DNA from: an uncultured Hyphomicrobiales bacterium
GTDB taxonomy: Bacteria; Pseudomonadota; Alphaproteobacteria; Rhizobiales; Devosiaceae
Direction of reading: 5' to 3'
NCBI GenBank assembly: GCA_903842455.1
Contig: CAIMLX010000249.1
Coordinates: 1-62,476 of the forward strand
DNA length: 62,476 bases
The stretch's first letter is position 1; each line of letters opens with the position of its first letter. Both the position numbers and the translations under genes were made by a program. Below the pieces are notes generated by a model. It had not been told where the DNA came from. It saw nothing but the letters and a program-made list of their open reading frames with translations, and made no database searches. Below are positions 1 to 62,476 of the stretch, one piece after another.

Positions 1-408
1 GCCATGGGCGCGGTCGAACTTGTTGGGAAAACCGGTGTAGAACGCCAGGTAGTACTTGGAGTTCGGGTTCATCAGGCCTGGCGTGATGGTGTAAAAACCC
101 TCGGGCGACTGCCGGTCGCCTTCCCTGACCTTGGGGCCGAGATCGCCGGAATAGGCGCAGATCTCGTAGGTCTTCAGCAGCTTGTAGCCACCGCTGGTCT
201 GCTTCCAGACTTCGAGTTCGCTCGATTGCTTGAAGATGCGGACGACCATGGGCGCGCCCGGCGTCGACCCGATCGAGGCGATCTTGCTCACCAGCGCCGA
301 AGGCAGCGGCTTGATCGCCTTGGTGTTGGGCGGCGCAAGACCGCCGCACGCAGCCAGCGTGACCGCGACGATCATCGCCGCGAATGCATAGAGAATGGAG
401 CGGAGCAT
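1..408 (-). CDS. L,D-transpeptidase family lipoprotein (C-terminus cut by window edge)
   Basis: The reading frame runs leftward from an ATG at 408 and leaves the window at base 1, so only 136 residues are visible. The N-terminus is a lipoprotein signal: a hydrophobic stretch ending in the lipobox LAAC. The rest resembles the YkuD/YafK L,D-transpeptidase fold, with the family-like segment 'GDRQSPEGFYTITP' and, at the edge, 'YLAFYTGFPNKFDRAHG', which normally leads into the catalytic His and Cys. Those catalytic residues lie beyond the window, so activity cannot be judged. The family makes or trims 3-3 peptidoglycan crosslinks in the periplasm. The upstream AGCAGG is a modest ribosome binding site. 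Confidence 0.8.
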   Translation of the reverse strand, partial: MLRSILYAFAAMIVAVTLAACGGLAPPNTKAIKPLPSALVSKIASIGSTPGAPMVVRIFKQSSELEVWKQTSGGYKLLKTYEICAYSGDLGPKVREGDRQSPEGFYTITPGLMNPNSKYYLAFYTGFPNKFDRAHG

Positions 409-540
409 CCTGCTCAAAGTCGCCAACCCGAATATGTACTGTCCATCCCCACCGGGTACGGCGGGAGGGTTACCGGAGGGTAACCGCGCTTGGTTACTCA
501 AACCCTTCGCCCGGGCCCGTGCGCCCGCCCCGGCGATGGC

Positions 541-1497
541 TCAAGCCAGATTCGTGCCCATGGCGAGGAACTTGTCCCGCCGGTGTTCCCTGATTTCCAG
601 CCGTCCCTTGCCACTGAAATCGCCAAGGAACTGGGTGATGGCGCGCGCCGTCGCGTTCATCACCTCTGTGTGATGCCGATGCGCGCCGCCTGCCGGCTCC
701 GCGATGATGCCGTCGATGATGCCGAGGTTCGTCAGGTCGGTGGCGGTGATCTTCATGTTGTTGGCCGCGTCCTGCGCCTTGGCGGCGTCGCGCCACAGGA
801 TCGAGGCCCCGGCCTCCGGCGAGATCACCGAATAAATGGCATTCTCGAGCATCAGCACGCGATTGGCGGTGGCGATGGCAATCGCGCCGCCCGAACCGCC
901 CTCGCCGATGATGATGGCGATGTTGGCGATGCCCAATTCGAGGCTGCGCTCAGTCGAGCGGGCGATGGCTTCTGCCTGCCCGCGCTCCTCGGCACCGATG
1001 CCCGGATAGGCGCCGGCGGTATCGACGAAGGAAATCATCGGGATGTCGAAGCGGTCGGCCATGTCCATGATCCGGACGGCCTTGCGATAGCCTTCGGGCC
1101 GCGCCATGCCGAAATTGTGCTTGAGCCGGGTCTCGGTATTCGAGCCCTTTTCCTGCCCCAGAATGGCGACCGGCTGGCCGTTGAACCGGCCGAAGCCGGC
1201 CTGCAGCGCCGGGTCCTCGGCAAACTTGCGGTCACCGGCCAGCGGCGTCCACTCGGTGATCAGCGTCTTGATGTAATCGGAAAAGTGCGGGCGCTGCGGA
1301 TGGCGAGCCACCTGCGTCTTCTGCCACGGCGTCAACCGGCGGTAGATATCGACCAGCGCCTCGTCGGCGCGGGCGCTCAGCCGCGACACTTCCTCGTCGA
1401 TCGACACGGCATGGTCGGCGGCCGCCATGGCCTTGAGTTCCGCGATCTTGCCTTCAAGATCGGCGACCGGCTTTTCGAAATCGAGGTACGACTGCAT
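541..1497 (-). CDS. accA: Acetyl-CoA carboxylase carboxyltransferase subunit alpha
   Basis: AccA is half of the carboxyltransferase of acetyl-CoA carboxylase. With AccD it transfers the carboxyl group from biotin to acetyl-CoA, the first committed step of fatty-acid synthesis in the cytoplasm. I start at the ATG giving 'MQSYLDFEKP', the standard N-terminus; upstream in-frame codons do not look like protein. The 318-residue product has the expected family length. The crotonase-fold active-site segments are visible: 'FVDTAGAYPG' near residues 157-166 and 'EGGSGGA' near 199-205. accA stands alone here; accD and accBC are not in the window. Confidence 0.97.
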   Translation of the reverse strand: MQSYLDFEKPVADLEGKIAELKAMAAADHAVSIDEEVSRLSARADEALVDIYRRLTPWQKTQVARHPQRPHFSDYIKTLITEWTPLAGDRKFAEDPALQAGFGRFNGQPVAILGQEKGSNTETRLKHNFGMARPEGYRKAVRIMDMADRFDIPMISFVDTAGAYPGIGAEERGQAEAIARSTERSLELGIANIAIIIGEGGSGGAIAIATANRVLMLENAIYSVISPEAGASILWRDAAKAQDAANNMKITATDLTNLGIIDGIIAEPAGGAHRHHTEVMNATARAITQFLGDFSGKGRLEIREHRRDKFLAMGTNLA

Positions 1498-1729
1498 CCA
1501 ACCCGCCAAATGGCCCATGAGGGCCGCCGACGTGGCGTCCCAAAGTGGCCGGAAAGTGGCGGTGGCCGCTGCCCAAGTCAAGTGAAGCCCGGAAATCCAC
1601 GCTTGCGGGCCCAAACTGCCGATCGTCGCGGCCGCCACAAAGGGGTTAACCAATACATGACGTTTCCATGACAACCCTAGTCGTCACGCCAAGCCGTTGC
1701 TGGCCCTGTCGATTTCCGGATCCTGAGTA

Positions 1730-2065
1730 ATGTCGCTGAATACCCTGGTGGAGATGAGTTGTCCCCACTGTCAGAAGCGGTTCGTGGAGAATGCCCGGCT
1801 GGTTCGTCCCGGCGGCAAGGCCTGGTGCCCGGAATGCGAACAGCTGTTTGCTCTCGATGAGACGAACGAGGCGATGCGGCAAGTGCTGAGCGCGGCCAAG
1901 GCGGCGCGGCGCCGTCGCAAGGACCGCCTCGCCGACCTGAAGTTGCGCTGGGCCGACCCGCCGCAGGCCGCTACCCCCGCCGATACCCCCCGCACGCTGA
2001 CCGACGTGCTGGCGGTGCTCGATGCGCTGCTGCAGCGCCTCGACGACGAGAACAAGGCGGCCTGA
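1730..2065 (+). CDS. Small zinc-ribbon protein of unknown function
   Basis: This is a 111-residue soluble protein with no signal peptide. Near the N-terminus it carries two CxxC knuckles, 'CPHC' and 'CPEC', spaced as in zinc-ribbon domains. A lysine/arginine-rich segment (KAARRRRKDR) follows, then a hydrophilic tail ending in a predicted helix. The basic patch next to the zinc ribbon suggests nucleic-acid or ribosome contact, but that is inference. It faces xerD tail to tail with only a few bases between the stops. I do not recognise a named family. Confidence 0.75.
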   Translation: MSLNTLVEMSCPHCQKRFVENARLVRPGGKAWCPECEQLFALDETNEAMRQVLSAAKAARRRRKDRLADLKLRWADPPQAATPADTPRTLTDVLAVLDALLQRLDDENKAA

Positions 2066-2071
2066 ACCGCT

Positions 2072-2986
2072 TCAGGTCTCTGCCAGCGGGTGGTGACTTT
2101 CGACCAGCGTCCGAAGCTTCTCGTCGAGCACGTGGGTGTAGATCTGCGTGGTCGAGATGTCCGAGTGCCCGAGCAGCGTCTGCACCACGCGCAGGTCCGC
2201 GCCGCCGGCGAGCAGGTGGCTGGCAAAGGCATGGCGCAGCACGTGGGGCGAGATGCGCGCCGCACCGATACCCGCCCGGGCGGCCAGACCCTTGAGGTCG
2301 CGGGCAAACACCTGCCGGCTGAGATAGCCGGTCTCGCCACCCGCCGGGAACAACCACGGGCTGCCCGGCTCCAGCGTGGCCAGATACGCCTTCACCGCGT
2401 CGCGGGCGCGGTCGGTGAGCGGCACGATACGCTCCTTGGCGCCCTTGCCGCGGATGGTGAGGAAACTCGCATCCCGCATCACCTGCGCCCGCTTCAGCGA
2501 CACCAGTTCGGTGACGCGCATGCCGGTGGCGTAGACCAGTTCGAGCAGCACATAGAGCCGGTGCGACATGGCCCGCTGCGGCTCCGTGGCACCTTCGAGT
2601 TCCACCTCCGATTCGGCCAGCTGCAGCAGCCGGTCGATTTCGGCGATCGACAGCACCTTGGGCAGCGCACGGCGGGCCTTCGGCGAGGCGATTATCCGGG
2701 TGGGATCGTCGCTGCGGATGCCATCGGCGGCGAGGAACTTGTGGAACTGGCGCAGTGCGGAGAGTTTTCGCGCACTCGAACTGGCGGCGATACCGTTGGC
2801 ATCGAGCTCGGCCAGATACTGCGTCACCTGCTCGCGGCCCGCCTCGGTGACGCTCACGCCCTTGCGACCGAGAAACGCGCAATAGTCGCCAAGGTCGTGG
2901 CGGTAGGCTTCGATGGTGTTTCGCGCCGCGCCCCGCTCGGCGCTCATCATTTCGAGGAAGGCGCCGACCAGATGGCCGCCGCTCAT
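2072..2986 (-). CDS. xerD: Site-specific tyrosine recombinase XerD
   Basis: XerD acts with XerC at dif to resolve chromosome dimers at division. The 304-residue product has the N-terminal SAM-like core-binding domain (about 1-95) and the C-terminal catalytic domain. All catalytic residues are visible: Arg157 in 'TGMRVTEL', Lys181, His248 and Arg251 in 'HVLR', His274 in 'LLGHSD', and Tyr283. Length and context fit the housekeeping enzyme rather than a phage or island integrase. Its start overlaps the upstream membrane-protein gene by four bases (ATGA), so the two are probably co-transcribed. Confidence 0.95.
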   Translation of the reverse strand: MSGGHLVGAFLEMMSAERGAARNTIEAYRHDLGDYCAFLGRKGVSVTEAGREQVTQYLAELDANGIAASSSARKLSALRQFHKFLAADGIRSDDPTRIIASPKARRALPKVLSIAEIDRLLQLAESEVELEGATEPQRAMSHRLYVLLELVYATGMRVTELVSLKRAQVMRDASFLTIRGKGAKERIVPLTDRARDAVKAYLATLEPGSPWLFPAGGETGYLSRQVFARDLKGLAARAGIGAARISPHVLRHAFASHLLAGGADLRVVQTLLGHSDISTTQIYTHVLDEKLRTLVESHHPLAET

Positions 2987-3291
2987 TCGACCCCCTGCTC
3001 CACCGTGACCACGTCGCCCTCATCCCCGCCAACAGCGGCCGGAGGAACGGGCGTTTCGACCGCAGGAGTCTCGACCGCCGGCGCTTCAACCGGCGCGACG
3101 GGGCGAGACGTGTCGATCTCGCGCCGCACCAGCGGATCGTTGGTGGCGCTCGGCACCAGTTCGCGGGCAGGGATGCGAAGGGTCACCTGCTTGTCACGCG
3201 GCGTCACCGTCGCGACGAGCGCGAACATCGCGCCGAAGGCGATTCCAGCCAGTACCAGGAGGACAACGATCAGGCGTATCAGGGTCGGCAT
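2983..3291 (-). CDS. Single-pass membrane protein with Pro/Val-rich tail, unknown
   Basis: The start at 'MPTLIRLIVV' gives 102 residues. A transmembrane helix occupies about residues 4-30, followed by a polar stretch and a repetitive proline/valine/alanine tail with tandem 'VETPAVETPVP'-like units. The layout suggests an inner-membrane anchor with the tail in the periplasm. The gene overlaps xerD by four bases and is divergent from aroK, so its promoter shares the 3292-3425 gap with aroK. No known domain is visible; the function is unknown. Confidence 0.65.
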   Translation of the reverse strand: MPTLIRLIVVLLVLAGIAFGAMFALVATVTPRDKQVTLRIPARELVPSATNDPLVRREIDTSRPVAPVEAPAVETPAVETPVPPAAVGGDEGDVVTVEQGVE

Positions 3292-3425
3292 CGGACAGTC
3301 CGCTTCTGGAGCGTGGGGAGGAATGTCCCCTGTTTCGGCAGGTCGATCAAGGATGCATAAACTAGCAGCCATTGACTTTATGCCGCCCTAACGGTTCAAA
3401 CCGCGAAGCGGAGGACGTAAGCGGC

Positions 3426-4043
3426 ATGTCACGCGACAGCGCCAGACGTGGCGCCACTGGGGACCATAAGCGCGAAATGCTGCAACAGCTTGTCGGCGAT
3501 CGCCCGATCGTGCTCATCGGCATGATGGGCGCCGGAAAAACCACCGTCGGGCGCCGGCTCGCCGCGCGCCTCGGCCGCCATTTCGTCGACAGCGACGAAG
3601 AGGTGGAAAAGGCCGCCGGCATGTCGATCGAGGACATTTTCGCCGCCCATGGCGAGGCTGACTTCCGGGCCGGCGAGGTCAAGGTGATCGCCCGGCTGCT
3701 GAAGGAAAGCGGCATCGTGCTCGGCACGGGCGGCGGCGCCTTCATGAACGCCGAGACCCGCACGCTCATCAAGCAATCGGCCGTATCGGTGTGGATCAAG
3801 GCCGATTTCGAGCTCCTGTTCCAGCGCGTCTCCCGCCGCTCCAACCGCCCGCTGCTCAAGACCGCCAATCCGCGCGAGACGCTGCAGAAGCTGATCGACG
3901 CGCGCTATCCCACCTATGCAGAGGCCGATATCACCATCACCTCGCGGGACGTGCCGCAGGACCAGGTGGCGAGCGAGGTGATCGACGCCATCGTCGCGCA
4001 TTTCGGCCCCACCACCACGACGACCGCGGAGTTACAGCCTTGA
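3426..4043 (+). CDS. aroK: Shikimate kinase
   Basis: AroK phosphorylates shikimate at the 3-hydroxyl using ATP, in the chorismate pathway. I choose the ATG at 3426, preceded by GGAGG at a workable distance, giving 205 residues; an ATG at 3477 would give a shorter protein nearer the family norm. The P-loop 'GMMGAGKTT' is at residues 32-40. The substrate-binding Asp is in 'FVDSDEEVE', and the 'GTGGGAF' loop and an 'NRPLL' lid segment follow. The aroB start codon overlaps the stop, indicating translational coupling, as is common for aroKB. Confidence 0.96.
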   Translation: MSRDSARRGATGDHKREMLQQLVGDRPIVLIGMMGAGKTTVGRRLAARLGRHFVDSDEEVEKAAGMSIEDIFAAHGEADFRAGEVKVIARLLKESGIVLGTGGGAFMNAETRTLIKQSAVSVWIKADFELLFQRVSRRSNRPLLKTANPRETLQKLIDARYPTYAEADITITSRDVPQDQVASEVIDAIVAHFGPTTTTTAELQP

Positions 4044-5155
4044 GCAACCCGATCATCGTGCACGTCCCGCTGCCGGGCCGCGAGTATGACATCGTCATCG
4101 GCCGGCACCTGCTGGAGGACGCGGGCGAGCGGCTGCAGGCCATGTTCCCCGGTCGCCGCTTCGGCATCGTCACCGACACCGAAGTGGCGCGCACCCACCT
4201 GTCGCGGCTGACCGCTTCGCTCGATGCGGTCGGCATCGGCTACGCCACCATCGTGCTGCCCGATGGCGAGCCGACCAAGAAGATGGTCCACCTCGAAACC
4301 GCCGTCGAAGGGCTGCTGGAGGCCCGCCTCGAACGCAAGGACCTGGTGATCGCGCTGGGCGGCGGCGTCATCGGCGATCTCGCCGGTTTTGCCGCCGCCA
4401 TCACCCGGCGCGGCATGGATTTCGTCCAGATGCCGACCAGCCTGCTGGCGCAGGTCGATAGTTCGGTCGGTGGCAAGACCGGCATCAACTCGCCGCACGG
4501 CAAGAACCTGATCGGCGCCTTCCATCAGCCAAGGCTGGTGCTCGCCGACCTCGACGCGCTCGATACCCTGCCGCCGCGCGAGTTCTCCGCCGGCTATGCC
4601 GAGGTGGTGAAATACGGGCTGATCGACGACGAGGCCTATTTCCACTGGCTCGAAGCCAACCGTCGCGAGATCTTCGACGGCGGCCCGGCCCGCGCCGAAG
4701 CCATCGCCCGCGCTTGCCGGGCCAAGACCCGCTTCGTGCTCGAGGACGAGTACGAGACCGGCGTCCGCGCCCTGCTCAACCTCGGCCACACCTTCGGCCA
4801 CGCGCTCGAGGCCGCCACCGGCTTTTCATCGCGCCTGCTGCATGGCGAGGGCGTCTCGATCGGCATGGTGCTGGCGCACGGCTTTTCGGCCAGGCTTGGC
4901 CTGTCGCCGAGCCAGGACACCAGCCGGGTGAAGCACCACCTCGAGGCCGCCGGCCTGCCGACGACGCTGGAGGAAATCCCCGGCGACCTGCCGGGAACCG
5001 ATTTCCTGATGAACGCCATCGCCCAGGACAAGAAGGTGGTGCGCGGCGCCCTCACCTTCATCCTGACCCGCGGCATCGGTCAGTCGTTCATCGAAAAGAA
5101 CGTCGACCCTGCCGCCGTGCGCGCGTTCCTCGACGAGGCGGCCGCTACGGGCTGA
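4040..5155 (+). CDS. aroB: 3-dehydroquinate synthase
   Basis: AroB converts DAHP to 3-dehydroquinate using NAD and a divalent metal, the second step of the shikimate pathway. The reading frame opens with a TTG whose last two bases belong to the aroK stop (TTGA), giving 371 residues, the normal length. Visible family features are the NAD-binding glycine run 'GGGVIGDLAG', the 'TSLLAQVDSSVGGKTG' active-site segment, and the metal-binding 'LNLGHTFGHALE' histidines. The 3' end overlaps the convergent OmpA-like gene by 11 bases. Confidence 0.97.
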   Translation: MSNPIIVHVPLPGREYDIVIGRHLLEDAGERLQAMFPGRRFGIVTDTEVARTHLSRLTASLDAVGIGYATIVLPDGEPTKKMVHLETAVEGLLEARLERKDLVIALGGGVIGDLAGFAAAITRRGMDFVQMPTSLLAQVDSSVGGKTGINSPHGKNLIGAFHQPRLVLADLDALDTLPPREFSAGYAEVVKYGLIDDEAYFHWLEANRREIFDGGPARAEAIARACRAKTRFVLEDEYETGVRALLNLGHTFGHALEAATGFSSRLLHGEGVSIGMVLAHGFSARLGLSPSQDTSRVKHHLEAAGLPTTLEEIPGDLPGTDFLMNAIAQDKKVVRGALTFILTRGIGQSFIEKNVDPAAVRAFLDEAAATG

Positions 5156-6179
5156 CCGAGATCACCACGCGGCGATTGACCGAGTACTCGGCGCCGAACT
5201 GCTCGGTGGCACCGCCGCCGCTGGCGCTCGCCTTTTCGAAGCTGAGCCCGGCCTGCTTGAGGTAGCCCAGCACGTTCTGCGCCCGCTCGATGGCAAACAG
5301 CGCGTTGGTGGCATGGTCGCCCTGCATGGACGAGTAACCGGTGACCACCACCTTGCACTTCTGCGGCCCGATATCCTCGATGATCTGCTTGAGCCGGGCT
5401 TCGAGCCGCGGCGTCAGGTCGTTCGAGTTCTCGTTGAAGCCGATGACGTTGTAGAGCTCGTCGCGGTTGCAGGCGGGAACATCGGCACCTTGCGGGGCTT
5501 CCTCTGCCGGTCCGACGGCCGCAACCTCGACCGGCGCTACCGGCTCGACCGATGCCTCCGGCACGGTCAGTTCGGCGACAGCGACCGGCGGCTTCACCGG
5601 CGCGGGTTCTGGCGTTTCCGGCGCTTCGGGCGCCAGCCGCGCCTGCGCCAGTGCCACCTCGGGTGCCGGCCAGCCGCCGGCGGGAGCGCGGGAGACACCC
5701 TCCATGTTGCCATCACGCAGCAGCAGGAACTCGCCGACCAGTTCGTTCTGCTGGTCTGCCGCAGTGCCGCGCGTCTCGAGCCCCGACACAGTGACGGCGC
5801 GGCCGTTGAGGGTCACGGCGGCAAGGAAGAGGTTGCGGTCGCGGTTGGAGCCGTCCCCGCCATAGGCTTCGTTGAGGAGCCGCACCCGCACCTCGCCACC
5901 GGGCTTGAACAGCTCCGCCGGGATATCGAAGTCGAAGCTCTGCACATACGGCGTCTTGTCGGCGGCATCGGCGAACCGGCCGGTGGAAACTGTGTCGATG
6001 GCGTCGCTGACGATGCCCTCGCCGAGGGGCTTGCCGTCGAAGCTCACCTCGAACCGCGGCGGCCCGTCATACGCCTCGCCCCCGACGATCAACTGCAGCC
6101 GGCTCGATGCGGCCAGCGCTGCCGTCGAAACGGCGCACAACACGATGGCGGCAAGTGCCGCCGACCTGACAATAAACAT
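5145..6179 (-). CDS. Secreted OmpA-like protein with an N-terminal CBM60-like domain
   Basis: The ATG at 6179 follows a strong GGAGGG site and gives 344 residues. Domain order is: signal peptide (about 1-24); a beta-rich domain (about 25-140) whose end, 'VRVRLLNEAYGGDG' followed by 'RDRNLFLAAVTLNG', matches the calcium-dependent xylan-binding CBM60 pattern; a proline/alanine/valine linker rich in 'VEPVAPVE'-type units; then an OmpA-like domain ending in 'NRRVVISV'. The OmpA part keeps the conserved NRRV arginine, but the Asp used to bind diaminopimelate is replaced around 'VTGYSS', so peptidoglycan binding is uncertain. It probably works at the cell surface or outer membrane. Confidence 0.8.
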   Translation of the reverse strand: MFIVRSAALAAIVLCAVSTAALAASSRLQLIVGGEAYDGPPRFEVSFDGKPLGEGIVSDAIDTVSTGRFADAADKTPYVQSFDFDIPAELFKPGGEVRVRLLNEAYGGDGSNRDRNLFLAAVTLNGRAVTVSGLETRGTAADQQNELVGEFLLLRDGNMEGVSRAPAGGWPAPEVALAQARLAPEAPETPEPAPVKPPVAVAELTVPEASVEPVAPVEVAAVGPAEEAPQGADVPACNRDELYNVIGFNENSNDLTPRLEARLKQIIEDIGPQKCKVVVTGYSSMQGDHATNALFAIERAQNVLGYLKQAGLSFEKASASGGGATEQFGAEYSVNRRVVISVSP

Positions 6180-6372
6180 GGTGCCCTCCCTGTCTGTCTG
6201 GGACGGCAATTGCTAGGCATCGGATAAGGCAATAGTTCGGGGAAAATGCGGCAGCAGGACCAACTTGCGGCCAAACAGAGACCAAGCAGCGCCGCAAGCG
6301 CGGCTGGCGATCGGGTTGATTCAGCCAATCAGCATGTTACCAGCACAGGACAATTCTCGAGGATCACGCAAC

Positions 6373-8238
6373 GTGAACATGGCCCAGGAACAATTTCGTT
6401 TGGGCATGACCTATCTGAACGCCAGCCGGGTAGCGCCAGCTCTTTCCGCGTTTCAGAATGCGGCTCGCCTTGCCCCACGCGCCGCGCCGGCCCACCACAT
6501 GTCAGGCATAGCGCTGCAGCGCCTTGGCCGCCTGGCCGAAGCGGACGCCGCCATCAGCCGGGCGATCGCACTAGCCCCTCGCGAGCCGGATTTTCTCGCC
6601 AACCGCTCGCTGGTGCGCAGCGGACTGGAGCGCTTCGACCTCGCGATCGCCGACGCGAAAGCTGCTCTGGGGATCGCGCCTGAACACGTGGGCGCCCGCT
6701 GCAATCTCGGTTTGGCTGAGATCGCCAAGAAAGACTACGTGGCGGCTACTTGGACGTTCTTGCGACTGCTCGAGACCGCTCCTGAATTCGCGAGCGGCAG
6801 GGAGAATCTGCTCCTCGCGCTTCGCAACATCGATGACCCGACCCAGGCGCTGGAGGCTGCGGAGGCGTTCGTTTCGGTGGCACCGAGTGATGGAACAGCC
6901 TGGACGGAGCTGGGTGAGGCGCACCATGCTCTGGGTAACCAGCAGGATGCAGTGGCGGCGTTTCGCAACGCAACCAGACTGATGCCCGACGACCTCGACG
7001 CACACTCGCTCCTGCTGTTCGCAATGAACGCCATCAGCGACCTGGACAGCGCGGTTACCGGCTCGGCCCTGACGGCGTTTGGCGATGCCATTCGCCGTGC
7101 GGCTGTCCCCCGCGCCAAGTCGAGAGACGTCCGCGTGGCCGACAAGCAACTTCGCCTGGGCTTCGTATCTGGTGATCTTCGCGAACACTCGGTATCCCAC
7201 TTCCTGCTGACGGCCCTGCCAGCACTCCGCGCGCGGGGGTTCGAGCTCGTCGCCTACCAGCCAAGGCCGAAGATCGGCGCCGTGACGGAGCGGCTGCGCC
7301 CGATGTTCGACGCCTGGCACGATATCAGTGAGGTATCGGACGAAGCGGCAGCCGATCTGATCGAATCGGACGCCATCGACATCCTGTTCGATCTGGCCGG
7401 ACATACGGCCGGCCGGAGGCAGCGTCTGTTTGGTCTCAAGCCTGCGCCCGTCAGCATTGCGTGGCTGGGCTACTCAGCGAGTACCGGCAACCCCTCCATC
7501 GACTACATTCTCTGCAACCACAGGGTGCTGCCGCCGGCAGCGGAAGGCGCGTTCACCGAACGGCCACTCCGCATGGCCGGAAGTTACCTGTGTTTTTCAC
7601 CGATGGGGGCTGAACTGGCCGCCTTGGAGAACACCGAGCGAATGATGTTCGGCAGCTTCAACACGCTCAACAAGCTCAGTGATCGAACAGTGGCTCTGTG
7701 GAGCCGTATCCTGCAAGCCGTTCCCGACAGCGGGCTGACATTGAAGGCCAGGGCGTTCAGCGGAGATGAAGCCAGGTCATCCACGGCCGGGCGCTTTGCC
7801 AGACATGGGATATCACCGGATCGCCTGACCATGATCGAGCGCTCTCCTGATCGATCATCCCATCTGGCACTCTACAGCCGATTGGGGATGGCACTCGATC
7901 CGTGGCCCTATTCCGGCACAACAACAACCATGGAGGCGTTATCCATGGGGGTCCCGGTGCTGACCTTGAACGAAGGGCCATTCATCAGCCGCGTCAGTGC
8001 CAGTTTGCTCGAGCAGGCCGGCCTTAGCGAGTGGATCGCCGCCAACGAGGACGAGTACGTCGCAAAGGCGATTGCAGCAGCGAACCCGGAAAAACTCGCA
8101 CAGCATCGATCGAGCATCAGGAATAGCGTTATCCAATCCCGGCTCTACGACGCCGCCGCATTTGCCGCCGATTTTGATGCAACTGTGCGTCAAGCGTGGC
8201 GCCGCTGGTGCACTGGTGCTGGCGAGCCCGGTTCGTAG
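6373..8238 (+). CDS. TPR protein with O-GlcNAc transferase (SPINDLY-like, GT41) catalytic domain
   Basis: The start is ambiguous: a GTG at 6373 sits 10 bases after GAGG, while an ATG at 6379 begins 'MAQEQFRLGM'. The first 230 residues are tetratricopeptide repeats with helix pairs such as 'ALQRLGRLAEADAAISRAIALAP'. The rest matches the OGT/SPY catalytic domain: 'DILFDLAGHTAGRR', 'WLGYSASTGNPSIDYI', 'FGSFNTLNKLS' and 'DPWPYSGTTTTMEALSMGVP'. Such enzymes transfer a sugar to Ser/Thr of protein acceptors; in bacteria flagellin is a documented target, but no flagellar genes are nearby. Codon choice looks somewhat less GC-biased than in neighbouring genes, hinting at transfer. Confidence 0.85.
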   Translation: MNMAQEQFRLGMTYLNASRVAPALSAFQNAARLAPRAAPAHHMSGIALQRLGRLAEADAAISRAIALAPREPDFLANRSLVRSGLERFDLAIADAKAALGIAPEHVGARCNLGLAEIAKKDYVAATWTFLRLLETAPEFASGRENLLLALRNIDDPTQALEAAEAFVSVAPSDGTAWTELGEAHHALGNQQDAVAAFRNATRLMPDDLDAHSLLLFAMNAISDLDSAVTGSALTAFGDAIRRAAVPRAKSRDVRVADKQLRLGFVSGDLREHSVSHFLLTALPALRARGFELVAYQPRPKIGAVTERLRPMFDAWHDISEVSDEAAADLIESDAIDILFDLAGHTAGRRQRLFGLKPAPVSIAWLGYSASTGNPSIDYILCNHRVLPPAAEGAFTERPLRMAGSYLCFSPMGAELAALENTERMMFGSFNTLNKLSDRTVALWSRILQAVPDSGLTLKARAFSGDEARSSTAGRFARHGISPDRLTMIERSPDRSSHLALYSRLGMALDPWPYSGTTTTMEALSMGVPVLTLNEGPFISRVSASLLEQAGLSEWIAANEDEYVAKAIAAANPEKLAQHRSSIRNSVIQSRLYDAAAFAADFDATVRQAWRRWCTGAGEPGS

Positions 8239-8251
8239 GAGAAGGCTGGTG

Positions 8252-8527
8252 TCAACCGGCCGGTGCGGCGGTCTTCACCACTTCGATGGCCAGGGCGTGC
8301 ACGCCGGACTTCAGTTCGGTGTCGAGAGTTTCCATCACCGCGCGGTGCTGGGCGACGCGGCCGAGGCTGTCGAGCTGGGGGGAGGTGATGCGGACGCGGA
8401 AATGCGTCTCGCCACCGGGTCTCGAACCGGCGTGACCCCTATGTTTCTCGCTCTCGTCGAGCACTTCAAGATGGCTTGGCGTGAATTTGACCGAAAGTTT
8501 TTTCTCGATGGTGTCGCGAACTGACAT
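8252..8527 (-). CDS. bolA: BolA family protein
   Basis: The ATG at 8527 gives a 91-residue protein, the usual BolA length. The family pattern is clear: an N-terminal helix, 'HRGHAGSRPGGETHFRV' with the conserved His and Gly, and the C-terminal 'HRAVMETLDTELKSGVHALAI' block. BolA proteins partner monothiol glutaredoxins in handling [2Fe-2S] clusters, and some bind DNA. The gene is convergent with the OGT-like gene and divergent from the J-domain gene, a neighbour arrangement seen in related alphaproteobacteria. No glutaredoxin gene is visible nearby. Confidence 0.92.
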   Translation of the reverse strand: MSVRDTIEKKLSVKFTPSHLEVLDESEKHRGHAGSRPGGETHFRVRITSPQLDSLGRVAQHRAVMETLDTELKSGVHALAIEVVKTAAPAG

Positions 8528-8635
8528 ATGTCTACCGGTTCTGTCTGGAGCGTTTTCAGCAAAAGTTTCGACGGTTTGCGGTTCGAGAACGCGACCGTCC
8601 AACCTGGCGTCGGAACAGGCTTGTAACTAGGATTG

Positions 8636-9286
8636 ATGAAGCTGGATTCCAAGTACTTTGACCGCATCCGGATCCGCTCGCGGACCCCGGAGCCAGAGCC
8701 GCAGGCCCAGATCCGGGGCTGCGATTGGGAGGGCTGTACCCTGCCCGGAGAGTATCGCGCGCCCAAGGGAAACCGGGCGGTGGGCGAGTATCACCACTTC
8801 TGCCTGGAGCATGTCCGGCACTACAACCACGTGTTCAACTTCTTCGCCGGCATGAAGCCCGACGAGATGGAAGCGCAGCTGCGCCGCGAGCGCGAGACCG
8901 ACGGCCGCCCCAGCTGGGGGATCGGCGGCAAGGCCGGCCCGAAGACGACCGCTCCGCGCATGCCGCGTGGCGCTGCGCCAAATCCCGGAGCGGCCCAGCG
9001 GCCGATCCACGATCCGTTCGGCGTGTTCGCCCGCTATGCCCGGCACCAGAAGCGCGCCCCGACCGAGGAGCGGGCGAAGCCGCTGAACGAGCTCGATCGC
9101 CGCTCGTTCGAAACGCTCGGCTTTTCGGCCTACGCCAAGTCCGACGACATCAAGAAGGCCTACAAGGCGCTGGTGAAGATCCACCACCCGGATGCCAATG
9201 GCGGCGACAAGAGCTCCGAGGATCGCCTGCGCGCCATCATCGCGGCCTACGCGCACCTCAAGACCAAGGGCTTCGTGGCGAAGTAG
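8636..9286 (+). CDS. J-domain (DnaJ-like) molecular co-chaperone
   Basis: This 216-residue protein (ATG at 8636; a TTG one codon earlier is less likely) has a C-terminal J-domain of about 60 residues. Its HPD signature is visible in 'VKIHHPDANGGD', and the preceding helix is 'DIKKAYKALVK'. The N-terminal 130 residues contain a cysteine-bearing motif (CDWEGC...C) that may bind metal, then a polar linker. It has no G/F-rich or zinc-finger region of DnaJ proper, so it is a type III J-protein that probably stimulates DnaK on a specific client. Its position upstream of cobS is typical of alphaproteobacteria. Confidence 0.9.
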   Translation: MKLDSKYFDRIRIRSRTPEPEPQAQIRGCDWEGCTLPGEYRAPKGNRAVGEYHHFCLEHVRHYNHVFNFFAGMKPDEMEAQLRRERETDGRPSWGIGGKAGPKTTAPRMPRGAAPNPGAAQRPIHDPFGVFARYARHQKRAPTEERAKPLNELDRRSFETLGFSAYAKSDDIKKAYKALVKIHHPDANGGDKSSEDRLRAIIAAYAHLKTKGFVAK

Positions 9287-9495
9287 GCCGATGAAACTTG
9301 CTCATGGGGGCATTCGCGCCCGTGATCGGGCCGGCGAAACAGGCCGCCGGCGCAGGCTTTCCGCCTTGTCACAATACCCTCATCCCGGCGACACTGAGCC
9401 ATCATGCGCCCTACCGCCGCGCGCCTGATGCTGCTATAGAGCGCCGCAAACAAGACGGCAGCCGTCTTGACCTATTTCCGCGACAAGAGCCTCAG

Positions 9496-10473
9496 ATGCC
9501 CGATTTCACCAATCTGCCGAACAAGGAATTTTCTGTCCGCGAGACCTTCGGGATCGACTCCGACATGAAGGTGATGGGTTACGCGGAGGCCGATTCGCAT
9601 GTGCCGCCGCTCGATCCGGACTACCTGTTCGATCGCAACACCACGCTCGCCATCCTCGCCGGCTTCGCCTTCAACCGCCGCGTCATGGTGCAGGGCTACC
9701 ACGGCACCGGCAAGTCGACCCATATCGAGCAGGTCGCGGCGCGGCTCAACTGGCCGCTGGTCCGCGTCAACCTCGACGCCCATGTCAGCCGTATCGACCT
9801 CGTCGGCAAGGACGCGATCGTGCTCAAGGACGGCAAGCAGATCACCGAGTTCCGTGACGGCATCCTGCCGTGGGCCGTGCAGAACAACATCGCGCTCGTC
9901 TTCGACGAGTACGATGCCGGCCGCCCCGACGTGATGTTCGTGATCCAGCGCGTGCTCGAAACGCAGGGCCGCCTGACCCTGCTCGACCAGAACCGCGTCA
10001 TCACCCCGCACCCGGCGTTCCGGCTGTTCGCGACGACAAACACCATCGGGCTGGGCGACACGTCGGGCCTCTATCACGGCACCCAGCAGATCAACCAGGG
10101 CCAGATGGACCGCTGGTCGATCGTCACCACGCTGAACTACCTGCCGCACGACAAGGAAGTCGGCATCGTGCTGGCCAAGGCCAAGCAATATACCGGCGAA
10201 AAGGGCAAGAAGACCGTGTCGAACATGGTCCGGCTGGCCGATCTCACCCGCCAGGCCTTCATCAACGGCGACCTGTCGACGGTGATGAGCCCGCGTACCG
10301 TGATCACCTGGGCCGAGAATGCCGCGATCTTCGGCGACCTCGGTTTTGCCTTCCGGCTGACCTTCCTCAACAAGTGCGACGAACTCGAACGCCCAGTGGT
10401 GGCCGAGTTCTACCAGCGCGTATTCGGCGAAGACCTGCCGGAAAGCGCTGCCAATCTTGCGGTGACCGCGTAA
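9496..10473 (+). CDS. cobS: Aerobic cobaltochelatase subunit CobS (AAA+ ATPase)
   Basis: CobS is the AAA+ motor of the CobNST chelatase that inserts cobalt into hydrogenobyrinic acid a,c-diamide in the aerobic cobalamin pathway. The ATG before '[11 protein letters not shown]' gives 325 residues, the usual length. The Walker A motif 'GYHGTGKST' is at residues 67-75 and Walker B is '[10 protein letters not shown]'; '[10 protein letters not shown]' is the sensor 1 region. A TATAGA-like -10 box lies around 9435. cobT follows after 133 bases containing palindromic repeats. The large subunit CobN is not in the window. Confidence 0.96.
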
Positions 10474-10490
10474 CCTAGTCCGGGTGCAGT

Positions 10491-10560
10491 CCCCGCCAGG
10501 GCGGGGACCCACCGCTTCGTCGGCGCGGGCTTCCGGTTGGATCCCTGCTTTCGCAGGGAT
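10491..10560. repeat. Two short palindromes (REP-like) between cobS and cobT
   Basis: Two hairpins lie in the cobS-cobT gap. The first is CCCCGC-CAGG-GCGGGG at 10491-10506. The second is ATCCCTGC-TTTC-GCAGGGAT at 10541-10560. The second belongs to a palindrome type that is very abundant between genes in many proteobacteria (its complement reads WIPAFAGM in one frame). There is no T-run, so read-through into cobT is expected, though the hairpins may affect mRNA stability. Confidence 0.65.
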
Positions 10561-10606
10561 GCCAGCGTCCGGGGTCGGTGGCCGCCAACAGACGATTTGA
10601 GCATCC

Positions 10607-12499
10607 ATGGCCCTTCCGCCGCGCAGTTCCAAGCCGAACAAGCCCGACACCACCCAGCCGTTCAAGACGGCCGTGGGTGCGGCAGTGCGCGCCATCGGCG
10701 GCAAGCACGACCTCGAAGTGACCTTCTCGGCCGACCGGCCGATGCTGACCGCCGACAAGGCCCGCCTCGCCAACCTGCCCCGCCTTCCGACGCTGCGCGA
10801 CATCGCCATCGCCCGCGGTCAGGGCGATGCCATGGCCATGCGGCTCGCCAGCCACGACCCCGACACCCATCGCAAGCGCGCCCCGGCCGAACCCGAGGCC
10901 CGTGCCGCCTACGATGCACTCGAACAGGCCCGCGTCGAGGTGCTGGGCGCCGTCCGCATGCCCGGCATGGCCGGCAATATCCACGAAATGCTGGAAGACC
11001 GGCTGTTCCGGCAGAACTTCGCCGCGGTCAACGACAAGGCCGACGCCCCGCTGGCCGAGGCGCTGGGCCTGATCCTGCGCGAAAAGGTCGCCGGCATCAG
11101 CATCCCGCCCTCCGGCAATGCGCTGGTGGAACTCTGGCGCGCCGAGATCGAGGCCAAGGCCGGCACCTCGCTGACCACGCTGTTCACCCGCTTCGAGGAC
11201 CAGGACCTGTTCAGCCGCGCCACCCGGCAGCTGCTGCGCGATCTCAACCTCGTCCCTGACAGCGACATGGACGACGGCGAGAGCGACGACAGCGAAGGCG
11301 ACGACGACAACGAGCCCGAGCGCGGCAGCGACGACGACAAGACGCCCGAGCAGGGCGAAGGCGAAAGCGAGGACGCCGAGGCCGACGAAGACCAGACGCC
11401 CGGCCAGTCCGAAGAGCAGGGCGAAGTCGACGGCGCGGAGATGGACTTCTCCGAGAGCGAGGACGACGAAAGTTCGGAATCGGGCGAGGACATGCCCAAT
11501 CCGCCGCCGCCCGGCGCCAACGCCAAGGAATTCCAGAACACCTTCAACTACAAGGTCTTCACCCAGAAGTTCGACGAAGTCGTCCGCGCTCCGGACCTCT
11601 GCCCGCCCGAGGAGCTCGACCAGCTCCGCGCCCTGCTCGACAAGCAGCTGGAGAACCTGGCCGGCGCCGTCGCGCGGCTCGCCAACAAGCTGCAGCGCCG
11701 GCTGATGGCGCAGCAGAGCCGTTCGTGGGAGTTCGACCTCGAGGAGGGCCTGCTCGACACCGCGCGCCTGACCCGCGTGGTCACCGATCCGCTGCAGGCG
11801 CTCTCGTTCAAGGTCGAGCGCGATACAGATTTCCGCGACACCTGCGTCACCCTGCTGCTCGACAATTCCGGTTCGATGCGCGGCCGTCCGATCACCATCG
11901 CGGCGATCTGCGGCGACATCCTCGCCCGCACGCTCGAGCGCTGCGGCGTGAAGGTCGAGATCCTCGGCTTCACCACCCGTGCCTGGAAGGGCGGCAAGTC
12001 GCGCGAGGCCTGGCTCGAGGCTGGGCGTCCGCCCAACCCCGGCCGCGTCAACGACATCCGCCACATCATCTACAAGGCCGCCGACGAGCCGTGGCGTCAC
12101 GCGCGCCGCAACCTCGGGCTCATGATGCGCGAGGGCCTGCTCAAGGAAAACATCGACGGCGAGGCGCTGCAGTGGGCGCACAAACGGCTGCTCGGGCGGA
12201 CTGAAAATCGCCGCATCCTGATGGTGATCTCCGATGGCGCGCCGGTCGACGATTCGACCCAGAGCGTCAACGCCGGCAATTACCTCGAGGCCCATTTGCG
12301 CCAGGTCATCGAAGAGATCGAAACCCGCTCGCCGGTGCAACTGGTCGCCGTCGGCATCGGCCATGACGTGACGCGCTATTATCGCCGCGCCGTCACCCTG
12401 CTCGATGCCGAGGAACTGGCCGGTGCCCTCACCGACGAACTCGCGGCCCTGTTCGACGAGGAAGCGCCTGGCGCCCATCGCAAGAGCCGGTACGGATGA
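10607..12499 (+). CDS. cobT: Aerobic cobaltochelatase subunit CobT
   Basis: CobT is the VWA-domain subunit that joins CobS in the chaperone-like complex feeding CobN. The product is 630 residues. It has an N-terminal alpha-helical region, then a highly acidic low-complexity stretch at about 215-300 made almost entirely of Asp, Glu, Ser and Gly, as is typical of CobT. A C-terminal von Willebrand A domain follows, with the MIDAS motif '[11 protein letters not shown]' near residue 418 and '[11 protein letters not shown]' later. The stop overlaps the next start by four bases (ATGA), so the phytase-type gene is coupled to it. Confidence 0.96.
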
Positions 12500-13527
12500 C
12501 CGAACAGCGACGCGCCTCTCGTATCCTCGGCGGGGCGCTGCTGATCCTGAGCGCCGGCATGGTGGTGAGCGGCGCAATCGGTCAGCGTTCGGCATCCGAA
12601 GATCTGACGGTGACATCTGTGCCCGTCGAGCGCTTCATGTCTGCCGGAGTCGGCGAGCCGGTCCAGGGTCTGGTCTGGCGCGGCGGCATCGAGATGCAGA
12701 GCCCCATCGACACGTTCGGCGGTCTCTCGGGCCTCGGTTTTGTGAGCGATGACCAGAAACTGGTGCTGGTCTCCGACCGCGGCAACTTCATCTCGGGACA
12801 GTTGATCTACGACGAGGCCGGACGCGTCGCGAGCCTGATCGGCGTCAGCATCGAGCCGCTGCAGAACTCGAGGGGCGCGGAACTGCCCCGGGCCTATGCC
12901 CGCGATTCCGAATCGCTGGCCGTAGTCTACCGCAACGGCGTCCCCGCGGCCGTACGGGTGGGATTCGAGAACCTGACCCGGGTCGCGGATTTCGACCTGG
13001 CGGACGGCAAGCCGCAGGGCGCGGCGCGCGAGATTGCCATCCCCAAATGGCTGACCGACACCCGCACCAACGAGACGCTGGAGGCGGTCTGCATCGCGCC
13101 ACCGGCCTCACCGGTCGCCGGATCCACGCTGCTGATCTCCGAAGGCATCTTCGATGCCGACGGCAACCGGCGCGGCTACATGCTGGGCAAGGCCGACACC
13201 GGCCCCATCAGCTATGTGTCGGGTGATGGCACCAACCCCACCGACTGCGCCTTCCTGCCCAATGGCGACCTGCTGGTGCTCGAGCGCGGCGTGGCGCTGA
13301 TCGCCTTCCGGATGCGCCTCGTCCGGATCCCGGCTGCCGAAGTCAGGCCGGGCGCCATCCTCAGCGGCGTACCGCTGCTCGAAACCACCGGCGGCGATGT
13401 CGACAACATGGAGGCGCTGGCGGTCCACGCCGCGCCCGACGGCTCGACCCGCATAACCATGGTCTCCGACAACAACTTCAACGAATGGCAGCGCAACCTG
13501 CTGCTGCAGTTCTCGCTGCCGGAGTGA
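12496..13527 (+). CDS. Esterase-like activity of phytase family protein, secreted
   Basis: This 343-residue protein starts four bases inside cobT. A hydrophobic segment at about 10-28 is a signal peptide or anchor. The rest is a beta-propeller-like fold with family features of the 'esterase-like activity of phytase' group: '[12 protein letters not shown]', 'VLVSDRGNF', '[10 protein letters not shown]', '[12 protein letters not shown]', and the terminal 'MVSDNNFN'. The biochemical substrate is unknown. The tight coupling to cobT is common in this group of bacteria, but no link to cobalamin is established. Confidence 0.85.
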
Positions 13528-13536
13528 CGGGCTCAG

Positions 13537-14181
13537 TCAGGCCTTCGCCCCGATCGGCGGTAGTGGCATTAGCTTGCCCATCAGCACGCGGTAGGGTGCC
13601 AGCAGCAGCAGGGCGGCGAGGAACTTCACGAGGAAGTCGCCGGTGGCGAGCGAGGTCCAGAGCGGGACTTCGCCGCCGACGCCGAGCCACGGGGCGCCGA
13701 AGCCGAGCGAGCCGTCCTCCATGCCGAACAGCCCATCGACGAAGCCGAAGGCCGGCGCGAAGGCGATCGAGAAAAAGATCACCGTATCGAGCAGCGAACC
13801 CAGCAGCGAACCGGCCAGCGGCGGCAGCAGCCAGTAGCGGCTGGCCCTGAGGCGCGAGAAGATCGAGATGTCGAGCAGTTGGCCGACAAGGAACGCCGTT
13901 GCCGAGGCAATGGCGATGCGCGGTGTCGCGAGCCAGAACGACAGGCCCAGCGCCAGCACGAAGCCGACGACCACCACCATGCGGGCGCGCGCAGCGCCGT
14001 CATGGCGGTTTGTGAGGTCGGTGACGAGGAAAGCGAAGGGATAGGTGAAAGCGCCCCAGGTGAGCAGGTCCTTCAGGTTGAACGGCCCGAACTGGGCGTC
14101 GACCGGATACTGGACGAGAATATTGGACGCGGTGACGACCACGACCATGGCGGCAAGTGCCGCAGCGAAGCGAGCGAGCAT
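13537..14181 (-). CDS. yhhQ: Queuosine precursor transporter (YhhQ/VUT family)
   Basis: The 214-residue protein is very hydrophobic, with about six transmembrane helices, matching the length and layout of the YhhQ family. Family signatures include the N-terminal 'ASNILVQYPV', 'TYPFAFLVTDLTNR', and the central 'IASATAFLVGQLLDISIFSRLR'. The family imports queuine precursors (preQ0/preQ1) for tRNA modification. Upstream lies the rpmB terminator and then about 50 bases of leader. I looked for a preQ1 riboswitch there and saw none that I can support. Confidence 0.9.
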   Translation of the reverse strand: MLARFAAALAAMVVVVTASNILVQYPVDAQFGPFNLKDLLTWGAFTYPFAFLVTDLTNRHDGAARARMVVVVGFVLALGLSFWLATPRIAIASATAFLVGQLLDISIFSRLRASRYWLLPPLAGSLLGSLLDTVIFFSIAFAPAFGFVDGLFGMEDGSLGFGAPWLGVGGEVPLWTSLATGDFLVKFLAALLLLAPYRVLMGKLMPLPPIGAKA

Positions 14182-14231
14182 TCCTCGAGACCTCTATGTA
14201 GCCGCTGGCCGGCATCAGACCGGGGCGGAAA

Positions 14232-14267
14232 TCAAAAAGGCCGCGCGCTCGGCAAAAGCGCGCGGCC
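14232..14267 (-). terminator. Rho-independent terminator of rpmB
   Basis: On the minus strand an 11-bp GC-rich stem (GGCCGCGCGCT with AGCGCGCGGCC) with a short loop is followed by a run of five T. It lies 23 bases past the rpmB stop and before the yhhQ leader, separating the two genes. Confidence 0.9.
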
Positions 14268-14289
14268 GGAAAACTGAAAGCCTGATGGC

Positions 14290-14586
14290 TTACTGCGCGG
14301 CGGCGGTCGCCAGCGCGGTGCGGACTTCCTGCTTCAGCGCCTTGGCGCGATCGCTGAGGTCGGCATCGTCCTGCTTGACGAGGAAGAGATCGAGGCCACC
14401 ACGATGCTCGACGGTGCGGAGCGCGTTGGCGCAGATCCGCAGCTTGATCGAGCGGCCGAGCACGTCCGACAGCAGCGAGACGTTGAGCAGGTTGGGGAGG
14501 AAACGGCGGCGGGTACGGTTCACGGCGTGGGACACGCGGTTACCGGTCATGACGCCCTTTCCGGTCAGTTCACAGCGGCGAGACAT
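14290..14586 (-). CDS. rpmB: 50S ribosomal protein L28
   Basis: The ATG at 14586 begins '[21 protein letters not shown]', the universal L28 N-terminus. The 98-residue length matches alphaproteobacterial L28. L28 is a basic protein of the large ribosomal subunit; the '[11 protein letters not shown]' and '[15 protein letters not shown]' segments are standard. The gene is monocistronic: a strong terminator lies just downstream, and the next gene upstream (DUF3108) points the other way. Some 200 bases of upstream sequence hold its promoter. Confidence 0.98.
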
Positions 14587-14804
14587 TGGAGTGTTCCTGT
14601 TACAAAGGCCATCGTTGCGGGAATTCCCACATCGGGAGCCGTGGATTCTGTTCTTGATTGTTATGCGCGCCTCCATAGAGAAAGCGGTGCGACGCGTCAA
14701 GTTGAGATGACCGCGAGCGCCTTGCCAGCGCCATGTGTCGCGGGCAAGTTTGCCCATCGAGCGATTCGCAATAGCCAGGCGCCACGCCGGAGGTAGTCCT
14801 ACAC

Positions 14805-15605
14805 GTGTTGAGCGCCCTTGTTCGCAACCCCCTGGCCACCCTGCTGTTCGGGCTCGGCCTGCTAGTCACGCCCACCGCCGCTGCCCCGCTGAAGGCGGTG
14901 GCCGAATACACGGTCACCATGGGCGGCACCCAGGTCGCCAATGTCCAGGTGCGACTCGACGACGACGGCTCGCGCTACAGCCTGAATGGCAACGCCAAGA
15001 TAACCGGCCTCGCCCAGCTGGTCGCGTCGGGGTCGGCGCGGCTGCAGTCGTCGGGCGCTTCCACCAGCACGGGCCTCCGCTCACAGCGCTTCGACCTGCT
15101 GACCCGGGCGAGCGGCGAGGACTTCACCGTCGCCATCACCTACGGCCCGGGCACTGTCGACACGTTCAAGGTCAACCCGCCGATCGTCAACAATATCGAC
15201 CGGGTGGCCATCGAGCGGAAGCAGTTGGTCGGCAACATCAACGACATGGCAGCGGCCTTCGTCCTCAAGGGCGACGCACTCGATGGCAGCCTGTGCGACC
15301 GGCAGATGCAGATCTTCACCGGCGTCGAGCGCTTCAACCTGAAGCTGAGCTACGCCAAGGGCGACGAGGCGACCTCGAAGCGCACCGGCTATCAGGGTCC
15401 CGTCGTGCTCTGCAACGTGCGCTACACCCCGGTGTCGGGCCACTACACCAGTTCCGAGGTGACGCAGGACCTGGTCAGCCAGGAACGCATCCTGATCTGG
15501 TATGCTCCGCTCGGCACGCCGGGGTATTTCATCCCCTACCGCGCGCTGGTGACCACGGAGTCCGGCGACATCTCGGTGGTGCTCACCTCGCTGACGACAA
15601 GCTGA
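14805..15605 (+). CDS. DUF3108 family periplasmic protein
   Basis: The GTG at 14805 lies 12 bases after GGAGG and gives 266 residues; the next TTG would shorten it by one. Residues 1-27 are a signal peptide ending 'TAAAPL'. The mature protein is beta-rich, starts '[17 protein letters not shown]', and matches the DUF3108 pattern, including a later '[10 protein letters not shown]' and '[12 protein letters not shown]', whose two cysteines could form a disulfide. Members of this family are periplasmic and poorly characterised. The protein probably binds a hydrophobic or outer-membrane ligand, but that is inference. Confidence 0.8.
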
Positions 15606-15688
15606 ACGCCGCCTAAACCGCATCCTCACAACAGGTTCAAGCCACCTGCCGCATAACCTCCTCAACACCTGCATGAGGAGGAAACACC

Positions 15689-16105
15689 ATGCGCAACATC
15701 CTGTCCGCCGGCTTCGCCGGTCTCGTCGCCGCCGTCACGCTCTCGAGCGTCGCCCTCGCCGGCGGCATCGGCGATTTCAAGGTCGGCAATTCCGGCAAGC
15801 TCGTCCCGACCACGATCCAGCTCGGCATTATCTCGCCCGCCGACAACGTCTGCCCCGGCAACGGCAAGCTGACCGCCTGGGTCCAGTCCAACAAGCCGGG
15901 CACCATCAACATCATGCTCGTCAAGAAGGGCGGCAATGTCTCCGGCCCCTTCGCGGTCAACACCGTCAAGGGCGCCAATGGCATCATCATGGGCAGCTAC
16001 ACCCAGAACCTGGCGGTCAATGCTCCGATCGACGCGGAGTACCGCGTGGTGGTGGCCGGTACCAGCGTTGTCAGCAACTGGGCGCCGCTCTACGCCGAGT
16101 GCTGA
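15689..16105 (+). CDS. Small secreted protein of unknown function
   Basis: A very strong ribosome binding site (GAGGAGGAAAC) precedes the ATG. The 138-residue product has a clear signal peptide ending 'VALAGG'. The mature part is about 113 residues, beta-rich and glycine/asparagine/valine-rich, with two cysteines ('NVCPGNG' and the extreme C-terminal 'YAEC') likely to pair in the periplasm. It resembles no named domain that I recognise. The strong translation signal suggests an abundant secreted or surface protein. Confidence 0.75.
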   Translation: MRNILSAGFAGLVAAVTLSSVALAGGIGDFKVGNSGKLVPTTIQLGIISPADNVCPGNGKLTAWVQSNKPGTINIMLVKKGGNVSGPFAVNTVKGANGIIMGSYTQNLAVNAPIDAEYRVVVAGTSVVSNWAPLYAEC

Positions 16106-16687
16106 TTGCCTGCTCCTACGCCCGGGGATGCGCGGCAACAGACCCGCATCCCCCCGCGCCGGTCGGTCTCCACGCCGGGGCCGATCCGCCGGGCAGGAGC
16201 ATCAGGGATCCACGCTTTCGCGTAACCTCTGAAAATCATGGTTAATGCTTCGTTACCAAAATCCCTGTGTCACGCTGGCACGGTCAATGCTGTTTTTCGA
16301 CAATTTGCGCCGTGGAGGGGCCCGGACAACGGGGCCTGAGGTATGAAGCCGCGAAAATTCTCTGGCCGAGTGCGGTTCACACACGCTTAACGAATGCCCG
16401 ATTCGACGGTGATTCCGTTGAAAATCAACGACTTGATAACCTAGATGAACGGCGGAGGCGGCATTTTCCAGCGTCCGCCGGGCACTTGTCGCTTGCTTGT
16501 GCCAGAATCAGCGAGCGACCCACCACCGGCAGTAGCGAACAAACCGGGATTTGCGAGTCGCATCCGATTCCTTTCCGCTTTGTTCCCCCTTTGTACCAGT
16601 GGTTAACGGCAGGAACGAAACGTGGCCGTGAATGTGTCGCGCTGAGACACTCGTTTCGCCGCGAGGATTGCCCTACATAGGGGCGAT
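16106..16687. other. 582-bp gap with no supported gene
   Basis: No reading frame here looks like protein. The stretch is less GC-rich than its surroundings. At 16242-16256 it has TTAA-N7-TTAC, a near match to the CtrA box. Otherwise I see no terminator, riboswitch or RNA gene that I can name. It must hold the promoter of the Suv3-like helicase gene, and an unrecognised small RNA is possible. Confidence 0.5.
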
Positions 16688-19819
<3,132 letters not shown>

Positions 19820-19825
19820 CGGCGC

Positions 19826-20206
19826 TTGGAGAAGCAGCGGCTGGACCGGTGGCTGTTCTTCTCGCGCGCCGTCAAGTCGCGTACCCTGGCGCAAAAGCTG
19901 ATCGAGGCGGGCGCCATCCGCGTCAACTCCGACCGCACCGAGCGGACCGACCACAAGGTCGGTCCCGGCGATGCGCTGACCATGACCGTACACGAGCGCC
20001 TGCTGGTGTGGCGCATCCTCGATGCCGGTGAGCGGCGCGGCCCTGCCACCGAAGCTGCCGCCCTCTACGAAGACCTATCGCCCCCGCCCCTGCCACGCGA
20101 ACAGCAGGTCGCGCCGCACGCCGCCCGCGAAGCCGGTGCCGGCCGCCCCACCAAGAAGGAGCGGCGCGAGACGGATCGCTGGCTCGATGGCGGCGACGAG
20201 GACTAG
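19826..20206 (+). CDS. S4-domain RNA-binding protein (Hsp15-like)
   Basis: The reading frame opens with a TTG at 19826, six bases after the helicase stop, giving 126 residues. The S4 RNA-binding fold is clear: 'RLDRWLFFSRAVKSRTLAQKLIEAGAIRVN' in overlapping blocks at about 5-35, with the 'KVGPGDALTM' turn following. The tail is charged and probably disordered. Hsp15 rescues stalled 50S subunits carrying nascent chains. Coupling to a Suv3-like helicase suggests RNA quality control. The stop overlaps the convergent DegT-like gene by four bases. Confidence 0.88.
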   Translation: MEKQRLDRWLFFSRAVKSRTLAQKLIEAGAIRVNSDRTERTDHKVGPGDALTMTVHERLLVWRILDAGERRGPATEAAALYEDLSPPPLPREQQVAPHAAREAGAGRPTKKERRETDRWLDGGDED

Positions 20207-21270
20207 GCGTTCAGAAAATCCAGCGGACGCCGGCGGTGGGCATAGCGCGGCGTGAACCGCAGCACGCTGCGGCGGATGGCGAGGGCCTCGCCATAGGCGC
20301 CGGGCTCCGCCCAGACCTCGGGCGGCAGTCCCGGCCAGGTCGCCACGATCGCCCCGGCCTGCCGCAGGCCGGCGAGGGACTCGGCGGCGAGCGCCGGGCT
20401 CACGGCCCGAAAGCCGAGCATGTAGGGGGTCGCCTCGGGATGCCGCGGCAGAGGCGCCAGTCCGGCCCGGTGGCGCAACCCGGCCTCGATCGCGGCCACT
20501 GTCGCCGCCTCGCGGTCCGCGATCGCGCCGGCGCCCGTCCGCCCCTGCCGGGCGATCCGGTTGCGGCTAAACGCACTCATCCACACCCGGGGATCGAGGG
20601 GCAACTGACGGGGCTCATCGTCGAGGTGAACCGGAGGCAACGGCCCGGTGTGGGGACGTCGCGGAACGAGGCGATCGCGGAGTGCCAAGGCCCGCCAGCG
20701 CAGGGTGTTGTGCGCGCCGCCCGGGTCGAGCCTGGCCGCAGCGCTCCGGACCTCGCTCGCGAGGTCCTCGCCGCGCACCACGAGTATCCCGGCGTCAGGC
20801 ACCTCGAAGTACTTTCGCGGGCTGTATGCAACGAAGTCGCCGAACCTGCCGACCTCGCCGACAGGCCGCAGCACATGCGCCGCATCCTCGAGCAGCAGCG
20901 ATCCAGCCCGCCGGCAGAATGCCTGCGCCGGCCCTGCCTCGTTCTCGACGCCGAAGAAGTGGGGCAAAACGAAGAGGTGCGGCGCCCCCGAGTCGGCCAT
21001 CTGCTCGACCATCGCCCAGTCCGGAGCCATATCGTCGCGCACGGGGAAGAACCGCAGCCGGGCCCCGCCCTGCCGCAGCGGCCCGAGGCCGTTCTCGCAG
21101 TAGTATGCCGGAACCCAGACCTCCGGTGCTGCGACGCCGCGCCGGGCGAGGAGCGCCATGATGACGGTGAGCGCATGTGTCGCGCGGGACAGCGCGAAGG
21201 TTTCCCCCGCATAGCGCTGCCAGATCGCCGCCAGTTCAGGTCCTGCCAGCCACGGTTCCCTGCCGCTCAC
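20203..21270 (-). CDS. DegT/DnrJ-fold PLP-dependent aminotransferase-like protein
   Basis: The fold is that of the DegT/DnrJ/EryC1/StrS family of PLP-dependent sugar aminotransferases: the cofactor-phosphate segment 'LSRATHAL', 'EDAAHV' carrying the PLP-ring Asp, and 'YSPRKYFEVPDAG' with the Schiff-base Lys. I start at a GTG at 21270 (355 residues); a TTG at 21390 would add 40 residues that look like non-coding sequence. No sugar-nucleotide or polysaccharide genes are nearby, so the substrate is unknown. It is divergent from fdxA and overlaps the S4 gene at its 3' end by four bases. Confidence 0.72.
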   Translation of the reverse strand: MSGREPWLAGPELAAIWQRYAGETFALSRATHALTVIMALLARRGVAAPEVWVPAYYCENGLGPLRQGGARLRFFPVRDDMAPDWAMVEQMADSGAPHLFVLPHFFGVENEAGPAQAFCRRAGSLLLEDAAHVLRPVGEVGRFGDFVAYSPRKYFEVPDAGILVVRGEDLASEVRSAAARLDPGGAHNTLRWRALALRDRLVPRRPHTGPLPPVHLDDEPRQLPLDPRVWMSAFSRNRIARQGRTGAGAIADREAATVAAIEAGLRHRAGLAPLPRHPEATPYMLGFRAVSPALAAESLAGLRQAGAIVATWPGLPPEVWAEPGAYGEALAIRRSVLRFTPRYAHRRRPLDFLNA

Positions 21271-21474
21271 CCCGCTGCCCCCAGCCGCGTCTGTAAGGCC
21301 GTCTCGCCCCGCAATGCAGCGAGGGTTGCACAGTGCGACAACAGCCCTGCGCCCCGCTCCCTTGCGAGGCTGCGCAAAAACCGCTAGCAACCGCCTCAGG
21401 TCCGATACTCATCGTCTGCGGGCCGGAACGCAAGACCCAGCGCGCAAGACATCCGAGCAGGAACGCTCACTGAC

Positions 21475-21813
21475 ATGACCTATATCGTCACGGACAACTG
21501 CATCAAGTGCAAGTACATGGACTGCGTCGAAGTATGTCCGGTGGACTGCTTCTATGAAGGCGAGAATATGCTCGTCATCCATCCGGACGAATGCATCGAT
21601 TGCGGCGTCTGCGAGCCGGAATGCCCGGCCGAGGCGATCAAGCCCGACACCGAGGGCGGTCTCGACAAGTGGCTGGAGATAAACTCCAAATACGCGTCGG
21701 CCTGGCCCAATATCACCGAAAAACGCGACGCGCCCTCTGATGCCAAGGAGTGGGACGGCGTCGAGGGGAAGTTCGAGAGGTACTTCTCGGAAGCTCCGGG
21801 CGAAGGCGACTGA
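21475..21813 (+). CDS. fdxA: Ferredoxin FdxA (7Fe-type)
   Basis: FdxA is a soluble electron carrier with one [3Fe-4S] and one [4Fe-4S] cluster. The cysteine spacing is visible in '[18 protein letters not shown]' and '[12 protein letters not shown]', and the sequence begins 'MTYIVTDNC', the family start. The length of 112 residues is normal. The C-terminal part carries the conserved '[11 protein letters not shown]' segment. It stands alone upstream of carD, a neighbour pair conserved in Hyphomicrobiales; the electron partners are not in the window. Confidence 0.97.
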
Positions 21814-21897
21814 CCTCGGTCTTCGGTCGCATAGCAGCCATGGTTAACCATTCCTGAACGGTAGCGGGTCGGTGCCTGCTGCCGCGATTCGTTCTTT

Positions 21898-21985
21898 TTG
21901 ATTTTGCTGAAATTTTGTGCTAGGCTTTCCAAATGAATGGAGCTTGCCCGTCAGCCAGAGCGTGCCTTTAGGCACCCTTTTTTTT
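21898..21985 (+). ncRNA. Candidate short RNA between fdxA and carD
   Basis: A sigma-70-like promoter, TTGATT at 21898 with TAGGCT 17 bases on at 21921, is followed about 35 bases past the expected start by a hairpin with eight T. The implied transcript is about 21932-21985, roughly 54 nt. There is no reading frame of note inside. It could be an independent small RNA, an attenuated leader of carD, or simply a terminator of fdxA with a chance promoter. Confidence 0.35.
21962..21985 (+). terminator. Rho-independent terminator between fdxA and carD
   Basis: GTGCC-TTTA-GGCAC is followed by CC and eight T. It is the only intrinsic terminator between fdxA and carD. The T-run merges into TTGACA (21984-21989), a consensus -35 box that may serve carD, although the matching -10 is weak. 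Confidence 0.8.
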
Positions 21986-22152
21986 GACATCACCAGAAGT
22001 TTGGGCGCAATCGGCCGGGGCGCGGGCCACTCGATTGCGGGACATGCCGTTCTGTCGCCTTTCAGCAGAAGGGGACGGGTTAAGCAACAACAAGGGCCTG
22101 CCCTCCGCGAAGGGACTGGTCCGTCGGCGGCGTTAGATAGGAGTATCCCTTA

Positions 22153-22719
22153 ATGGTCACCAAGAAGACAGTGACGCGTCTCGGCTTCAGGACGGGCGAG
22201 TATATCGTCTATCCGGCCCACGGCGTCGGCCTGATCACCTCGATCGAGGAGCAGGAAGTCGCCGGGCTGACGCTCGAGCTTTTCGTCATCTCGTTCGAAC
22301 AGGACAAGCTGACCCTTCGCGTCCCCGTGGCCAAGATCAAGTCTGTCGGCATGCGCAAGCTGGCCGAGGAAGCAGAAGTGACCAAGTCGCTCGAAACCGT
22401 CACCGGTCGCGCCCGCGTCAAGCGCACCATGTGGTCGCGCCGTGCCCAGGAATACGAAGCCAAGATCAACTCGGGCGACTTGATCGCCATCTCCGAGGTG
22501 GTGCGCGACCTGTACCGCTCAGACGACCAGCCCGAGCAGAGCTATTCCGAGCGCCAGCTGTTCGAGCAGGCCATGGATCGCATGAGCCGCGAAGTGGCGT
22601 CGGTCAACAAGCTGACCCTCACCGAGGCCGTGCAGCTGATCGAAAAGAACCTCGCCAAGTCCCCCCGCCGCGGCCCCAAGTCGGACGCCGACACCGAAGG
22701 CGAGGAAGCCGCGGCGTAA
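22153..22719 (+). CDS. carD: CarD family transcriptional regulator
   Basis: CarD binds the RNA polymerase beta subunit and stabilises open complexes, affecting rRNA and housekeeping promoters. The 188-residue product has the N-terminal RNA-polymerase-interacting Tudor-like domain (about 10-70; 'FRTGEYIVYPAHGVGLI'), followed by the helical DNA-binding domain with 'RTMWSRRAQEYEAKINSGD'. The C-terminus is acidic. An AGGAG site precedes the ATG. The gene has its own terminator, so it is monocistronic. Confidence 0.95.
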   Translation: MVTKKTVTRLGFRTGEYIVYPAHGVGLITSIEEQEVAGLTLELFVISFEQDKLTLRVPVAKIKSVGMRKLAEEAEVTKSLETVTGRARVKRTMWSRRAQEYEAKINSGDLIAISEVVRDLYRSDDQPEQSYSERQLFEQAMDRMSREVASVNKLTLTEAVQLIEKNLAKSPRRGPKSDADTEGEEAAA

Positions 22720-22743
22720 GCCGAGTGGCAGTTATGATTGCAG

Positions 22744-22776
22744 GAGGGCCGGTCGCAGGACCGGCCCTTTTGCTTT
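22744..22776 (+). terminator. Rho-independent terminator of carD
   Basis: The perfect stem GGGCCGGTC / GACCGGCCC-like, followed by TTTTGCTTTT, lies 25 bases past the carD stop. A near-identical stem occurs after msrB at 23867-23888. Confidence 0.85.
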
Positions 22777-22802
22777 TCAGGTCGATCTGGCATTGTAGGG
22801 CA

Positions 22803-23039
22803 ATGGTAATGACCCTCGAAATCTCCGACAGTCTCAAGGCCCGCCTCGAAGCGATCGCGGCCCGCTCGACGTTGTCTGCAGAAGAGATCGTAGTGGATGC
22901 CTTGGCGAATGGCCGTTCGCTCAGTTGGTACGAACGCTTTCTCGACGATGTGGAAAAGGGGATAGCGGCGGCGGATCGGGGTGAGTTCGCCACCGACGAG
23001 GACGTGGCGCGTGTCCTTAACAAGTACCGCCCTACCTGA
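22803..23039 (+). CDS. Antitoxin of a ParD/RHH-like type II toxin-antitoxin pair
   Basis: This is a small protein of 78 residues (ATG at 22803; a second ATG at 22809 gives 76). It starts with a short beta strand 'MTLEISDSLKARLEAIA', as in ribbon-helix-helix repressors, followed by two helices and an acidic C-terminal part ('ATDEDVARVLNKY') suited to wrapping a toxin. The stop overlaps the next start (TGATG), the normal coupling for toxin-antitoxin pairs. It would repress its own promoter and neutralise the partner. Confidence 0.8.
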   Translation: MVMTLEISDSLKARLEAIAARSTLSAEEIVVDALANGRSLSWYERFLDDVEKGIAAADRGEFATDEDVARVLNKYRPT

Positions 23040-23329
23040 TGCGGGTGGCCTGGACCGAGCCGGCGCTGGAGCAGTTGGACCGGATTCAGGACTATATCGC
23101 CGAGGACAGCCCGCTCGCGGCTTACCGGGTTGTCAACGAGATCTACGAAAGAGCCAACGCGGCTTTGTCAGGCAATCCGCTGATCGGCCGGCCGGGGCGC
23201 GTCACGCAGACGCGAGAGTTGGTGATGGCGAACCTACCGTACATCGTCGTGTATCGGGTGGGGGCCGACGTCGAGATTGTTGCGGTTCGCCACACAGCAC
23301 GCAGTTGGCCGGAGAGCTTTGGCGACTGA
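23039..23329 (+). CDS. ParE/RelE superfamily toxin
   Basis: The 96-residue product has the RelE/ParE fold pattern: 'VAWTEPALEQLDRIQDYIAEDSP', then a central 'LVMANLPYIVVYRV', and the terminal 'VEIVAVRHTARSWP' with the conserved Arg-His. It is translationally coupled to the upstream antitoxin. ParE members poison gyrase and RelE members cleave mRNA on the ribosome; the helix length and the 'NPLIGRPGR' segment favour ParE-like, but the target cannot be told from sequence alone. Confidence 0.88.
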   Translation: MRVAWTEPALEQLDRIQDYIAEDSPLAAYRVVNEIYERANAALSGNPLIGRPGRVTQTRELVMANLPYIVVYRVGADVEIVAVRHTARSWPESFGD

Positions 23330-23455
23330 TTGCTGTAACCTCCCCGCACTTCCGCGCGTATTCCTCATCGACACGAGCGCGTGACCAGCGCCTCGCTTGC
23401 AAGGCCGGTCCCTAGCCCCGACATTGGGGACAACACCCGCCGAATGGAGACACTC

Positions 23456-23860
23456 ATGGACACCCACACCTATCGCGTGACCCGCACCGACGCGGACTGG
23501 CGCAAGCTCCTGACGCCCGAGCAGTATGCGGTGATGCGCGGCCACGGCACCGAGCGGCCGGGCAGTTGCGCCTTGCTGCACGAAAAGCGTGCCGGCACCT
23601 TTTCCTGCGCCGGCTGTGATACGCCGCTGTTTGTCGGGGACGTGAAGTTCGAGAGTGGCACCGGCTGGCCGAGCTTCAACGCGCCGATCCCCGGCAGCAC
23701 CGAAAACACCGTCGATCGCAGCCATGGCATGGTGCGCACCGAAGTGCACTGCGCCACCTGCGGCAGCCATCTCGGCCACGTCTTCCCCGACGGGCCGGCC
23801 CCGACCTACGAGCGCTACTGCATCAACGGCGTGGCGCTGAATTTCACTCCCGCCGCATGA
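23456..23860 (+). CDS. msrB: Peptide-methionine (R)-S-oxide reductase
   Basis: MsrB repairs R-methionine sulfoxide in proteins. I choose the ATG at 23456, preceded by GGAGA, giving 134 residues; an in-frame ATG at 23444 is less well placed. Zinc ligands appear as 'CAGC' and 'CATCG'. The active-site segments are 'GTGWPSF', '[11 protein letters not shown]' and the catalytic Cys in '[11 protein letters not shown]'. Its neighbours are a toxin-antitoxin pair and an operon whose relatives respond to oxidative damage, though MsrB has its own promoter region. Confidence 0.95.
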
Positions 23861-23866
23861 CTGCAG

Positions 23867-23888
23867 GGGCCGGTCGCGAGACCGGCCC
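23867..23888. terminator. Hairpin after msrB
   Basis: GGGCCGGTC-GCGA-GACCGGCCC is a perfect 9-bp stem eight bases past the msrB stop. It has no T-run, and it touches the TAG stop of the convergent DUF1295 gene. Its stem sequence is shared with the carD terminator. Confidence 0.5.
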
Positions 23889-24667
23889 TATCTGCGCGGC
23901 GGCCGTGGAAAGAACGGCGGGACGCGCTGCTGATAGGCGGCAAAGGCCTCGCCCCGCGAGCGCAGCATGTGCTGCTCGAGCGGCGGGACGCCGGAGACGT
24001 AGCGCAGCAGCACGAACATCATGAGCGGCGCCGCCAGTGCTACCAGCCCCCACCAGTGGCCGATGGCGATCGGCACCAGCGCCGCCCAGTAGAGAAACTC
24101 GAAGAAATAGTTGGGATGGCGCGACCAGCCCCAGAGGCCCGTATCGCAAACCTTCCCCCGGTTCGCCGGATTGCGGGCAAAGCGGCTGAGTTGGGCATCG
24201 GCCTGCGACTCGCCGAAAATGGCCCCGATGGCGATCAACACCCCCAGCGCATCGCCGATGCCGAGCGGCGCCGGGTTGTTCGCGGCAGCCATCACGGCAA
24301 CCGCCAGCACCAGTGCCACTGCCGCCTGAATCTCGAGAAACAACAGGAATTGCGCCCGGTAGTTGTCGCCCCAGCCACGCTTCAGTTCGGCATAGCGCGG
24401 GTCGTCGCCGCCGCTGAGGGTGCGGCGGGCGATATGGAGGCCGAGACGGCCCGACCAGACAGCGACGATGACGGCCACCAGCCAGTGGCGGGCCGTAAGC
24501 TCGCCCAGCGGCCAGAGCGCTGCCGCAACGCCGGCGAGCCCCACGGTGAAGCTCCAGAACGTGTCGGCCCAGCCAGAGCGGCCGGAGGTGATGGCCACCC
24601 ACCAGGCCAGCGCCATGGCACCCGCACAGAACATGGCGAGGACGACAACCGCGACAAGGACGCTCAT
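23888..24667 (-). CDS. DUF1295 integral membrane protein (steroid 5-alpha-reductase-like)
   Basis: The 259-residue protein has about six to seven transmembrane helices. It carries the DUF1295 signature near the C-terminus: 'GLWGWSRHPNYFFEF' and 'RSRGEAFAAYQQRVPPFFP', typical of membrane reductases and methyltransferases related to steroid 5-alpha-reductase. It is the last gene of a three-gene operon with DUF1365 and a FAD oxidoreductase, with four-base overlaps. In other bacteria these genes accompany cyclopropane or unusual fatty-acid synthesis, so lipid modification is the likely role. Confidence 0.88.
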   Translation of the reverse strand: MSVLVAVVVLAMFCAGAMALAWWVAITSGRSGWADTFWSFTVGLAGVAAALWPLGELTARHWLVAVIVAVWSGRLGLHIARRTLSGGDDPRYAELKRGWGDNYRAQFLLFLEIQAAVALVLAVAVMAAANNPAPLGIGDALGVLIAIGAIFGESQADAQLSRFARNPANRGKVCDTGLWGWSRHPNYFFEFLYWAALVPIAIGHWWGLVALAAPLMMFVLLRYVSGVPPLEQHMLRSRGEAFAAYQQRVPPFFPRPPRR

Positions 24668-25446
24668 TCGGCCGGCACCTTCACTGTATCCTGCGCCGGA
24701 GCGCTATGGTCGAAACGCCGCGCCGCCGGGGCATGGTTGAAGATCCGGAACCCCTTGGCCAGCAGCTTGACCGCCTCCCAGTGGATCCCGGCTACCACCT
24801 TCAGCGTCATCAGCGGATAACGGAACAGCAGCCCGAGCAGGGCGCGGTCGGTGAGCGGCTGGCGCTCGCCGGTGAACGAGGCAGCGAGCAGCGGCCCTTC
24901 CGCGTCGTGCTCATGGATCGAGACGATCACTGCGTCGGCGGCCGGGGCGATGCGGAAACGGTAGAGGCATTCGGGCGGCATGAACGGCGACACGAAGAAC
25001 GACTTCGGTGCCCGATGCGTCACCTCACCATCGACCAGATGTGCGGGCAGCACGTAGGTATGGCGCTCGCCGTGCGTGTTGTGCACCTCGTAGAGCATGC
25101 CGCGAAGCTCGCCGGAATGGTCGCGGCAGAACCACACCGTCAGCGGGTTGAAGACGAAGCCGAGCATGCGCGGGTAGCAGAGCAGTTCGATCCGCCCGCC
25201 ATCCCAGTCGATATCGGCCTCGGCGAGCCGCTGCCGCGCCCATTCGCGCAGCGGCGTCTCCCCGTCGCCATGGTCGGCTGCGCGAAAACCCAGCAGTCCA
25301 GGCCGCTCGACTCCCAGCACCTTCGAGCCTAGCGTCTCCAGTTCATCGAGGTCGAGCAGCAGCGAGAACACCCGGTAGCTCAGGCGGTGGCGCCGGGGGC
25401 GCAGCCGCGTGTGGATCACGCTACCGGTGTAGATCGCCGATCTCAT
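24664..25446 (-). CDS. DUF1365 family protein
   Basis: The ATG at 25446 overlaps the upstream gene's stop (ATGA) and gives 260 residues. The DUF1365 pattern is clear: 'AIYTGSVIHTRLRPRRHRL', 'CYPRMLGFVFNPLTVWFC', 'VHNTHGERHTY', 'KSFFVSPFM' and a C-terminal 'GIHWEAVKLLAKG'. The family occurs almost always with a flavin oxidoreductase of the type encoded next to it and often with cyclopropane-fatty-acid synthase. The biochemical role is not firmly known; an enzyme acting on membrane fatty acids is the usual suggestion. Confidence 0.92.
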   Translation of the reverse strand: MRSAIYTGSVIHTRLRPRRHRLSYRVFSLLLDLDELETLGSKVLGVERPGLLGFRAADHGDGETPLREWARQRLAEADIDWDGGRIELLCYPRMLGFVFNPLTVWFCRDHSGELRGMLYEVHNTHGERHTYVLPAHLVDGEVTHRAPKSFFVSPFMPPECLYRFRIAPAADAVIVSIHEHDAEGPLLAASFTGERQPLTDRALLGLLFRYPLMTLKVVAGIHWEAVKLLAKGFRIFNHAPAARRFDHSAPAQDTVKVPAE

Positions 25447-26780
25447 GCGGTCGGCTCGACGATATGCGGGATGGCGCGGGCGATGCGGTGGGGTTGCGGC
25501 GCCCATGGCGCGGGCGTCCCCAATGCCCCGGCGACGGCCAGCCCAGATTGCAGCGCATCTTCGTGGAAGCCATAGCCGAAATAGCTGCCGCAGAACCAGG
25601 TGTTCCGGTCACCCTGCAGCGAGTGCAGCCGATCCTGCGCGCCAAGCGCCGCCGCGTCGAACAGCGGATGGGTATACTCGAAGGCGGCAATGGTGTGCCG
25701 CGGCGGACGCACCGGGTTCAGCGTCACGAACAGCTGGCGGCTGGTCGACAGCGACTGCAGGCGGTTCATCCAGTAGCTGACGCACAGCGGCGTGCTGCCG
25801 TCGTCGCCACGGGCGCCCATGTAGTTCCAGCTGCCCCAGGTGGCGCGACGCTTCGGCATCAGCGCCGGGTCGTCGTGCAGCACCGCAAGGTTGTCGGTGT
25901 ACTTGAAGGCGCCGAGAACATCCCGCTCGCCTGCGGACGGATCGCCCAGCAGCCCCAGCGCCTCGTCGGCATGGGCGGCGATCACCACGTCGGTGAACGT
26001 ATCGAGTTCGCCATCGGCACCACGAACCGTGACGAGGCCGCCGGTTCGCGCCACCCGCTCCGCGGCGCCACGAATGCGGACATGGCCGGCCATCTCGAGC
26101 CGCAGGGCGTCGACATAGGAGCGGCTGCCGCCCTTCACCGTGCGCCACTGCTTGCGGTTGAACACCTGCAGCAGACCGTGGCTGGAGAAGAACCGCAGGA
26201 ACGACCGCATCGGGTAGTCCCGGATCTGGCTCGAACTGGTGGACCAGATGGCGGCACACATCGGCAGCACATGGTCATCGATCAGCGATTGCGAGTAGCC
26301 GCGGCGATCGAGGAACTGCCCCAGACTGATCCCGTCGATCTCGTCGTCCCGCAGCCGGCCGGCCTCGCCGTAGAATTTCAGGATATCCAGCAGCATGCGC
26401 AGGAAGCGCGGCCTGAACAGGTTGGTCGGCTGGCCGAACAGGCCCTGGAGCAGCGAGGAATACTCGAGCCGCCCGTCGTCCACCGATACCCCCAGCGACA
26501 TGTCGGTATCGACCGTCGGCACCTTCAGGTGCTCGAGCAGCGCGGTGAAATTCGGGTAGTTTCCGGGGTTGAAGACGATGAAGCCGGTATCGACGCCCAC
26601 CGGCCCCTCGGGGCACTCGACATCGACGGTGTTGGCATGGCCGCCGAGCCAGGGGTTCTTCTCGTAGAGCACCACTTCGTGCTTTCGGCTGAGGAGCCAT
26701 GCGGCTGAGAGCCCTGCGACGCCGGCGCCTACTACCGCAATCCGCCGTCCGCCCGCTGCCCTGTCCGAAATAAGTCGCAC
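25443..26780 (-). CDS. FAD-dependent oxidoreductase of the DUF1365-associated type
   Basis: I place the start at the GTG at 26780, preceded by GGGGAAC, giving 445 residues; a GTG at 26819 lacks a binding site. The dinucleotide-binding 'GAGVAGLSAAWLL' is near the N-terminus, and the family-specific 'YEKNPWLGGHANTV', 'GVDTGFIVFNPGNYPN' and C-terminal 'FCGSYFGYGFHEDALQSG' follow. This subgroup is annotated as amine oxidase or NAD/FAD-binding protein, but it is associated with fatty-acid modification, where related enzymes act as desaturase-like oxidases. It heads the operon. Confidence 0.92.
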   Translation of the reverse strand: MRLISDRAAGGRRIAVVGAGVAGLSAAWLLSRKHEVVLYEKNPWLGGHANTVDVECPEGPVGVDTGFIVFNPGNYPNFTALLEHLKVPTVDTDMSLGVSVDDGRLEYSSLLQGLFGQPTNLFRPRFLRMLLDILKFYGEAGRLRDDEIDGISLGQFLDRRGYSQSLIDDHVLPMCAAIWSTSSSQIRDYPMRSFLRFFSSHGLLQVFNRKQWRTVKGGSRSYVDALRLEMAGHVRIRGAAERVARTGGLVTVRGADGELDTFTDVVIAAHADEALGLLGDPSAGERDVLGAFKYTDNLAVLHDDPALMPKRRATWGSWNYMGARGDDGSTPLCVSYWMNRLQSLSTSRQLFVTLNPVRPPRHTIAAFEYTHPLFDAAALGAQDRLHSLQGDRNTWFCGSYFGYGFHEDALQSGLAVAGALGTPAPWAPQPHRIARAIPHIVEPTA

Positions 26781-26841
26781 GCTGTTCCCCGCTGCTTGTT
26801 CCCGGCAGTTACGCTGCACGTAGGGCGTTTGTTTCAGGATA

Positions 26842-26857
26842 CAACGAAATATCGTTG
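26842..26857. promoter_or_regulatory. Palindromic candidate operator in the divergent promoter region
   Basis: CAACGA-AATA-TCGTTG lies between the divergent FAD-oxidoreductase operon and the DUF2177 gene. A 6-bp-arm palindrome placed there fits a dimeric regulator acting on both directions. No regulator gene is adjacent. Confidence 0.4.
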
Positions 26858-26915
26858 GGTGGCCGAAACATAGCGAACCGGCCTACCGTTGCTGCACAGA
26901 TAAATGGAGACCGCC

Positions 26916-27326
26916 ATGCCCGCCTTCGCAACCGCCTATCTCGGCTCCGCCGCCGCCATGCTGGTGATGGATATCATCTGGCTCACCACCATGGTGCCGC
27001 TGATCTACCGCCCGGCACTGGGTGACATGCTGGCCGACCCCCCAAACCTCTGGGTTGCGGCGGTCTTCTACCTTGTCTACGTGGTCGGCGTGGTGGTGTT
27101 CGCCGTCCTGCCGGCTCTCAGCCAGCAGAACTGGCTGGTGGCGCTCGGCGCGGGCGCCCTGCTTGGGCTCGTCGCCTACGGCACCTACGACTTCACCAAC
27201 CTCTCGACGCTGAAGAACTGGCCGGTGTCGCTGAGCCTGATCGACGTTTGCTGGGGCATCTTCCTGACCGCGACCACCGCCACCGCCGGCTACTTCGTCG
27301 CCAACTGGCTGTCGCCAGCAAGTTGA
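26916..27326 (+). CDS. DUF2177 family membrane protein
   Basis: The ATG at 26916 follows GGAGA and gives 136 residues; an ATG at 26904 has no binding site. The protein has four predicted transmembrane helices. It matches DUF2177, with the conserved 'LVMDIIWLT', 'YGTYDFTNLSTLKNWP' and 'IDVCWGIFLTA' segments. Members are small inner-membrane proteins often located beside the DUF1365 and oxidoreductase genes, as here, in divergent orientation. The function is unknown; a role in the same lipid pathway is inferred from location. Confidence 0.9.
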   Translation: MPAFATAYLGSAAAMLVMDIIWLTTMVPLIYRPALGDMLADPPNLWVAAVFYLVYVVGVVVFAVLPALSQQNWLVALGAGALLGLVAYGTYDFTNLSTLKNWPVSLSLIDVCWGIFLTATTATAGYFVANWLSPAS

Positions 27327-27338
27327 GCTGAAATCTGG

Positions 27339-27371
27339 GATCGTCGCGGTGCTTACTCCACCGCGACGATC
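27339..27371. terminator. Bidirectional hairpin between DUF2177 and the M48 protease gene
   Basis: Two perfect 13-base arms, GATCGTCGCGGTG and CACCGCGACGATC, are separated by seven bases. The loop contains the TAA stop of the protease gene, so one arm is its last coding bases. There is no T-run on either side. Confidence 0.5.
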
Positions 27372-28822
27372 TTGTACTTCTGCCCGGTCACCAGCGTGTC
27401 GCCCGGGTAGAGGTTGTTGAGGATGTAGAACAGGTCGTTGCCCCGGGCGAGACCCGCCATCCGGCGGGCCAGCGAATCCGCCGTGTCGACGCTGCCGGCG
27501 ATGACGGTGCGGATCACCATCTGCTTCACCGACGCCAGATCGCGCTGCGATGCCGGCTTGAAGCTCTTGATGGTTTCCTCGGCAGCACGTGAGAATCCCG
27601 GACTGTCGAACTTGGCGGCAAAGATGAAGCGGTAGACCCGCCCATCGAGCCGCACCACGGCGACGCGGAAGTTCCACTGCGGCGTCACCGCGACACCCGA
27701 GGCCATCTCGAAGCCATTGGTATTTTCGCGCTTGACCGAGGCCGGCTGCAGCCCGGCGATCCAGCCCGACTTGAGGTAGTCCTCGAGCCCCATGCTCTGC
27801 GGCACCTCGGCGCTGTCGAAGCGCACCGCCTCGCCTTCGCCGGCCACGCCCACCACCGCACCCTTCGAGATCTGCAACGAGTAGTTCGACGGAACCGCGA
27901 AGGTGAACTTGAGCGTCGGGTTGACGTAGCGCCGGCCCACCACCGCGCCCTGGCTGGGGCTGTCGCCGAAGGCCAGGCCGTCGATGCCGCCGAGATAGCC
28001 TTCACGGTCGGTCTCGCCGAGCCCGGGCGCGCCGAACGACGAGCGGGCCGATTCGATCGCCTTCTGGATTCGGTCCGGAGTCGACGGATGCGACGAGAGG
28101 AAGTCGTCGGCCAGGTCCACGTCGCCCTGGCTGTATTGCGCGAACCGTCCCATGGCGCCGAGGAAGCGCGCCGCCGCATGCGGGTCGTACCCCGCCTTGC
28201 CGGCCGTCATGATGCCTTCCTTGTCGGCCGAAAGCTCCTGCGCCTGGCTGAAGGCGGCGAGCTGCATCTTGTTGCGGTTGGCCGCCTGGTCGGTATCGAC
28301 ATTGGAGCCGAACACCCCCGACACCACCTTGTCGACGATCTCGCTCTCGCGCTGCTTGTTGGTGCGGGCGCGGGCATGCTTGAGCGTCACGTGGGCAATC
28401 TCGTGCGCCAGGACAGCCGCGATCTCCGAGGTGTCGGAGGCGAGCGCCAGGAGGCCGCGCGTCACGTAGACGTAACCGCCCGGCAGCGCGAAGGCGTTCA
28501 CCTCGGCCGTATCGAGAATGGTGACGTTGAAGGCCTGGTTCGGCTGGTCGGCCGCGGCCAGCAGCCGGCCGACGATGCGGGCCAGCAGGATTTCCGCCCG
28601 CCTATCCGAATAGATGCCGCCATACGAGGCGACGATGCGCGGATGCTCGCGCGCCCCGATCGCATCCTCCTCCGGGTCGACGCTGACCACCGGGGCGACG
28701 CCGCGATCCTGCGTCCGCGCCACATCGACCGGCGGCCCGAAGCTGGAGCAGGCGGCCAGCAGAGCGAAGGTCGAAACGGCGGCAATGGCGCCGAGCGCCT
28801 TGATGGGCCTGAAGTGGGTCAT
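27353..28822 (-). CDS. M48 family metalloprotease, lipoprotein (BepA-like)
   Basis: The 489-residue protein begins with a lipoprotein signal (lipobox LAAC, Cys25). The zinc site HEIAH is at residues 140-144 and the third ligand is expected in 'ELSADKEG'. The central part matches periplasmic M48 proteases such as BepA that monitor outer-membrane protein assembly. The C-terminal 50 residues end 'NNLYPGDTLVTGQKYKIVAVE', a LysM-like tail common in this group. It overlaps the downstream end of the thermonuclease gene by four bases, so the two form an operon. Confidence 0.92.
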   Translation of the reverse strand: MTHFRPIKALGAIAAVSTFALLAACSSFGPPVDVARTQDRGVAPVVSVDPEEDAIGAREHPRIVASYGGIYSDRRAEILLARIVGRLLAAADQPNQAFNVTILDTAEVNAFALPGGYVYVTRGLLALASDTSEIAAVLAHEIAHVTLKHARARTNKQRESEIVDKVVSGVFGSNVDTDQAANRNKMQLAAFSQAQELSADKEGIMTAGKAGYDPHAAARFLGAMGRFAQYSQGDVDLADDFLSSHPSTPDRIQKAIESARSSFGAPGLGETDREGYLGGIDGLAFGDSPSQGAVVGRRYVNPTLKFTFAVPSNYSLQISKGAVVGVAGEGEAVRFDSAEVPQSMGLEDYLKSGWIAGLQPASVKRENTNGFEMASGVAVTPQWNFRVAVVRLDGRVYRFIFAAKFDSPGFSRAAEETIKSFKPASQRDLASVKQMVIRTVIAGSVDTADSLARRMAGLARGNDLFYILNNLYPGDTLVTGQKYKIVAVE

Positions 28823-29622
28823 CGGGTGGCGAGGACCTCGATCTGCTCGGAATGCGTCACTTCGATCCTCGGGCCGTCATGGGCATCCACCCAGCCGCGC
28901 ACGCGCACCAGCGCGTCGGCGAGCTTGAGCGGGTCCAGACCATCCTTGCCGAAGCGGCCGAGCGCCGTCTTGTCGATGACCACGGTGAAGTCCGTCTTCC
29001 AGATTCGACCAAAATTGAGGTACACGCGCCCGCCAGCCTGTTCGGCCGCCAGCACCCGTCCCTCTACCAGTTCATAATGTCCGGAGCGGCCAGTTAGTTC
29101 GACCGGTTTGTCCGCCCGGCGCACGGCATAGTAGGGATCGGTCCAGATGCCAAGCCGGTTGAGCCGCGCCCGGCTCTCTGCACGCATCAATTCCGCGATG
29201 CACGACCGGTTGTCGGGAAACGAATAGACCCGCGCCAGCCCGTCGCCGACCATCTGGCGCTGCACCCACAGCTCCGGCTCGGCCTGGACGAACAATTGCC
29301 CCAGGCTGCGCCCGTGCCGGTCGATTCGCTCGCCGCCATAGCGCAGGCGCACAAGCTTGCCCGCAACCAGTGATTCGAGCCCGGCCTTTGCCTGGCTGCT
29401 CATCGGCCAGGCGTCGAACTCGTCGTTGCCGCGCGGCAGCTTCGGCGCCTGGATTCCCACCAGCCGGACCACGAGGCCGGTGTCGAGGATGACGGTATCG
29501 CCATCGGTAACGGACGTGACGACGCCCTGCGGCCCATCCACGAGCCCGTCGCATGAGACGGCCGTTAGCGGCATGGCGAGGCCCGCCATGAGCGCGAGGA
29601 AACTGACCGCATACCGTCCCAA
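28819..29622 (-). CDS. Thermonuclease (SNase-like) family protein, exported
   Basis: I start at a TTG at 29622, four bases after GGGGCGGA, giving 267 residues with a signal peptide ending near 'LTAVSCDG'; TTG codons at 29640 or 29649 are alternatives. The SNase fold is seen in 'VTSVTDGDTVILDTG', 'VRLVGIQAP', 'RYGGERIDRHGRSLGQLFV' and 'MVGDGLARVYSF', which hold the catalytic Asp, Arg and Glu positions. The second half has extra beta structure. Members cut nucleic acids in the periplasm or medium. It is co-transcribed with the M48 protease. Confidence 0.85.
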   Translation of the reverse strand: MGRYAVSFLALMAGLAMPLTAVSCDGLVDGPQGVVTSVTDGDTVILDTGLVVRLVGIQAPKLPRGNDEFDAWPMSSQAKAGLESLVAGKLVRLRYGGERIDRHGRSLGQLFVQAEPELWVQRQMVGDGLARVYSFPDNRSCIAELMRAESRARLNRLGIWTDPYYAVRRADKPVELTGRSGHYELVEGRVLAAEQAGGRVYLNFGRIWKTDFTVVIDKTALGRFGKDGLDPLKLADALVRVRGWVDAHDGPRIEVTHSEQIEVLATR

Positions 29623-29702
29623 GAATCCGCCCCGTTGCAACTGGGGCAAAACTGCATGAGATTGCGGCGAAATTCTCCCCCTGGGGTACGCGGCGCTACG
29701 AA

Positions 29703-30479
29703 TTGTTGCCGCCGGGCCCTACGATCCGCCACGATTCTCCCACCGAGGCACTCGTTCCCGCGATGCTGGCCGAACTAGCTGTCTATGCCCAAAGCTACGG
29801 GCGCACGCCCCGGGCCTTCCGGCCACACCTGCGGGCGGCGGCCCGGCACTGGGCCCGTGGCGTTCGCCAGACCCGGGCCTGGGCCCCGCACCTCGCCAAT
29901 GCGCGCGGCCTGCTGGACACCACTATCGACGATTTGCCCGTGCGGCGCACGGTGGTGGTGCTCGGCTCGGGCGCGCTGTTCGACCTGCCGATCGAATCGC
30001 TCGCCCGGACCTTCGCGCGCGTCATCCTCGTCGATCGCATCCACCTCTCGAGCATCGACCGGCGCATCGGACGCTACGCCAACGTCACGCTCGACTGGCG
30101 CGACCTGTCGGCGGCAGGCGATCCCGAGGCGCTGGACTTTCTTGGCGGGCTCGACGGCCTCGACTGGGTGATCTCCGCCAACGTGGTGAGCGAGATGGCT
30201 GCAGCGCAGCCCGCGCTGGCGCGCCAGGTGGTCGATAGCCACCTCGGTGCCCTCCTCGCCCTCCCCTGCCCCGTGACGCTGATCACCGACCTCGACTACC
30301 GGGTGCTGAATCGCCACGGCGTCATCCTCGACAGCGGCGACCTGCTGCACGGCCACCCCATGCCCCGCTCCGGCCTCCGCTGGAAATGGGAGGTCGCCCC
30401 GTTCCGCGAGGAGTCCCGCGACACCCGTTGCGTGCACTATGTCGCCGCCTGGCCCGACTGGCGCATGGCGCAGCTATGA
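29703..30479 (+). CDS. Protein with Rossmann-like fold, possibly a methyltransferase relative
   Basis: The product is 258 residues from a TTG at 29703; an internal ATG at 29763 could be the true start. The middle holds 'TVVVLGSGALFDLPIESLAR', then 'RVILVDRIHLSS', a glycine-rich nucleotide-binding turn followed by an acidic strand end, as in SAM-dependent methyltransferases. 'LDWVISANVVSEMA' follows where such enzymes contact SAM or substrate. The C-terminus is beta-rich and ends 'AWPDWRMAQL'. I cannot assign a substrate. It lies just upstream of tRNA-Arg in the same direction. Confidence 0.75.
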   Translation: MLPPGPTIRHDSPTEALVPAMLAELAVYAQSYGRTPRAFRPHLRAAARHWARGVRQTRAWAPHLANARGLLDTTIDDLPVRRTVVVLGSGALFDLPIESLARTFARVILVDRIHLSSIDRRIGRYANVTLDWRDLSAAGDPEALDFLGGLDGLDWVISANVVSEMAAAQPALARQVVDSHLGALLALPCPVTLITDLDYRVLNRHGVILDSGDLLHGHPMPRSGLRWKWEVAPFREESRDTRCVHYVAAWPDWRMAQL

Positions 30480-30533
30480 GCCGCAAAGGGTTTAATTGTC
30501 CGCGTTGTTTTGCTATGGCGATTGCCGCAAGGC

Positions 30534-30610
30534 GGCCCCGTAGCTCAGTCGGATAGAGCGCAGGATTCCTAATCCTGAGGCCACGCGTTCGAATCGCGTC
30601 GGGGTCACCA
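30534..30610 (+). tRNA. tRNA-Arg(CCT)
   Basis: This is a 77-nt cloverleaf. The acceptor GGCCCCG pairs with CGGGGTC. The D-arm is TAGCTCAGTCGGATAGAGCG. The anticodon stem CAGGA/TCCTG encloses loop TTCCTAA with anticodon CCT. The T-arm is GCG-TTCGAAT-CGC, and the genome encodes ACCA at the end. Its last 38 bases are repeated at 46698-46736, so it served as an integration site. Confidence 0.97.
30573..30610 (+). repeat. Left attachment-like repeat (3' part of tRNA-Arg)
   Basis: These 38 bases, from TCCTGAGG to the terminal ACCA, are repeated in the same orientation at 46698-46736. Identity stops exactly at the CCA end, as expected for an island that entered at the tRNA 3' end. Confidence 0.85.
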
Positions 30611-30658
30611 GCTATCCGATTGAATTTCCTCCGCCATTGGAACTCGGCTGGATATCCG

Positions 30659-30688
30659 CTGAAACCGGCGAAAGGCCGGGTGTTTCAG
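30659..30688 (-). terminator. Hairpin at the end of treZ
   Basis: CTGAAAC and GTTTCAG arms with inner CCGGC/GCCGG-type pairing form a stem overlapping the treZ stop and facing the tRNA. There is no T-run, so termination is possible but unproven. Confidence 0.4.
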
Positions 30689-32520
30689 GACAGGTTTTCA
30701 ACTGCCTGGAAAAACAGGGCGCTCTCGGCGGGCAATATCCACACCTCGTCGAGGTCGACAGGTACCCGGCCAGCGCCGTTGAAGTCGGGGTGTTCGCTCG
30801 ACCAGCGGGCGACCCAGTGGTGTCCATCGGGCGGGGCGAGCAGCGGCTCGGGCAAGACATCCATGACGATATCGCGGCCCCAGTTGGCCAGCAGTAATCG
30901 ATCGTGTTCCGGCTGCTCCATCGAGTACCGCAGCGCCAGCGCAGCCTCCGCGAGCACCGCGCCATCGATGCGGGCGCCGCTCCTCTGCGAAAGCGCCAGA
31001 TGGCTGCGACGCAAAGCAATCAGTTCGCGGTGCAGAGCAACGACCCCGACATTGCTGTCGGCCTGCGTCCAGTCCAGCTTCGAGCGCTGAAAGGTGTCCG
31101 GATCGCAGGGGTCAGCAAGGCGCGCGGCCATTGCTGGATCCCGAACCGACTGGAACTGGCTCAGCATCTCCAGTCGTCCCGCCGCCACCTGCTTTGCAGC
31201 CGCTCCCTCACGGTCGAGGAAGTAAAGGAATGGGGTGACGGCGCCAAATTCCTCTCCCTGAAACAGACACGGTGTCTGCGGCCCGAGCAGCAGCAGGGTC
31301 GTAAAGGCCCGGATACGGGCTGGCGACGACAGGCTGCCCAACCGCGATCCATTGGCCGAATTGGCGATCTGATCGTGGTTTTCGAGAAAGTGCAGGAAGT
31401 GCCGTGGTGCGGTTAGCAGGTTGGGCGTTCCGTAGGGCCGGTTCCGCATGTTGGAGCGTTGACCCTGGTAGAGAAAGCCATGCTTGAGAGCTGACACCAG
31501 TTCCTGCGGGCTGCCCCGATAGTCGCGGTAGTAGAAGTCGCTATGCCCGGTCAGGCACACATGTGCGGCATGATGAAAATCATCATTGTACATGGCGTCG
31601 ATGCCGCAGCCGCCTCGCTCCGGCGGCTCGACCATTCGCCGCTCCTGCGGCTGGTTCTCGACGACCATGTAGATCTGCCGCGCACCCGCAGCCTTCCGTA
31701 CCGCCCGGGTGATCTCCGCCAGGATATGCTCGCTACTGGAATCGACGAGTTCCTGGACGGCGTCGATACGCAGGCCATCCAGATGGAACTCTTCGATCCA
31801 GTAGACCGCGTTCTGCACGAAGAAGTCTCTGACCGCACGCGACCGAGGGCCGTCGAAATTGAAGGCACGCCCCCACTCGCTGTGGCGATCGGCAAAGAAG
31901 TGCTCGCTGTAGGCACTGTAGTAGTCGCCGTAACCCGCGTGGTTGTAGACGACATCCAGGATGACGCCGATGCCAAGCTTGTGCGCCTGGTCGATGAAGG
32001 CGCGCATGTCGTCCGGCGTCCCGTAGGGTGCGAAAGGCGAAAAAGGCAAGGTCGTGTCGTAACCCCACCCGAAAGCCCCACCAAAGGAGCCGACGGGCAT
32101 GACCTGCAGCACCGTGACGCCCAGGTCGCGCAACCAGGCCAGCCGCGCGGCGGCCGCCAGCCAGGTACCTTCAGCGGTAAAGGTGCCGACATGCATTTCG
32201 TAGAGAACTTCGTCGCAGCCCTCCACCCCGTTCCAGGCGTTGTCGGTCCAGCCGAATGTGTTTGAAACGACCACCGAGGCGCCATCCGCGTCCTGCCGGC
32301 GCGACGCCAGATCGGGCAATCTGCCGCCATCGTCGAGATGGAACCAGTAGCGTGAACCGGCTGCGACCCCAGCGACGTCGACGCTGAACTCGCCGTCCCC
32401 GTTGCCGGCCATTTCAAACGAGCCCCGGCTGTCGACTTCGACCGTGGCGCGGGACTTTTCAGGTGCCCACAAGGAAAATCTGACCCCACCGGAATCTGGA
32501 ATGGCGCCCATGAGGATCAA
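30685..32520 (-). CDS. treZ: Malto-oligosyltrehalose trehalohydrolase
   Basis: TreZ releases trehalose from maltooligosyl-trehalose made by TreY. The 611-residue product starts at a TTG (32520) seven bases after GAAGGA; an ATG at 32511 is an alternative. An N-terminal CBM48-type beta domain (about 5-90) is followed by the GH13 barrel, with nucleophile Asp253 in 'GLRIDAV', acid Glu289 in 'VVENQ', and 'LENHDQIA' with His382-Asp383. 'GWGYDTTLPFSPFAPYG' is typical of TreZ rather than branching enzyme. TreY is absent from the window, so the substrate must come from elsewhere. Confidence 0.9.
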   Translation of the reverse strand: MILMGAIPDSGGVRFSLWAPEKSRATVEVDSRGSFEMAGNGDGEFSVDVAGVAAGSRYWFHLDDGGRLPDLASRRQDADGASVVVSNTFGWTDNAWNGVEGCDEVLYEMHVGTFTAEGTWLAAAARLAWLRDLGVTVLQVMPVGSFGGAFGWGYDTTLPFSPFAPYGTPDDMRAFIDQAHKLGIGVILDVVYNHAGYGDYYSAYSEHFFADRHSEWGRAFNFDGPRSRAVRDFFVQNAVYWIEEFHLDGLRIDAVQELVDSSSEHILAEITRAVRKAAGARQIYMVVENQPQERRMVEPPERGGCGIDAMYNDDFHHAAHVCLTGHSDFYYRDYRGSPQELVSALKHGFLYQGQRSNMRNRPYGTPNLLTAPRHFLHFLENHDQIANSANGSRLGSLSSPARIRAFTTLLLLGPQTPCLFQGEEFGAVTPFLYFLDREGAAAKQVAAGRLEMLSQFQSVRDPAMAARLADPCDPDTFQRSKLDWTQADSNVGVVALHRELIALRRSHLALSQRSGARIDGAVLAEAALALRYSMEQPEHDRLLLANWGRDIVMDVLPEPLLAPPDGHHWVARWSSEHPDFNGAGRVPVDLDEVWILPAESALFFQAVENLS

Positions 32521-32659
32521 CTGTCGTTCCTTCGAAAACTCTCCCTCAGGGGAGGATTGAAGCTATGTGCCCGACCGACGTTACGAGATACGCCGCGCTT
32601 GAGCCGGGTCCCGTGTCGGTAACGGAAATCCACATGGTGGAAGGCGGAGCGGTGAATCG

Positions 32660-33520
32660 TCAGATGCGGCTTTCAGGGACAGCCCCGTAACGCGCCGCCT
32701 GCCCGGCGAGCGCTGGCTCTACCTCATCGGTCACCACCGAGAAGTCGACCAGGGTGCTTGGCCCGAATTGCGTCGAAAGCGCTACATCGGTCGCGTCCCG
32801 GCCAATCCCCATGAGCACCCGTCCGATCCGCGGCGTGTTGTGCCGCGCGTCCGCCGTGTACCAGTGTCCGCCCAGGTAAACCTCCAGCCAGGCTGAAAAG
32901 TCCATCGGCGCTGGAGCCGCTGGAACGCCGATGTCGCCGAGATAGCCGGTGCAATAGCGGGCGGGAATGTTCATGCACCGGCAGAACGTAACAGCAAGAT
33001 GCGTGAAGTCGCGGCATACACCTACCCGTTCCCGATACGCCCCGAACGCGGTTCGCGTTCGGTTCGCGAGGGCATAGTCGAACCTGATATGGTGATGAAC
33101 GAAGTCGAGGATGGCTTGCACACGCGGCCAGCCGGGCTGCGTTGTCCCGAAGAGCTGCCACGCCTCATTCGACAGCAGGTCGGTCTCGCAGTATCGCGAC
33201 CCCAGCAGGTACAGCAGCGTGTCGTCGGGCAGGTCCTTGATGTCATGCTGCAGGGCGTCATGCGGTACATGGTCGGGCAAGCCCGAATCATAGACTTCGA
33301 ACGCGGTCGAAATGGACAGCCGCCCCGCCGGCGCCGTGAGGCGGGTGCAGACATTGCCGAAGCTGTCGACATAGTCCCAGCTGTCGACCGGCGGGGAGAA
33401 CGTCAGCACTTCGGGCGTCAACAGATCCATACGCCGAGACGGGTGCAGTTTGAGCGCCAGCATCGTCGGCGTCGGCTTGGGACATTCGTAGGCTATCGTG
33501 TAGCCGAGCTTGATCTGCAC
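32660..33520 (-). CDS. Transglutaminase-like protease-fold protein
   Basis: The GTG at 33520 follows AGGAGG by six bases and gives 286 residues beginning 'MQIKLGYTIAYECP'. An N-terminal beta domain (about 1-120) precedes the transglutaminase core: catalytic Cys in 'GVCRDFTHLAVTFCR', then the His and Asp expected in 'GHWYTADARHN'. Bacterial members often sit beside peptide-ligase-type genes and act as proteases or amidases in the cytoplasm; no such partner is here. It follows treZ in the same direction with 139 bases between. Confidence 0.88.
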   Translation of the reverse strand: MQIKLGYTIAYECPKPTPTMLALKLHPSRRMDLLTPEVLTFSPPVDSWDYVDSFGNVCTRLTAPAGRLSISTAFEVYDSGLPDHVPHDALQHDIKDLPDDTLLYLLGSRYCETDLLSNEAWQLFGTTQPGWPRVQAILDFVHHHIRFDYALANRTRTAFGAYRERVGVCRDFTHLAVTFCRCMNIPARYCTGYLGDIGVPAAPAPMDFSAWLEVYLGGHWYTADARHNTPRIGRVLMGIGRDATDVALSTQFGPSTLVDFSVVTDEVEPALAGQAARYGAVPESRI

Positions 33521-33822
33521 AGACACCCTCCTGACTTTTTCGCACACTGAACCAAGAACGAAGTCATCGTCCGTGTGTCGTGGCTAACAAGCTGCAGGGA
33601 GCCCAATGGTTCAACAACACTAGACCGAGGTCCTGGAGGCCGCCATGCCGGTCGACGTTCAGGCCCACGCTCGAGCCAGCCGTTGGTCGGCTATGCGCTC
33701 CGCATCAGTCGGAGAAGCAGCCAATGGATCCCACCACCACGACAGCGGGAGTACCGCTCTTTAGAGCACCGGCCTGCCCTCACAGTGGTGTAAGCATGGG
33801 CCTTCGATTGGAGGCCTGTGAA
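33521..33822. other. 302-bp gap with no supported gene
   Basis: Reading frames crossing this stretch have poor protein character. It must carry the promoters of the transglutaminase-like gene (leftward) and of the 77-residue gene (rightward). I see no EcfG-type promoter, terminator or RNA here. Confidence 0.5.
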
Positions 33823-34056
33823 ATGGCAGTAATGTATTTTTCTCAAGGCTTTCGGCTCAAGGGCCGGAAGCTGGAACCCGACTCTCCCCAGTCGGCCAAA
33901 TCACCCGAGGCAGCCATTGGCGCCGCTGAGCGGATAGCTCCTTCCCGTGCCGGCGTATGGGCCTACTCCGCCGCCATCGATGTCGAAACCGATAGCTACG
34001 ACGAGCCGGTGGTGCTGTTCAGATCCGGCACCCTGCCACCCGGTCTTGGGGAGTAG
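33823..34056 (+). CDS. Small soluble protein of unknown function, 77 aa
   Basis: The ATG at 33823 follows GGAGG and gives 77 residues; longer upstream extensions look non-coding. The sequence 'MYFSQGFRLKGRKLEPDSP' begins a compact domain with 'AAERIAPSRAGVWAYSAAID' and ends 'YDEPVVLFRSGTLPPGLGE'. This pattern recurs in small Hyphomicrobiales proteins of unknown role. There is no signal peptide or membrane segment. It sits in the island between the transglutaminase gene and a cluster of other very small genes. Confidence 0.7.
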   Translation: MAVMYFSQGFRLKGRKLEPDSPQSAKSPEAAIGAAERIAPSRAGVWAYSAAIDVETDSYDEPVVLFRSGTLPPGLGE

Positions 34057-34142
34057 CAAAGCCCGGATACCCACTTGCGATCCTGCTGACCTCACCTCTG
34101 GATCGGCATCGGGTCTCGATTTGACCAAGCCGGGCGCGCTCT

Positions 34143-34448
34143 CTACCGCTGGTCCTGGTAGCGAGACTTGGTCTCGCCCACGAGCTTTGCCAGCTCGGAA
34201 AACGGTTGGAGTTGGTCGTCACCACTCCCGTTATTGGCAAGCTGCAACAGTCGTGCGGCGAACGCCACCGCGTCCCGGTTTGCCGGGCTCATGGCCTCGA
34301 CGTTGTAGTCCCCGACGGCAGTTTGTTCGGCTTGGCTCAAAGCTCGGCCGACCTCTTCCCGAGTGACCAGCCCCTTGGAGACCAATAGCTCGGTCAGCGA
34401 TGCGATGACGAGGTACAGACCCTCGAGTTGCAGATTCGCGGTGTTCAT
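34143..34448 (-). CDS. Small hypothetical protein, 101 aa
   Basis: A good AGGAGA site precedes the ATG at 34448. The 101-residue product is mostly helical: 'LYLVIASLTELLVSKGLVTREEVGRALSQAEQ' forms a helix-turn-helix-like pair, although I do not claim DNA binding, followed by a second helical part 'NRDAVAFAARLLQLANNG' and a polar end. It has no signal peptide. It is the last gene of a leftward group of small genes with DUF3606. I do not recognise the family. Confidence 0.7.
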   Translation of the reverse strand: MNTANLQLEGLYLVIASLTELLVSKGLVTREEVGRALSQAEQTAVGDYNVEAMSPANRDAVAFAARLLQLANNGSGDDQLQPFSELAKLVGETKSRYQDQR

Positions 34449-34506
34449 CGCAGTCTCCTGAAGTCACGGTGTTGGGTCGTAGCTGGCCGCCTGGGTTCCA
34501 GACTGC

Positions 34507-34809
34507 TCATCCCGGGCTGCCGGGTCGTGGTGGCGGCCGGCGCTTCGGCTTGCCGTCGTGGATCGCGTCGTTCGGACCGATATCGTGTGCCGAAGGTGGA
34601 TTCGCGCCGCCGGGACGCACCTGCTTGTCGTAATGTTCCTCGTTCGAGGGGTGAGGATCGGCGACATCGTTGGCGGCGGTATCGTCGCCGGTCGGCAGTC
34701 CGTCGCGGGACTTTGGCAGTGGTCGCGCTTCGCCGTAGTCTCCCACGAGATGCTGCGGCTGGTTTGCGCCACCCGCCACCTCATCGGGGCGTTTCGCCTT
34801 CCCGGTCAT
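34507..34809 (-). CDS. Small hydrophilic, probably disordered protein, 100 aa
   Basis: The 100-residue product is rich in Pro, Gly, Asp, Asn, Lys and Arg, with no hydrophobic core, so it is likely disordered. Segments such as 'HPSNEEHYDKQVRPGGANPP' and the basic terminus 'KPKRRPPPRPG' resemble small stress-associated proteins of rhizobia. Its ATG overlaps the DUF3606 stop by four bases (ATGA), so both are made from one message. The EcfG-type promoter upstream of the pair suggests expression under general stress. The function is unknown. Confidence 0.65.
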   Translation of the reverse strand: MTGKAKRPDEVAGGANQPQHLVGDYGEARPLPKSRDGLPTGDDTAANDVADPHPSNEEHYDKQVRPGGANPPSAHDIGPNDAIHDGKPKRRPPPRPGSPG

Positions 34810-34985
34810 TTCGCGGCGTCCAGCTTGGCTTCGACCTTCTTGCGCGAGTTGCCGACCTGCTTGACGGCGTCCTTCACGGCCGACCTCGACGTGTCCGTCT
34901 TCTCGGCCTCATAGCGGACCTCATGATCCTGCCCGCCTGCCACCTTGGCCCGGTCCTGGGCCCGCCCTGGGTTGGAATTTGCCAT
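34806..34985 (-). CDS. DUF3606-type small protein, 59 aa
   Basis: The reading frame of 59 residues runs from the ATG at 34985, with GGAGGA just upstream, to a TGA at 34806. The sequence begins 'MANSNPGRAQDRAKVAGGQ' and continues 'HEVRYEAEKTDTSRSAVKD', matching the pattern of DUF3606 proteins ('QDR..V....YEVRYW..K' then a Val-Gly-x-Ser segment and a charged helix). These are small, basic and stress-induced in many alphaproteobacteria. An EcfG-type promoter lies 60 bases upstream. The stop overlaps the next gene by four bases. Confidence 0.82.
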   Translation of the reverse strand: MANSNPGRAQDRAKVAGGQDHEVRYEAEKTDTSRSAVKDAVKQVGNSRKKVEAKLDAAK

Positions 34986-35045
34986 TGTCAGTCCTCCTCG
35001 GGTTTTCGGCGCTCATCGTTCGACGCCGCCACATCGCAGATGAGC

Positions 35046-35070
35046 AACAAATGTCGAAAGGGGCAGTTCC
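35046..35070 (-). promoter_or_regulatory. EcfG-type (general stress) promoter for the DUF3606 operon
   Basis: On the minus strand GGAAC (35070-35066), 16 bases and TGTT (35049-35046) match the EcfG consensus GGAAC-N16/17-(C/T)GTT. The 5' untranslated region would be about 50 bases to the ATG at 34985. Confidence 0.65.
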
Positions 35071-35090
35071 ATCGGGGTTTCCACAACCGC

Positions 35091-35115
35091 GGAACCAACC
35101 GCTTGATGGCTTGTT
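35091..35115 (+). promoter_or_regulatory. EcfG-type promoter facing the 63-aa gene
   Basis: GGAAC (35091-35095), 16 bases and TGTT (35112-35115) lie on the plus strand, back to back with the promoter at 35046-35070. Transcription would start near 35122 and run into the gene at 35282. Confidence 0.6.
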
Positions 35116-35281
35116 TTCCCAGTGACCCTGCGTCACCTCTGCGGTCGTGACGTAGTCAAATGGCCATCGAACGGCCCGTTGGGAAACCGGCGGGCCGTAT
35201 CCGTGTCAGTTCGAATCCCGGCGGCGGGCTGCAACGAAAGATAACCTTCCGAAAGCGGCCGAAGCGGTCTAGCTCTCGTGC

Positions 35282-35473
35282 ATGGCCAAGTTTGATTTTC
35301 CTGTCATCGAGACCGACTTCCACCCGTTCAGACGGTGGCTGAAGGCGCGCGACCCGATGGCAGTTCTCACCTGTGAACCGGCGGACGGTGAACTCTGGAT
35401 GGTCACGGTAACGACCTCCAAGGCCTACCTTGCGCGTCCCTCGGAGCGCCGCTGGCGAGCCGGACGGACCTGA
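35282..35473 (+). CDS. Small hypothetical protein, 63 aa
   Basis: The 63-residue product ('MAKFDFPVIETDFHPFRRWL' to 'RPSERRWRAGRT') is soluble and basic at the C-terminus, with no recognised domain. The ribosome binding site is weak. Support comes mainly from the EcfG-type promoter 170 bases upstream in the right direction and from the absence of any competing gene. It could be a chance reading frame. Confidence 0.4.
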   Translation: MAKFDFPVIETDFHPFRRWLKARDPMAVLTCEPADGELWMVTVTTSKAYLARPSERRWRAGRT

Positions 35474-35512
35474 CCGTCTATCGTCGCAGGGGGCGCCGGG
35501 TCCCCCGCGTAC

Positions 35513-35890
35513 CTATGGGTGAAGCTGCAGCCGTTTCATCCTCGCGCCAAACTTGCCGGTATCGCCGGTAGGGCTGTCGACCAATTGCACGTTCGAGGGG
35601 CGTTCGCGGCAGGTGGCGCAGCGCAGAAATGGCACAATCTCGCGAAGCGTGATTCGCCAGCCTATTCGGGCCGCGAGCAGGCGCAGCGGCACCTGTTTTT
35701 CTCCGCAGGGGCAATTCACCGCCAGCCACCAGTTGGACATCTCGAAAATCGGCGTCGCCCATGGCACCCGCTCCGGGAACCCCTCGAGGCCGCCATCCGC
35801 AGGCGGGAGCGGAAACGCCGTCTCATCGGGATTGACCTGTCGAACCGCCATGGCTGTACGCACCCAACCGGGTGTTTTCCGATGCTTCAT
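35513..35890 (-). CDS. Small protein with a CxC/CxxC putative zinc-binding region, unknown
   Basis: The ATG at 35890 follows GGGAG and gives 125 residues; a longer version from 35980 lacks a good site. The C-terminal half holds 'NCPCGEKQVPL' and 'FLRCATCRERPSNVQLVD', four cysteines suited to one zinc ion. The 'RP-x-x-VQLVD' ending is a recurring feature of small Hyphomicrobiales proteins that I cannot name. It lies between the small-protein cluster and the SRAP gene and points left. Confidence 0.65.
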   Translation of the reverse strand: MKHRKTPGWVRTAMAVRQVNPDETAFPLPPADGGLEGFPERVPWATPIFEMSNWWLAVNCPCGEKQVPLRLLAARIGWRITLREIVPFLRCATCRERPSNVQLVDSPTGDTGKFGARMKRLQLHP

Positions 35891-36019
35891 TTGCGCTCCC
35901 TCGCTGGTGCGGGCAGGCAGCCGGTCGAGGACTCGGCACGCTGGCCCGCTGCAAATTACGAGAGAACGAAGCAGGAACACAAGCCGCGAGGGGTTGTGGC
36001 TCGGAGAGCCCGCGACACA

Positions 36020-36739
36020 CTAATTGCTGAACAGGGGCGGTTGCATCGGCAGCCTCAGGGGATCCCCACCTTCAGGCTCTCCATCAAGCACCGGCAACCA
36101 TTTGAGCGGCTGCTGCGCCACCACCTGGAGCGACCCGTCCGGCAGCGGTCGTTGCAGGGCCTTGGCCTCGCTCCACGGCGCGCGCAACCAGATGTCCCAC
36201 TCTTCCTCGGTGTTCAGCACCACTGGCATGGCCTTTGGGTGGATCGGCTTCACCTCGGCGTTGGGACTGGTGGTGAAGAAGGCGAAGACGTCGTGATCCA
36301 TCGGTCCTTCGTCCTTTCGGCGCACCCCATGCCAGGGCGTCCAGAGGCCAGCGAAGAACGAAACAGGCGCGTCCTCATCCAGCGCGAACCAGGCCCAGCC
36401 GGTTTTCCCGTCCGCCAGCTTCGTCGGCTCCGAGAAGCGGTTCCACGGCACGAGGCAGCGGTGCTCCGGCCCGAGATAGCCTTTCCAGTCCTCGAACCAC
36501 GGGTGCCGGACGTTCGTTGTGCCCTTGTTCGGCTTGTCGCTGGCGGGGTCCTTCAACGACGGCAGACCCCAGCGCGCCAGCTTCATCACCCGCCGGTCGT
36601 CGGCGAGCGTGCAGATCGGGGCGGTGTAGTCGGGATAGACCCCGTACAGTGGCGGTATGTTGCGAACAGCTCGATCCCAAACGGCGCGCAAGGCCCGCAT
36701 CGCCTCTTCGTTGGTGGTCATGCTGTAGAGGTTGCACAC
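36020..36739 (-). CDS. SRAP domain protein (YedK/HMCES-like abasic-site protein)
   Basis: SRAP proteins crosslink covalently to abasic sites in single-stranded DNA through Cys2 and so protect replication forks. I start at a GTG at 36739 so that Cys is residue 2 ('(M)[12 protein letters not shown]') once the initiator Met is removed, which the mechanism requires; upstream extensions would bury it. The product is 239 residues, near the family length. The catalytic-pocket residues are seen as Asn3, the Glu in '[12 protein letters not shown]' and the His in 'HPKAMPVVL'. Location beside ligD and ku makes a joint DNA-damage role likely. Confidence 0.92.
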
Positions 36740-36990
36740 GGAAATTCTCCCCGCTTTCGGACAATTGGACCTCAAGCCGGGGTGGCGCGCAACTGGACAC
36801 GGGGTTGCCTTCGCTCGACCTGCAACACTTTCGGTCTGGCCCAGGTCGGTGAGCCCTCGCAGGCGTTGCGCGCTTTGTTCGGAGCGGTCGCGAGCATCGA
36901 CGGAACAAAGTCGAGGAAATACCTGCGGGCTTAACCTTTGAAATATCCCGCCTCCCCGTGCCGTGCGCAGATCGCGCAGAGGAGACGCTA

Positions 36991-37224
36991 ATGTCCGACA
37001 CAATAGGAATAGTGGATGGCTGGGAGGTCCGAAGTCGCGAGGACGGCGGCTTCGGCGTTTACGATGGTCACGGCCTGGTTTCTGGCCCGCATTGGTCGAA
37101 GACCGAGGCGATCGGCGCCGCGCTGAAGCTGCCACGGTCCATCTCGGTGGCGGCCTATCTGCGCGATCGGCCCTGCAAGGCCGCGTCGAGCTCCGCCCAG
37201 CCCGACAGCCGCATCGCGGAATAA
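36991..37224 (+). CDS. Small hypothetical protein, 77 aa
   Basis: The ATG at 36991 follows GAGGAGA and gives 77 residues, '[20 protein letters not shown]' and so on. The middle '[28 protein letters not shown]' looks like a small beta-alpha domain in which a short repeat domain meets a helix. It has no membrane or signal sequence. It is transcribed toward ligD and away from the SRAP gene. I do not recognise a family; similar proteins seem confined to alphaproteobacteria. Confidence 0.65.
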
Positions 37225-37264
37225 TCCGTAAACGAGGCAAGGAGCGACGATTCGTGATGGACCC

Positions 37265-39832
37265 CTACACTTCGATCCCGGCCTTCTTCAGCGTCGCCTT
37301 GGTAATCGACTGGCGCAGCTTGAAATAGTCCGGCCAGGGCTCCCGCTCCCTGGCCTTTGCCGCCGCCGTGTCGAGCGTAAAAGCGTTGGCCTGCTTGAGG
37401 TCATCGAGTTCGTCCCAGGCCACCGGGACGGCGCAAGGGATGCCGGGGCGGGCGCGGGTGGAGAAAGGTGCGACGGCCGTCGAGCCCCGCTCGTTGCGCA
37501 GGCAATCGACGAACATGCGGCCCTTGCGCTTCTCCTTGCGGATGTTGGAGGTGAAGTGGTCAGGCTCGGTCTCGGCCAGATGATCGGCGAGGAAGCGACA
37601 GAAAGCCTTCACCTCGGGCCACCGGGCGCGCGGCGTAAGCGGGGCGATGACGTGGATGCCCTTGCCGCCGGTGACCATCGGCACGCTCTCCAGCCCCCAT
37701 TCCTTCAGCACGCCGCGGATGTGACGGGCGGCGTCGCGGACGTTGCCGAAGTCGAGGCCCTCGTCCGGGTCGATGTCGAAGATGATCCGGTCGGGCTGCT
37801 CGAGCTTGTCGATGCGGCTGCCCCAGATGTGAAACTCGAGCGTCGACATCTGCACGCCGCCGACGATCCCGGAGAGGTCGGTGACGTAGAAATGATCCTC
37901 CTTCTCACTCTCCTTCAATTCGATCTGCACGTGCTTCAGCGCTTCGGGGAAGCCGCCACTGTCGTGCTTCTGGAAGAAGGGGCGCTGGCCATGTGGGACG
38001 CGGACCAGGCTCAGGGCGCGCCGCGCCATATGCGCCAGCATGCGCTCGCCTACGGCCTCGTAATAGGCGACGATTTGACCCTTGGTGACGGTTTCGTCGG
38101 GCATTACCGGGCGCGAGGGGTTGGTCAGCTTGACCCCAAGGCGCTCGGCGACGGCGCTTCCCATGTCGTCGGTCAGTTGCATTGAGGCGAGCTTTGCCGC
38201 GCGCTTCGGCGCCTTGCCCGAAGTCTTCGGCGCCGTAGCCGTTTCCAGTTTCACCTGCTTGGCCGGCTTGTCCGAGCGCAGGCCGACGAACGAGGGATGG
38301 CGGAGGTGGCCGTCGGGCGTCAGTTCGGTGAAGTCGATCTCGGCGACCAGATTGGGCTCTACCCACTCGGCATGCCGCGCAACATCGCGCGGCACCTCAG
38401 CAAAAGCGGGCTTGGCGAGAGCAAGGCCATCGAGAGCCTTCTGCAGTTCGCCGGCGCTGTCGGCGTTGAAGCCGGTGCCGACGCGGCCGCGATAGACCAG
38501 TTTGTCGCCCTCCCAGGTGCCGAGTAGCAGGGAGGCGAACGTCGCTTTCTTGTCGCTCGGCCGCCAGCCGCCGATGACGAACTCCTGCCGGTTGATGACC
38601 TTGATCTTCAGCCAGTCGCGCGTGCGCTCATGGCGGTAAGGAGCCGTTGCGCGCTTGGCAATCACACCTTCCTGGTGCGCGTCGCGCATTGCCGCGAACA
38701 CCTTCTGGCCATGACCCACAATGTGCTCCGAATACTGCAGCGACGGGCTATCGGCCCGCTTGAGCAGCGTTTCGAGGCGCGCCTTTCGCTCGACCAGCGG
38801 CAGCTTGTCGTGGTTTTCCCCGTCCTGCTCGAGCAGGTCGAAGACGAAGTAGACAAGGTCGCCGCCCGAAGACAGCGCGTCCTTGAGGGTGGAGAAATCC
38901 GTGCGACCATCCTTTATCGCGCAAATTTCACCGTCGAGGAGCAGCGACCCCTTGGTGAGCTTGCTCAGCGGTTCGACCAGGCGCTTGAACTGTGTCGTCC
39001 AGTCATTGGCGTTCCGGGTGTAGAGACGGACTTCAGGGCCGGCGACCGCGGCGACGGCGCGGTAGCCGTCGTATTTCACTTCGAACAGCCAGCCGTCCCC
39101 CTCCGGGATCTCATCGACGAGCGTTGCGAGTTGCGGTTCACGAAACTCTGGGAGGATCACGGACTTTCCGCCGGTCCACACCTGCGCGTCGGGCTTGTTT
39201 TTCGCCGCCTTCTTTCGCGACTTCAGCCCCTTGGCGATCCCCGCGATGTCCCGACCGGTCTCGACACTGGTGGTGAACTTCTCGGTGAGGGCGTCTTCAC
39301 CTGAGGCGTGGTTGTCCTTGTGCTTGATCAACAGCCAGTTTTCGCGAGGGCCGTGCCCCGTCTTCTGGTCCCGGCCCTTCATATGGACGAGCACCCACTC
39401 GCCCTTCATGCGCTTGCCGTTGAGCTTGAACTTGAGGTCGCCCCCTTCGAGGCCTTCATGCGGATCGCCGACCGGCTCCCAGGTGCCCTGGTCCCACAGC
39501 ATCACCGTCCCGCCGCCATACTGGCCCTCGGGTATGGTGCCCTCGAACTCACCATAGTCGAGCGGGTGGTCTTCGACGCGAACCGCGAGGCGCTTGTCGG
39601 CCGGATCGGCCGAGGGGCCCTTGGTGACGGCCCAGCTCTTCAGCACGCCATCGAGTTCGAGGCGAAAATCGAAGTGCAGGCGAGTGGCATCATGCTTCTG
39701 GACGACGAAGCGAAGCTCGCCTGACGGAGCACTGCCCGCGACGCCCGCCGTATCGCCGGAGGGCTCCAACGTGGTCGTGAAATCGCGCTTTTGCCGGTAG
39801 TGCTTCAGCTGTTCTTGCGGGGTTACGGCCAT
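37265..39832 (-). CDS. ligD: ATP-dependent DNA ligase LigD (NHEJ, three-domain)
   Basis: LigD trims, fills and seals DNA breaks held by Ku. The 855-residue product has all three domains in the order phosphoesterase, ligase, polymerase. The phosphoesterase domain holds 'FVVQKHDATRLHFDFRLELDG' (about 42-62). The ligase nucleophile Lys253 is in 'EVKYDGYR', with 'LLLDGEICA' and 'EGVIAKR' following. The polymerase domain has 'FDIDPD' near residue 688 and a C-terminal 'TGGKGIHV'. It is divergent from the first ku gene, and an EcfG-type promoter lies just upstream of its ATG. Confidence 0.96.
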   Translation of the reverse strand: MAVTPQEQLKHYRQKRDFTTTLEPSGDTAGVAGSAPSGELRFVVQKHDATRLHFDFRLELDGVLKSWAVTKGPSADPADKRLAVRVEDHPLDYGEFEGTIPEGQYGGGTVMLWDQGTWEPVGDPHEGLEGGDLKFKLNGKRMKGEWVLVHMKGRDQKTGHGPRENWLLIKHKDNHASGEDALTEKFTTSVETGRDIAGIAKGLKSRKKAAKNKPDAQVWTGGKSVILPEFREPQLATLVDEIPEGDGWLFEVKYDGYRAVAAVAGPEVRLYTRNANDWTTQFKRLVEPLSKLTKGSLLLDGEICAIKDGRTDFSTLKDALSSGGDLVYFVFDLLEQDGENHDKLPLVERKARLETLLKRADSPSLQYSEHIVGHGQKVFAAMRDAHQEGVIAKRATAPYRHERTRDWLKIKVINRQEFVIGGWRPSDKKATFASLLLGTWEGDKLVYRGRVGTGFNADSAGELQKALDGLALAKPAFAEVPRDVARHAEWVEPNLVAEIDFTELTPDGHLRHPSFVGLRSDKPAKQVKLETATAPKTSGKAPKRAAKLASMQLTDDMGSAVAERLGVKLTNPSRPVMPDETVTKGQIVAYYEAVGERMLAHMARRALSLVRVPHGQRPFFQKHDSGGFPEALKHVQIELKESEKEDHFYVTDLSGIVGGVQMSTLEFHIWGSRIDKLEQPDRIIFDIDPDEGLDFGNVRDAARHIRGVLKEWGLESVPMVTGGKGIHVIAPLTPRARWPEVKAFCRFLADHLAETEPDHFTSNIRKEKRKGRMFVDCLRNERGSTAVAPFSTRARPGIPCAVPVAWDELDDLKQANAFTLDTAAAKAREREPWPDYFKLRQSITKATLKKAGIEV

Positions 39833-39862
39833 TCTTGCTGACTCCTACAAAACCCACCAGCC

Positions 39863-39887
39863 AACGCTCGGTCGCGCGCCTCGTTCC
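39863..39887 (-). promoter_or_regulatory. EcfG-type promoter of ligD
   Basis: On the minus strand GGAAC (39887-39883), 16 bases and CGTT (39866-39863) form a perfect EcfG consensus about 30 bases before the ligD ATG at 39832. Confidence 0.75.
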
Positions 39888-39927
39888 TGACGCCGGGAAG
39901 TCCGCACGTCTCCCGGAAATGCCGGTC

Positions 39928-39953
39928 GGAACGCGGGGCGCAGGCAGATCGTT
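39928..39953 (+). promoter_or_regulatory. EcfG-type promoter of the first ku gene
   Basis: GGAAC (39928-39932), 17 bases and CGTT (39950-39953) form a perfect EcfG consensus 27 bases upstream of the ku ATG at 39981. Back to back with the ligD promoter, it would let one sigma factor switch on both genes. Confidence 0.75.
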
Positions 39954-39980
39954 TGCACTCCAACTCAGGGGAGATGAAAA

Positions 39981-40880
39981 ATGCCGGCACGTGCTGTTTG
40001 GAAGGGGGTCATCAAGATCGCCGAGGTGGTCTGTCCAGTGGCCATGTATACCGCCGCCTCGACCTCCGAGCGCCTCGCTCTGCATCTGGTAAACCGCGAC
40101 ACCGGCAATCGTCTCCGCCGGGTCTATGTCGACGAAAAAACCGACAAGCCCGTCGAGTCCGAGGATCAGGTCAAAGGCTACGAGACCAGCGAAGGCAAGT
40201 ACGTCGTCCTCGAGCCCGAGGAGATTGCCGCGGCGGTGCCCGACAGCGACAAGACGCTGACGGTTGACGAGTTCATCGCCTGCAATCGCATCGAGCCGAC
40301 CTACTTCGACAAGCCCTACTACCTGCTTCCGGCGTCCGAAGTCGCTGAGGAGACGTTCGTGCTGATCCGCGAGGCTCTGCGCGCGCGGAAGGCCGCAGCG
40401 ATCGCCCACACGGTGCTTTTTCGCCGCTTGCGGCCAGTGCTGATCCGGGCTCACCGCAAGGGGTTGATCGCTACCACCCTCAATTTCGACTACGAGGTGC
40501 GATCGGCCAAGGAGGCCTTCACCGGCATCACCGCGCACAAGATTGATCCCGAGATGCTGCAGCTGGCCCAGCACATCCTCAAGACCAAGGCTGGCACCTT
40601 CCAGCCCGAGAAGTTCGACGACCGCTACGAGGCCGCGCTCAACGAACTGGTGCAAGCGAAGATCAAGGGCAAGAAGATCGTCCCCATCAGGCAGCCCAAG
40701 GCGACAAAGAAGAACGACCTGCTGGAGGCGCTGCGTCTAAGCGCCGGCGGCAAGGGCGCTGAAGTCGACAAGCCGGCATCGACGCGCAAGGCAAAGTCCC
40801 CGGCCAAAGCCAAACCGGCCAAAGCGAAGGCAAAAGCTCCGGCCCATGCGGTGCCGCTCGCCCGCCGCAAGGCTGGCTAG
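39981..40880 (+). CDS. Ku protein (NHEJ), copy 1 with long basic tail
   Basis: Bacterial Ku is a homodimeric ring that binds DNA ends and recruits LigD. This 299-residue copy begins 'MPARAVWKGVIKIAEVVCPV', the Ku core start, followed by 'GYETSEGKYVVLEPEEI', 'EPTYFDKPYYLLP' and a long central beta-barrel region. The last 45 residues are almost only Lys, Ala, Pro and Arg ('AKSPAKAKPAKAKAKAP'), a disordered DNA-binding tail of the kind found in some Ku proteins. GGGGAG precedes the ATG. The stop is one base from that of the second ku gene, which points the other way. Confidence 0.95.
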   Translation: MPARAVWKGVIKIAEVVCPVAMYTAASTSERLALHLVNRDTGNRLRRVYVDEKTDKPVESEDQVKGYETSEGKYVVLEPEEIAAAVPDSDKTLTVDEFIACNRIEPTYFDKPYYLLPASEVAEETFVLIREALRARKAAAIAHTVLFRRLRPVLIRAHRKGLIATTLNFDYEVRSAKEAFTGITAHKIDPEMLQLAQHILKTKAGTFQPEKFDDRYEAALNELVQAKIKGKKIVPIRQPKATKKNDLLEALRLSAGGKGAEVDKPASTRKAKSPAKAKPAKAKAKAPAHAVPLARRKAG

Positions 40881-40881
40881 C

Positions 40882-41700
40882 TCAGTGGGCCTTCCGCGGC
40901 TTCCCCGGCTTGCCTTCGAGACTCTTCTTGAGGGCTGCCATCAGATCGATGACGTTTGACGGGGCAGCCGTCTCGGTATCTTCCTCGGCCTTGGCCCTGG
41001 GCTTCTTCCTGGTCGACTGCTTGGCCTTGATGATGTCGAGCAGCTTGTCCTGCACCGGGTCCTTCACCATCGCCTCGGACCAGTTCGTGGTCCGGTCGTC
41101 GATCAGCTTTTTGACCATCGACATCATCTTGGCGTCGGGCTTCTCGTCCCTCACACTCTTGAAATACTCGTCCTCGTCCCGGACCTCGTCACCGTAGCGC
41201 AGCGTCCACAGAATGATGCCGTTGTCCCAGGGCTGCAGCATCACTGCCCGTTCGCGGTTGCCGAGAACCAGGCGGGAAATCCCGACCACATCGCTTTTGG
41301 CCCTGGCCTCGCGGATGACAGTGAACGCCTCGGCGCCGACGTCATCGGCGGGCACGACGAAATAGGGGCTGTCGTAATACACCCACTCGATGGTGTCCGC
41401 TTCCACGAACTCATCCACATCGATGGTCCGCACGCTATCGAGCTTCACCGCGTCGAGTTCATCGTCCTCGAGCAAAACGTAGTCGTCCTCGCCCTTCTCA
41501 TAGGCTTTCACCTGGTCGTCCTGCTCCACCGTGCGATGCGACTCTGCATCCTGATATCGGGTGTAAATCCGATCGCCGGTCTTCCGGTTGATGGTGTGGA
41601 ACTTCACCCTGCTGCCCTCGGTCGTTGCCGGCGACAGCGTCACGGCGCAGGTCACCAGCGAGAGCTTCAGGTAGCCTTTCCAGTAAGGACGAACAGCCAC
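40882..41700 (-). CDS. Ku protein (NHEJ), copy 2
   Basis: The GTG at 41700 follows GGAGGT and gives 272 residues starting '(M)AVRPYWKGYLKLSLVTCAV', the canonical Ku N-terminus. Core segments 'YEKGEDDYVLLEDDELDAV', 'EWVYYDSPYFVVP' and 'VGISRLVLGNRERAV' are present. The C-terminus has the minimal 'NVIDLMAALKKSLEG' element associated with LigD binding, then a short basic end. It clearly differs from copy 1 outside the core, so the two are old paralogues and may form a heterodimer or act under different conditions. An EcfG-type promoter is upstream. Confidence 0.96.
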   Translation of the reverse strand: MAVRPYWKGYLKLSLVTCAVTLSPATTEGSRVKFHTINRKTGDRIYTRYQDAESHRTVEQDDQVKAYEKGEDDYVLLEDDELDAVKLDSVRTIDVDEFVEADTIEWVYYDSPYFVVPADDVGAEAFTVIREARAKSDVVGISRLVLGNRERAVMLQPWDNGIILWTLRYGDEVRDEDEYFKSVRDEKPDAKMMSMVKKLIDDRTTNWSEAMVKDPVQDKLLDIIKAKQSTRKKPRAKAEEDTETAAPSNVIDLMAALKKSLEGKPGKPRKAH

Positions 41701-41730
41701 GGTGACCTCCGAGAATTCAGGTGTCAGGAC

Positions 41731-41756
41731 AACGCGGTGCCGTTGCCGCACGTTCC
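41731..41756 (-). promoter_or_regulatory. EcfG-type promoter of the second ku gene
   Basis: On the minus strand GGAAC (41756-41752), 17 bases and CGTT (41734-41731) form a perfect match about 31 bases before the GTG start at 41700. Confidence 0.75.
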
Positions 41757-41893
41757 AGCTCTCGCGCCCTCCTCTCGGCGACGATCAGCCCTTTGGGGTG
41801 AGGATTTCAGGAGCACGAAACGGCTTCCGTCCATTGATGGCAGGTTCGAACAGCCATTAGGTATGCCCAGCGCATCGCAATCAGGAGCTTGCA

Positions 41894-42736
41894 ATGAGTC
41901 ACCCGGGCACGACCGTCGACACCAGTGGCTACGGGCTCAAGCCCGGCGGCTATACCGCTCGCCGCATATCCAGTGCTCTGGTGCCCGATGGTCGTGCGCG
42001 CGGCCCGATCTGGGATGCCGCCGAAAGGACCCCACGCTTCGTGGACATGCTGACGGGTGACCCGGCCCCGTTGGCGACCACATCCGCGATCGTGTGGGAC
42101 GATCGCGCCCTCTACATCGCCTTCTGGGCCGACGAGCCCAACATCGTGGCAACCATGGACGAGCGGGACTCGCTGCTGTTTTTCGAGAACGACCTCGAGA
42201 TCTTCATCGACGGCGGCGACACCTATTATGAACTCGAGTTCAACGCCAAGGGGACCCTCTACGAGGTGTTCTACATCTGGCGCGATGCCTACGCCCGAGG
42301 GGGAAAGTGGGACATACCCCGCTTCGACGTGCTGCAGCCGGGCGCAAGGACGTTCAACGGCGACTTTGCCCTCGACCGCCAAAACTTCTGGACCGGCAAC
42401 CACCCCCGCGGGCCACGCTGGGCGTTCCTGGACTATGATCTGCCCGGACTGGAAGTCCATGTGCATGTCGATGGCACGCTGAACGACCCGGCGTCCCTTG
42501 ATCATGGCTGGTCGGCGGAGATCGTCATCCCGTGGAGCGGGCTCACCGATCTCGCCAATGGTCGGTCCCTGCCGCCTCGGCCCGGTGACACCTGGGGCAT
42601 CTTCATGGGGCGTTTCGAGCAACTGCGAACGCGGGGACCTGCCGAGGTCGCGACAGCCGGCTGGTCAGCGCATCGGTTCGGCGTCGCTGACACCCACGTC
42701 CCGGAATGCTTCACCCAGGTGACATTCGTCGCATAG
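41894..42736 (+). CDS. Carbohydrate-binding family 9-like protein
   Basis: The 280-residue protein matches the CBM9-like fold: 'YTARRISSALVPDGRARGPIWDAAERT' at the N-terminus, 'SAIVWDDRALYIAFWADEPNI', 'FFENDLEIFIDGGDTYYELEFNAKGTLYEVF' in overlapping blocks, and a terminal 'GIFMGRFEQ'. There is no signal peptide, so it would be cytoplasmic or exported by another route. It stands in the island between the second ku gene and a 302-bp gap. The ligand is unknown; sugar binding is inferred from the fold alone. Confidence 0.82.
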   Translation: MSHPGTTVDTSGYGLKPGGYTARRISSALVPDGRARGPIWDAAERTPRFVDMLTGDPAPLATTSAIVWDDRALYIAFWADEPNIVATMDERDSLLFFENDLEIFIDGGDTYYELEFNAKGTLYEVFYIWRDAYARGGKWDIPRFDVLQPGARTFNGDFALDRQNFWTGNHPRGPRWAFLDYDLPGLEVHVHVDGTLNDPASLDHGWSAEIVIPWSGLTDLANGRSLPPRPGDTWGIFMGRFEQLRTRGPAEVATAGWSAHRFGVADTHVPECFTQVTFVA

Positions 42737-43038
42737 TCAGAGTGTGTGGCCCGAGGACCGGAAAAAAAGGGCGGCGCGGCGAGGGCGCACTGCGACCGTC
42801 GTTCGAGGGCGGCCGGGCGTAGCAAAGCGCCATTGGTCAGATCGGTTCGCAGGCGGAGGATCGCTGGCCGAAGGACTCCTCGATGGCCTCGTCGCGCCCA
42901 AACCAATCGGCCCAGTCCTCTAGAGACTTTCGAGGCGATGTCTGCGTTGCAGGCTCCAGGCTTATCGAGCCAAGACCTGATTTGTGGGGTATGTTCCCGA
43001 TCGCAGGGTTCCGGGAATGGGTGCCAGCGCGGCGATGC
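42737..43038. other. 302-bp gap with no supported gene
   Basis: Between the CBM9-like gene and the end of the CHASE2-EAL gene no reading frame, hairpin with T-run, or RNA is convincing. Genes on both sides end here, so no promoter is required. Confidence 0.5.
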
Positions 43039-45360
43039 TCAAGCGACCTGCCGGGTTACACCCAGCAGTTGCTCGAAGGCGGCGCCCGAGATCGGCCGGC
43101 CGAACAGCCACCCCTGGCAGACATCGCAGCCCATCGCCGCCAGGATCGCCCGTTGTTCCTCGGTTTCGACGCCCTCGGCCACGGTGACCTTGTCCAGCTG
43201 GCGGGCCAACGCCACGGTGCTTTCGACGATGGCTCTGTCGGCGGCGCCAGCCGCCAGCCGGCGCACAAAGCTCTGGTCGATCTTCAACTTGTCGAACTCG
43301 AGTTCGCTGAAATAACTCAGCGACGAATAACCGGTGCCGAAATCGTCGATGGCAATGCCCACGCCAAGCCGGCGGATGTCAGCCAGGCGTTGCGCGAGGC
43401 AGGGGTCGCCACTGGCCAGCGCACTCTCGGTAATCTCGATATCGAGCCGCCGAGGATCGAACCCGGTTTCAAGCAGGGCGTCGGCCAGTCTCTCGGCTAC
43501 GTCACTGAGCCGCATCTGGGTCACCGAGACGTTGACTGCCATTCGCCCCGACCATTGCCAGCGCGCCGCTGCCCGGCAGGCCTCGAGGAGGACGAACCGC
43601 CCGAGTTCGACGATCAGTCCGTTCTCCTCGGCGAGCGGGATGAATTCGGTCGGCGAGATGGCGCCGAACTCCGGACTGGTCCAGCGCAGCAGCGCCTCCG
43701 CCCCAACCAGTTCCCCATCGATTGTTCGTACCTGCGGTTGGAAGACGACCGACAGTTCGTTCCGCTCCACCGCCGAACGAAGCGCGATGTCCAGCTTCCG
43801 GCGCCGCTCCAGCGTCATCTCCAAGCCTGCAGTGAACGTCAGCAGGGCGGGTTCCGACGTTGCCGCTGCGGCCTGCAGGGCCAACTCGGCCTCGCGCAGC
43901 AGCTGCAGCGCTGTGCTGCCCGGGGCGGGCAGCGCCGCGCCCAGCACCGCATCGACATGCACCATGTGTCCCTCGACTGCCAGCACCGGTTTCACGGCCT
44001 GGCGGACCTGCCCGGCCAGTTCGTCGAGCGCGATGGCGGCGTCGCCCGGAGGGATGGCGAAGGCAAATACGTCTCGCTCCAGCACCGCCGCCGTGCCGAT
44101 GCCGAGCAACTCGAAGCGTCTGGCCACTGCCCGCAGCGCAGCGTCCGCAACCTCGACGCCCAGGGTCGCCCGCACCAGGTCGAGGCGCGTGAGCGCGACG
44201 AGAAGAAGCGGCCCCTGCGGCGCACCCTGCAGGTGCTCCAGCAGTCCGATGCGCGATGGCAACCCGGTGACGGCGTCATGGCGGGCAAGATAGATCAGCC
44301 TCGCCTCGGCCTGCCGTCGGCGGGTAAACTCCGAGGCCAGGGCTGACCCCAGATGCAGCCCCAGGAGACAAAGCACCGCGACCATGAAGCCGCCCAGTTG
44401 GATCGTCACCGCGAACCACGCCTGCAGCACGAAAGACACTGCGACCGCGAGGCAGATCACCCCGGCGGCGACGGCAATCGCCCGACCCGCCCGGTGGACC
44501 GGACCAGTCACCGCCCAGAGCAGGGCCAGCGTCAGGGCCAGTATCGCCGCCGGGACCTGCCCGAGTTGCACCAGCGAGCGATTGGCCTTCAGCGTCTCTG
44601 CCCCGGCGATCTGCAGCAGTGGTCCGGGGAGCAGGCCGTAGCGCGGCACGAAAAATGTATCCTTCAACTCGATCGCACTCGCACCGACGACGACCTGGCG
44701 ATCGGCAATCCGGCCGGGATCAACGGCGCCGCGCAGAATGTCTCGCACCGAAATGCGGTCGATGGTCCCGAGGTCGATGCCGAAATCGACGTTGATCTGA
44801 TCGGGTGGCGGTGTGCCGCTCAGCGCCAGGGCCATCGAGGGAATGCCCCGCGAGGCAGTGCGGATGCTCTCCACCAGGCCATCGGGACGCGGGAGAACGT
44901 TCACCAGTGCGCTGTCGGCGTGATCCGCAAACTCGGGGATGGGCTGGTTGAGGTGCAGGGCGCCCATGGCGGCATTGATCTGTTCGAATGCCGCCAGCAT
45001 GGTGAAGCCGCCAGCCGCCTCGAGCGCGCTCGTAAAGGCAGCGTCGGCCGATGGGTTGGATCGAGCCGAGAAATCGATGTCGAACGCCACGAGCGCGGCG
45101 TCGGCTTCCACCAGCTTGTCGAGCAGTTCGGCATGGACCTCGCGCGGCCACGGCCAGACCCCGACTTCGGTGAGAGTGGCGCTGTCGATATTCGCGAAAA
45201 CCAGGTCGCCGCTTGCCGGACGGGAGAGCAGGTTGAAGCGTGCATCTTCAAGCAGCCGATCGAGCGAATTGAACGCGCCGACGCTGGCCGCGGCAAGCGC
45301 CGCAACCACCACCAGTGTTGACAAGCCGATGCGATATGCGAACGCCAAGCCCAGCCCCAC
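43039..45360 (-). CDS. CHASE2 sensor protein with degenerate GGDEF and intact EAL domain
   Basis: This 773-residue protein (GTG start at 45360) should be an inner-membrane c-di-GMP phosphodiesterase. Domain order is: one N-terminal helix (about 10-30), a periplasmic CHASE2 domain (about 35-270), three helices (about 275-350), GGDEF-like (about 365-520), EAL (about 530-770). The GGDEF signature is replaced by 'LERDVFAF', so cyclase activity is unlikely. EAL keeps 'GAEALLRW', 'NVSVTQ', 'ITESAL', 'IDDFGTGYSSLSY', 'KIDQSFV', 'AEGVET' and 'CQGWLFGRP', so hydrolysis is likely. It is divergent from fecR-type gene 45687, with a CtrA box between. Confidence 0.92.
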   Translation of the reverse strand: MGLGLAFAYRIGLSTLVVVAALAAASVGAFNSLDRLLEDARFNLLSRPASGDLVFANIDSATLTEVGVWPWPREVHAELLDKLVEADAALVAFDIDFSARSNPSADAAFTSALEAAGGFTMLAAFEQINAAMGALHLNQPIPEFADHADSALVNVLPRPDGLVESIRTASRGIPSMALALSGTPPPDQINVDFGIDLGTIDRISVRDILRGAVDPGRIADRQVVVGASAIELKDTFFVPRYGLLPGPLLQIAGAETLKANRSLVQLGQVPAAILALTLALLWAVTGPVHRAGRAIAVAAGVICLAVAVSFVLQAWFAVTIQLGGFMVAVLCLLGLHLGSALASEFTRRRQAEARLIYLARHDAVTGLPSRIGLLEHLQGAPQGPLLLVALTRLDLVRATLGVEVADAALRAVARRFELLGIGTAAVLERDVFAFAIPPGDAAIALDELAGQVRQAVKPVLAVEGHMVHVDAVLGAALPAPGSTALQLLREAELALQAAAATSEPALLTFTAGLEMTLERRRKLDIALRSAVERNELSVVFQPQVRTIDGELVGAEALLRWTSPEFGAISPTEFIPLAEENGLIVELGRFVLLEACRAAARWQWSGRMAVNVSVTQMRLSDVAERLADALLETGFDPRRLDIEITESALASGDPCLAQRLADIRRLGVGIAIDDFGTGYSSLSYFSELEFDKLKIDQSFVRRLAAGAADRAIVESTVALARQLDKVTVAEGVETEEQRAILAAMGCDVCQGWLFGRPISGAAFEQLLGVTRQVA

Positions 45361-45686
45361 CGGTCAACCGCTGGCGCCACGCATTGTGCATGTCACTTAC
45401 GAGACCGTTCCGCCCTGACTCTGCCACGAGGAGTCCAGCGGGCCATTAACATGGATTGCCGCTCGCGATGATGGTTAAGGCCCGCTTAACCGGCTCGATA
45501 GCGGCCTGATCCCCGACCCAGGCGCCGCTTGGTGATCGGCGCATTTCGATGATCGATCTTTGGCGCCCATTAATCCAAAATCGACCAGCGTGGCACCCGT
45601 TAACGTTTCAGAAAACGCCGCTCGCGCAAACATTCCTCCCAACAGTGAAGCGTCGCGCTGTCAAGATTCGACCTTTGAGGGGCAGA
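45361..45686. other. 326-bp divergent promoter region with a CtrA box
   Basis: The gap separates the divergent CHASE2-EAL and FecR genes. It contains the CtrA-type box described at 45475-45489 and is locally less GC-rich. No gene is supported here. Both promoters must lie in it. Confidence 0.6.
45475..45489. promoter_or_regulatory. CtrA-type binding site
   Basis: TTAA-GGCCCGC-TTAA is a perfect TTAA-N7-TTAA CtrA consensus and sits inside a longer palindrome GGTTAA/TTAACC. Lying between divergent genes, it could tie both to the CtrA cell-cycle and motility programme. Confidence 0.6.
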
Positions 45687-46445
45687 ATGCTCTTGCGTGT
45701 ATGGCTTGCCGCGCTGTGTTTCAGCGCATTATCGACGATTGCTCTGGCTGACGATTGGGCGGCGGTCAAACTGCGTGGCCAGGTCTTTCAGTTGGTCGAC
45801 AACGAGTGGCAGCCGCTCAAGCGCGGCGACGTCGTGCCCGACGACCGGGTGCTCCGCACGCTCCGGAACGGCCGGGTGGAACTGCATCGCGACGGCGAAG
45901 TCATCTCGCTCGGGCCACACACACAGGTGCAGATCGTTGACCGGACCGGACGGCGCTTCACCACGGTGAAGCAGCATTTCGGTGTGGTGGCGGTCGAAGC
46001 CGAGGTGCAGAACGTCGAACACTTTGCGGTGCAGACGCCCTTCGTCGCCGCCGTGGTCAAGGGCACCCGTTTCACCGTCCGTTCCGGCGAAGACTGGTCC
46101 AGGGTCGAGGTGCAGCGTGGCCGGGTTGCTGTCGAAAGCGAAATGACGCACGCGACCACCATGGTCTCGGCCGGCCAATCTGCCGCCGCGACCACCACCA
46201 CAGAGTTGACGGTGACCGGCAGGGGTGAACTGCCTCCCGTCATCGGTGCCAACGGCAAGATCATCCCCAAAGAGCACGGCCACCACAACAAAGCGGGCGA
46301 CGCAGCCAAGGCGGCGGACAAACTGGCAAAGACGGCCGAAAAGGCCGCCGAAAAAGACACGAAGGCCGCCGAGAAGGCCGCCAATGAGAGCCCGAAGCCC
46401 AAAGATAACGCAGCGAAGGGCAGCGGCAAGAAGGGCGACAAATAA
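45687..46445 (+). CDS. FecR-domain periplasmic protein
   Basis: The ATG at 45687 follows GAGGGG and gives 252 residues. A signal peptide (about 1-22, ending 'TIALADD') is followed by a FecR domain (about 25-160): 'RVLRTLRNGRVELHRDGEVISLGPHTQVQI', 'QTPFVAAVVKGTRFTV' in blocks, and 'VEVQRGRVAVES'. The last 60 residues are Lys/Ala/Glu-rich repeats ('AADKLAKTAEKAAEKDTKAAEKAA'-type), a helical tail. FecR-domain proteins of this kind commonly accompany CHASE2 enzymes; here the partner is the divergent CHASE2-EAL gene. No TonB receptor or ECF sigma gene is nearby. Confidence 0.88.
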   Translation: MLLRVWLAALCFSALSTIALADDWAAVKLRGQVFQLVDNEWQPLKRGDVVPDDRVLRTLRNGRVELHRDGEVISLGPHTQVQIVDRTGRRFTTVKQHFGVVAVEAEVQNVEHFAVQTPFVAAVVKGTRFTVRSGEDWSRVEVQRGRVAVESEMTHATTMVSAGQSAAATTTTELTVTGRGELPPVIGANGKIIPKEHGHHNKAGDAAKAADKLAKTAEKAAEKDTKAAEKAANESPKPKDNAAKGSGKKGDK

Positions 46446-46785
46446 GCCGACCGCGGCGAAGAGCGCGGCCCGACTGACGCCGGGGCGCATGTCGGCGATT
46501 GCCTTGGCGATCGACGATTCGGTGCTGGCGGCCGGCACCGTGGCGGCACTGAGCAAACTGCATAAAATCGATGGAAAACCTTGTCCGGAAGGTTGAACGT
46601 GGCTACAGCGTTAGCGCGAAAGGCAGCTGAGGCCCCCTCGGCTGCCGGATCGGGTGGCCCGGACCATCGGGATTGAGCACTGCCTTCGGATTGATTGTCC
46701 TGAGGCCACGCGTCTCGAATCGCGTCGGGGTCACCACCGCTTTCATCTCGCTCCGGGCCCGGCCACACCCGAAGGAATGCCTTAC
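46446..46785. other. 340-bp gap containing the right island end
   Basis: No gene is supported. The stretch carries the tRNA-Arg 3' repeat at 46698-46736, which marks the right boundary of the island, and the promoter of the CAP-domain gene that follows. Confidence 0.7.
46698..46736 (+). repeat. Right attachment-like repeat (tRNA-Arg 3' remnant)
   Basis: These 39 bases are identical to the last 38 bases of tRNA-Arg(CCT) except for one inserted C in the T-loop (GTCTCGAATC instead of GTTCGAATC). It lacks the 5' part of the tRNA and is not a gene. It is in the same orientation as the tRNA, 16 kb away. Confidence 0.88.
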
Positions 46786-47253
46786 ATGACCGCACGAAAC
46801 CTCTTCCGCCTCACCCTCGCCGGCGGTCTCGCCGTGGCGCTGGCTGCCTGCTCCATGGGGGGCGGCGCGCCGCTGTCCGAAGGGCTGACCACGCCGATGA
46901 ACCGGCCGGGCGCCCAGTTGAACCGCGTCGAAGCGCTGTTCCTGCTCAACGACTATCGCCGCCAGAACGGCGCCAGTGACCTGCGCGGCGATACGGTGCT
47001 CGATTCGACCGCCCAGGCGCTGGCCCAGAACTATGCCAAGTCGGGCGCCCAGCCGACGCTGCCGGCGGGAGCCACCGTGATGCGCCTGTCCGCCGGCTAT
47101 GCCACCTTCGCCGAAGTGTTCTCCGGCTGGCGTGCCGTGCCGGCAGATGCTGCCGCGCTTGCCAACCAGGGCGTCGGCCGGGCTGGCCTCGGCGTAGTGT
47201 ACGAACCCGCCTCGGTGAACGGCGTCTACTGGGTGCTGGTGCTTGCCCCCTGA
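46786..47253 (+). CDS. CAP-domain lipoprotein (SCP/PR1 family)
   Basis: The ATG at 46786 follows GAAGGA and gives 155 residues. The N-terminus has a lipoprotein signal with lipobox LAAC near residue 21. The mature part is a short CAP domain: 'LNRVEALFLLNDYRRQNGASDLRGDTVLDSTAQALAQNYA' in blocks, then 'YATFAEVFSGW' and the C-terminal 'GVVYEPASVNGVYWVLVLAP'. The usual CAP histidines are not obvious, so metal binding is doubtful. It is the first gene to the right of the island. The TusA-like gene overlaps its 3' end by 11 bases. Confidence 0.82.
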   Translation: MTARNLFRLTLAGGLAVALAACSMGGGAPLSEGLTTPMNRPGAQLNRVEALFLLNDYRRQNGASDLRGDTVLDSTAQALAQNYAKSGAQPTLPAGATVMRLSAGYATFAEVFSGWRAVPADAAALANQGVGRAGLGVVYEPASVNGVYWVLVLAP

Positions 47254-47473
47254 GACCATCGACTGCCGGGGGCTGAAATGCCCCCTGCCCGTCCTCAAGC
47301 TCGAAAAGCGGGTTGAAGCTGCCGTGCCGGGCACGGTGCTGATCGTGCTCGCCACCGATCCGATGGCAAAGATCGACATTCCGCTCTACTGCCGCCAGCA
47401 CGGCCACGCCTGCGAGGCGTCGAGCGAGGATGGCGTGCTGCGCTTCGAGGTAAGGCGGGGAGCGACGCCGTAG
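47243..47473 (+). CDS. TusA-like sulfurtransferase family protein
   Basis: From a TTG at 47243, inside the CAP gene, a 76-residue protein reads 'MPPETIDCRGLKCPLPVLKLEK'. The CPxP motif with its sulfur-carrying cysteine is intact, and the small beta-alpha fold matches TusA/YedF. TusA relays sulfur for tRNA thiolation and molybdopterin synthesis. The 11-base overlap suggests translation coupled to the CAP gene. It is convergent with the dacF-type gene, 12 bases apart. Confidence 0.88.
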   Translation: MPPETIDCRGLKCPLPVLKLEKRVEAAVPGTVLIVLATDPMAKIDIPLYCRQHGHACEASSEDGVLRFEVRRGATP

Positions 47474-47485
47474 GGCGTCCCCGCC

Positions 47486-48568
47486 TCAATCCACCAGCGC
47501 CACCGCTGCCGGCGCCCACTGCGGCCGCGGCCGGGGAATCGGGATATCGACGATCACCCCCAAGTCCGTCGCCGTGTATTCGGCACCGTTGATCTCGTCG
47601 GTCAGATAGCTCGGCTGCCCCTTGAGCCCCAGCGGAAAGGCCGCCTCGCGCTCGGCGATGAACTGCTTGGCCTGCTTGCCGCAGATCTGCGCCCGCATGT
47701 TGACCGGCTCGGCCTCGATGTTGGGCAGTTGCACCACGCTTCGCCCGGTGCCGCCCACCGACCCGGCGAGACCCTTCAGCACCAGTTCGGCGGCCATTTC
47801 GTTGCGCTCGCGCGCCGACGATCCGCCCAGCACCACGACCAGCAGGTTCCGCCCATCGCGGCGGACCGTGGCGACGATGTTGAGGCCCGAGGCGCAGATA
47901 TAGCCGGTCTTCATCCCGGTCGTGCCCTGGAAGTGCTCCAGCAGGCCGTTGTTGGACTCGTGGCTCGCCTTGCCCAGCCGCACCCGCTCGGTCGAGAACA
48001 TGTCGAGATACTGCGGATAGTCGCGGTGGATGTAGAGGCCGAGCATGGCCAGGTCGCGCGCCGAGGTGACCTGCGCCCCGGCACTGAGGCCGTTTGGATC
48101 GACGAAATGCGTGGCGCTGAGGCCCATGGCCGCGGCCATCTGGTTCATCTCGGCGACGAATTCTTTTTCGCTGCCCGACACCGCTTCGCCGATCGCCACC
48201 GCCAGGTCATTGGCCGATTTGACGATCAGCACGTAGAGCGCGTCGCGCAGCGTGATCGATGAACCGATGGCGAGGCCCGACTTGGATGGCGCCTGGTTCC
48301 AGGCGTTGCGCGACACCTTGATGGTGCTGTCGAGGTTGATCCGGCCGGCCTTGATGGCCGCGAACGCCACGTAGGCGGTCATCATCTTGGTCAGCGACGC
48401 GGGATGCCAGGGCTGCCCGGCCTCCTCGGCATAAAGGACCTCCCCGGTATCCATGTCGACCAGCAGGCGCGGGTTGGCACTGGCCGGCCAGGACGCCAGC
48501 AGCGTTGCAATTATCGTCAGCAGGGCGATGAGTACGGCCGCTTTTGGCCGGCGAGCTTGCGCGAACAA
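47486..48568 (-). CDS. D-alanyl-D-alanine carboxypeptidase (DacF/PBP5 type)
   Basis: This penicillin-binding protein removes the terminal D-Ala from peptidoglycan stem peptides. The TTG at 48568 follows GGAGGC by five bases and gives 360 residues. The signal peptide ends near 'ASANPR'. The active-site motifs are in order: Ser58-x-x-Lys61 in 'ASLTKMM', Ser118-Ala-Asn120, and Lys220-Thr-Gly in 'GMKTGY'. The C-terminal 90 residues form the extra domain of the class, ending in a Pro/Arg stretch. The periplasmic location fits. Confidence 0.94.
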   Translation of the reverse strand: MFAQARRPKAAVLIALLTIIATLLASWPASANPRLLVDMDTGEVLYAEEAGQPWHPASLTKMMTAYVAFAAIKAGRINLDSTIKVSRNAWNQAPSKSGLAIGSSITLRDALYVLIVKSANDLAVAIGEAVSGSEKEFVAEMNQMAAAMGLSATHFVDPNGLSAGAQVTSARDLAMLGLYIHRDYPQYLDMFSTERVRLGKASHESNNGLLEHFQGTTGMKTGYICASGLNIVATVRRDGRNLLVVVLGGSSARERNEMAAELVLKGLAGSVGGTGRSVVQLPNIEAEPVNMRAQICGKQAKQFIAEREAAFPLGLKGQPSYLTDEINGAEYTATDLGVIVDIPIPRPRPQWAPAAVALVD

Positions 48569-48674
48569 GGCGCCTCCGGATGCAGTTGCTGGAGCGGCCT
48601 GCTTCTAGCAACCGGAGGCGCGGTGCTCAATGACCGATGTCCGAGGTCAAAGGATTTTGAACCCGCCGGCGACC

Positions 48675-49370
48675 TCAGGTCAGATCCGGCAGGTTCCTCG
48701 CGCTCGACCACCGGTGAAACAGCGTCCGCCTCGGCTCCGGCAGCGGCTGCTCGAGCAGGTCCACCGACGCCATGCCGTCGATGCGAAAGCTGCGATAGTC
48801 CTGCCTCAGCGTGCACCAGGCCACCAGCGTCTGGTGGCGGTCGAAATAGCCCAGCGCCACCGGCCACACCGTACGCTCGCTCAGCGTGCCGGACTTGTCG
48901 CGATAGGCCAGCCACACCTGCCGCTCCTCGCGCAGCGCCCGGCGGAGTGTGCCGAGGACTCGATCTTCGGGCGCGTCGCCCGAGCGCGGAATGACGAACA
49001 GGCCGATCGAATTCATCTCGTCGCGCAGCGCCTTCGGCAGCACTGCGGCGATCTTGGCCGAAGCGTCACGGGCGGTGGCCGCCATCTCGCTGTCCGGCCC
49101 GTAGATCAACCCGCGCAGCCCCAGCACCAGCGCCTCGAGCTCCTCGTCGCTGAACATCAGCGGCGGCAGGAAGTGCTCCGCGCGAAGCTGGAAGCCCACC
49201 CCCGGCTCGCCGTCGATCGCCGCGCCCATCGACTTGAGCGTCGCCAGGTCGCGGTAGACCGAGCGCAGCGATACGCCCATTTCGCCCGCCAGCATCTGCC
49301 CGCTGACCGGCGCGCGCCGGCGCCGCAGCGCCTGCATGAGGTCGAGCAACCGTTCGGAGCGCTTCGCCAT
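48675..49370 (-). CDS. YafY-family HTH and WYL-domain transcriptional regulator
   Basis: The 231-residue product has an N-terminal winged helix (about 5-60; 'GVSLRSVYRDLATLKSMGA') and a WYL domain (about 140-210; 'QVWLAYRDKSGTLSERTVWPVALGYFD' in blocks and 'FRIDGMASVDLL'). Such regulators respond to small ligands or nucleic acids through WYL. The gene is divergent from the DJ-1/PfpI gene with about 75 bases between, so it probably controls that gene. That pairing is common in proteobacteria. Regulation is inferred from location alone. Confidence 0.93.
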   Translation of the reverse strand: MAKRSERLLDLMQALRRRRAPVSGQMLAGEMGVSLRSVYRDLATLKSMGAAIDGEPGVGFQLRAEHFLPPLMFSDEELEALVLGLRGLIYGPDSEMAATARDASAKIAAVLPKALRDEMNSIGLFVIPRSGDAPEDRVLGTLRRALREERQVWLAYRDKSGTLSERTVWPVALGYFDRHQTLVAWCTLRQDYRSFRIDGMASVDLLEQPLPEPRRTLFHRWSSARNLPDLT

Positions 49371-49446
49371 CTAGCCGGTCGATGCTGACAAAATCGGGTC
49401 TCCCGTCGCGCTAGCGCTCTGCCATCGCCAGCAAGGAGAAAACCAG

Positions 49447-50016
49447 ATGCCGAAGATCGTGACCATCCTCACCGAAGGCTTCGCGGATTGGGAGACGGCC
49501 CTGCTCAACGCCGTCGCCCGATCCTACTACAATGTCGAAACCCACTACGCGACGCCGGGCGGCGAGCCCGCCACCTCGTCCGGCGGCTTGCGCGTGATGC
49601 CGGACCTGGCGGCTGAAGCCGTCCAGCCCGAGGCCTTCGACGCGGTGATCGTCTGCGGCGGCACGGCGTGGCAGTCCGCTACCCCTCCCGACGTCGCCGC
49701 GTTGCTGCAGGCCACCCGGCAGCGAGGCGTACTGCTCGGGCTTATCTGCGACGCGACCTGGGCGGCGGCCAAGGCCGGCATCCTCGATGACGTGCAGCAC
49801 ACCTCGAACGGGGTCGGCCACCTCGATCCGACCGGCTACCGCGGCAGCGCGCTCTATCGCGACACGGCCGGGGCTGTCGCCGACCACCGGATCGTCACGG
49901 CGGCGGGCACCAGCCCGGTCGCCTTCATGACGGCAGTGATGGAAGGCCTCGGCCTCGCCAATGACGACCTCAGCTACTATGTCGGCCTGCACGCGGCCCA
50001 GTACAAAGCCGCCTGA
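49447..50016 (+). CDS. DJ-1/PfpI family protein (type 1 glutamine amidotransferase-like)
   Basis: The 189-residue product has the DJ-1 core. The nucleophile Cys101 is in 'LLGLICDATWAAAKAGIL' and the acidic residue is Glu16 in 'DWETALL', with 'DAVIVCGGTAW' as the oxyanion strand. Members act as proteases, glyoxalases or stress chaperones; activity cannot be told apart from sequence here. An AAGGAGAAA site precedes the ATG. The divergent WYL regulator is the likely controller. Confidence 0.92.
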   Translation: MPKIVTILTEGFADWETALLNAVARSYYNVETHYATPGGEPATSSGGLRVMPDLAAEAVQPEAFDAVIVCGGTAWQSATPPDVAALLQATRQRGVLLGLICDATWAAAKAGILDDVQHTSNGVGHLDPTGYRGSALYRDTAGAVADHRIVTAAGTSPVAFMTAVMEGLGLANDDLSYYVGLHAAQYKAA

Positions 50017-50067
50017 TCCGGTCACGCCGGGCGCGGGGTCTCGACCTCGCGCCGGCGTAGCCCGGTT

Positions 50068-50661
50068 TCAGGTCTCCGGCGCTTTCCGGTTCGCCTCGAA
50101 CCCCTGCCAGCCCTCGCGTTCGTAGGTGTCGCGGCGGCTGGCAATGTCGGCACCACCGGCATGGCGGAGGATTGCCATCCCCGCCTCGGCATGGGCGTCA
50201 TCCACCCGCGCCGAGACCACTGCGCCGCCCCGGCGCACATTCTCGGCGAGGACCTCGGCATCGGCCTCCGGGATGTCGTCATGCGTCATGGCGCTGACGA
50301 GGCCCGCTGTCGCCGCACCCACCCCCGCGCCGGCGATAGCCCCCACCGCGGTCGCAATCAGCCAGCCGCCCGCCACCACGGCGCCAAACCCCGGAATAGC
50401 CACGATTCCCAGCCCGGCGAGCAGCCCACCGGCAGCCCCGAGCCCGGCGCCGATTTCGCCACCCATCGTCGTGCGGCCTTCAACCTCGTCGACCTCGACG
50501 GGTTCGTCGGTCGCGCCGGAAACAAGGCCGATATCCGCGCTGTGCATGCCGGCCTCGTCCAGCAGGCGCACGGCCTGACGCGCGTGCTCGTAGGTGTCGA
50601 ACAGTCCGGTAATCGTCTGAATGGTGACCTCCCTGAGGGGATTCGTGCTCGGCCCAACCAT
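50068..50661 (-). CDS. Glycine-rich stress protein (general stress protein YflT-like)
   Basis: The ATG at 50661 gives 197 residues. A better-placed ribosome binding site (GGGAGGT) actually precedes an ATT at 50622, which would start 'IQTITGLFDTYEHARQAVR', as homologues usually do. The N-terminal 60 residues form the YflT-type ferredoxin-like domain; then comes a very glycine/alanine-rich hydrophobic segment ('GLGAAGGLLAGLGIVAIPGFG' in part) likely to insert in membranes, and a short C-terminal domain ending 'QGFEANRKAPET'. A perfect EcfG-type promoter lies upstream, fitting a stress role. Confidence 0.82.
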   Translation of the reverse strand: MVGPSTNPLREVTIQTITGLFDTYEHARQAVRLLDEAGMHSADIGLVSGATDEPVEVDEVEGRTTMGGEIGAGLGAAGGLLAGLGIVAIPGFGAVVAGGWLIATAVGAIAGAGVGAATAGLVSAMTHDDIPEADAEVLAENVRRGGAVVSARVDDAHAEAGMAILRHAGGADIASRRDTYEREGWQGFEANRKAPET

Positions 50662-50693
50662 AGCAGATGATCGGCCGGCACGCCCTCTACGCA

Positions 50694-50719
50694 AACGGCC
50701 TGCTGCGCCCACGCGTTCC
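50694..50719 (-). promoter_or_regulatory. EcfG-type promoter of the stress protein gene
   Basis: On the minus strand GGAAC (50719-50715), 17 bases and CGTT (50697-50694) form a perfect consensus. Transcription would begin near 50686, just ahead of the ATG at 50661. Confidence 0.72.
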
Positions 50720-50722
50720 GGC

Positions 50723-51055
50723 TCAGGCGCCGAGCCACATCCGCATCGCGAACACCACAAGCACCCCACCCGCCATCGCCGCGAACAGGTTGCGCGTGCC
50801 GACATAGATCAGCGTCACCGCCACCGCGGCGACCGTCTCAGCCGGCAGGAACGCCTCGGCAAGGCTGCGTCCCGGTGCGACCGCCAGAACCGCCGGCGCC
50901 ACCAGCGCCGCGAGCACCGCGCCCGGCACATGCTTCATCCAGCTGGCGACGAACCCCTGCGTCGGCAGCCGGTCGGCGAGCAGCATCCCGGCCGCCCGGA
51001 TGCCATAGGTGACCGCGGCCATGCCGAGGATGGTGAGGAGCGCCTCAAGCGACAT
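50723..51055 (-). CDS. azlD: AzlD family branched-chain amino-acid exporter small subunit
   Basis: The 110-residue product has four transmembrane helices and matches AzlD: 'LGMAAVTYGIRAAGMLLADR', 'FVASWMKHVPGAVLAALVAP' and a hydrophobic end. AzlD works with AzlC to export branched-chain amino acids or their analogues. It overlaps azlC by 11 bases, and both are read leftward. Genes beside it do not suggest a specific substrate. Confidence 0.92.
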   Translation of the reverse strand: MSLEALLTILGMAAVTYGIRAAGMLLADRLPTQGFVASWMKHVPGAVLAALVAPAVLAVAPGRSLAEAFLPAETVAAVAVTLIYVGTRNLFAAMAGGVLVVFAMRMWLGA

Positions 51056-51758
51056 GCCGCGCCCTCCACTGGTCGGCCAGCGCCCCCGCGAGGCTGCCGA
51101 CGATGCCGCCGAAAATGATGTACCACTTGCCCTCGATGACGCTTGCCGTCAGCAGCGCCGCCAGCGCCCCGACCAGCCACGGCACGATATCCGTCCGGCC
51201 CTTCCACATGCCCAGCAGCAGCGCGATGAAGGTGGCGGTGAAGGCGAAATCGAGCCCGTATTTCACCGGATCGTCGATGAAGGCACCGACCACCCGGCCC
51301 AGCAGCGTTGAGCTCACCCAGTTCAGCCAGCTGAGCACTCCGGTGCCCACGAGAAACGCCACGCTGCCGCCGCCCTTCCGCATCTCCGCCATCGTCATCG
51401 CCCACTGCTCGTCGGAAACGAAGAACACCGCGGCAAAGGCCCTGGGTCGCGATACCCCGGCCAGCAGCGGCCGGAGCGTCGCCGACATCAGCAGCATGCG
51501 CAGGTTGACGATGGCGGTGGCGGCAACGATCGCGACGATCGGCAGCGATCCCGGCGTCCAGCTGTCGAGGGCCACGAACTGGCTCGACCCGGCAAACACC
51601 AGCCCGCTCATCAGCAGCACTTCGAGCACGCTCATGCCCTTCTGCCCCGCCAGCACGCCCCACACCACGCCATAACTGGCAATGGAGATGGCGACCGGAA
51701 TGAACAGGGTGACACCGAGCCAGAACTGGCTGCGGGCGGAAGAAACGGGACGATCCAT
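51045..51758 (-). CDS. azlC: AzlC family branched-chain amino-acid exporter large subunit
   Basis: The 237-residue product has about six to seven transmembrane helices. AzlC signatures are visible: 'MSGLVFAGSSQFVALDSW', 'TAIVNLRMLLMSATLRP' and 'FFVSDEQWAMTMAEM'. With AzlD it forms an efflux system for branched-chain amino acids in the inner membrane. azlC comes first and overlaps azlD by 11 bases, so the two are translationally coupled. No regulator gene is adjacent. Confidence 0.93.
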   Translation of the reverse strand: MDRPVSSARSQFWLGVTLFIPVAISIASYGVVWGVLAGQKGMSVLEVLLMSGLVFAGSSQFVALDSWTPGSLPIVAIVAATAIVNLRMLLMSATLRPLLAGVSRPRAFAAVFFVSDEQWAMTMAEMRKGGGSVAFLVGTGVLSWLNWVSSTLLGRVVGAFIDDPVKYGLDFAFTATFIALLLGMWKGRTDIVPWLVGALAALLTASVIEGKWYIIFGGIVGSLAGALADQWRARHVA

Positions 51759-52023
51759 GGGCGCCGAGCCTACCCGATCCCGCTCGCCCGCAGCGATGAT
51801 ATTTGGCGATCATCCCCATCAGCCGCTGTGATCGTTAGCATGCTAACTGCCCGTTGACCCACGTTCGGGGCGGGCGTATTGAGACGGCCGAGCGCCATAT
51901 CCCATCCGTGCCCAGACCCGCCAGCATCGCATTTTCGATGTGAAGTGGCCCGACCGCAGTCCTCCCGGGCTGCCTTCGCTTCGGGGTCGGCGCCCGCGAC
52001 ACTCAGGGATACGAAAGACCAGC

Positions 52024-53376
52024 ATGATCGACTTTTCGCGCCCGCTCTGGCAGCGCTTCCTCGTCTTCCTCTTGCCGCTGATGCTCAGCAATATTCTGCA
52101 GAGCCTCTCGGGCACCATCAACTCGGTCTATATCGGCCAGATGATCGGCACGCACGCGCTGGCCGCCATCTCCACCTTCTTCCCCGTGATGTTCCTGCTG
52201 ATCAGCTTCGTCATCGGGCTGGCCTCCGGCGCCTCCATCCTGATCGGCCAGGCCTGGGGCGCCAGGAACCTCAAGAAGATCAAGGAGGTGACCGGCACTA
52301 CCCTCACCGTCGGCTTCCTCATGGGCTGCGTCATCGCCCTGTTCGGCGGCTTTTTTGCGCGTGACATGATGGCCCTGCTCGGCGCGCCGGCCGAGGTGCT
52401 GGACATGTCGGCCAGCTATGGCCGCATCATCCTCTTGGGCATGCCGGGCTTCTTCATCTTCCTCATCGTCACCTCGATGCTGCGCGGCGTCGGCGATACC
52501 GTCACCCCGCTGTTCTCGCTGGTGCTGTCGATCCTTGTCGGCCTCGTCGTCACCCCGGCGCTGATCCAGGGCTGGTTCGGCCTGCCCCGGCTCGGCGTCG
52601 ATTCGGCGGCTGTCGCCTTCATCGCCGGCTTCATGCTGGTGCTGGTGTTCCTGTTCTTCTGGCTGCGCTTCAAGAAAAGCCCGATGGCGCCCGATGCCGC
52701 ACTGCTCGGCGCCCTCAAGGTCGATTTCAAGCTGCTCGGCATGATCCTGAAGCTCGGCATCCCGGCGGGCATCGCGATGATCGTGGCGTCGCTCTCGGGC
52801 CTGGTGATCGTCGGCATCGTCAACCGCTTCGGCGTCGAAGCTACGGCGGCCTATGGCGCGGTCAACCAGGTGCTGAGCTATATCCAGTTCCCGGCCATGT
52901 CGATCTCGATCGCCGCATCGATCTTCGCCGCCCAGGCGATCGGCGCCCGCCGCTTCGACGAGGTGGAACGCGTCACGCGAACCGCGCTGCTGATGAACCT
53001 CATCATCACCGGCGGCCTGGTGCTGCTCGCCTATGTCGGGTCCGAGTATCTGATCCGCGCCTTCATCACCGACAACGCGGTGGTCGAAGTGGCAGAGCGG
53101 CTGCTGCACATCGTGCTGTGGAGCTGCATCATCTCGGGCTGGGGCACCACCTTCTCGGCCGTGATGCGGGCCTCTGGCGACGTCTGGATCCCGATGGTCC
53201 TGTCGCTCGCCGCCATCCTCTGCGTCGAGGTCCCGGCCGCCCTGATCCTGAGCAATATCTACGGCCTCGACGGCGTCTGGATCGGCTACACCATGAGCTT
53301 CTCCGCCCTGCTGCTCCTCCAGGCGACCTACTACTACGTCGTGTGGCGCAAGAAGAAGATCACCGCGCTGGTCTGA
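52024..53376 (+). CDS. MATE family multidrug/toxin efflux transporter
   Basis: The ATG at 52024 gives 450 residues with 12 predicted transmembrane helices in two homologous MatE halves. Signatures are 'LPLMLSNILQSLSGTINSVYIGQ' in part, 'GLASGASILIGQAWGARN', and in the second half 'VNQVLSYIQFPAMSISIAASIFAAQ' in part. Members exchange sodium or protons for cationic drugs or metabolites. The ribosome binding site is weak. It is convergent with the AAC(3) gene across a repeat region, so it is monocistronic. Confidence 0.93.
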   Translation: MIDFSRPLWQRFLVFLLPLMLSNILQSLSGTINSVYIGQMIGTHALAAISTFFPVMFLLISFVIGLASGASILIGQAWGARNLKKIKEVTGTTLTVGFLMGCVIALFGGFFARDMMALLGAPAEVLDMSASYGRIILLGMPGFFIFLIVTSMLRGVGDTVTPLFSLVLSILVGLVVTPALIQGWFGLPRLGVDSAAVAFIAGFMLVLVFLFFWLRFKKSPMAPDAALLGALKVDFKLLGMILKLGIPAGIAMIVASLSGLVIVGIVNRFGVEATAAYGAVNQVLSYIQFPAMSISIAASIFAAQAIGARRFDEVERVTRTALLMNLIITGGLVLLAYVGSEYLIRAFITDNAVVEVAERLLHIVLWSCIISGWGTTFSAVMRASGDVWIPMVLSLAAILCVEVPAALILSNIYGLDGVWIGYTMSFSALLLLQATYYYVVWRKKKITALV

Positions 53377-53400
53377 ACTGGCACCATCCTGCCAGCATCG

Positions 53401-53530
53401 CCTTCTCCCCCTGTGGGAGAAGGTGGCGGCAGCCGGATGAGGGGTGGCTTCAAGTGTCACCGAGGCGGCAGCGTGCCGTCAACAACCCCTCATCCGCCGT
53501 TCGGGCACCTTCTCCCACAGGGGGAGAAGG
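53401..53530. repeat. Inverted-repeat REP-type element
   Basis: Outer arms CCTTCTCCCCCTGTGGGAG and its reverse complement near 53512-53530 enclose inner arms around GGATGAGGGGT and ACCCCTCATCC. Each half contains its own palindrome. This type of intergenic element is widespread in rhizobial genomes. It lies between the convergent MATE and AAC(3) genes. Confidence 0.8.
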
Positions 53531-53562
53531 CGAAAGAGCCGCGTCCATCAAGCCACTGTTGC

Positions 53563-53608
53563 CTCCCCTTTGAGGGAGAGGGTGGCCGCGCGGCGGCCAG
53601 GTGAGGGG
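53563..53608. repeat. Second REP-like palindromic element
   Basis: CTCCCCTTTGAGGGAG followed by GGTGGCCGCGCGGCGGCC and GTGAGGGG repeats the layout of half of the element at 53401-53530 with different arm sequences. It ends a few bases before the AAC(3) stop codon. Confidence 0.6.
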
Positions 53609-53612
53609 ACGA

Positions 53613-54386
53613 TCAGCGGATATGCTCCTCCATCCACCTCACCGCAAACTCCACCATCTCCGCCGCCGGCACCAGCACCGACCCGGCCTCCCCAACCACC
53701 CCGCGCCGCCCCTCGCCCGTCGCGAGGAACGCCTCGACGATCGCCGCGAAATAGTCCTCCGCCATCCCGTCCGGCGCGTTCGACGTGTCGAACTCCTCGA
53801 ACCAGCGCCAGGTCGACACGCCATCCACCAGCAGCGGCGCCTCGTAGCGCACGGTCCGCTTGTTGGGGAAGTTCGCGAGGTGCTCGGCGTGATGCAGCAG
53901 CGTCATGTGGTCGAGGGTCGCGCCAACCATCAGCACCTTGCCCTTCGCCTCGACCAGCTTGCCGAGCGGCGATTGCGGGCCGTAGCCGTAGTCGAGCGCA
54001 TGGTCGGCGACGAACCAGGCCGCCCTGCCCCCGATCGCTGCCATCGAGGCACCAGGGTTGCCGCTGCGCCGCGCCCCGGGCGTCGTCCGCAGCATCTCGG
54101 ACCAGAAGCCGTTGTCCCTCGTCGCGCGCGAACGCTCCGGGTCGAAGGCGGGGACATCCTCGCGCCAGTCCAGATAGTCGCGCCCGAAATCCTCGAGCTG
54201 CCAGTCGGTATAGCCAAGCACGGTGCCCTCGGCCCCGACCACGTCCAGCATCGCCGTGAGGATGGTGTCCGGCCCGCCGATCACGCGACCAACCTGTCGC
54301 AGCGCCGCATGCACCAGCACGGCATCGCCGGGTTCAAGCCCGATGGCACGCAGATCAGCCGCGAGGCTGGTCCGCGTTGCCGTCAC
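53613..54386 (-). CDS. AAC(3)-type aminoglycoside N-acetyltransferase family protein
   Basis: The 257-residue product matches the AAC(3) family: 'GDAVLVHAALRQVGRVIGG', 'GTVLGYTDWQ', 'VLMVGATLDHMTLLHHAEHLA' with the catalytic His, and the length fits. Family members transfer acetyl from acetyl-CoA to position 3 of aminoglycosides; many chromosomal members have other amine substrates, so resistance is not assured. The GTG start overlaps the stop of the HxlR gene (GTGA), so the two are coupled. Confidence 0.9.
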   Translation of the reverse strand: MTATRTSLAADLRAIGLEPGDAVLVHAALRQVGRVIGGPDTILTAMLDVVGAEGTVLGYTDWQLEDFGRDYLDWREDVPAFDPERSRATRDNGFWSEMLRTTPGARRSGNPGASMAAIGGRAAWFVADHALDYGYGPQSPLGKLVEAKGKVLMVGATLDHMTLLHHAEHLANFPNKRTVRYEAPLLVDGVSTWRWFEEFDTSNAPDGMAEDYFAAIVEAFLATGEGRRGVVGEAGSVLVPAAEMVEFAVRWMEEHIR

Positions 54387-54802
54387 CGCGTCGCACCCGC
54401 ATAGCGGCGCTCGGGCGGATGCTGGTCGGCGCTGTCGGTATGGATCGCGTCATACTCGCGCCGGGCGATGCCGACGTCGTGCTGATGCGTGCTGGCCCAG
54501 TTCCATAGCGCATCGAGCGGCTCGGTGAGGGTGCGGCCGAGATCGGTGAGCTGATACTCCACCCGCGGCGGAATCTCGGGATACACCGTGCGCGTCACCA
54601 GTCCGTCGCGCTCGAGGTTGCGCAGCGTCAGCGTCAGCATGCGTTGCGAAATGCCGCCGATGGCATTGCGCAACTCGTTGAAGCGCATGGTCTTGCGGGT
54701 CAGGTACCCGACAATCATCACGCTCCACTTGTCGCCGATGCGATTGAGGATATCCCCCATCGCATTGCAGGTCTCGACCTTGTCCGGAGAACCGAGGGCC
54801 AT
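54383..54802 (-). CDS. HxlR family transcriptional regulator
   Basis: The 139-residue product is a winged-helix HxlR regulator: the N-terminal Cys of the family in 'ETCNAMGDIL', 'IGDKWSVMIVGYLTRKTMRFNEL', 'GISQRMLTLTLRNLERDGLV' and 'VEYQLTDLGRTL' are standard. It is followed by and overlaps the AAC(3) gene, so one operon with self-control is likely. Upstream, TTGGT and ACCAA arms at 54828-54856 frame an imperfect operator-like site. The effector is unknown. Confidence 0.93.
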   Translation of the reverse strand: MALGSPDKVETCNAMGDILNRIGDKWSVMIVGYLTRKTMRFNELRNAIGGISQRMLTLTLRNLERDGLVTRTVYPEIPPRVEYQLTDLGRTLTEPLDALWNWASTHQHDVGIARREYDAIHTDSADQHPPERRYAGATR

Positions 54803-54872
54803 CGGAAATGTCTTTCAGTGAACTCTGTTGGTTCCCAATATAGTCACGGTTACCAAAAGGCACTAGTGGCCG

Positions 54873-55409
54873 TCAGGTGAAGCGGACGGCCCCGATATGC
54901 GGCAGGTTGCGGTTGCGCTGCGCGTAGTCGATGCCGTACCCGACGACGAAGCGGTCCTCGATCTCGAAGCCGATCCACTTCGCCTTCACTTCGATCTCGC
55001 GGCGCGACGGCTTGTCGAGCAGCGCGCACACCTCGATGCGGCGCGGATGACGCGTGTTGAGGATGTCGAGCACATGCCGCAGCGTGTAGCCGGTATCGAC
55101 GATATCCTCCACCACCAGCACGTCACGCCCCTCGATTTCGCCGCGCAGGTCCTTGAGAATCCGCACCTCGCGGCTCGACTCCGTCGAGTTGCCGTAGGAC
55201 GAGACCTCGAGGAAATCCACCTCCACCGGCAGGTCCAGTTCTCGCACCAGGTCGGCGATGAAGATGAAGCTGCCGCGCAGCAGCCCCACCACCACCAGCT
55301 TGTCGGTGTCGGCGTAATGTTCGGCGATCTCGCGCGCCAGCCCCTCGACCCGCGCCGCGATGGCCTTGGCCGAGATCATCTCGTCGATCACGTAGGGCTT
55401 GCCGGTCAT
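54873..55409 (-). CDS. hpt: Hypoxanthine phosphoribosyltransferase
   Basis: Hpt salvages hypoxanthine (and guanine) with PRPP. The 178-residue product matches the family length. The PRPP motif '[14 protein letters not shown]' and the flexible-loop segment '[15 protein letters not shown]' are visible, as is the late '[23 protein letters not shown]'. Its ATG overlaps the upstream aminotransferase stop (ATGA). It is the third gene of the nudC-aminotransferase-hpt operon, a nucleotide and purine-linked grouping. Confidence 0.95.
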
Positions 55410-56617
55410 TTCGTCTTGCCTCCTGCAAACGCGGCCGCCGCCGCTTCGATCGCGCCGCGGCCATGCGGAATATCCAGCGCCGAGAGCCCGGCTTCCATCG
55501 TCGCCAGCGTGCCCAGCACCATGTGGGCGTTGACGTGCCCCATATGCGCGACCCGCAGGTAATCGTCGTAACCCGGCTCGCCCGGCATCGCCATGCCGAG
55601 CCCGATGCCGAGCGTCACGCCGGCTTCGGTCTCGAGCCACTTGCGCAGCGCCCCCGCGCCGGCATTGCCGATCCGCGCCGCCGTCACCGAGCGGCCCCGA
55701 TGCCGTGCGTCCGCCATGTTCATGGCTATGGCGTTGCTGCCAGCGCCCCAAGCATCGAACGCCGCCCACACCGACCGCGCCAGCCGGTCGTGCCGCGCCC
55801 ACACGGCCTCGATCCCCTCCTCGTCGAGCATCATCGTCAGCGACTCGCGCAGCCCGAAAAGGTGCGCCGTCGGCGCCGTGCCACCGAAGAAGTGGTAGAA
55901 ATGCTCGCCGAGACCGCGCAACTGCCAATCCCAGTACGGCGTCCTGAGGTCCGAGTTGCGCCCCGCCTCCAGCGCCTTGTCCGAGAACCAGACGAATGCG
56001 AGCCCCGGCGGCAGCATCAGCCCCTTCTGGCTCGCGCCCACCACCACATCGATGCCCCAGTCATCCATCCGCAGCGTATCGCAGCCGATCGAGGCGATCG
56101 CATCGACGGCGAGCAGCGCCGGATGCCCCGCCGCGTCGATCGCTGCCCGCACCGCCGCAATGTCACTCAGCGCCGACGACGCCGTGTCGACCTGCGTCAT
56201 CAGCACGGCCTTGATCGCATGCGCCTTGTCGGCCGCGAGCGCCTCGGCGATCCGCTGCGGATCGACCGGCGACGACTTGCCGAAATCCATCACCTCGACA
56301 TCGACGCCCATTTTCCGGGCCATCTCGGCCCAGCCGAGCCCGAACACGCCCGTCGCCGCCACCAGCGCCTTGTCGCCGCGCGAAAACATGTTGGTGAACG
56401 CCGCTTCCCACGCCCCATGGCCGTTGGCGATGTAGATGGCGACATGGTGCTTCGTCATCGCCACGCGCTTCAGGTCGGCGACGATGCCGTAGGTCGCCTC
56501 GACGATCTCGCCCTCGTAGATGTTGGGTGAGGCACGGTGCATGGCGTTGAGCACGCGATCGGGCACCACCGAAGGCCCCGGAATGGCGAGGTAGGTGCGG
56601 CCGGAACTGTAAGCCAT
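55406..56617 (-). CDS. Class V aminotransferase (alanine/serine-glyoxylate type)
   Basis: The 403-residue product belongs to the PLP class V aminotransferases related to serine- or alanine-glyoxylate aminotransferase. '[22 protein letters not shown]', '[18 protein letters not shown]', Asp172 in '[13 protein letters not shown]' and Lys198 in '[12 protein letters not shown]' are visible. It would transfer an amino group to glyoxylate, acting in one-carbon or glyoxylate metabolism. It follows nudC with a single base between stop and start and overlaps hpt by four bases. Confidence 0.9.
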
Positions 56618-56618
56618 C

Positions 56619-57575
56619 TCAGTTCCCCCAGTAGTCGGGGTCGAGCAGCCGATCGTTGGCCCAGGCCTCGATCAGCGCCCCCGCGATCGCCCCTGGCCGC
56701 GGCTTGTTGATCGCCGGATGCGTGCCGGCAAGGATCTGCTTCACCTCGTCGCGGCTGACCCAGCGCGCATCCTCGAGTTCCACCGGATCGATGGTGATCG
56801 CGTCGCTCATCGCTTCGCCATAGCAGCCGAACATCAGCGACATCGGGAACGGCCAGGGTTGCGCCGACACGTAGCGCACCGGTCCGACCTTGATTGCGCT
56901 CTCCTCGAACACCTCGCGCCGCACCGCCGCCTCGATCGATTCGCCCGGCTCGACGAAACCGGCGAGCAGCGAATACATCCGCTCCGGCCACACCGGATTG
57001 CGCCCCAGCAGAAGCCGGTCGCCGTGCACGATCACCATGATCACCACCGGATCGGTGCGCGGAAAATGCTGCGTGCCGCATTGCGGACACTTCCGCACCC
57101 AGCCGCTGCTCTCGACCGCACTCGGGGCGCCGCAATTGGCGCAGAACCGGTGCGCCGAGTGCCACTGCAGCAGCGCCTTCCCGGTCGCCACCACCTCGCC
57201 ATCAAGACGCGACAGCGAGGGCATCAGCCCGCGGATTTCGGCGAACTTCGCCCCCGGCAGGGCAGGATGCACCTGCTGGCTTTGGTCGACGAACTGCCCG
57301 ATGGTCGTCGCGTCCTCGATCGGCGTCCACAGCGAGATATCGGCGGCGAAGATCGGCCCGTCCGGCGTCAGCCCGACAAAGATCGGCGCCTCGCGACTGT
57401 CCGACAGCGCCGGATGCTCGAGCACCACCGGATGCGGCCTGCCCTCGGCATCGGCGAGCAGCTTGCCCTTCCAGAACACCAGCGTCCGCGCCCGCGGATC
57501 CTGCTTCGCCGTATCGCCAGCGCGCAGCGGAGCAGCCCGGTCGAGTTCGCCGGGGTGAAAGGCATATGCATAGTC
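56619..57575 (-). CDS. nudC: NAD(+) diphosphatase
   Basis: NudC hydrolyses NAD(H) to NMN(H) and AMP and can remove NAD caps from RNA. I start at a TTG at 57575 ('MDYAYAFHPGELDRA'), as in homologues; a TTG at 57635 adds a non-matching extension. The zinc ribbon is 'CANCG' with 'CPQCG'. The Nudix box 'GFVEPGESIEAAVRREVFEESA' continues to the expected aliphatic residue. 'SAQPWPFPMSLMFGCY' is the NudC-specific SQPWPFPxS motif in variant form. The product of 318 residues fits. It heads the operon with the aminotransferase and hpt. Confidence 0.95.
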   Translation of the reverse strand, partial: DYAYAFHPGELDRAAPLRAGDTAKQDPRARTLVFWKGKLLADAEGRPHPVVLEHPALSDSREAPIFVGLTPDGPIFAADISLWTPIEDATTIGQFVDQSQQVHPALPGAKFAEIRGLMPSLSRLDGEVVATGKALLQWHSAHRFCANCGAPSAVESSGWVRKCPQCGTQHFPRTDPVVIMVIVHGDRLLLGRNPVWPERMYSLLAGFVEPGESIEAAVRREVFEESAIKVGPVRYVSAQPWPFPMSLMFGCYGEAMSDAITIDPVELEDARWVSRDEVKQILAGTHPAINKPRPGAIAGALIEAWANDRLLDPDYWGN

Positions 57576-57696
57576 CAAGGCAGCACCTGCGGAGTTTGTC
57601 GCAACCGGTTTAGGAGCAAGCCGACATGGGAGCAAGATCGAACCGCCCCTGTCGGCGATTCTGGCAATCCACCCCGGAAACCGCTATGCTGGCACC

Positions 57697-57918
57697 ATGG
57701 CGAAAGCTGAAGAAACGTTGACCGACGACGAGGTTGCCGAAGCGCGGGAGCGCCGCCTCGTTGCCGCGCATCTGCAGGCCATCGAGAACAGCCCGGCGAC
57801 GGCCGAGGACACGGCCATGTTTGAGATGTTCGAGCGTGAACGCTGGTCGCACGACAGGCGCCTTGCCTACATTCTTCGCCGAGCGAAAGAGGCTGCGATG
57901 ATCCACGCGGCGGAATGA
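57697..57918 (+). CDS. VbhA-like antitoxin of a Fic toxin
   Basis: The 73-residue protein is all-helical: 'EVAEARERRLVAAHLQAIENSP' is the candidate inhibitory helix, then 'AEDTAMFEMFERERWSHDRR' as in VbhA-like proteins. The inhibition motif is (S/T)xxxE(G/N); here Glu-Asn is present ('AIEN') but the Ser/Thr position is occupied by Leu, so inhibition may rest on the Glu alone. Its stop overlaps the fic start by four bases (ATGA). It is a typical antitoxin-toxin pair. Confidence 0.82.
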   Translation: MAKAEETLTDDEVAEARERRLVAAHLQAIENSPATAEDTAMFEMFERERWSHDRRLAYILRRAKEAAMIHAAE

Positions 57919-58496
57919 GCGATACACAATACTGCTATCCTCCCGACTTCTCCGTCCTCCGGAACAAGCTTGGCATCAGGGATGCTGACCAGCTTGAGAT
58001 ATTCGAACGTCGGCTTAGCATGCAGCGCATCGCCCAGGGCGCGCCGACGGGCGACTTCGACCTCAGGCACCTGCGCGCCATCCATCGCCACCTCTTCCAG
58101 GACGTCTACGACTGGGCCGGCGAGCTTCGCACCGTGGAGATTGTCAAGGGCGGAAGCCAGTTCCAGTTCCAGCGCTTCATCGGAGCCGAGATGGCCGACG
58201 TGCACCGTCGGCTCGTTGAGAGCAGCTTCCTGCAAGGCCTGAGCCGCGATGATTTCGCTGGCGAGGCGGGCGTGATCATCGGCGACGTGAACTACGTCCA
58301 TCCGTTCCGCGAAGGCAACGGGCGCACGCAGCTGCTCTACCTCGAGCAACTCGCGTCCCGCGCCGGTCATCCATTCGCGTTGCGCCGGATTGACGGGAAT
58401 CGCTGGATGGAGGCGTCACAGGCCTCGCACGGCGGCGACTACGCCCGAATGGCCGAATGTATCCGCCACGCAGTGGAAGCCTCGAATATCTCCTAG
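57915..58496 (+). CDS. Fic family protein (AMPylase-type toxin)
   Basis: Fic enzymes transfer AMP (or other phosphate-bearing groups) from nucleotides onto target proteins. The 193-residue product contains the complete active site 'HPFREGNGRT' with His129 and Arg137, preceded by the flap 'TVEIVKGGSQFQFQ' and 'AEMADVHRRL'. No inhibitory motif of its own is seen at either end, so control falls to the upstream antitoxin, as in VbhT/VbhA. The target is unknown; relatives modify topoisomerases. Confidence 0.92.
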   Translation: MSDTQYCYPPDFSVLRNKLGIRDADQLEIFERRLSMQRIAQGAPTGDFDLRHLRAIHRHLFQDVYDWAGELRTVEIVKGGSQFQFQRFIGAEMADVHRRLVESSFLQGLSRDDFAGEAGVIIGDVNYVHPFREGNGRTQLLYLEQLASRAGHPFALRRIDGNRWMEASQASHGGDYARMAECIRHAVEASNIS

Positions 58497-58511
58497 CTTC
58501 CCGCAGCTCGG

Positions 58512-59687
58512 CTATGCCCAGCCCGTCTCGCCCTTGTAGCGGTGCGCCTCCAGGAAACCCGGGTCGAGGTCGACGCCCAGGCCCGGCGCATTCGACACCT
58601 GCATCTTGCCGTTCTTCACCAGCAGCGGGTTCGGCACCGCCCATTCCAGCCGGTCGGCCCGGCGGGTGCATTCGATGCGGGGGCAGTTGAACACCGAGGC
58701 TGCCAGCTGCTGGCTCGCCGCGTTCATCAGCAGGCCACTGACATTGTGGAGCGTGATCGGCGTGCGGTAGAGCGCCGCGAGGTCGGCGATCTTCTTGGTC
58801 CCTGTAATGCCGCCCGACGAGATGATGTCGGGCTGCAGGCAATCGACCGCCTGGTGCTGCAGGAACGGCAGCGCGCCTTCGGGCAGCTCGATGTTCTCGC
58901 CCGTCATGATCGGGATGGTCGTCGCCTTGCGCAGCGCCAGCCAGTTCTCGGAAAAGCCCGGCTGCAGCGGGTCCTCGTAGTAGATCGGTTTGATCGCTTC
59001 GACCGCCTCGGCCACCGCGATGGCGCTCGGCGTATCGAGTTCGTTGTGGCAGTGGACGATGATGTCGATCTCGTCGCCCAGGTGCTCGCGCGCCAGCTCG
59101 TACGAGCGGCGGATCTTGCGGATGTCGCCCGGCGACAGGCTCGGCGTGTATTCCTGCATCTCGACGCCGATGGCATCATGGATATCGACCTTGAAGGTCC
59201 TGAACCCGTGCGGGTCGGCCTTGAGGTTGGCCGCCGCTTCGGCCCAGGCGCCCGCGTCCGTCAGGTCGAAATGCGGGCAGTGCGAGTAGAGCTCGAGTTC
59301 GGTCCGCATCGCCCCGCCGAGCAGCTTGTGCACCGGCTGGCCGAGCAGTTTCCCCGCCAGGTCCCACAGCGCCATGTCGAGCCCCGAGCACACCATGATG
59401 TGCGCCGGCCGCTGCCGATAGGCGTAGAACATGTTGTGGTGGTGCACGCCGATATCAAGCGGGTCCTTGCCCACCAATTGCAGGTGCGGCAGCCGCGCCC
59501 CGCCCTTGCCGTGAGTGAGTATCGAGGCGCGCACCAGGTCGCCATCGAGGTCGCCGCACTCGCCATAGCCGGAAATCCCGGCATCGGTGTCGATCCGGAC
59601 GAGGCAGAATCCGCTGTCGAGCCGCATGGCCTTGATGTCGGTGATGGTCGCCTGCCCGCGGTCGGCGGTGGAAAGATGTGCAGTCAT
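58512..59687 (-). CDS. Mandelate racemase/muconate-lactonizing enzyme family protein
   Basis: The 391-residue product belongs to the enolase superfamily, with an N-terminal capping domain (about 10-125) and a barrel with the metal-binding acids. 'DEIDIIVHCHNELDTPS', 'PIYYEDPLQP' and 'IMTGENIELPEG' mark the three ligand regions. 'TLHNVSG' gives the late barrel residue. Many such enzymes are sugar-acid dehydratases; the substrate cannot be told from the sequence, and no sugar-acid genes are adjacent. It is divergent from the LCCL gene. Confidence 0.9.
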   Translation of the reverse strand: MTAHLSTADRGQATITDIKAMRLDSGFCLVRIDTDAGISGYGECGDLDGDLVRASILTHGKGGARLPHLQLVGKDPLDIGVHHHNMFYAYRQRPAHIMVCSGLDMALWDLAGKLLGQPVHKLLGGAMRTELELYSHCPHFDLTDAGAWAEAAANLKADPHGFRTFKVDIHDAIGVEMQEYTPSLSPGDIRKIRRSYELAREHLGDEIDIIVHCHNELDTPSAIAVAEAVEAIKPIYYEDPLQPGFSENWLALRKATTIPIMTGENIELPEGALPFLQHQAVDCLQPDIISSGGITGTKKIADLAALYRTPITLHNVSGLLMNAASQQLAASVFNCPRIECTRRADRLEWAVPNPLLVKNGKMQVSNAPGLGVDLDPGFLEAHRYKGETGWA

Positions 59688-59804
59688 TTCGGCTCGGTTC
59701 CCTCGTGTCGAAGGGTTCTATAGCCGGACTGTGGGAATGATGGGAGGCTTGTGCTTCCCTCCCGCGCCCTTCTGGTTCTAACATTGGCCGGCATGGAGGG
59801 TGAC

Positions 59805-60815
59805 ATGGTCGGATATCTGGGCACGGCGCTGCGCCGGATCGGGGCAACTCTTGCAGTGGCGCTGGCACTGGCCCAACCCGCGCTCGCCGATGACGTGTTG
59901 CGCCTGCCGGACATCGGCAACATGGCGGATTTCCGTGGGCAGAACGGCGCGACCGGGACGTTCAAGGTCACCGGAGCGCTCGACGGGCGGGTCTTTGGAA
60001 CGGGTATCTACACCGACGACTCGGATGTCCCGACTGCGGCCGTCCATGCCGGGCTTGTCGGCGTGGGCGAGACGCGAAACCTGACGATCAAGATCCTCGC
60101 CGGCAAAGCCAGCTATCAGGGATCGTCGAGCCATGGCATCGTCTCCTACGACTTCGGCCAGTGGGTGGGCAGTTACATGTTCCTCGACGCCCCGGCCGTG
60201 GAGCAACCGGCCGGCGTGATGCCTGATCCGGGCAACCTGCGCGGGTTCCGGGGCCAGGTCGGCCAGATGCTGAGCTTCTCGGTCACCGGGGCGATCGGTG
60301 GATCCCTATATGGCGACGGCATCTACACCGACGATTCACGGCTGGCCGCGGCGGCGGTGCATGCCGGGGTGCTCGGGCTCGGCGAACAGGGCACTGTCGC
60401 GGTGATCATCATGCCGGGGCAAGCGCACTATGCCGGCGCACGCCGCAACAATGTCGCTTCAGGCGACTACGGGGCCTGGGATGGGAGTTTCCGGTTTGTC
60501 GGAACGCCGGACGTTCCCGCGGGCATACCGCCCGATCCGGGCAACATGTCGGACTATCGCGGCTTCAACGGCAAAGTCCTGCAGTTTTATGTGGTCGGCA
60601 ATGCCGGCGGTTCCGTCTATGGCGACGGGATATACACGGACGATACGCGCATCGCGGCCGCGGCCATCCACGCCGGCATCCTGCGGGAAGGCGAGGCCGG
60701 CGTGGTCCAGATCCAGGTTCTGCCCGGTCAGGACCAGTATGCCGGGGCTGAACGAAACGGCGTCACGTCGCTGCCCTATGGGACGTGGTTCGGCAGCTAC
60801 ACCTTCGTGCAATAG
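59805..60815 (+). CDS. Secreted protein of three LCCL-like repeats
   Basis: The ATG at 59805 follows GGAGGG and gives 336 residues. A signal peptide (about 1-28, ending 'PALAD') is followed by three tandem domains of about 95-100 residues. Each has a start like 'DPGN(L/M)...RG', then 'GDGIYTDDSRLAAAAVHAG', 'GQAHYAGARRN' and 'WDGSFRF'. This is the LCCL domain pattern, here without its cysteines. Repeats begin near residues 35, 138 and 240. LCCL domains bind lipids or polysaccharides in other organisms; the role in bacteria is unknown. Confidence 0.85.
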   Translation: MVGYLGTALRRIGATLAVALALAQPALADDVLRLPDIGNMADFRGQNGATGTFKVTGALDGRVFGTGIYTDDSDVPTAAVHAGLVGVGETRNLTIKILAGKASYQGSSSHGIVSYDFGQWVGSYMFLDAPAVEQPAGVMPDPGNLRGFRGQVGQMLSFSVTGAIGGSLYGDGIYTDDSRLAAAAVHAGVLGLGEQGTVAVIIMPGQAHYAGARRNNVASGDYGAWDGSFRFVGTPDVPAGIPPDPGNMSDYRGFNGKVLQFYVVGNAGGSVYGDGIYTDDTRIAAAAIHAGILREGEAGVVQIQVLPGQDQYAGAERNGVTSLPYGTWFGSYTFVQ

Positions 60816-60956
60816 CGGACCGGGCAGACGGGCGGTCAAGGCCGCCCGGTGACCGCAGCCTGCCCGTCGAGGGCCGCGGTTGCTTGGGCGTCAACCCGAC
60901 CCGACAACACCAGCGACGCGCCGGGCTACGATTAAATCGCTGCCCCGTGCACTGGT

Positions 60957-61736
60957 TCAACGCAGGATTTTCGACAGAAACTGTCGCGTGGCGTCGTGGC
61001 CGGGGGCGCTGAAGAATATCTCGGGCACGGCGTTTTCGACGATCATGCCTTCGTGCATCAGGATTATCCGGTCGGCGGCGGCGCGGGCGAAGCCCATCTC
61101 GTGGCTGACGACGATCATGGTCATGCCTTGATCGGACAGGCTGACCATCACGTTCAACACTTCACTGATCATCTCGGGATCGAGCGCCGAGGTCGGCTCG
61201 TCGAACAGTAGAGCCCGTGGCCGCATGGCGAGGGCTCGGGCAATCGCGATACGCTGCTGCTGGCCGCCGGACAGTTGCTGGGGATAGGCATTGATCTTCT
61301 CGGGCAGGCCAACCCGCTCAAGCAGTTCTTTTGCATATTCAGTGGCGGCCTTGCGGCTTTCGCGCCGCACATGCACCGGCGCGGCGATGATGTTCTCGAG
61401 CACCGTCAGGTGCGGAAACAGATTGAACTGCTGAAACACCATGCCCATTTCCTGGCGCTGTTGCGCCAGTTGGGCCTCCTTGAGAGGAATGCGCTTTCCG
61501 GCGCGCTCCTCGTAGCCCACCAGTTGGTCACCCACGAAGATGCGGCCGCTGTCGATGGCCTCAAGGTGGTTGATGCAACGCAGCAATGTGCTCTTGCCGC
61601 TGCCGGACCGCCCGGCAATGACCACGACTTCGCCTGCATCGACATCGAGGGAAACGTCGCGGAGAACAAGGTTGGTGCCGAATGACTTCCGCACCTGTTC
61701 GATGCGGATCAGCGGGCTGGGTGCTGCGGCGCTCAT
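60957..61736 (-). CDS. Polar amino-acid ABC transporter, ATP-binding protein
   Basis: The 259-residue ATPase powers amino-acid uptake. Walker A 'GRSGSGKST' is at residues 42-50, the signature 'LSGGQQQR' precedes Walker B 'ALLFDEPTSALD', and the switch His is in 'VVSHEMGFA'. 'MVFQQFNLFPHLTVLENI' is typical of the GlnQ/HisP/ArtP subfamily, so the substrate is probably a polar amino acid or opine. The ATG overlaps the permease stop by four bases. The binding protein is outside the window. Confidence 0.95.
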   Translation of the reverse strand: MSAAAPSPLIRIEQVRKSFGTNLVLRDVSLDVDAGEVVVIAGRSGSGKSTLLRCINHLEAIDSGRIFVGDQLVGYEERAGKRIPLKEAQLAQQRQEMGMVFQQFNLFPHLTVLENIIAAPVHVRRESRKAATEYAKELLERVGLPEKINAYPQQLSGGQQQRIAIARALAMRPRALLFDEPTSALDPEMISEVLNVMVSLSDQGMTMIVVSHEMGFARAAADRIILMHEGMIVENAVPEIFFSAPGHDATRQFLSKILR

Positions 61737-62461
61737 CGCGACACCGCTTCGGTCAGGGTGTCGCCGCGGGTCGGGGTGCTGGCGGGATCGTGACGGCCGT
61801 CGAATGGCCGGTCATAATGGCTCTCGATGCGCCGCTGCACAAATCCCCAGGCAGTGGTCATCGCCAGATAGTAGATGGCGGCCACCAGATACACTTCGAG
61901 CACACGAAACTCGACCTGGGCGAGCTGTTGAGCCCGGCGTAGCAGTTCCTCCATGGAAATCACTGAAACGAGCGAGGAGGTCTTGAGCATGCCAAGGAAC
62001 TGGTTGCCCAGCGGTGGAATGATGACGCGAGTGGCCTGTGGCAGCACGACAATGCGCATCACCTTGCTGTAGGTCATCCCCAACGCCTGCGCGGCGTCGT
62101 GCTGGCCGCGGCTGACCGAGGTGATGCCGGCACGCATGATCTCGGCGAAATAGGCGCCCTCGTTCAGCGCCAGGCCGATCAGCGCCGATTCCAGCACGCC
62201 AAGCCGGATGCCGAACTGCGGCAGGCCTGCGTAGATGATGACCAGTTGCACCAGCAGCGGCGTGCCGCGCCATAGCCAGATGTAGAAGCGGGCAATCCCT
62301 TGCAGTGCCAGATGCCGCGACATCCGCATCAGCGCAGCGATGAACCCGAGGACGATTCCCACGATCATCGCAATGACGCTGATCCAGATGGTCGTCCAGG
62401 CTCCCGCGAACATGTACGGGCTGATGAGATACTCAAAAAAGGACGGCCAACTCCAGATCAT
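61733..62461 (-). CDS. Polar amino-acid ABC transporter, permease
   Basis: The 242-residue permease starts at an ATG at 62461 with GGAGA upstream at the very edge of the window. Five transmembrane helices and the EAA-type loop 'EIMRAGITSVSRGQHDAAQALGM' are visible, as are 'LWRGTPLLVQL' near the N-terminus and 'LPQATRVIIPPLGNQF' in the C-terminal half. This is the HisM/GlnP subfamily. The permease and ATPase form a transport operon whose remaining genes lie beyond 62476. Confidence 0.95.
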   Translation of the reverse strand: MIWSWPSFFEYLISPYMFAGAWTTIWISVIAMIVGIVLGFIAALMRMSRHLALQGIARFYIWLWRGTPLLVQLVIIYAGLPQFGIRLGVLESALIGLALNEGAYFAEIMRAGITSVSRGQHDAAQALGMTYSKVMRIVVLPQATRVIIPPLGNQFLGMLKTSSLVSVISMEELLRRAQQLAQVEFRVLEVYLVAAIYYLAMTTAWGFVQRRIESHYDRPFDGRHDPASTPTRGDTLTEAVSR

Positions 62462-62476
62462 CAGTCAGTGATCTCC

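Follow-up and report, generated by a model that had tools for sequence, protein, structure and literature searches.

A laterally acquired 16-kb island at the 3' end of tRNA-Arg(CCT) in a Devosiaceae bacterium, without an integrase and with a probable stress-controlled second end-joining system

The DNA analysed here, a stretch of 62,476 nucleotides designated the window, very probably contains a chromosomal genomic island that was gained laterally through site-specific recombination at the tRNA-Arg(CCT) 3' end and that carries a second, apparently stress-controlled end-joining (NHEJ) system. Acquisition by insertion at the tRNA, with the integrase absent, is well supported. Genomic islands that tyrosine integrases target to tRNA genes, which are reportedly catalogued in Islander, have an intact tRNA, a displaced repeat of its 3' end, an empty site and accessory cargo. 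The present island has in common with them the intact tRNA, the 3'-end direct repeat, an exact empty site and accessory cargo, but differs in having no integrase of its own and in cargo that is centred on a complete NHEJ system. Because its own integrase is missing, it was classed as an integrase-less island.

Table 1 Features of the island and its boundaries in the window.
Feature	Position	Strand	Evidence
tRNA-Arg(CCT), insertion target; left repeat is its last 38 bases, 30573-30610	30534..30610	+	ARAGORN, Rfam
Inserted segment, missing from sister genome at this site	30611..46736	.	flank alignment
treZ, malto-oligosyltrehalose trehalohydrolase	30685..32520	-	TIGR02402 542.7 bits, cut-off 538.8
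Transglutaminase-like protein	32660..33547	-	PF01841
DUF3606 small protein	34806..34985	-	PF12244
SRAP protein (SOS-response-associated peptidase)	36020..36742	-	PF02586
LigD: 3'-phosphoesterase, ligase and primase-polymerase domains	37265..39832	-	TIGR02776, NF004628 over cut-off
EcfG-type motif of ligD, 30 nt before start codon	39863..39887	-	GGAAC-N16-CGTT exact
EcfG-type motif of ku1, 27 nt before start codon	39928..39953	+	GGAAC-N17-CGTT exact
Ku1	39981..40880	+	TIGR02772 264.3 bits, cut-off 150
Ku2, tail-to-tail with Ku1, GTG start at 41700	40882..41700	-	TIGR02772 274.3 bits (longer ORF)
EcfG-type motif of ku2, 30 nt before GTG 41700	41731..41756	-	GGAAC-N17-CGTT exact
CBM9-like protein	41894..42736	+	weak PF06452, under cut-off
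CHASE2-GGDEF-EAL cyclic-di-GMP protein	43039..45360	-	PF05226, PF00990, PF00563
FecR-domain protein	45549..46445	+	PF04773
Displaced tRNA 3' end, right boundary	46698..46736	+	repeat match; one-sided sister alignment starts exactly here
CAP-domain gene, right flank; adjoins tRNA in sister	46786..47253	+	domain search, flank alignment

An earlier note on this DNA had described an intact tRNA and a same-orientation copy of its last 38 bases, with one inserted base and the same CCA end, and ARAGORN, Rfam (which placed the tRNA at 30534-30607) and alignment confirmed that description. The right-hand repeat corresponds to tRNA bases 40-77 with a 97% match. The last 23 bases of the tRNA were found at two places in the window at up to 3 mismatches, and two matches were obtained in 0 of 100 shuffles. 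When a 151-base tRNA region was compared with the whole genome, three places matched: the tRNA, the right-hand copy, and a third at 74% over 74 bases that we take to be another tRNA gene. The right-hand repeat does not recur at many loci, as it would have to for the earlier note's proposal to be refuted. No third att copy was present in the window, which ruled out tandem islands with internal att copies, and a search for tandem repeats found none. The inserted segment measures 16,126 bp. Its GC content is 0.637 (30611-46697) compared to 0.661 and 0.663 in the flanks, and its tetranucleotide distance to the flanks, at 0.157, is higher than the 0.087-0.114 of three flank windows of the same size.

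The joined flanks gave a single 4,879-bp match, at 85%, in the sister genome (G001), and one-sided alignments to that genome stopped, to the base, at the CCA of the tRNA and at the first base of the repeat. This exact empty site indicates that the 16-kb block is an insertion at the tRNA 3' end, a conclusion that the sequence comparison supports well. As the earlier note had predicted for an empty site, the tRNA is followed directly by the CAP-domain gene in the sister. The gap between the tRNA and the peptidase was 0.73-0.94 kb (empty) in 13 of 18 congeners, several of them fragmented, compared to 16.9 kb here; four others had an altered site without the island, and in the remaining one the site was not located. 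The island was thus missing from all 17 congeners with a located site, and the ancestral presence that the earlier note had named as fatal to its proposal was not encountered. The complete block was found nowhere else when 16 in-frame island proteins were compared with 111 loci, taken around LigD genes, from congeners, around tRNA genes of other genera and from plasmid stretches; many of these loci span at most 10 kb on each side of LigD. Beyond LigD and Ku, that comparison matched treZ in 6 loci, the EAL protein in 6 and the DUF3606 protein in 2, and gave no match to the transglutaminase, SRAP, CBM9-like and FecR proteins or six other small ORFs. The closest treZ matches overall (63-64%) were in genus g5 (Devosia), and matches to the CBM9-like protein were found in 12 of 136 family genomes, every one of genus g1.

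The island NHEJ set consists of LigD and a tail-to-tail Ku pair, and the Ku and three-domain LigD proteins score above curated cut-offs, which bears out the reading of the set, from its sequence, as a complete end-joining system. The claim that all of the cargo is stress-related was too strong, as the EAL/GGDEF, FecR and CBM9-like proteins and several small ORFs have no assigned role. GTG 41700 was chosen as the Ku2 start, since an ORF extended to 41751 would run into the promoter motif of ku2 itself. Exact EcfG motifs (GGAAC-N16/17-CGTT; PMC7083833 gives the consensus as GGAAC-N16-CGTT) precede all three island NHEJ genes. None was found at treZ or the EAL gene, and the DUF3606 gene has a one-mismatch EcfG-like site approximately 61 nt upstream. 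Across loci, with the LigD genes of G005, G008, G015, G006, G007 and Paracoccus set aside, 22 of 26 NHEJ starts had an exact motif within 250 nt upstream, and 0.4 were expected from the motif rate in those loci. The four starts without a motif were those of ligD in G090 and in G004, where a ku gene immediately precedes ligD, and those of the two resident genes; in G005 all four starts had an exact motif. The window itself held four EcfG motifs compared to 1.7 expected, a weak count that 8 of 100 shuffles reached. The resident Ku-LigD pair (contig C45) showed no EcfG motif up to 250 nt from its approximate starts, and the anti-sigma factor NepR is present in the genome. From these motifs, the island end-joining set looks to be switched on by stress.

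Phylogenetic analysis placed the island LigD as sister to the LigD of G009 (100/100, 20 rows), whereas core genes joined G009 with G006. Constraining the LigD proteins of G009, G006 and G007 together was rejected (p-AU 3e-41), as was the same constraint with G013 added (3e-5). This conflict between the LigD and core trees indicates that the island LigD moved laterally. The G009 cassette (L137), LigD-Ku2-Ku1, resembles that of the island in its proteins (78% identity for LigD, 79% for Ku1 and 75% for Ku2) and in having an exact EcfG motif at each gene, but LigD lies on the opposite side of the Ku pair and the cassette occupies another site, with Mn catalase, BrkB and DUF6766 genes among its neighbours and no tRNA in the 20 kb of the locus. 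The Ku pair was also found on three Devosiaceae megaplasmids, those of Devosia neptuniae, Devosia sp. A8/3-2 and Pelagibacterium sp. H642. These pairs are likewise tail-to-tail (Ku1 78-81%, Ku2 72-75%) with exact motifs on 6 of 6 genes, but unlike the island they had no LigD match within the approximately 37 kb examined. The Ku1 of A8/3-2 is unannotated and was matched in three pieces. LigD matched 60 phage records, none over more than 80% of the query; the best 10 of the 60 covered 34-35%, in the ligase part, at 36-39% identity. By sequence comparison, the LigD-Ku-Ku cassette is one that moves between genomes separately from the island. The earlier note had presented the island as a vehicle that moves NHEJ, and the recurrence of the cassette in G009, and of the Ku pair on plasmids, agrees with movement of the genes, but not with the island as the travelling unit, which was not seen elsewhere.

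As the earlier note had reported, the island ORFs that were searched against Pfam included no integrase, transposase or conjugation gene. Comparison of 97 ORFs from 40 integrase loci with the island gave a best E of 0.007 and no query at 1e-3, and the best E of an integrase profile was 0.86; as a control, 23 of the 97 queries matched a XerD-like region at 1e-3 or below (best 3e-11). PF00589 occurs at no fewer than nine places in the genome; none listed adjoins tRNA-Arg(CCT), the nearest (2120-2644) lying 28 kb upstream. The latter looks like the core XerD, since the strongest listed PF00589 place of the congeners is on the tRNA contig in 11 of 18. Neither attP nor a circular form was seen. Other element classes were rejected: an integrative conjugative (ICE) or mobilisable element, as the Pfam-scanned ORFs held no integrase, relaxase or conjugation gene; a prophage, as PHROGs searches of 10 island ORFs gave only families of unknown function, matching the SRAP and EAL proteins; and an anti-phage defence island, as PADLOC on 10 ORFs matched only one GlgB model, to treZ.

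The same tRNA is occupied in a genome of another genus (G116, locus L231), where integrase, capsid and tape-measure genes lie between the tRNA-Arg(CCT) and the CAP gene. As with the island, the 3' half of the tRNA is duplicated there, in a 45-base copy that has 5 mismatches and ends in CCA, but the element is approximately 9 kb long and matched no island protein. The integrase-bearing version that the earlier note had sought beside this tRNA was thus found only in part, as an occupant with an integrase that belongs to another genus and has unrelated, phage-like cargo. The integrase family of G116 had no match in the present genome at E <= 1e-15. An integrase-like ORF in L234, which may be XerD, was left uncounted.

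Were the block ancestral and lost in the other congeners, to which a sample of only 18 lends some room, base-exact loss at the repeats would be needed in the sister, and loss would have to recur in 13 or more of the 18; treZ also had no congener match at E <= 1e-100 save one of 40% in G015, and we consider this history very improbable. An artefact in which unrelated contigs were joined at a short repeat is conceivable in a draft genome of 280 contigs, but the longest exact run common to the two repeat copies is just 22 bases, which suggests that an assembler mis-join is unlikely, and, of the family genomes searched, it is one in the same genus that has the closest LigD. We regard such a join as extremely improbable.

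Two variants of the preferred reading concern the missing integrase. It is a serious possibility, somewhat short of even, that the island is what remains of the cargo of a bigger integrative element or plasmid, from which internal deletion removed the integrase and transfer genes after insertion at the tRNA. On the 510-kb Pelagibacterium plasmid the Ku pair is accompanied by an EAL gene, glgX, treY and treZ, the Ku pair is also on the two Devosia megaplasmids, and no treY was seen beside the island treZ, as if a treY-treZ pair had been broken. However, the treZ (39%) and EAL protein (30%) of the Pelagibacterium plasmid are distant from those of the island and the plasmid stretches were without LigD, which means that the island did not come directly from any of the plasmids found. 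It is rather unlikely that the island never had an integrase and was moved passively, in trans, by that of another element using the same tRNA. The lack of an integrase relic where the XerD-like control matched, the integrase-bearing occupant in G116 and the several PF00589 places are consistent with this, but none of the listed places adjoins the tRNA, the nearest being the apparent core XerD, and a clean deletion also leaves no relic.

In the preferred reading, lateral acquisition through the tRNA 3' end, a tyrosine integrase would have performed the insertion, as the footprint suggests, and either would since have been deleted or would have worked from another location, with the cargo staying behind as a fixture. 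That cargo is chiefly the second NHEJ system, LigD with two different Ku, each with its own EcfG-type motif. When the general stress response fires, the island LigD and Ku would be made, and they would repair double-strand breaks by template-free joining, alongside the resident Ku-LigD pair of C45.

Dupuy reportedly described stress-inducible NHEJ in Sinorhizobium meliloti in 2019. The island differs in that its NHEJ set sits in a bounded chromosomal island and its stress control is read from the motif only. S. meliloti has four ku and five ligD copies. A broad survey based on abnormal word usage (PMC7719229) detected NHEJ in the horizontally acquired part of no bacterial chromosome, and it counts 60 genomes with NHEJ components on plasmids. 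The present locus, with a GC content only 2.5 points under its flanks, is a boundary-exact counter-example, in which NHEJ was gained by a chromosome via a tRNA site. No NHEJ genomic island was found among the literature matches listed, in a search that covered few subscription papers. With a conserved stress-type motif present on a repair cassette that moves laterally, it becomes possible to test whether stress and the gain of genes are linked. A bolder proposal, which we think quite unlikely, is that general-stress-controlled NHEJ is travelling Devosiaceae cargo, present in an island, on megaplasmids and at several chromosomal sites, that aids capture of foreign ends, and so its own kind of transfer, the island being one capture fixed at a tRNA. 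If true, stressed cells would rejoin and capture foreign ends, more DNA would be gained, and an NHEJ-carrying element would favour its own transfer. In G087, a treZ gene lies near tRNA-Arg(CCT).

The locus is a chromosomal tRNA island without an integrase, and its main cargo is a second Ku and LigD end-joining (NHEJ) system with stress-type promoter motifs. Islands of this type are ordinary; what makes this one of interest is that an import of NHEJ into a chromosome is resolved to the base, an event that a broad composition-based survey did not find (PMC7719229). The window is contig C249 of a 4.56-Mb draft genome (G000), whose family includes Devosia (group g5), and its genus (g1) was sampled with 19 genomes, the window's own included.

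Boundary features of the island at tRNA-Arg(CCT)
Feature	Position	Description
tRNA-Arg(CCT)	30534-30610	intact
Displaced tRNA 3' end	46698-46736	last 38 tRNA bases plus one inserted base, terminating at the same CCA

An empty-site query, in which window positions 28001-30610 were joined to 46737-49000, was aligned to the sister genome G001 and returned a single match of 4,879 bp (85%). A query that started in the left flank and extended into the island aligned as far as 30610, and one that led from the island into the right flank aligned from 46698 onward. The 16,126 bp is an insertion, or a loss equally exact. In the alignment, the sister tRNA lacks the extra base of the right-hand copy, and this base therefore probably arose in the displaced copy, a copy under no selection. 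The sequence GGATT at 46688-46692, directly before the right repeat, equals the tRNA bases preceding its anticodon; this may be a remnant of an attachment site used by an element, or a coincidence.

The gap between the tRNA and the peptidase gene was 0.73-0.94 kb in 13 of the 18 congeners (G001-G006, G008, G009, G011, G012 and G015-G017), compared to 16.9 kb in the window, and 1.3 kb in G007. G014 has CAP about 0.16 kb after the tRNA, and its peptidase gene is on a different contig. HD-domain and enolase-like genes separate the tRNA from CAP in G010 (gap about 3.4 kb), and the site is rearranged in G018, with cobS/cobT genes after the tRNA. The tRNA site was not located in 1 of the 18, G013. 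Among the tRNA matches listed at E <= 0.001, a partial 3'-end copy occurred only in G000, and G007 and G013 each carried one 25-base copy of the 5' end.

We infer that an integrase acted here and was later lost. A tblastn search with 97 queries detected no integrase relic in the island (best E 0.007); as a positive control, 23 of the 97 found a XerD-like region at 1e-3 or better. A CAP match lay 0.2 to 10.9 kb downstream of the tRNA in 9 of 16 tRNA-Arg(CCT) loci read from other genera; the intervening DNA need not all be mobile, and includes sugar-kinase and potassium-sensor genes. In one such genome, G116, the interval holds tape-measure, capsid and tyrosine-integrase genes; ahead of CAP, 45 bases repeat the tRNA 3' half, running from the anticodon loop through the CCA and differing at 5 positions. 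This element is an integrase-bearing user of the site. At E <= 1e-15, its integrase family was present in 31 of 136 genomes, G000 not among them. On a contig of a g5 genome (G087:C94, L220), treZ (3-1802, 58%) lies 0.7 kb beyond the 3' end of tRNA-Arg(CCT) (2507-2583), on the same strand as the tRNA; the window has its treZ and tRNA on opposite strands.

The island encodes TreZ, transglutaminase, DUF3606, SRAP, LigD, two Ku, CBM9-like, CHASE2-GGDEF-EAL and FecR proteins, and small ORFs of no assigned role. Its GC content is 0.637, compared to 0.661 and 0.663 in the flanks. The nearest matches were in Devosia for TreZ (63-64%), at other sites in congeners for the CBM9-like protein (77%) and in G008 for the EAL protein (55%), and by such similarities the genes look to be of mixed origin.

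The island LigD has a lateral history. The core tree (eight core proteins, 13 rows, three of them less than half filled) placed the window and G001 as sisters and grouped G009 with G006. In the LigD tree (20 rows chosen among family matches), the window and G009 were sisters (100/100) within a group of G004, G005, G002, G008 and G015. Constraining G009, G006 and G007 together in LigD, as the core tree suggests, was rejected (p-AU 3e-41; 3e-5 with G013 added). LigD of G009 was 78% identical to that of the window, and the median over 10 core proteins was 66%. For G004, G005, G008, G015 and G006, LigD identity departed from the core median by no more than about 4 points (8-16 proteins compared per genome). 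The resident LigD of G000, 41% identical to the island LigD, lies with Ku on contig C45, and its counterpart in G001 is on C193. A stand-alone primase-polymerase domain (G000:C226:9154-10113, L154) shares 80% identity with the C-terminal portion of the island's LigD, and similar single domains occur in G001 (82%), G016 (72%) and G012 (68%).

The exact motif GGAAC-N15..18-CGTT occurs four times in the window, counting both strands. This count by itself is weak, because 1.7 were expected and 8 of 100 shuffles reached four. The positions are stronger evidence: ligD, ku1 and ku2 each have one of the four 27-30 nt upstream (ku2 start taken as 41700). Across loci, 22 of 26 NHEJ starts, several of which are alignment starts rather than annotated ones, carried an exact motif in the 250 nt upstream, in every case at 13-42 nt, compared to 0.4 expected from the motif rate in 13 of those loci. 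All four NHEJ starts in G005 had one; ligD of G090, ligD of G004 and the two resident genes had none within 250 nt, and neither treZ nor the EAL gene had an exact motif upstream. The motif agrees with the consensus in the available text of PMC7083833, and the anti-sigma factor NepR is present in G000. From these promoter sequences, the island NHEJ genes would be under the control of the general-stress sigma factor EcfG. LigD and Ku are predicted to perform end joining, with Ku1 and Ku2 as a putative pair.

The tail-to-tail Ku pair of the island was also found twice in G005 and on three Devosiaceae plasmids, and LigD lies between the two Ku genes on a Paracoccus plasmid and in G090. The G090 cassette adjoins treZ and an alpha-amylase-domain gene, which is probably treY. 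On a Pelagibacterium sp. H642 plasmid (L281, 17992-30241), a Ku pair, an EAL gene, glgX, treY and treZ form a row, with no LigD match nearby; Ku and trehalose genes are likewise adjacent in G090 (L221). Manganese catalase, alcohol dehydrogenase and SRPBCC/polyketide-cyclase genes adjoin the NHEJ cassettes of both Paracoccus pAK1 (L283) and G009 (L137), which suggests a recurring neighbourhood.
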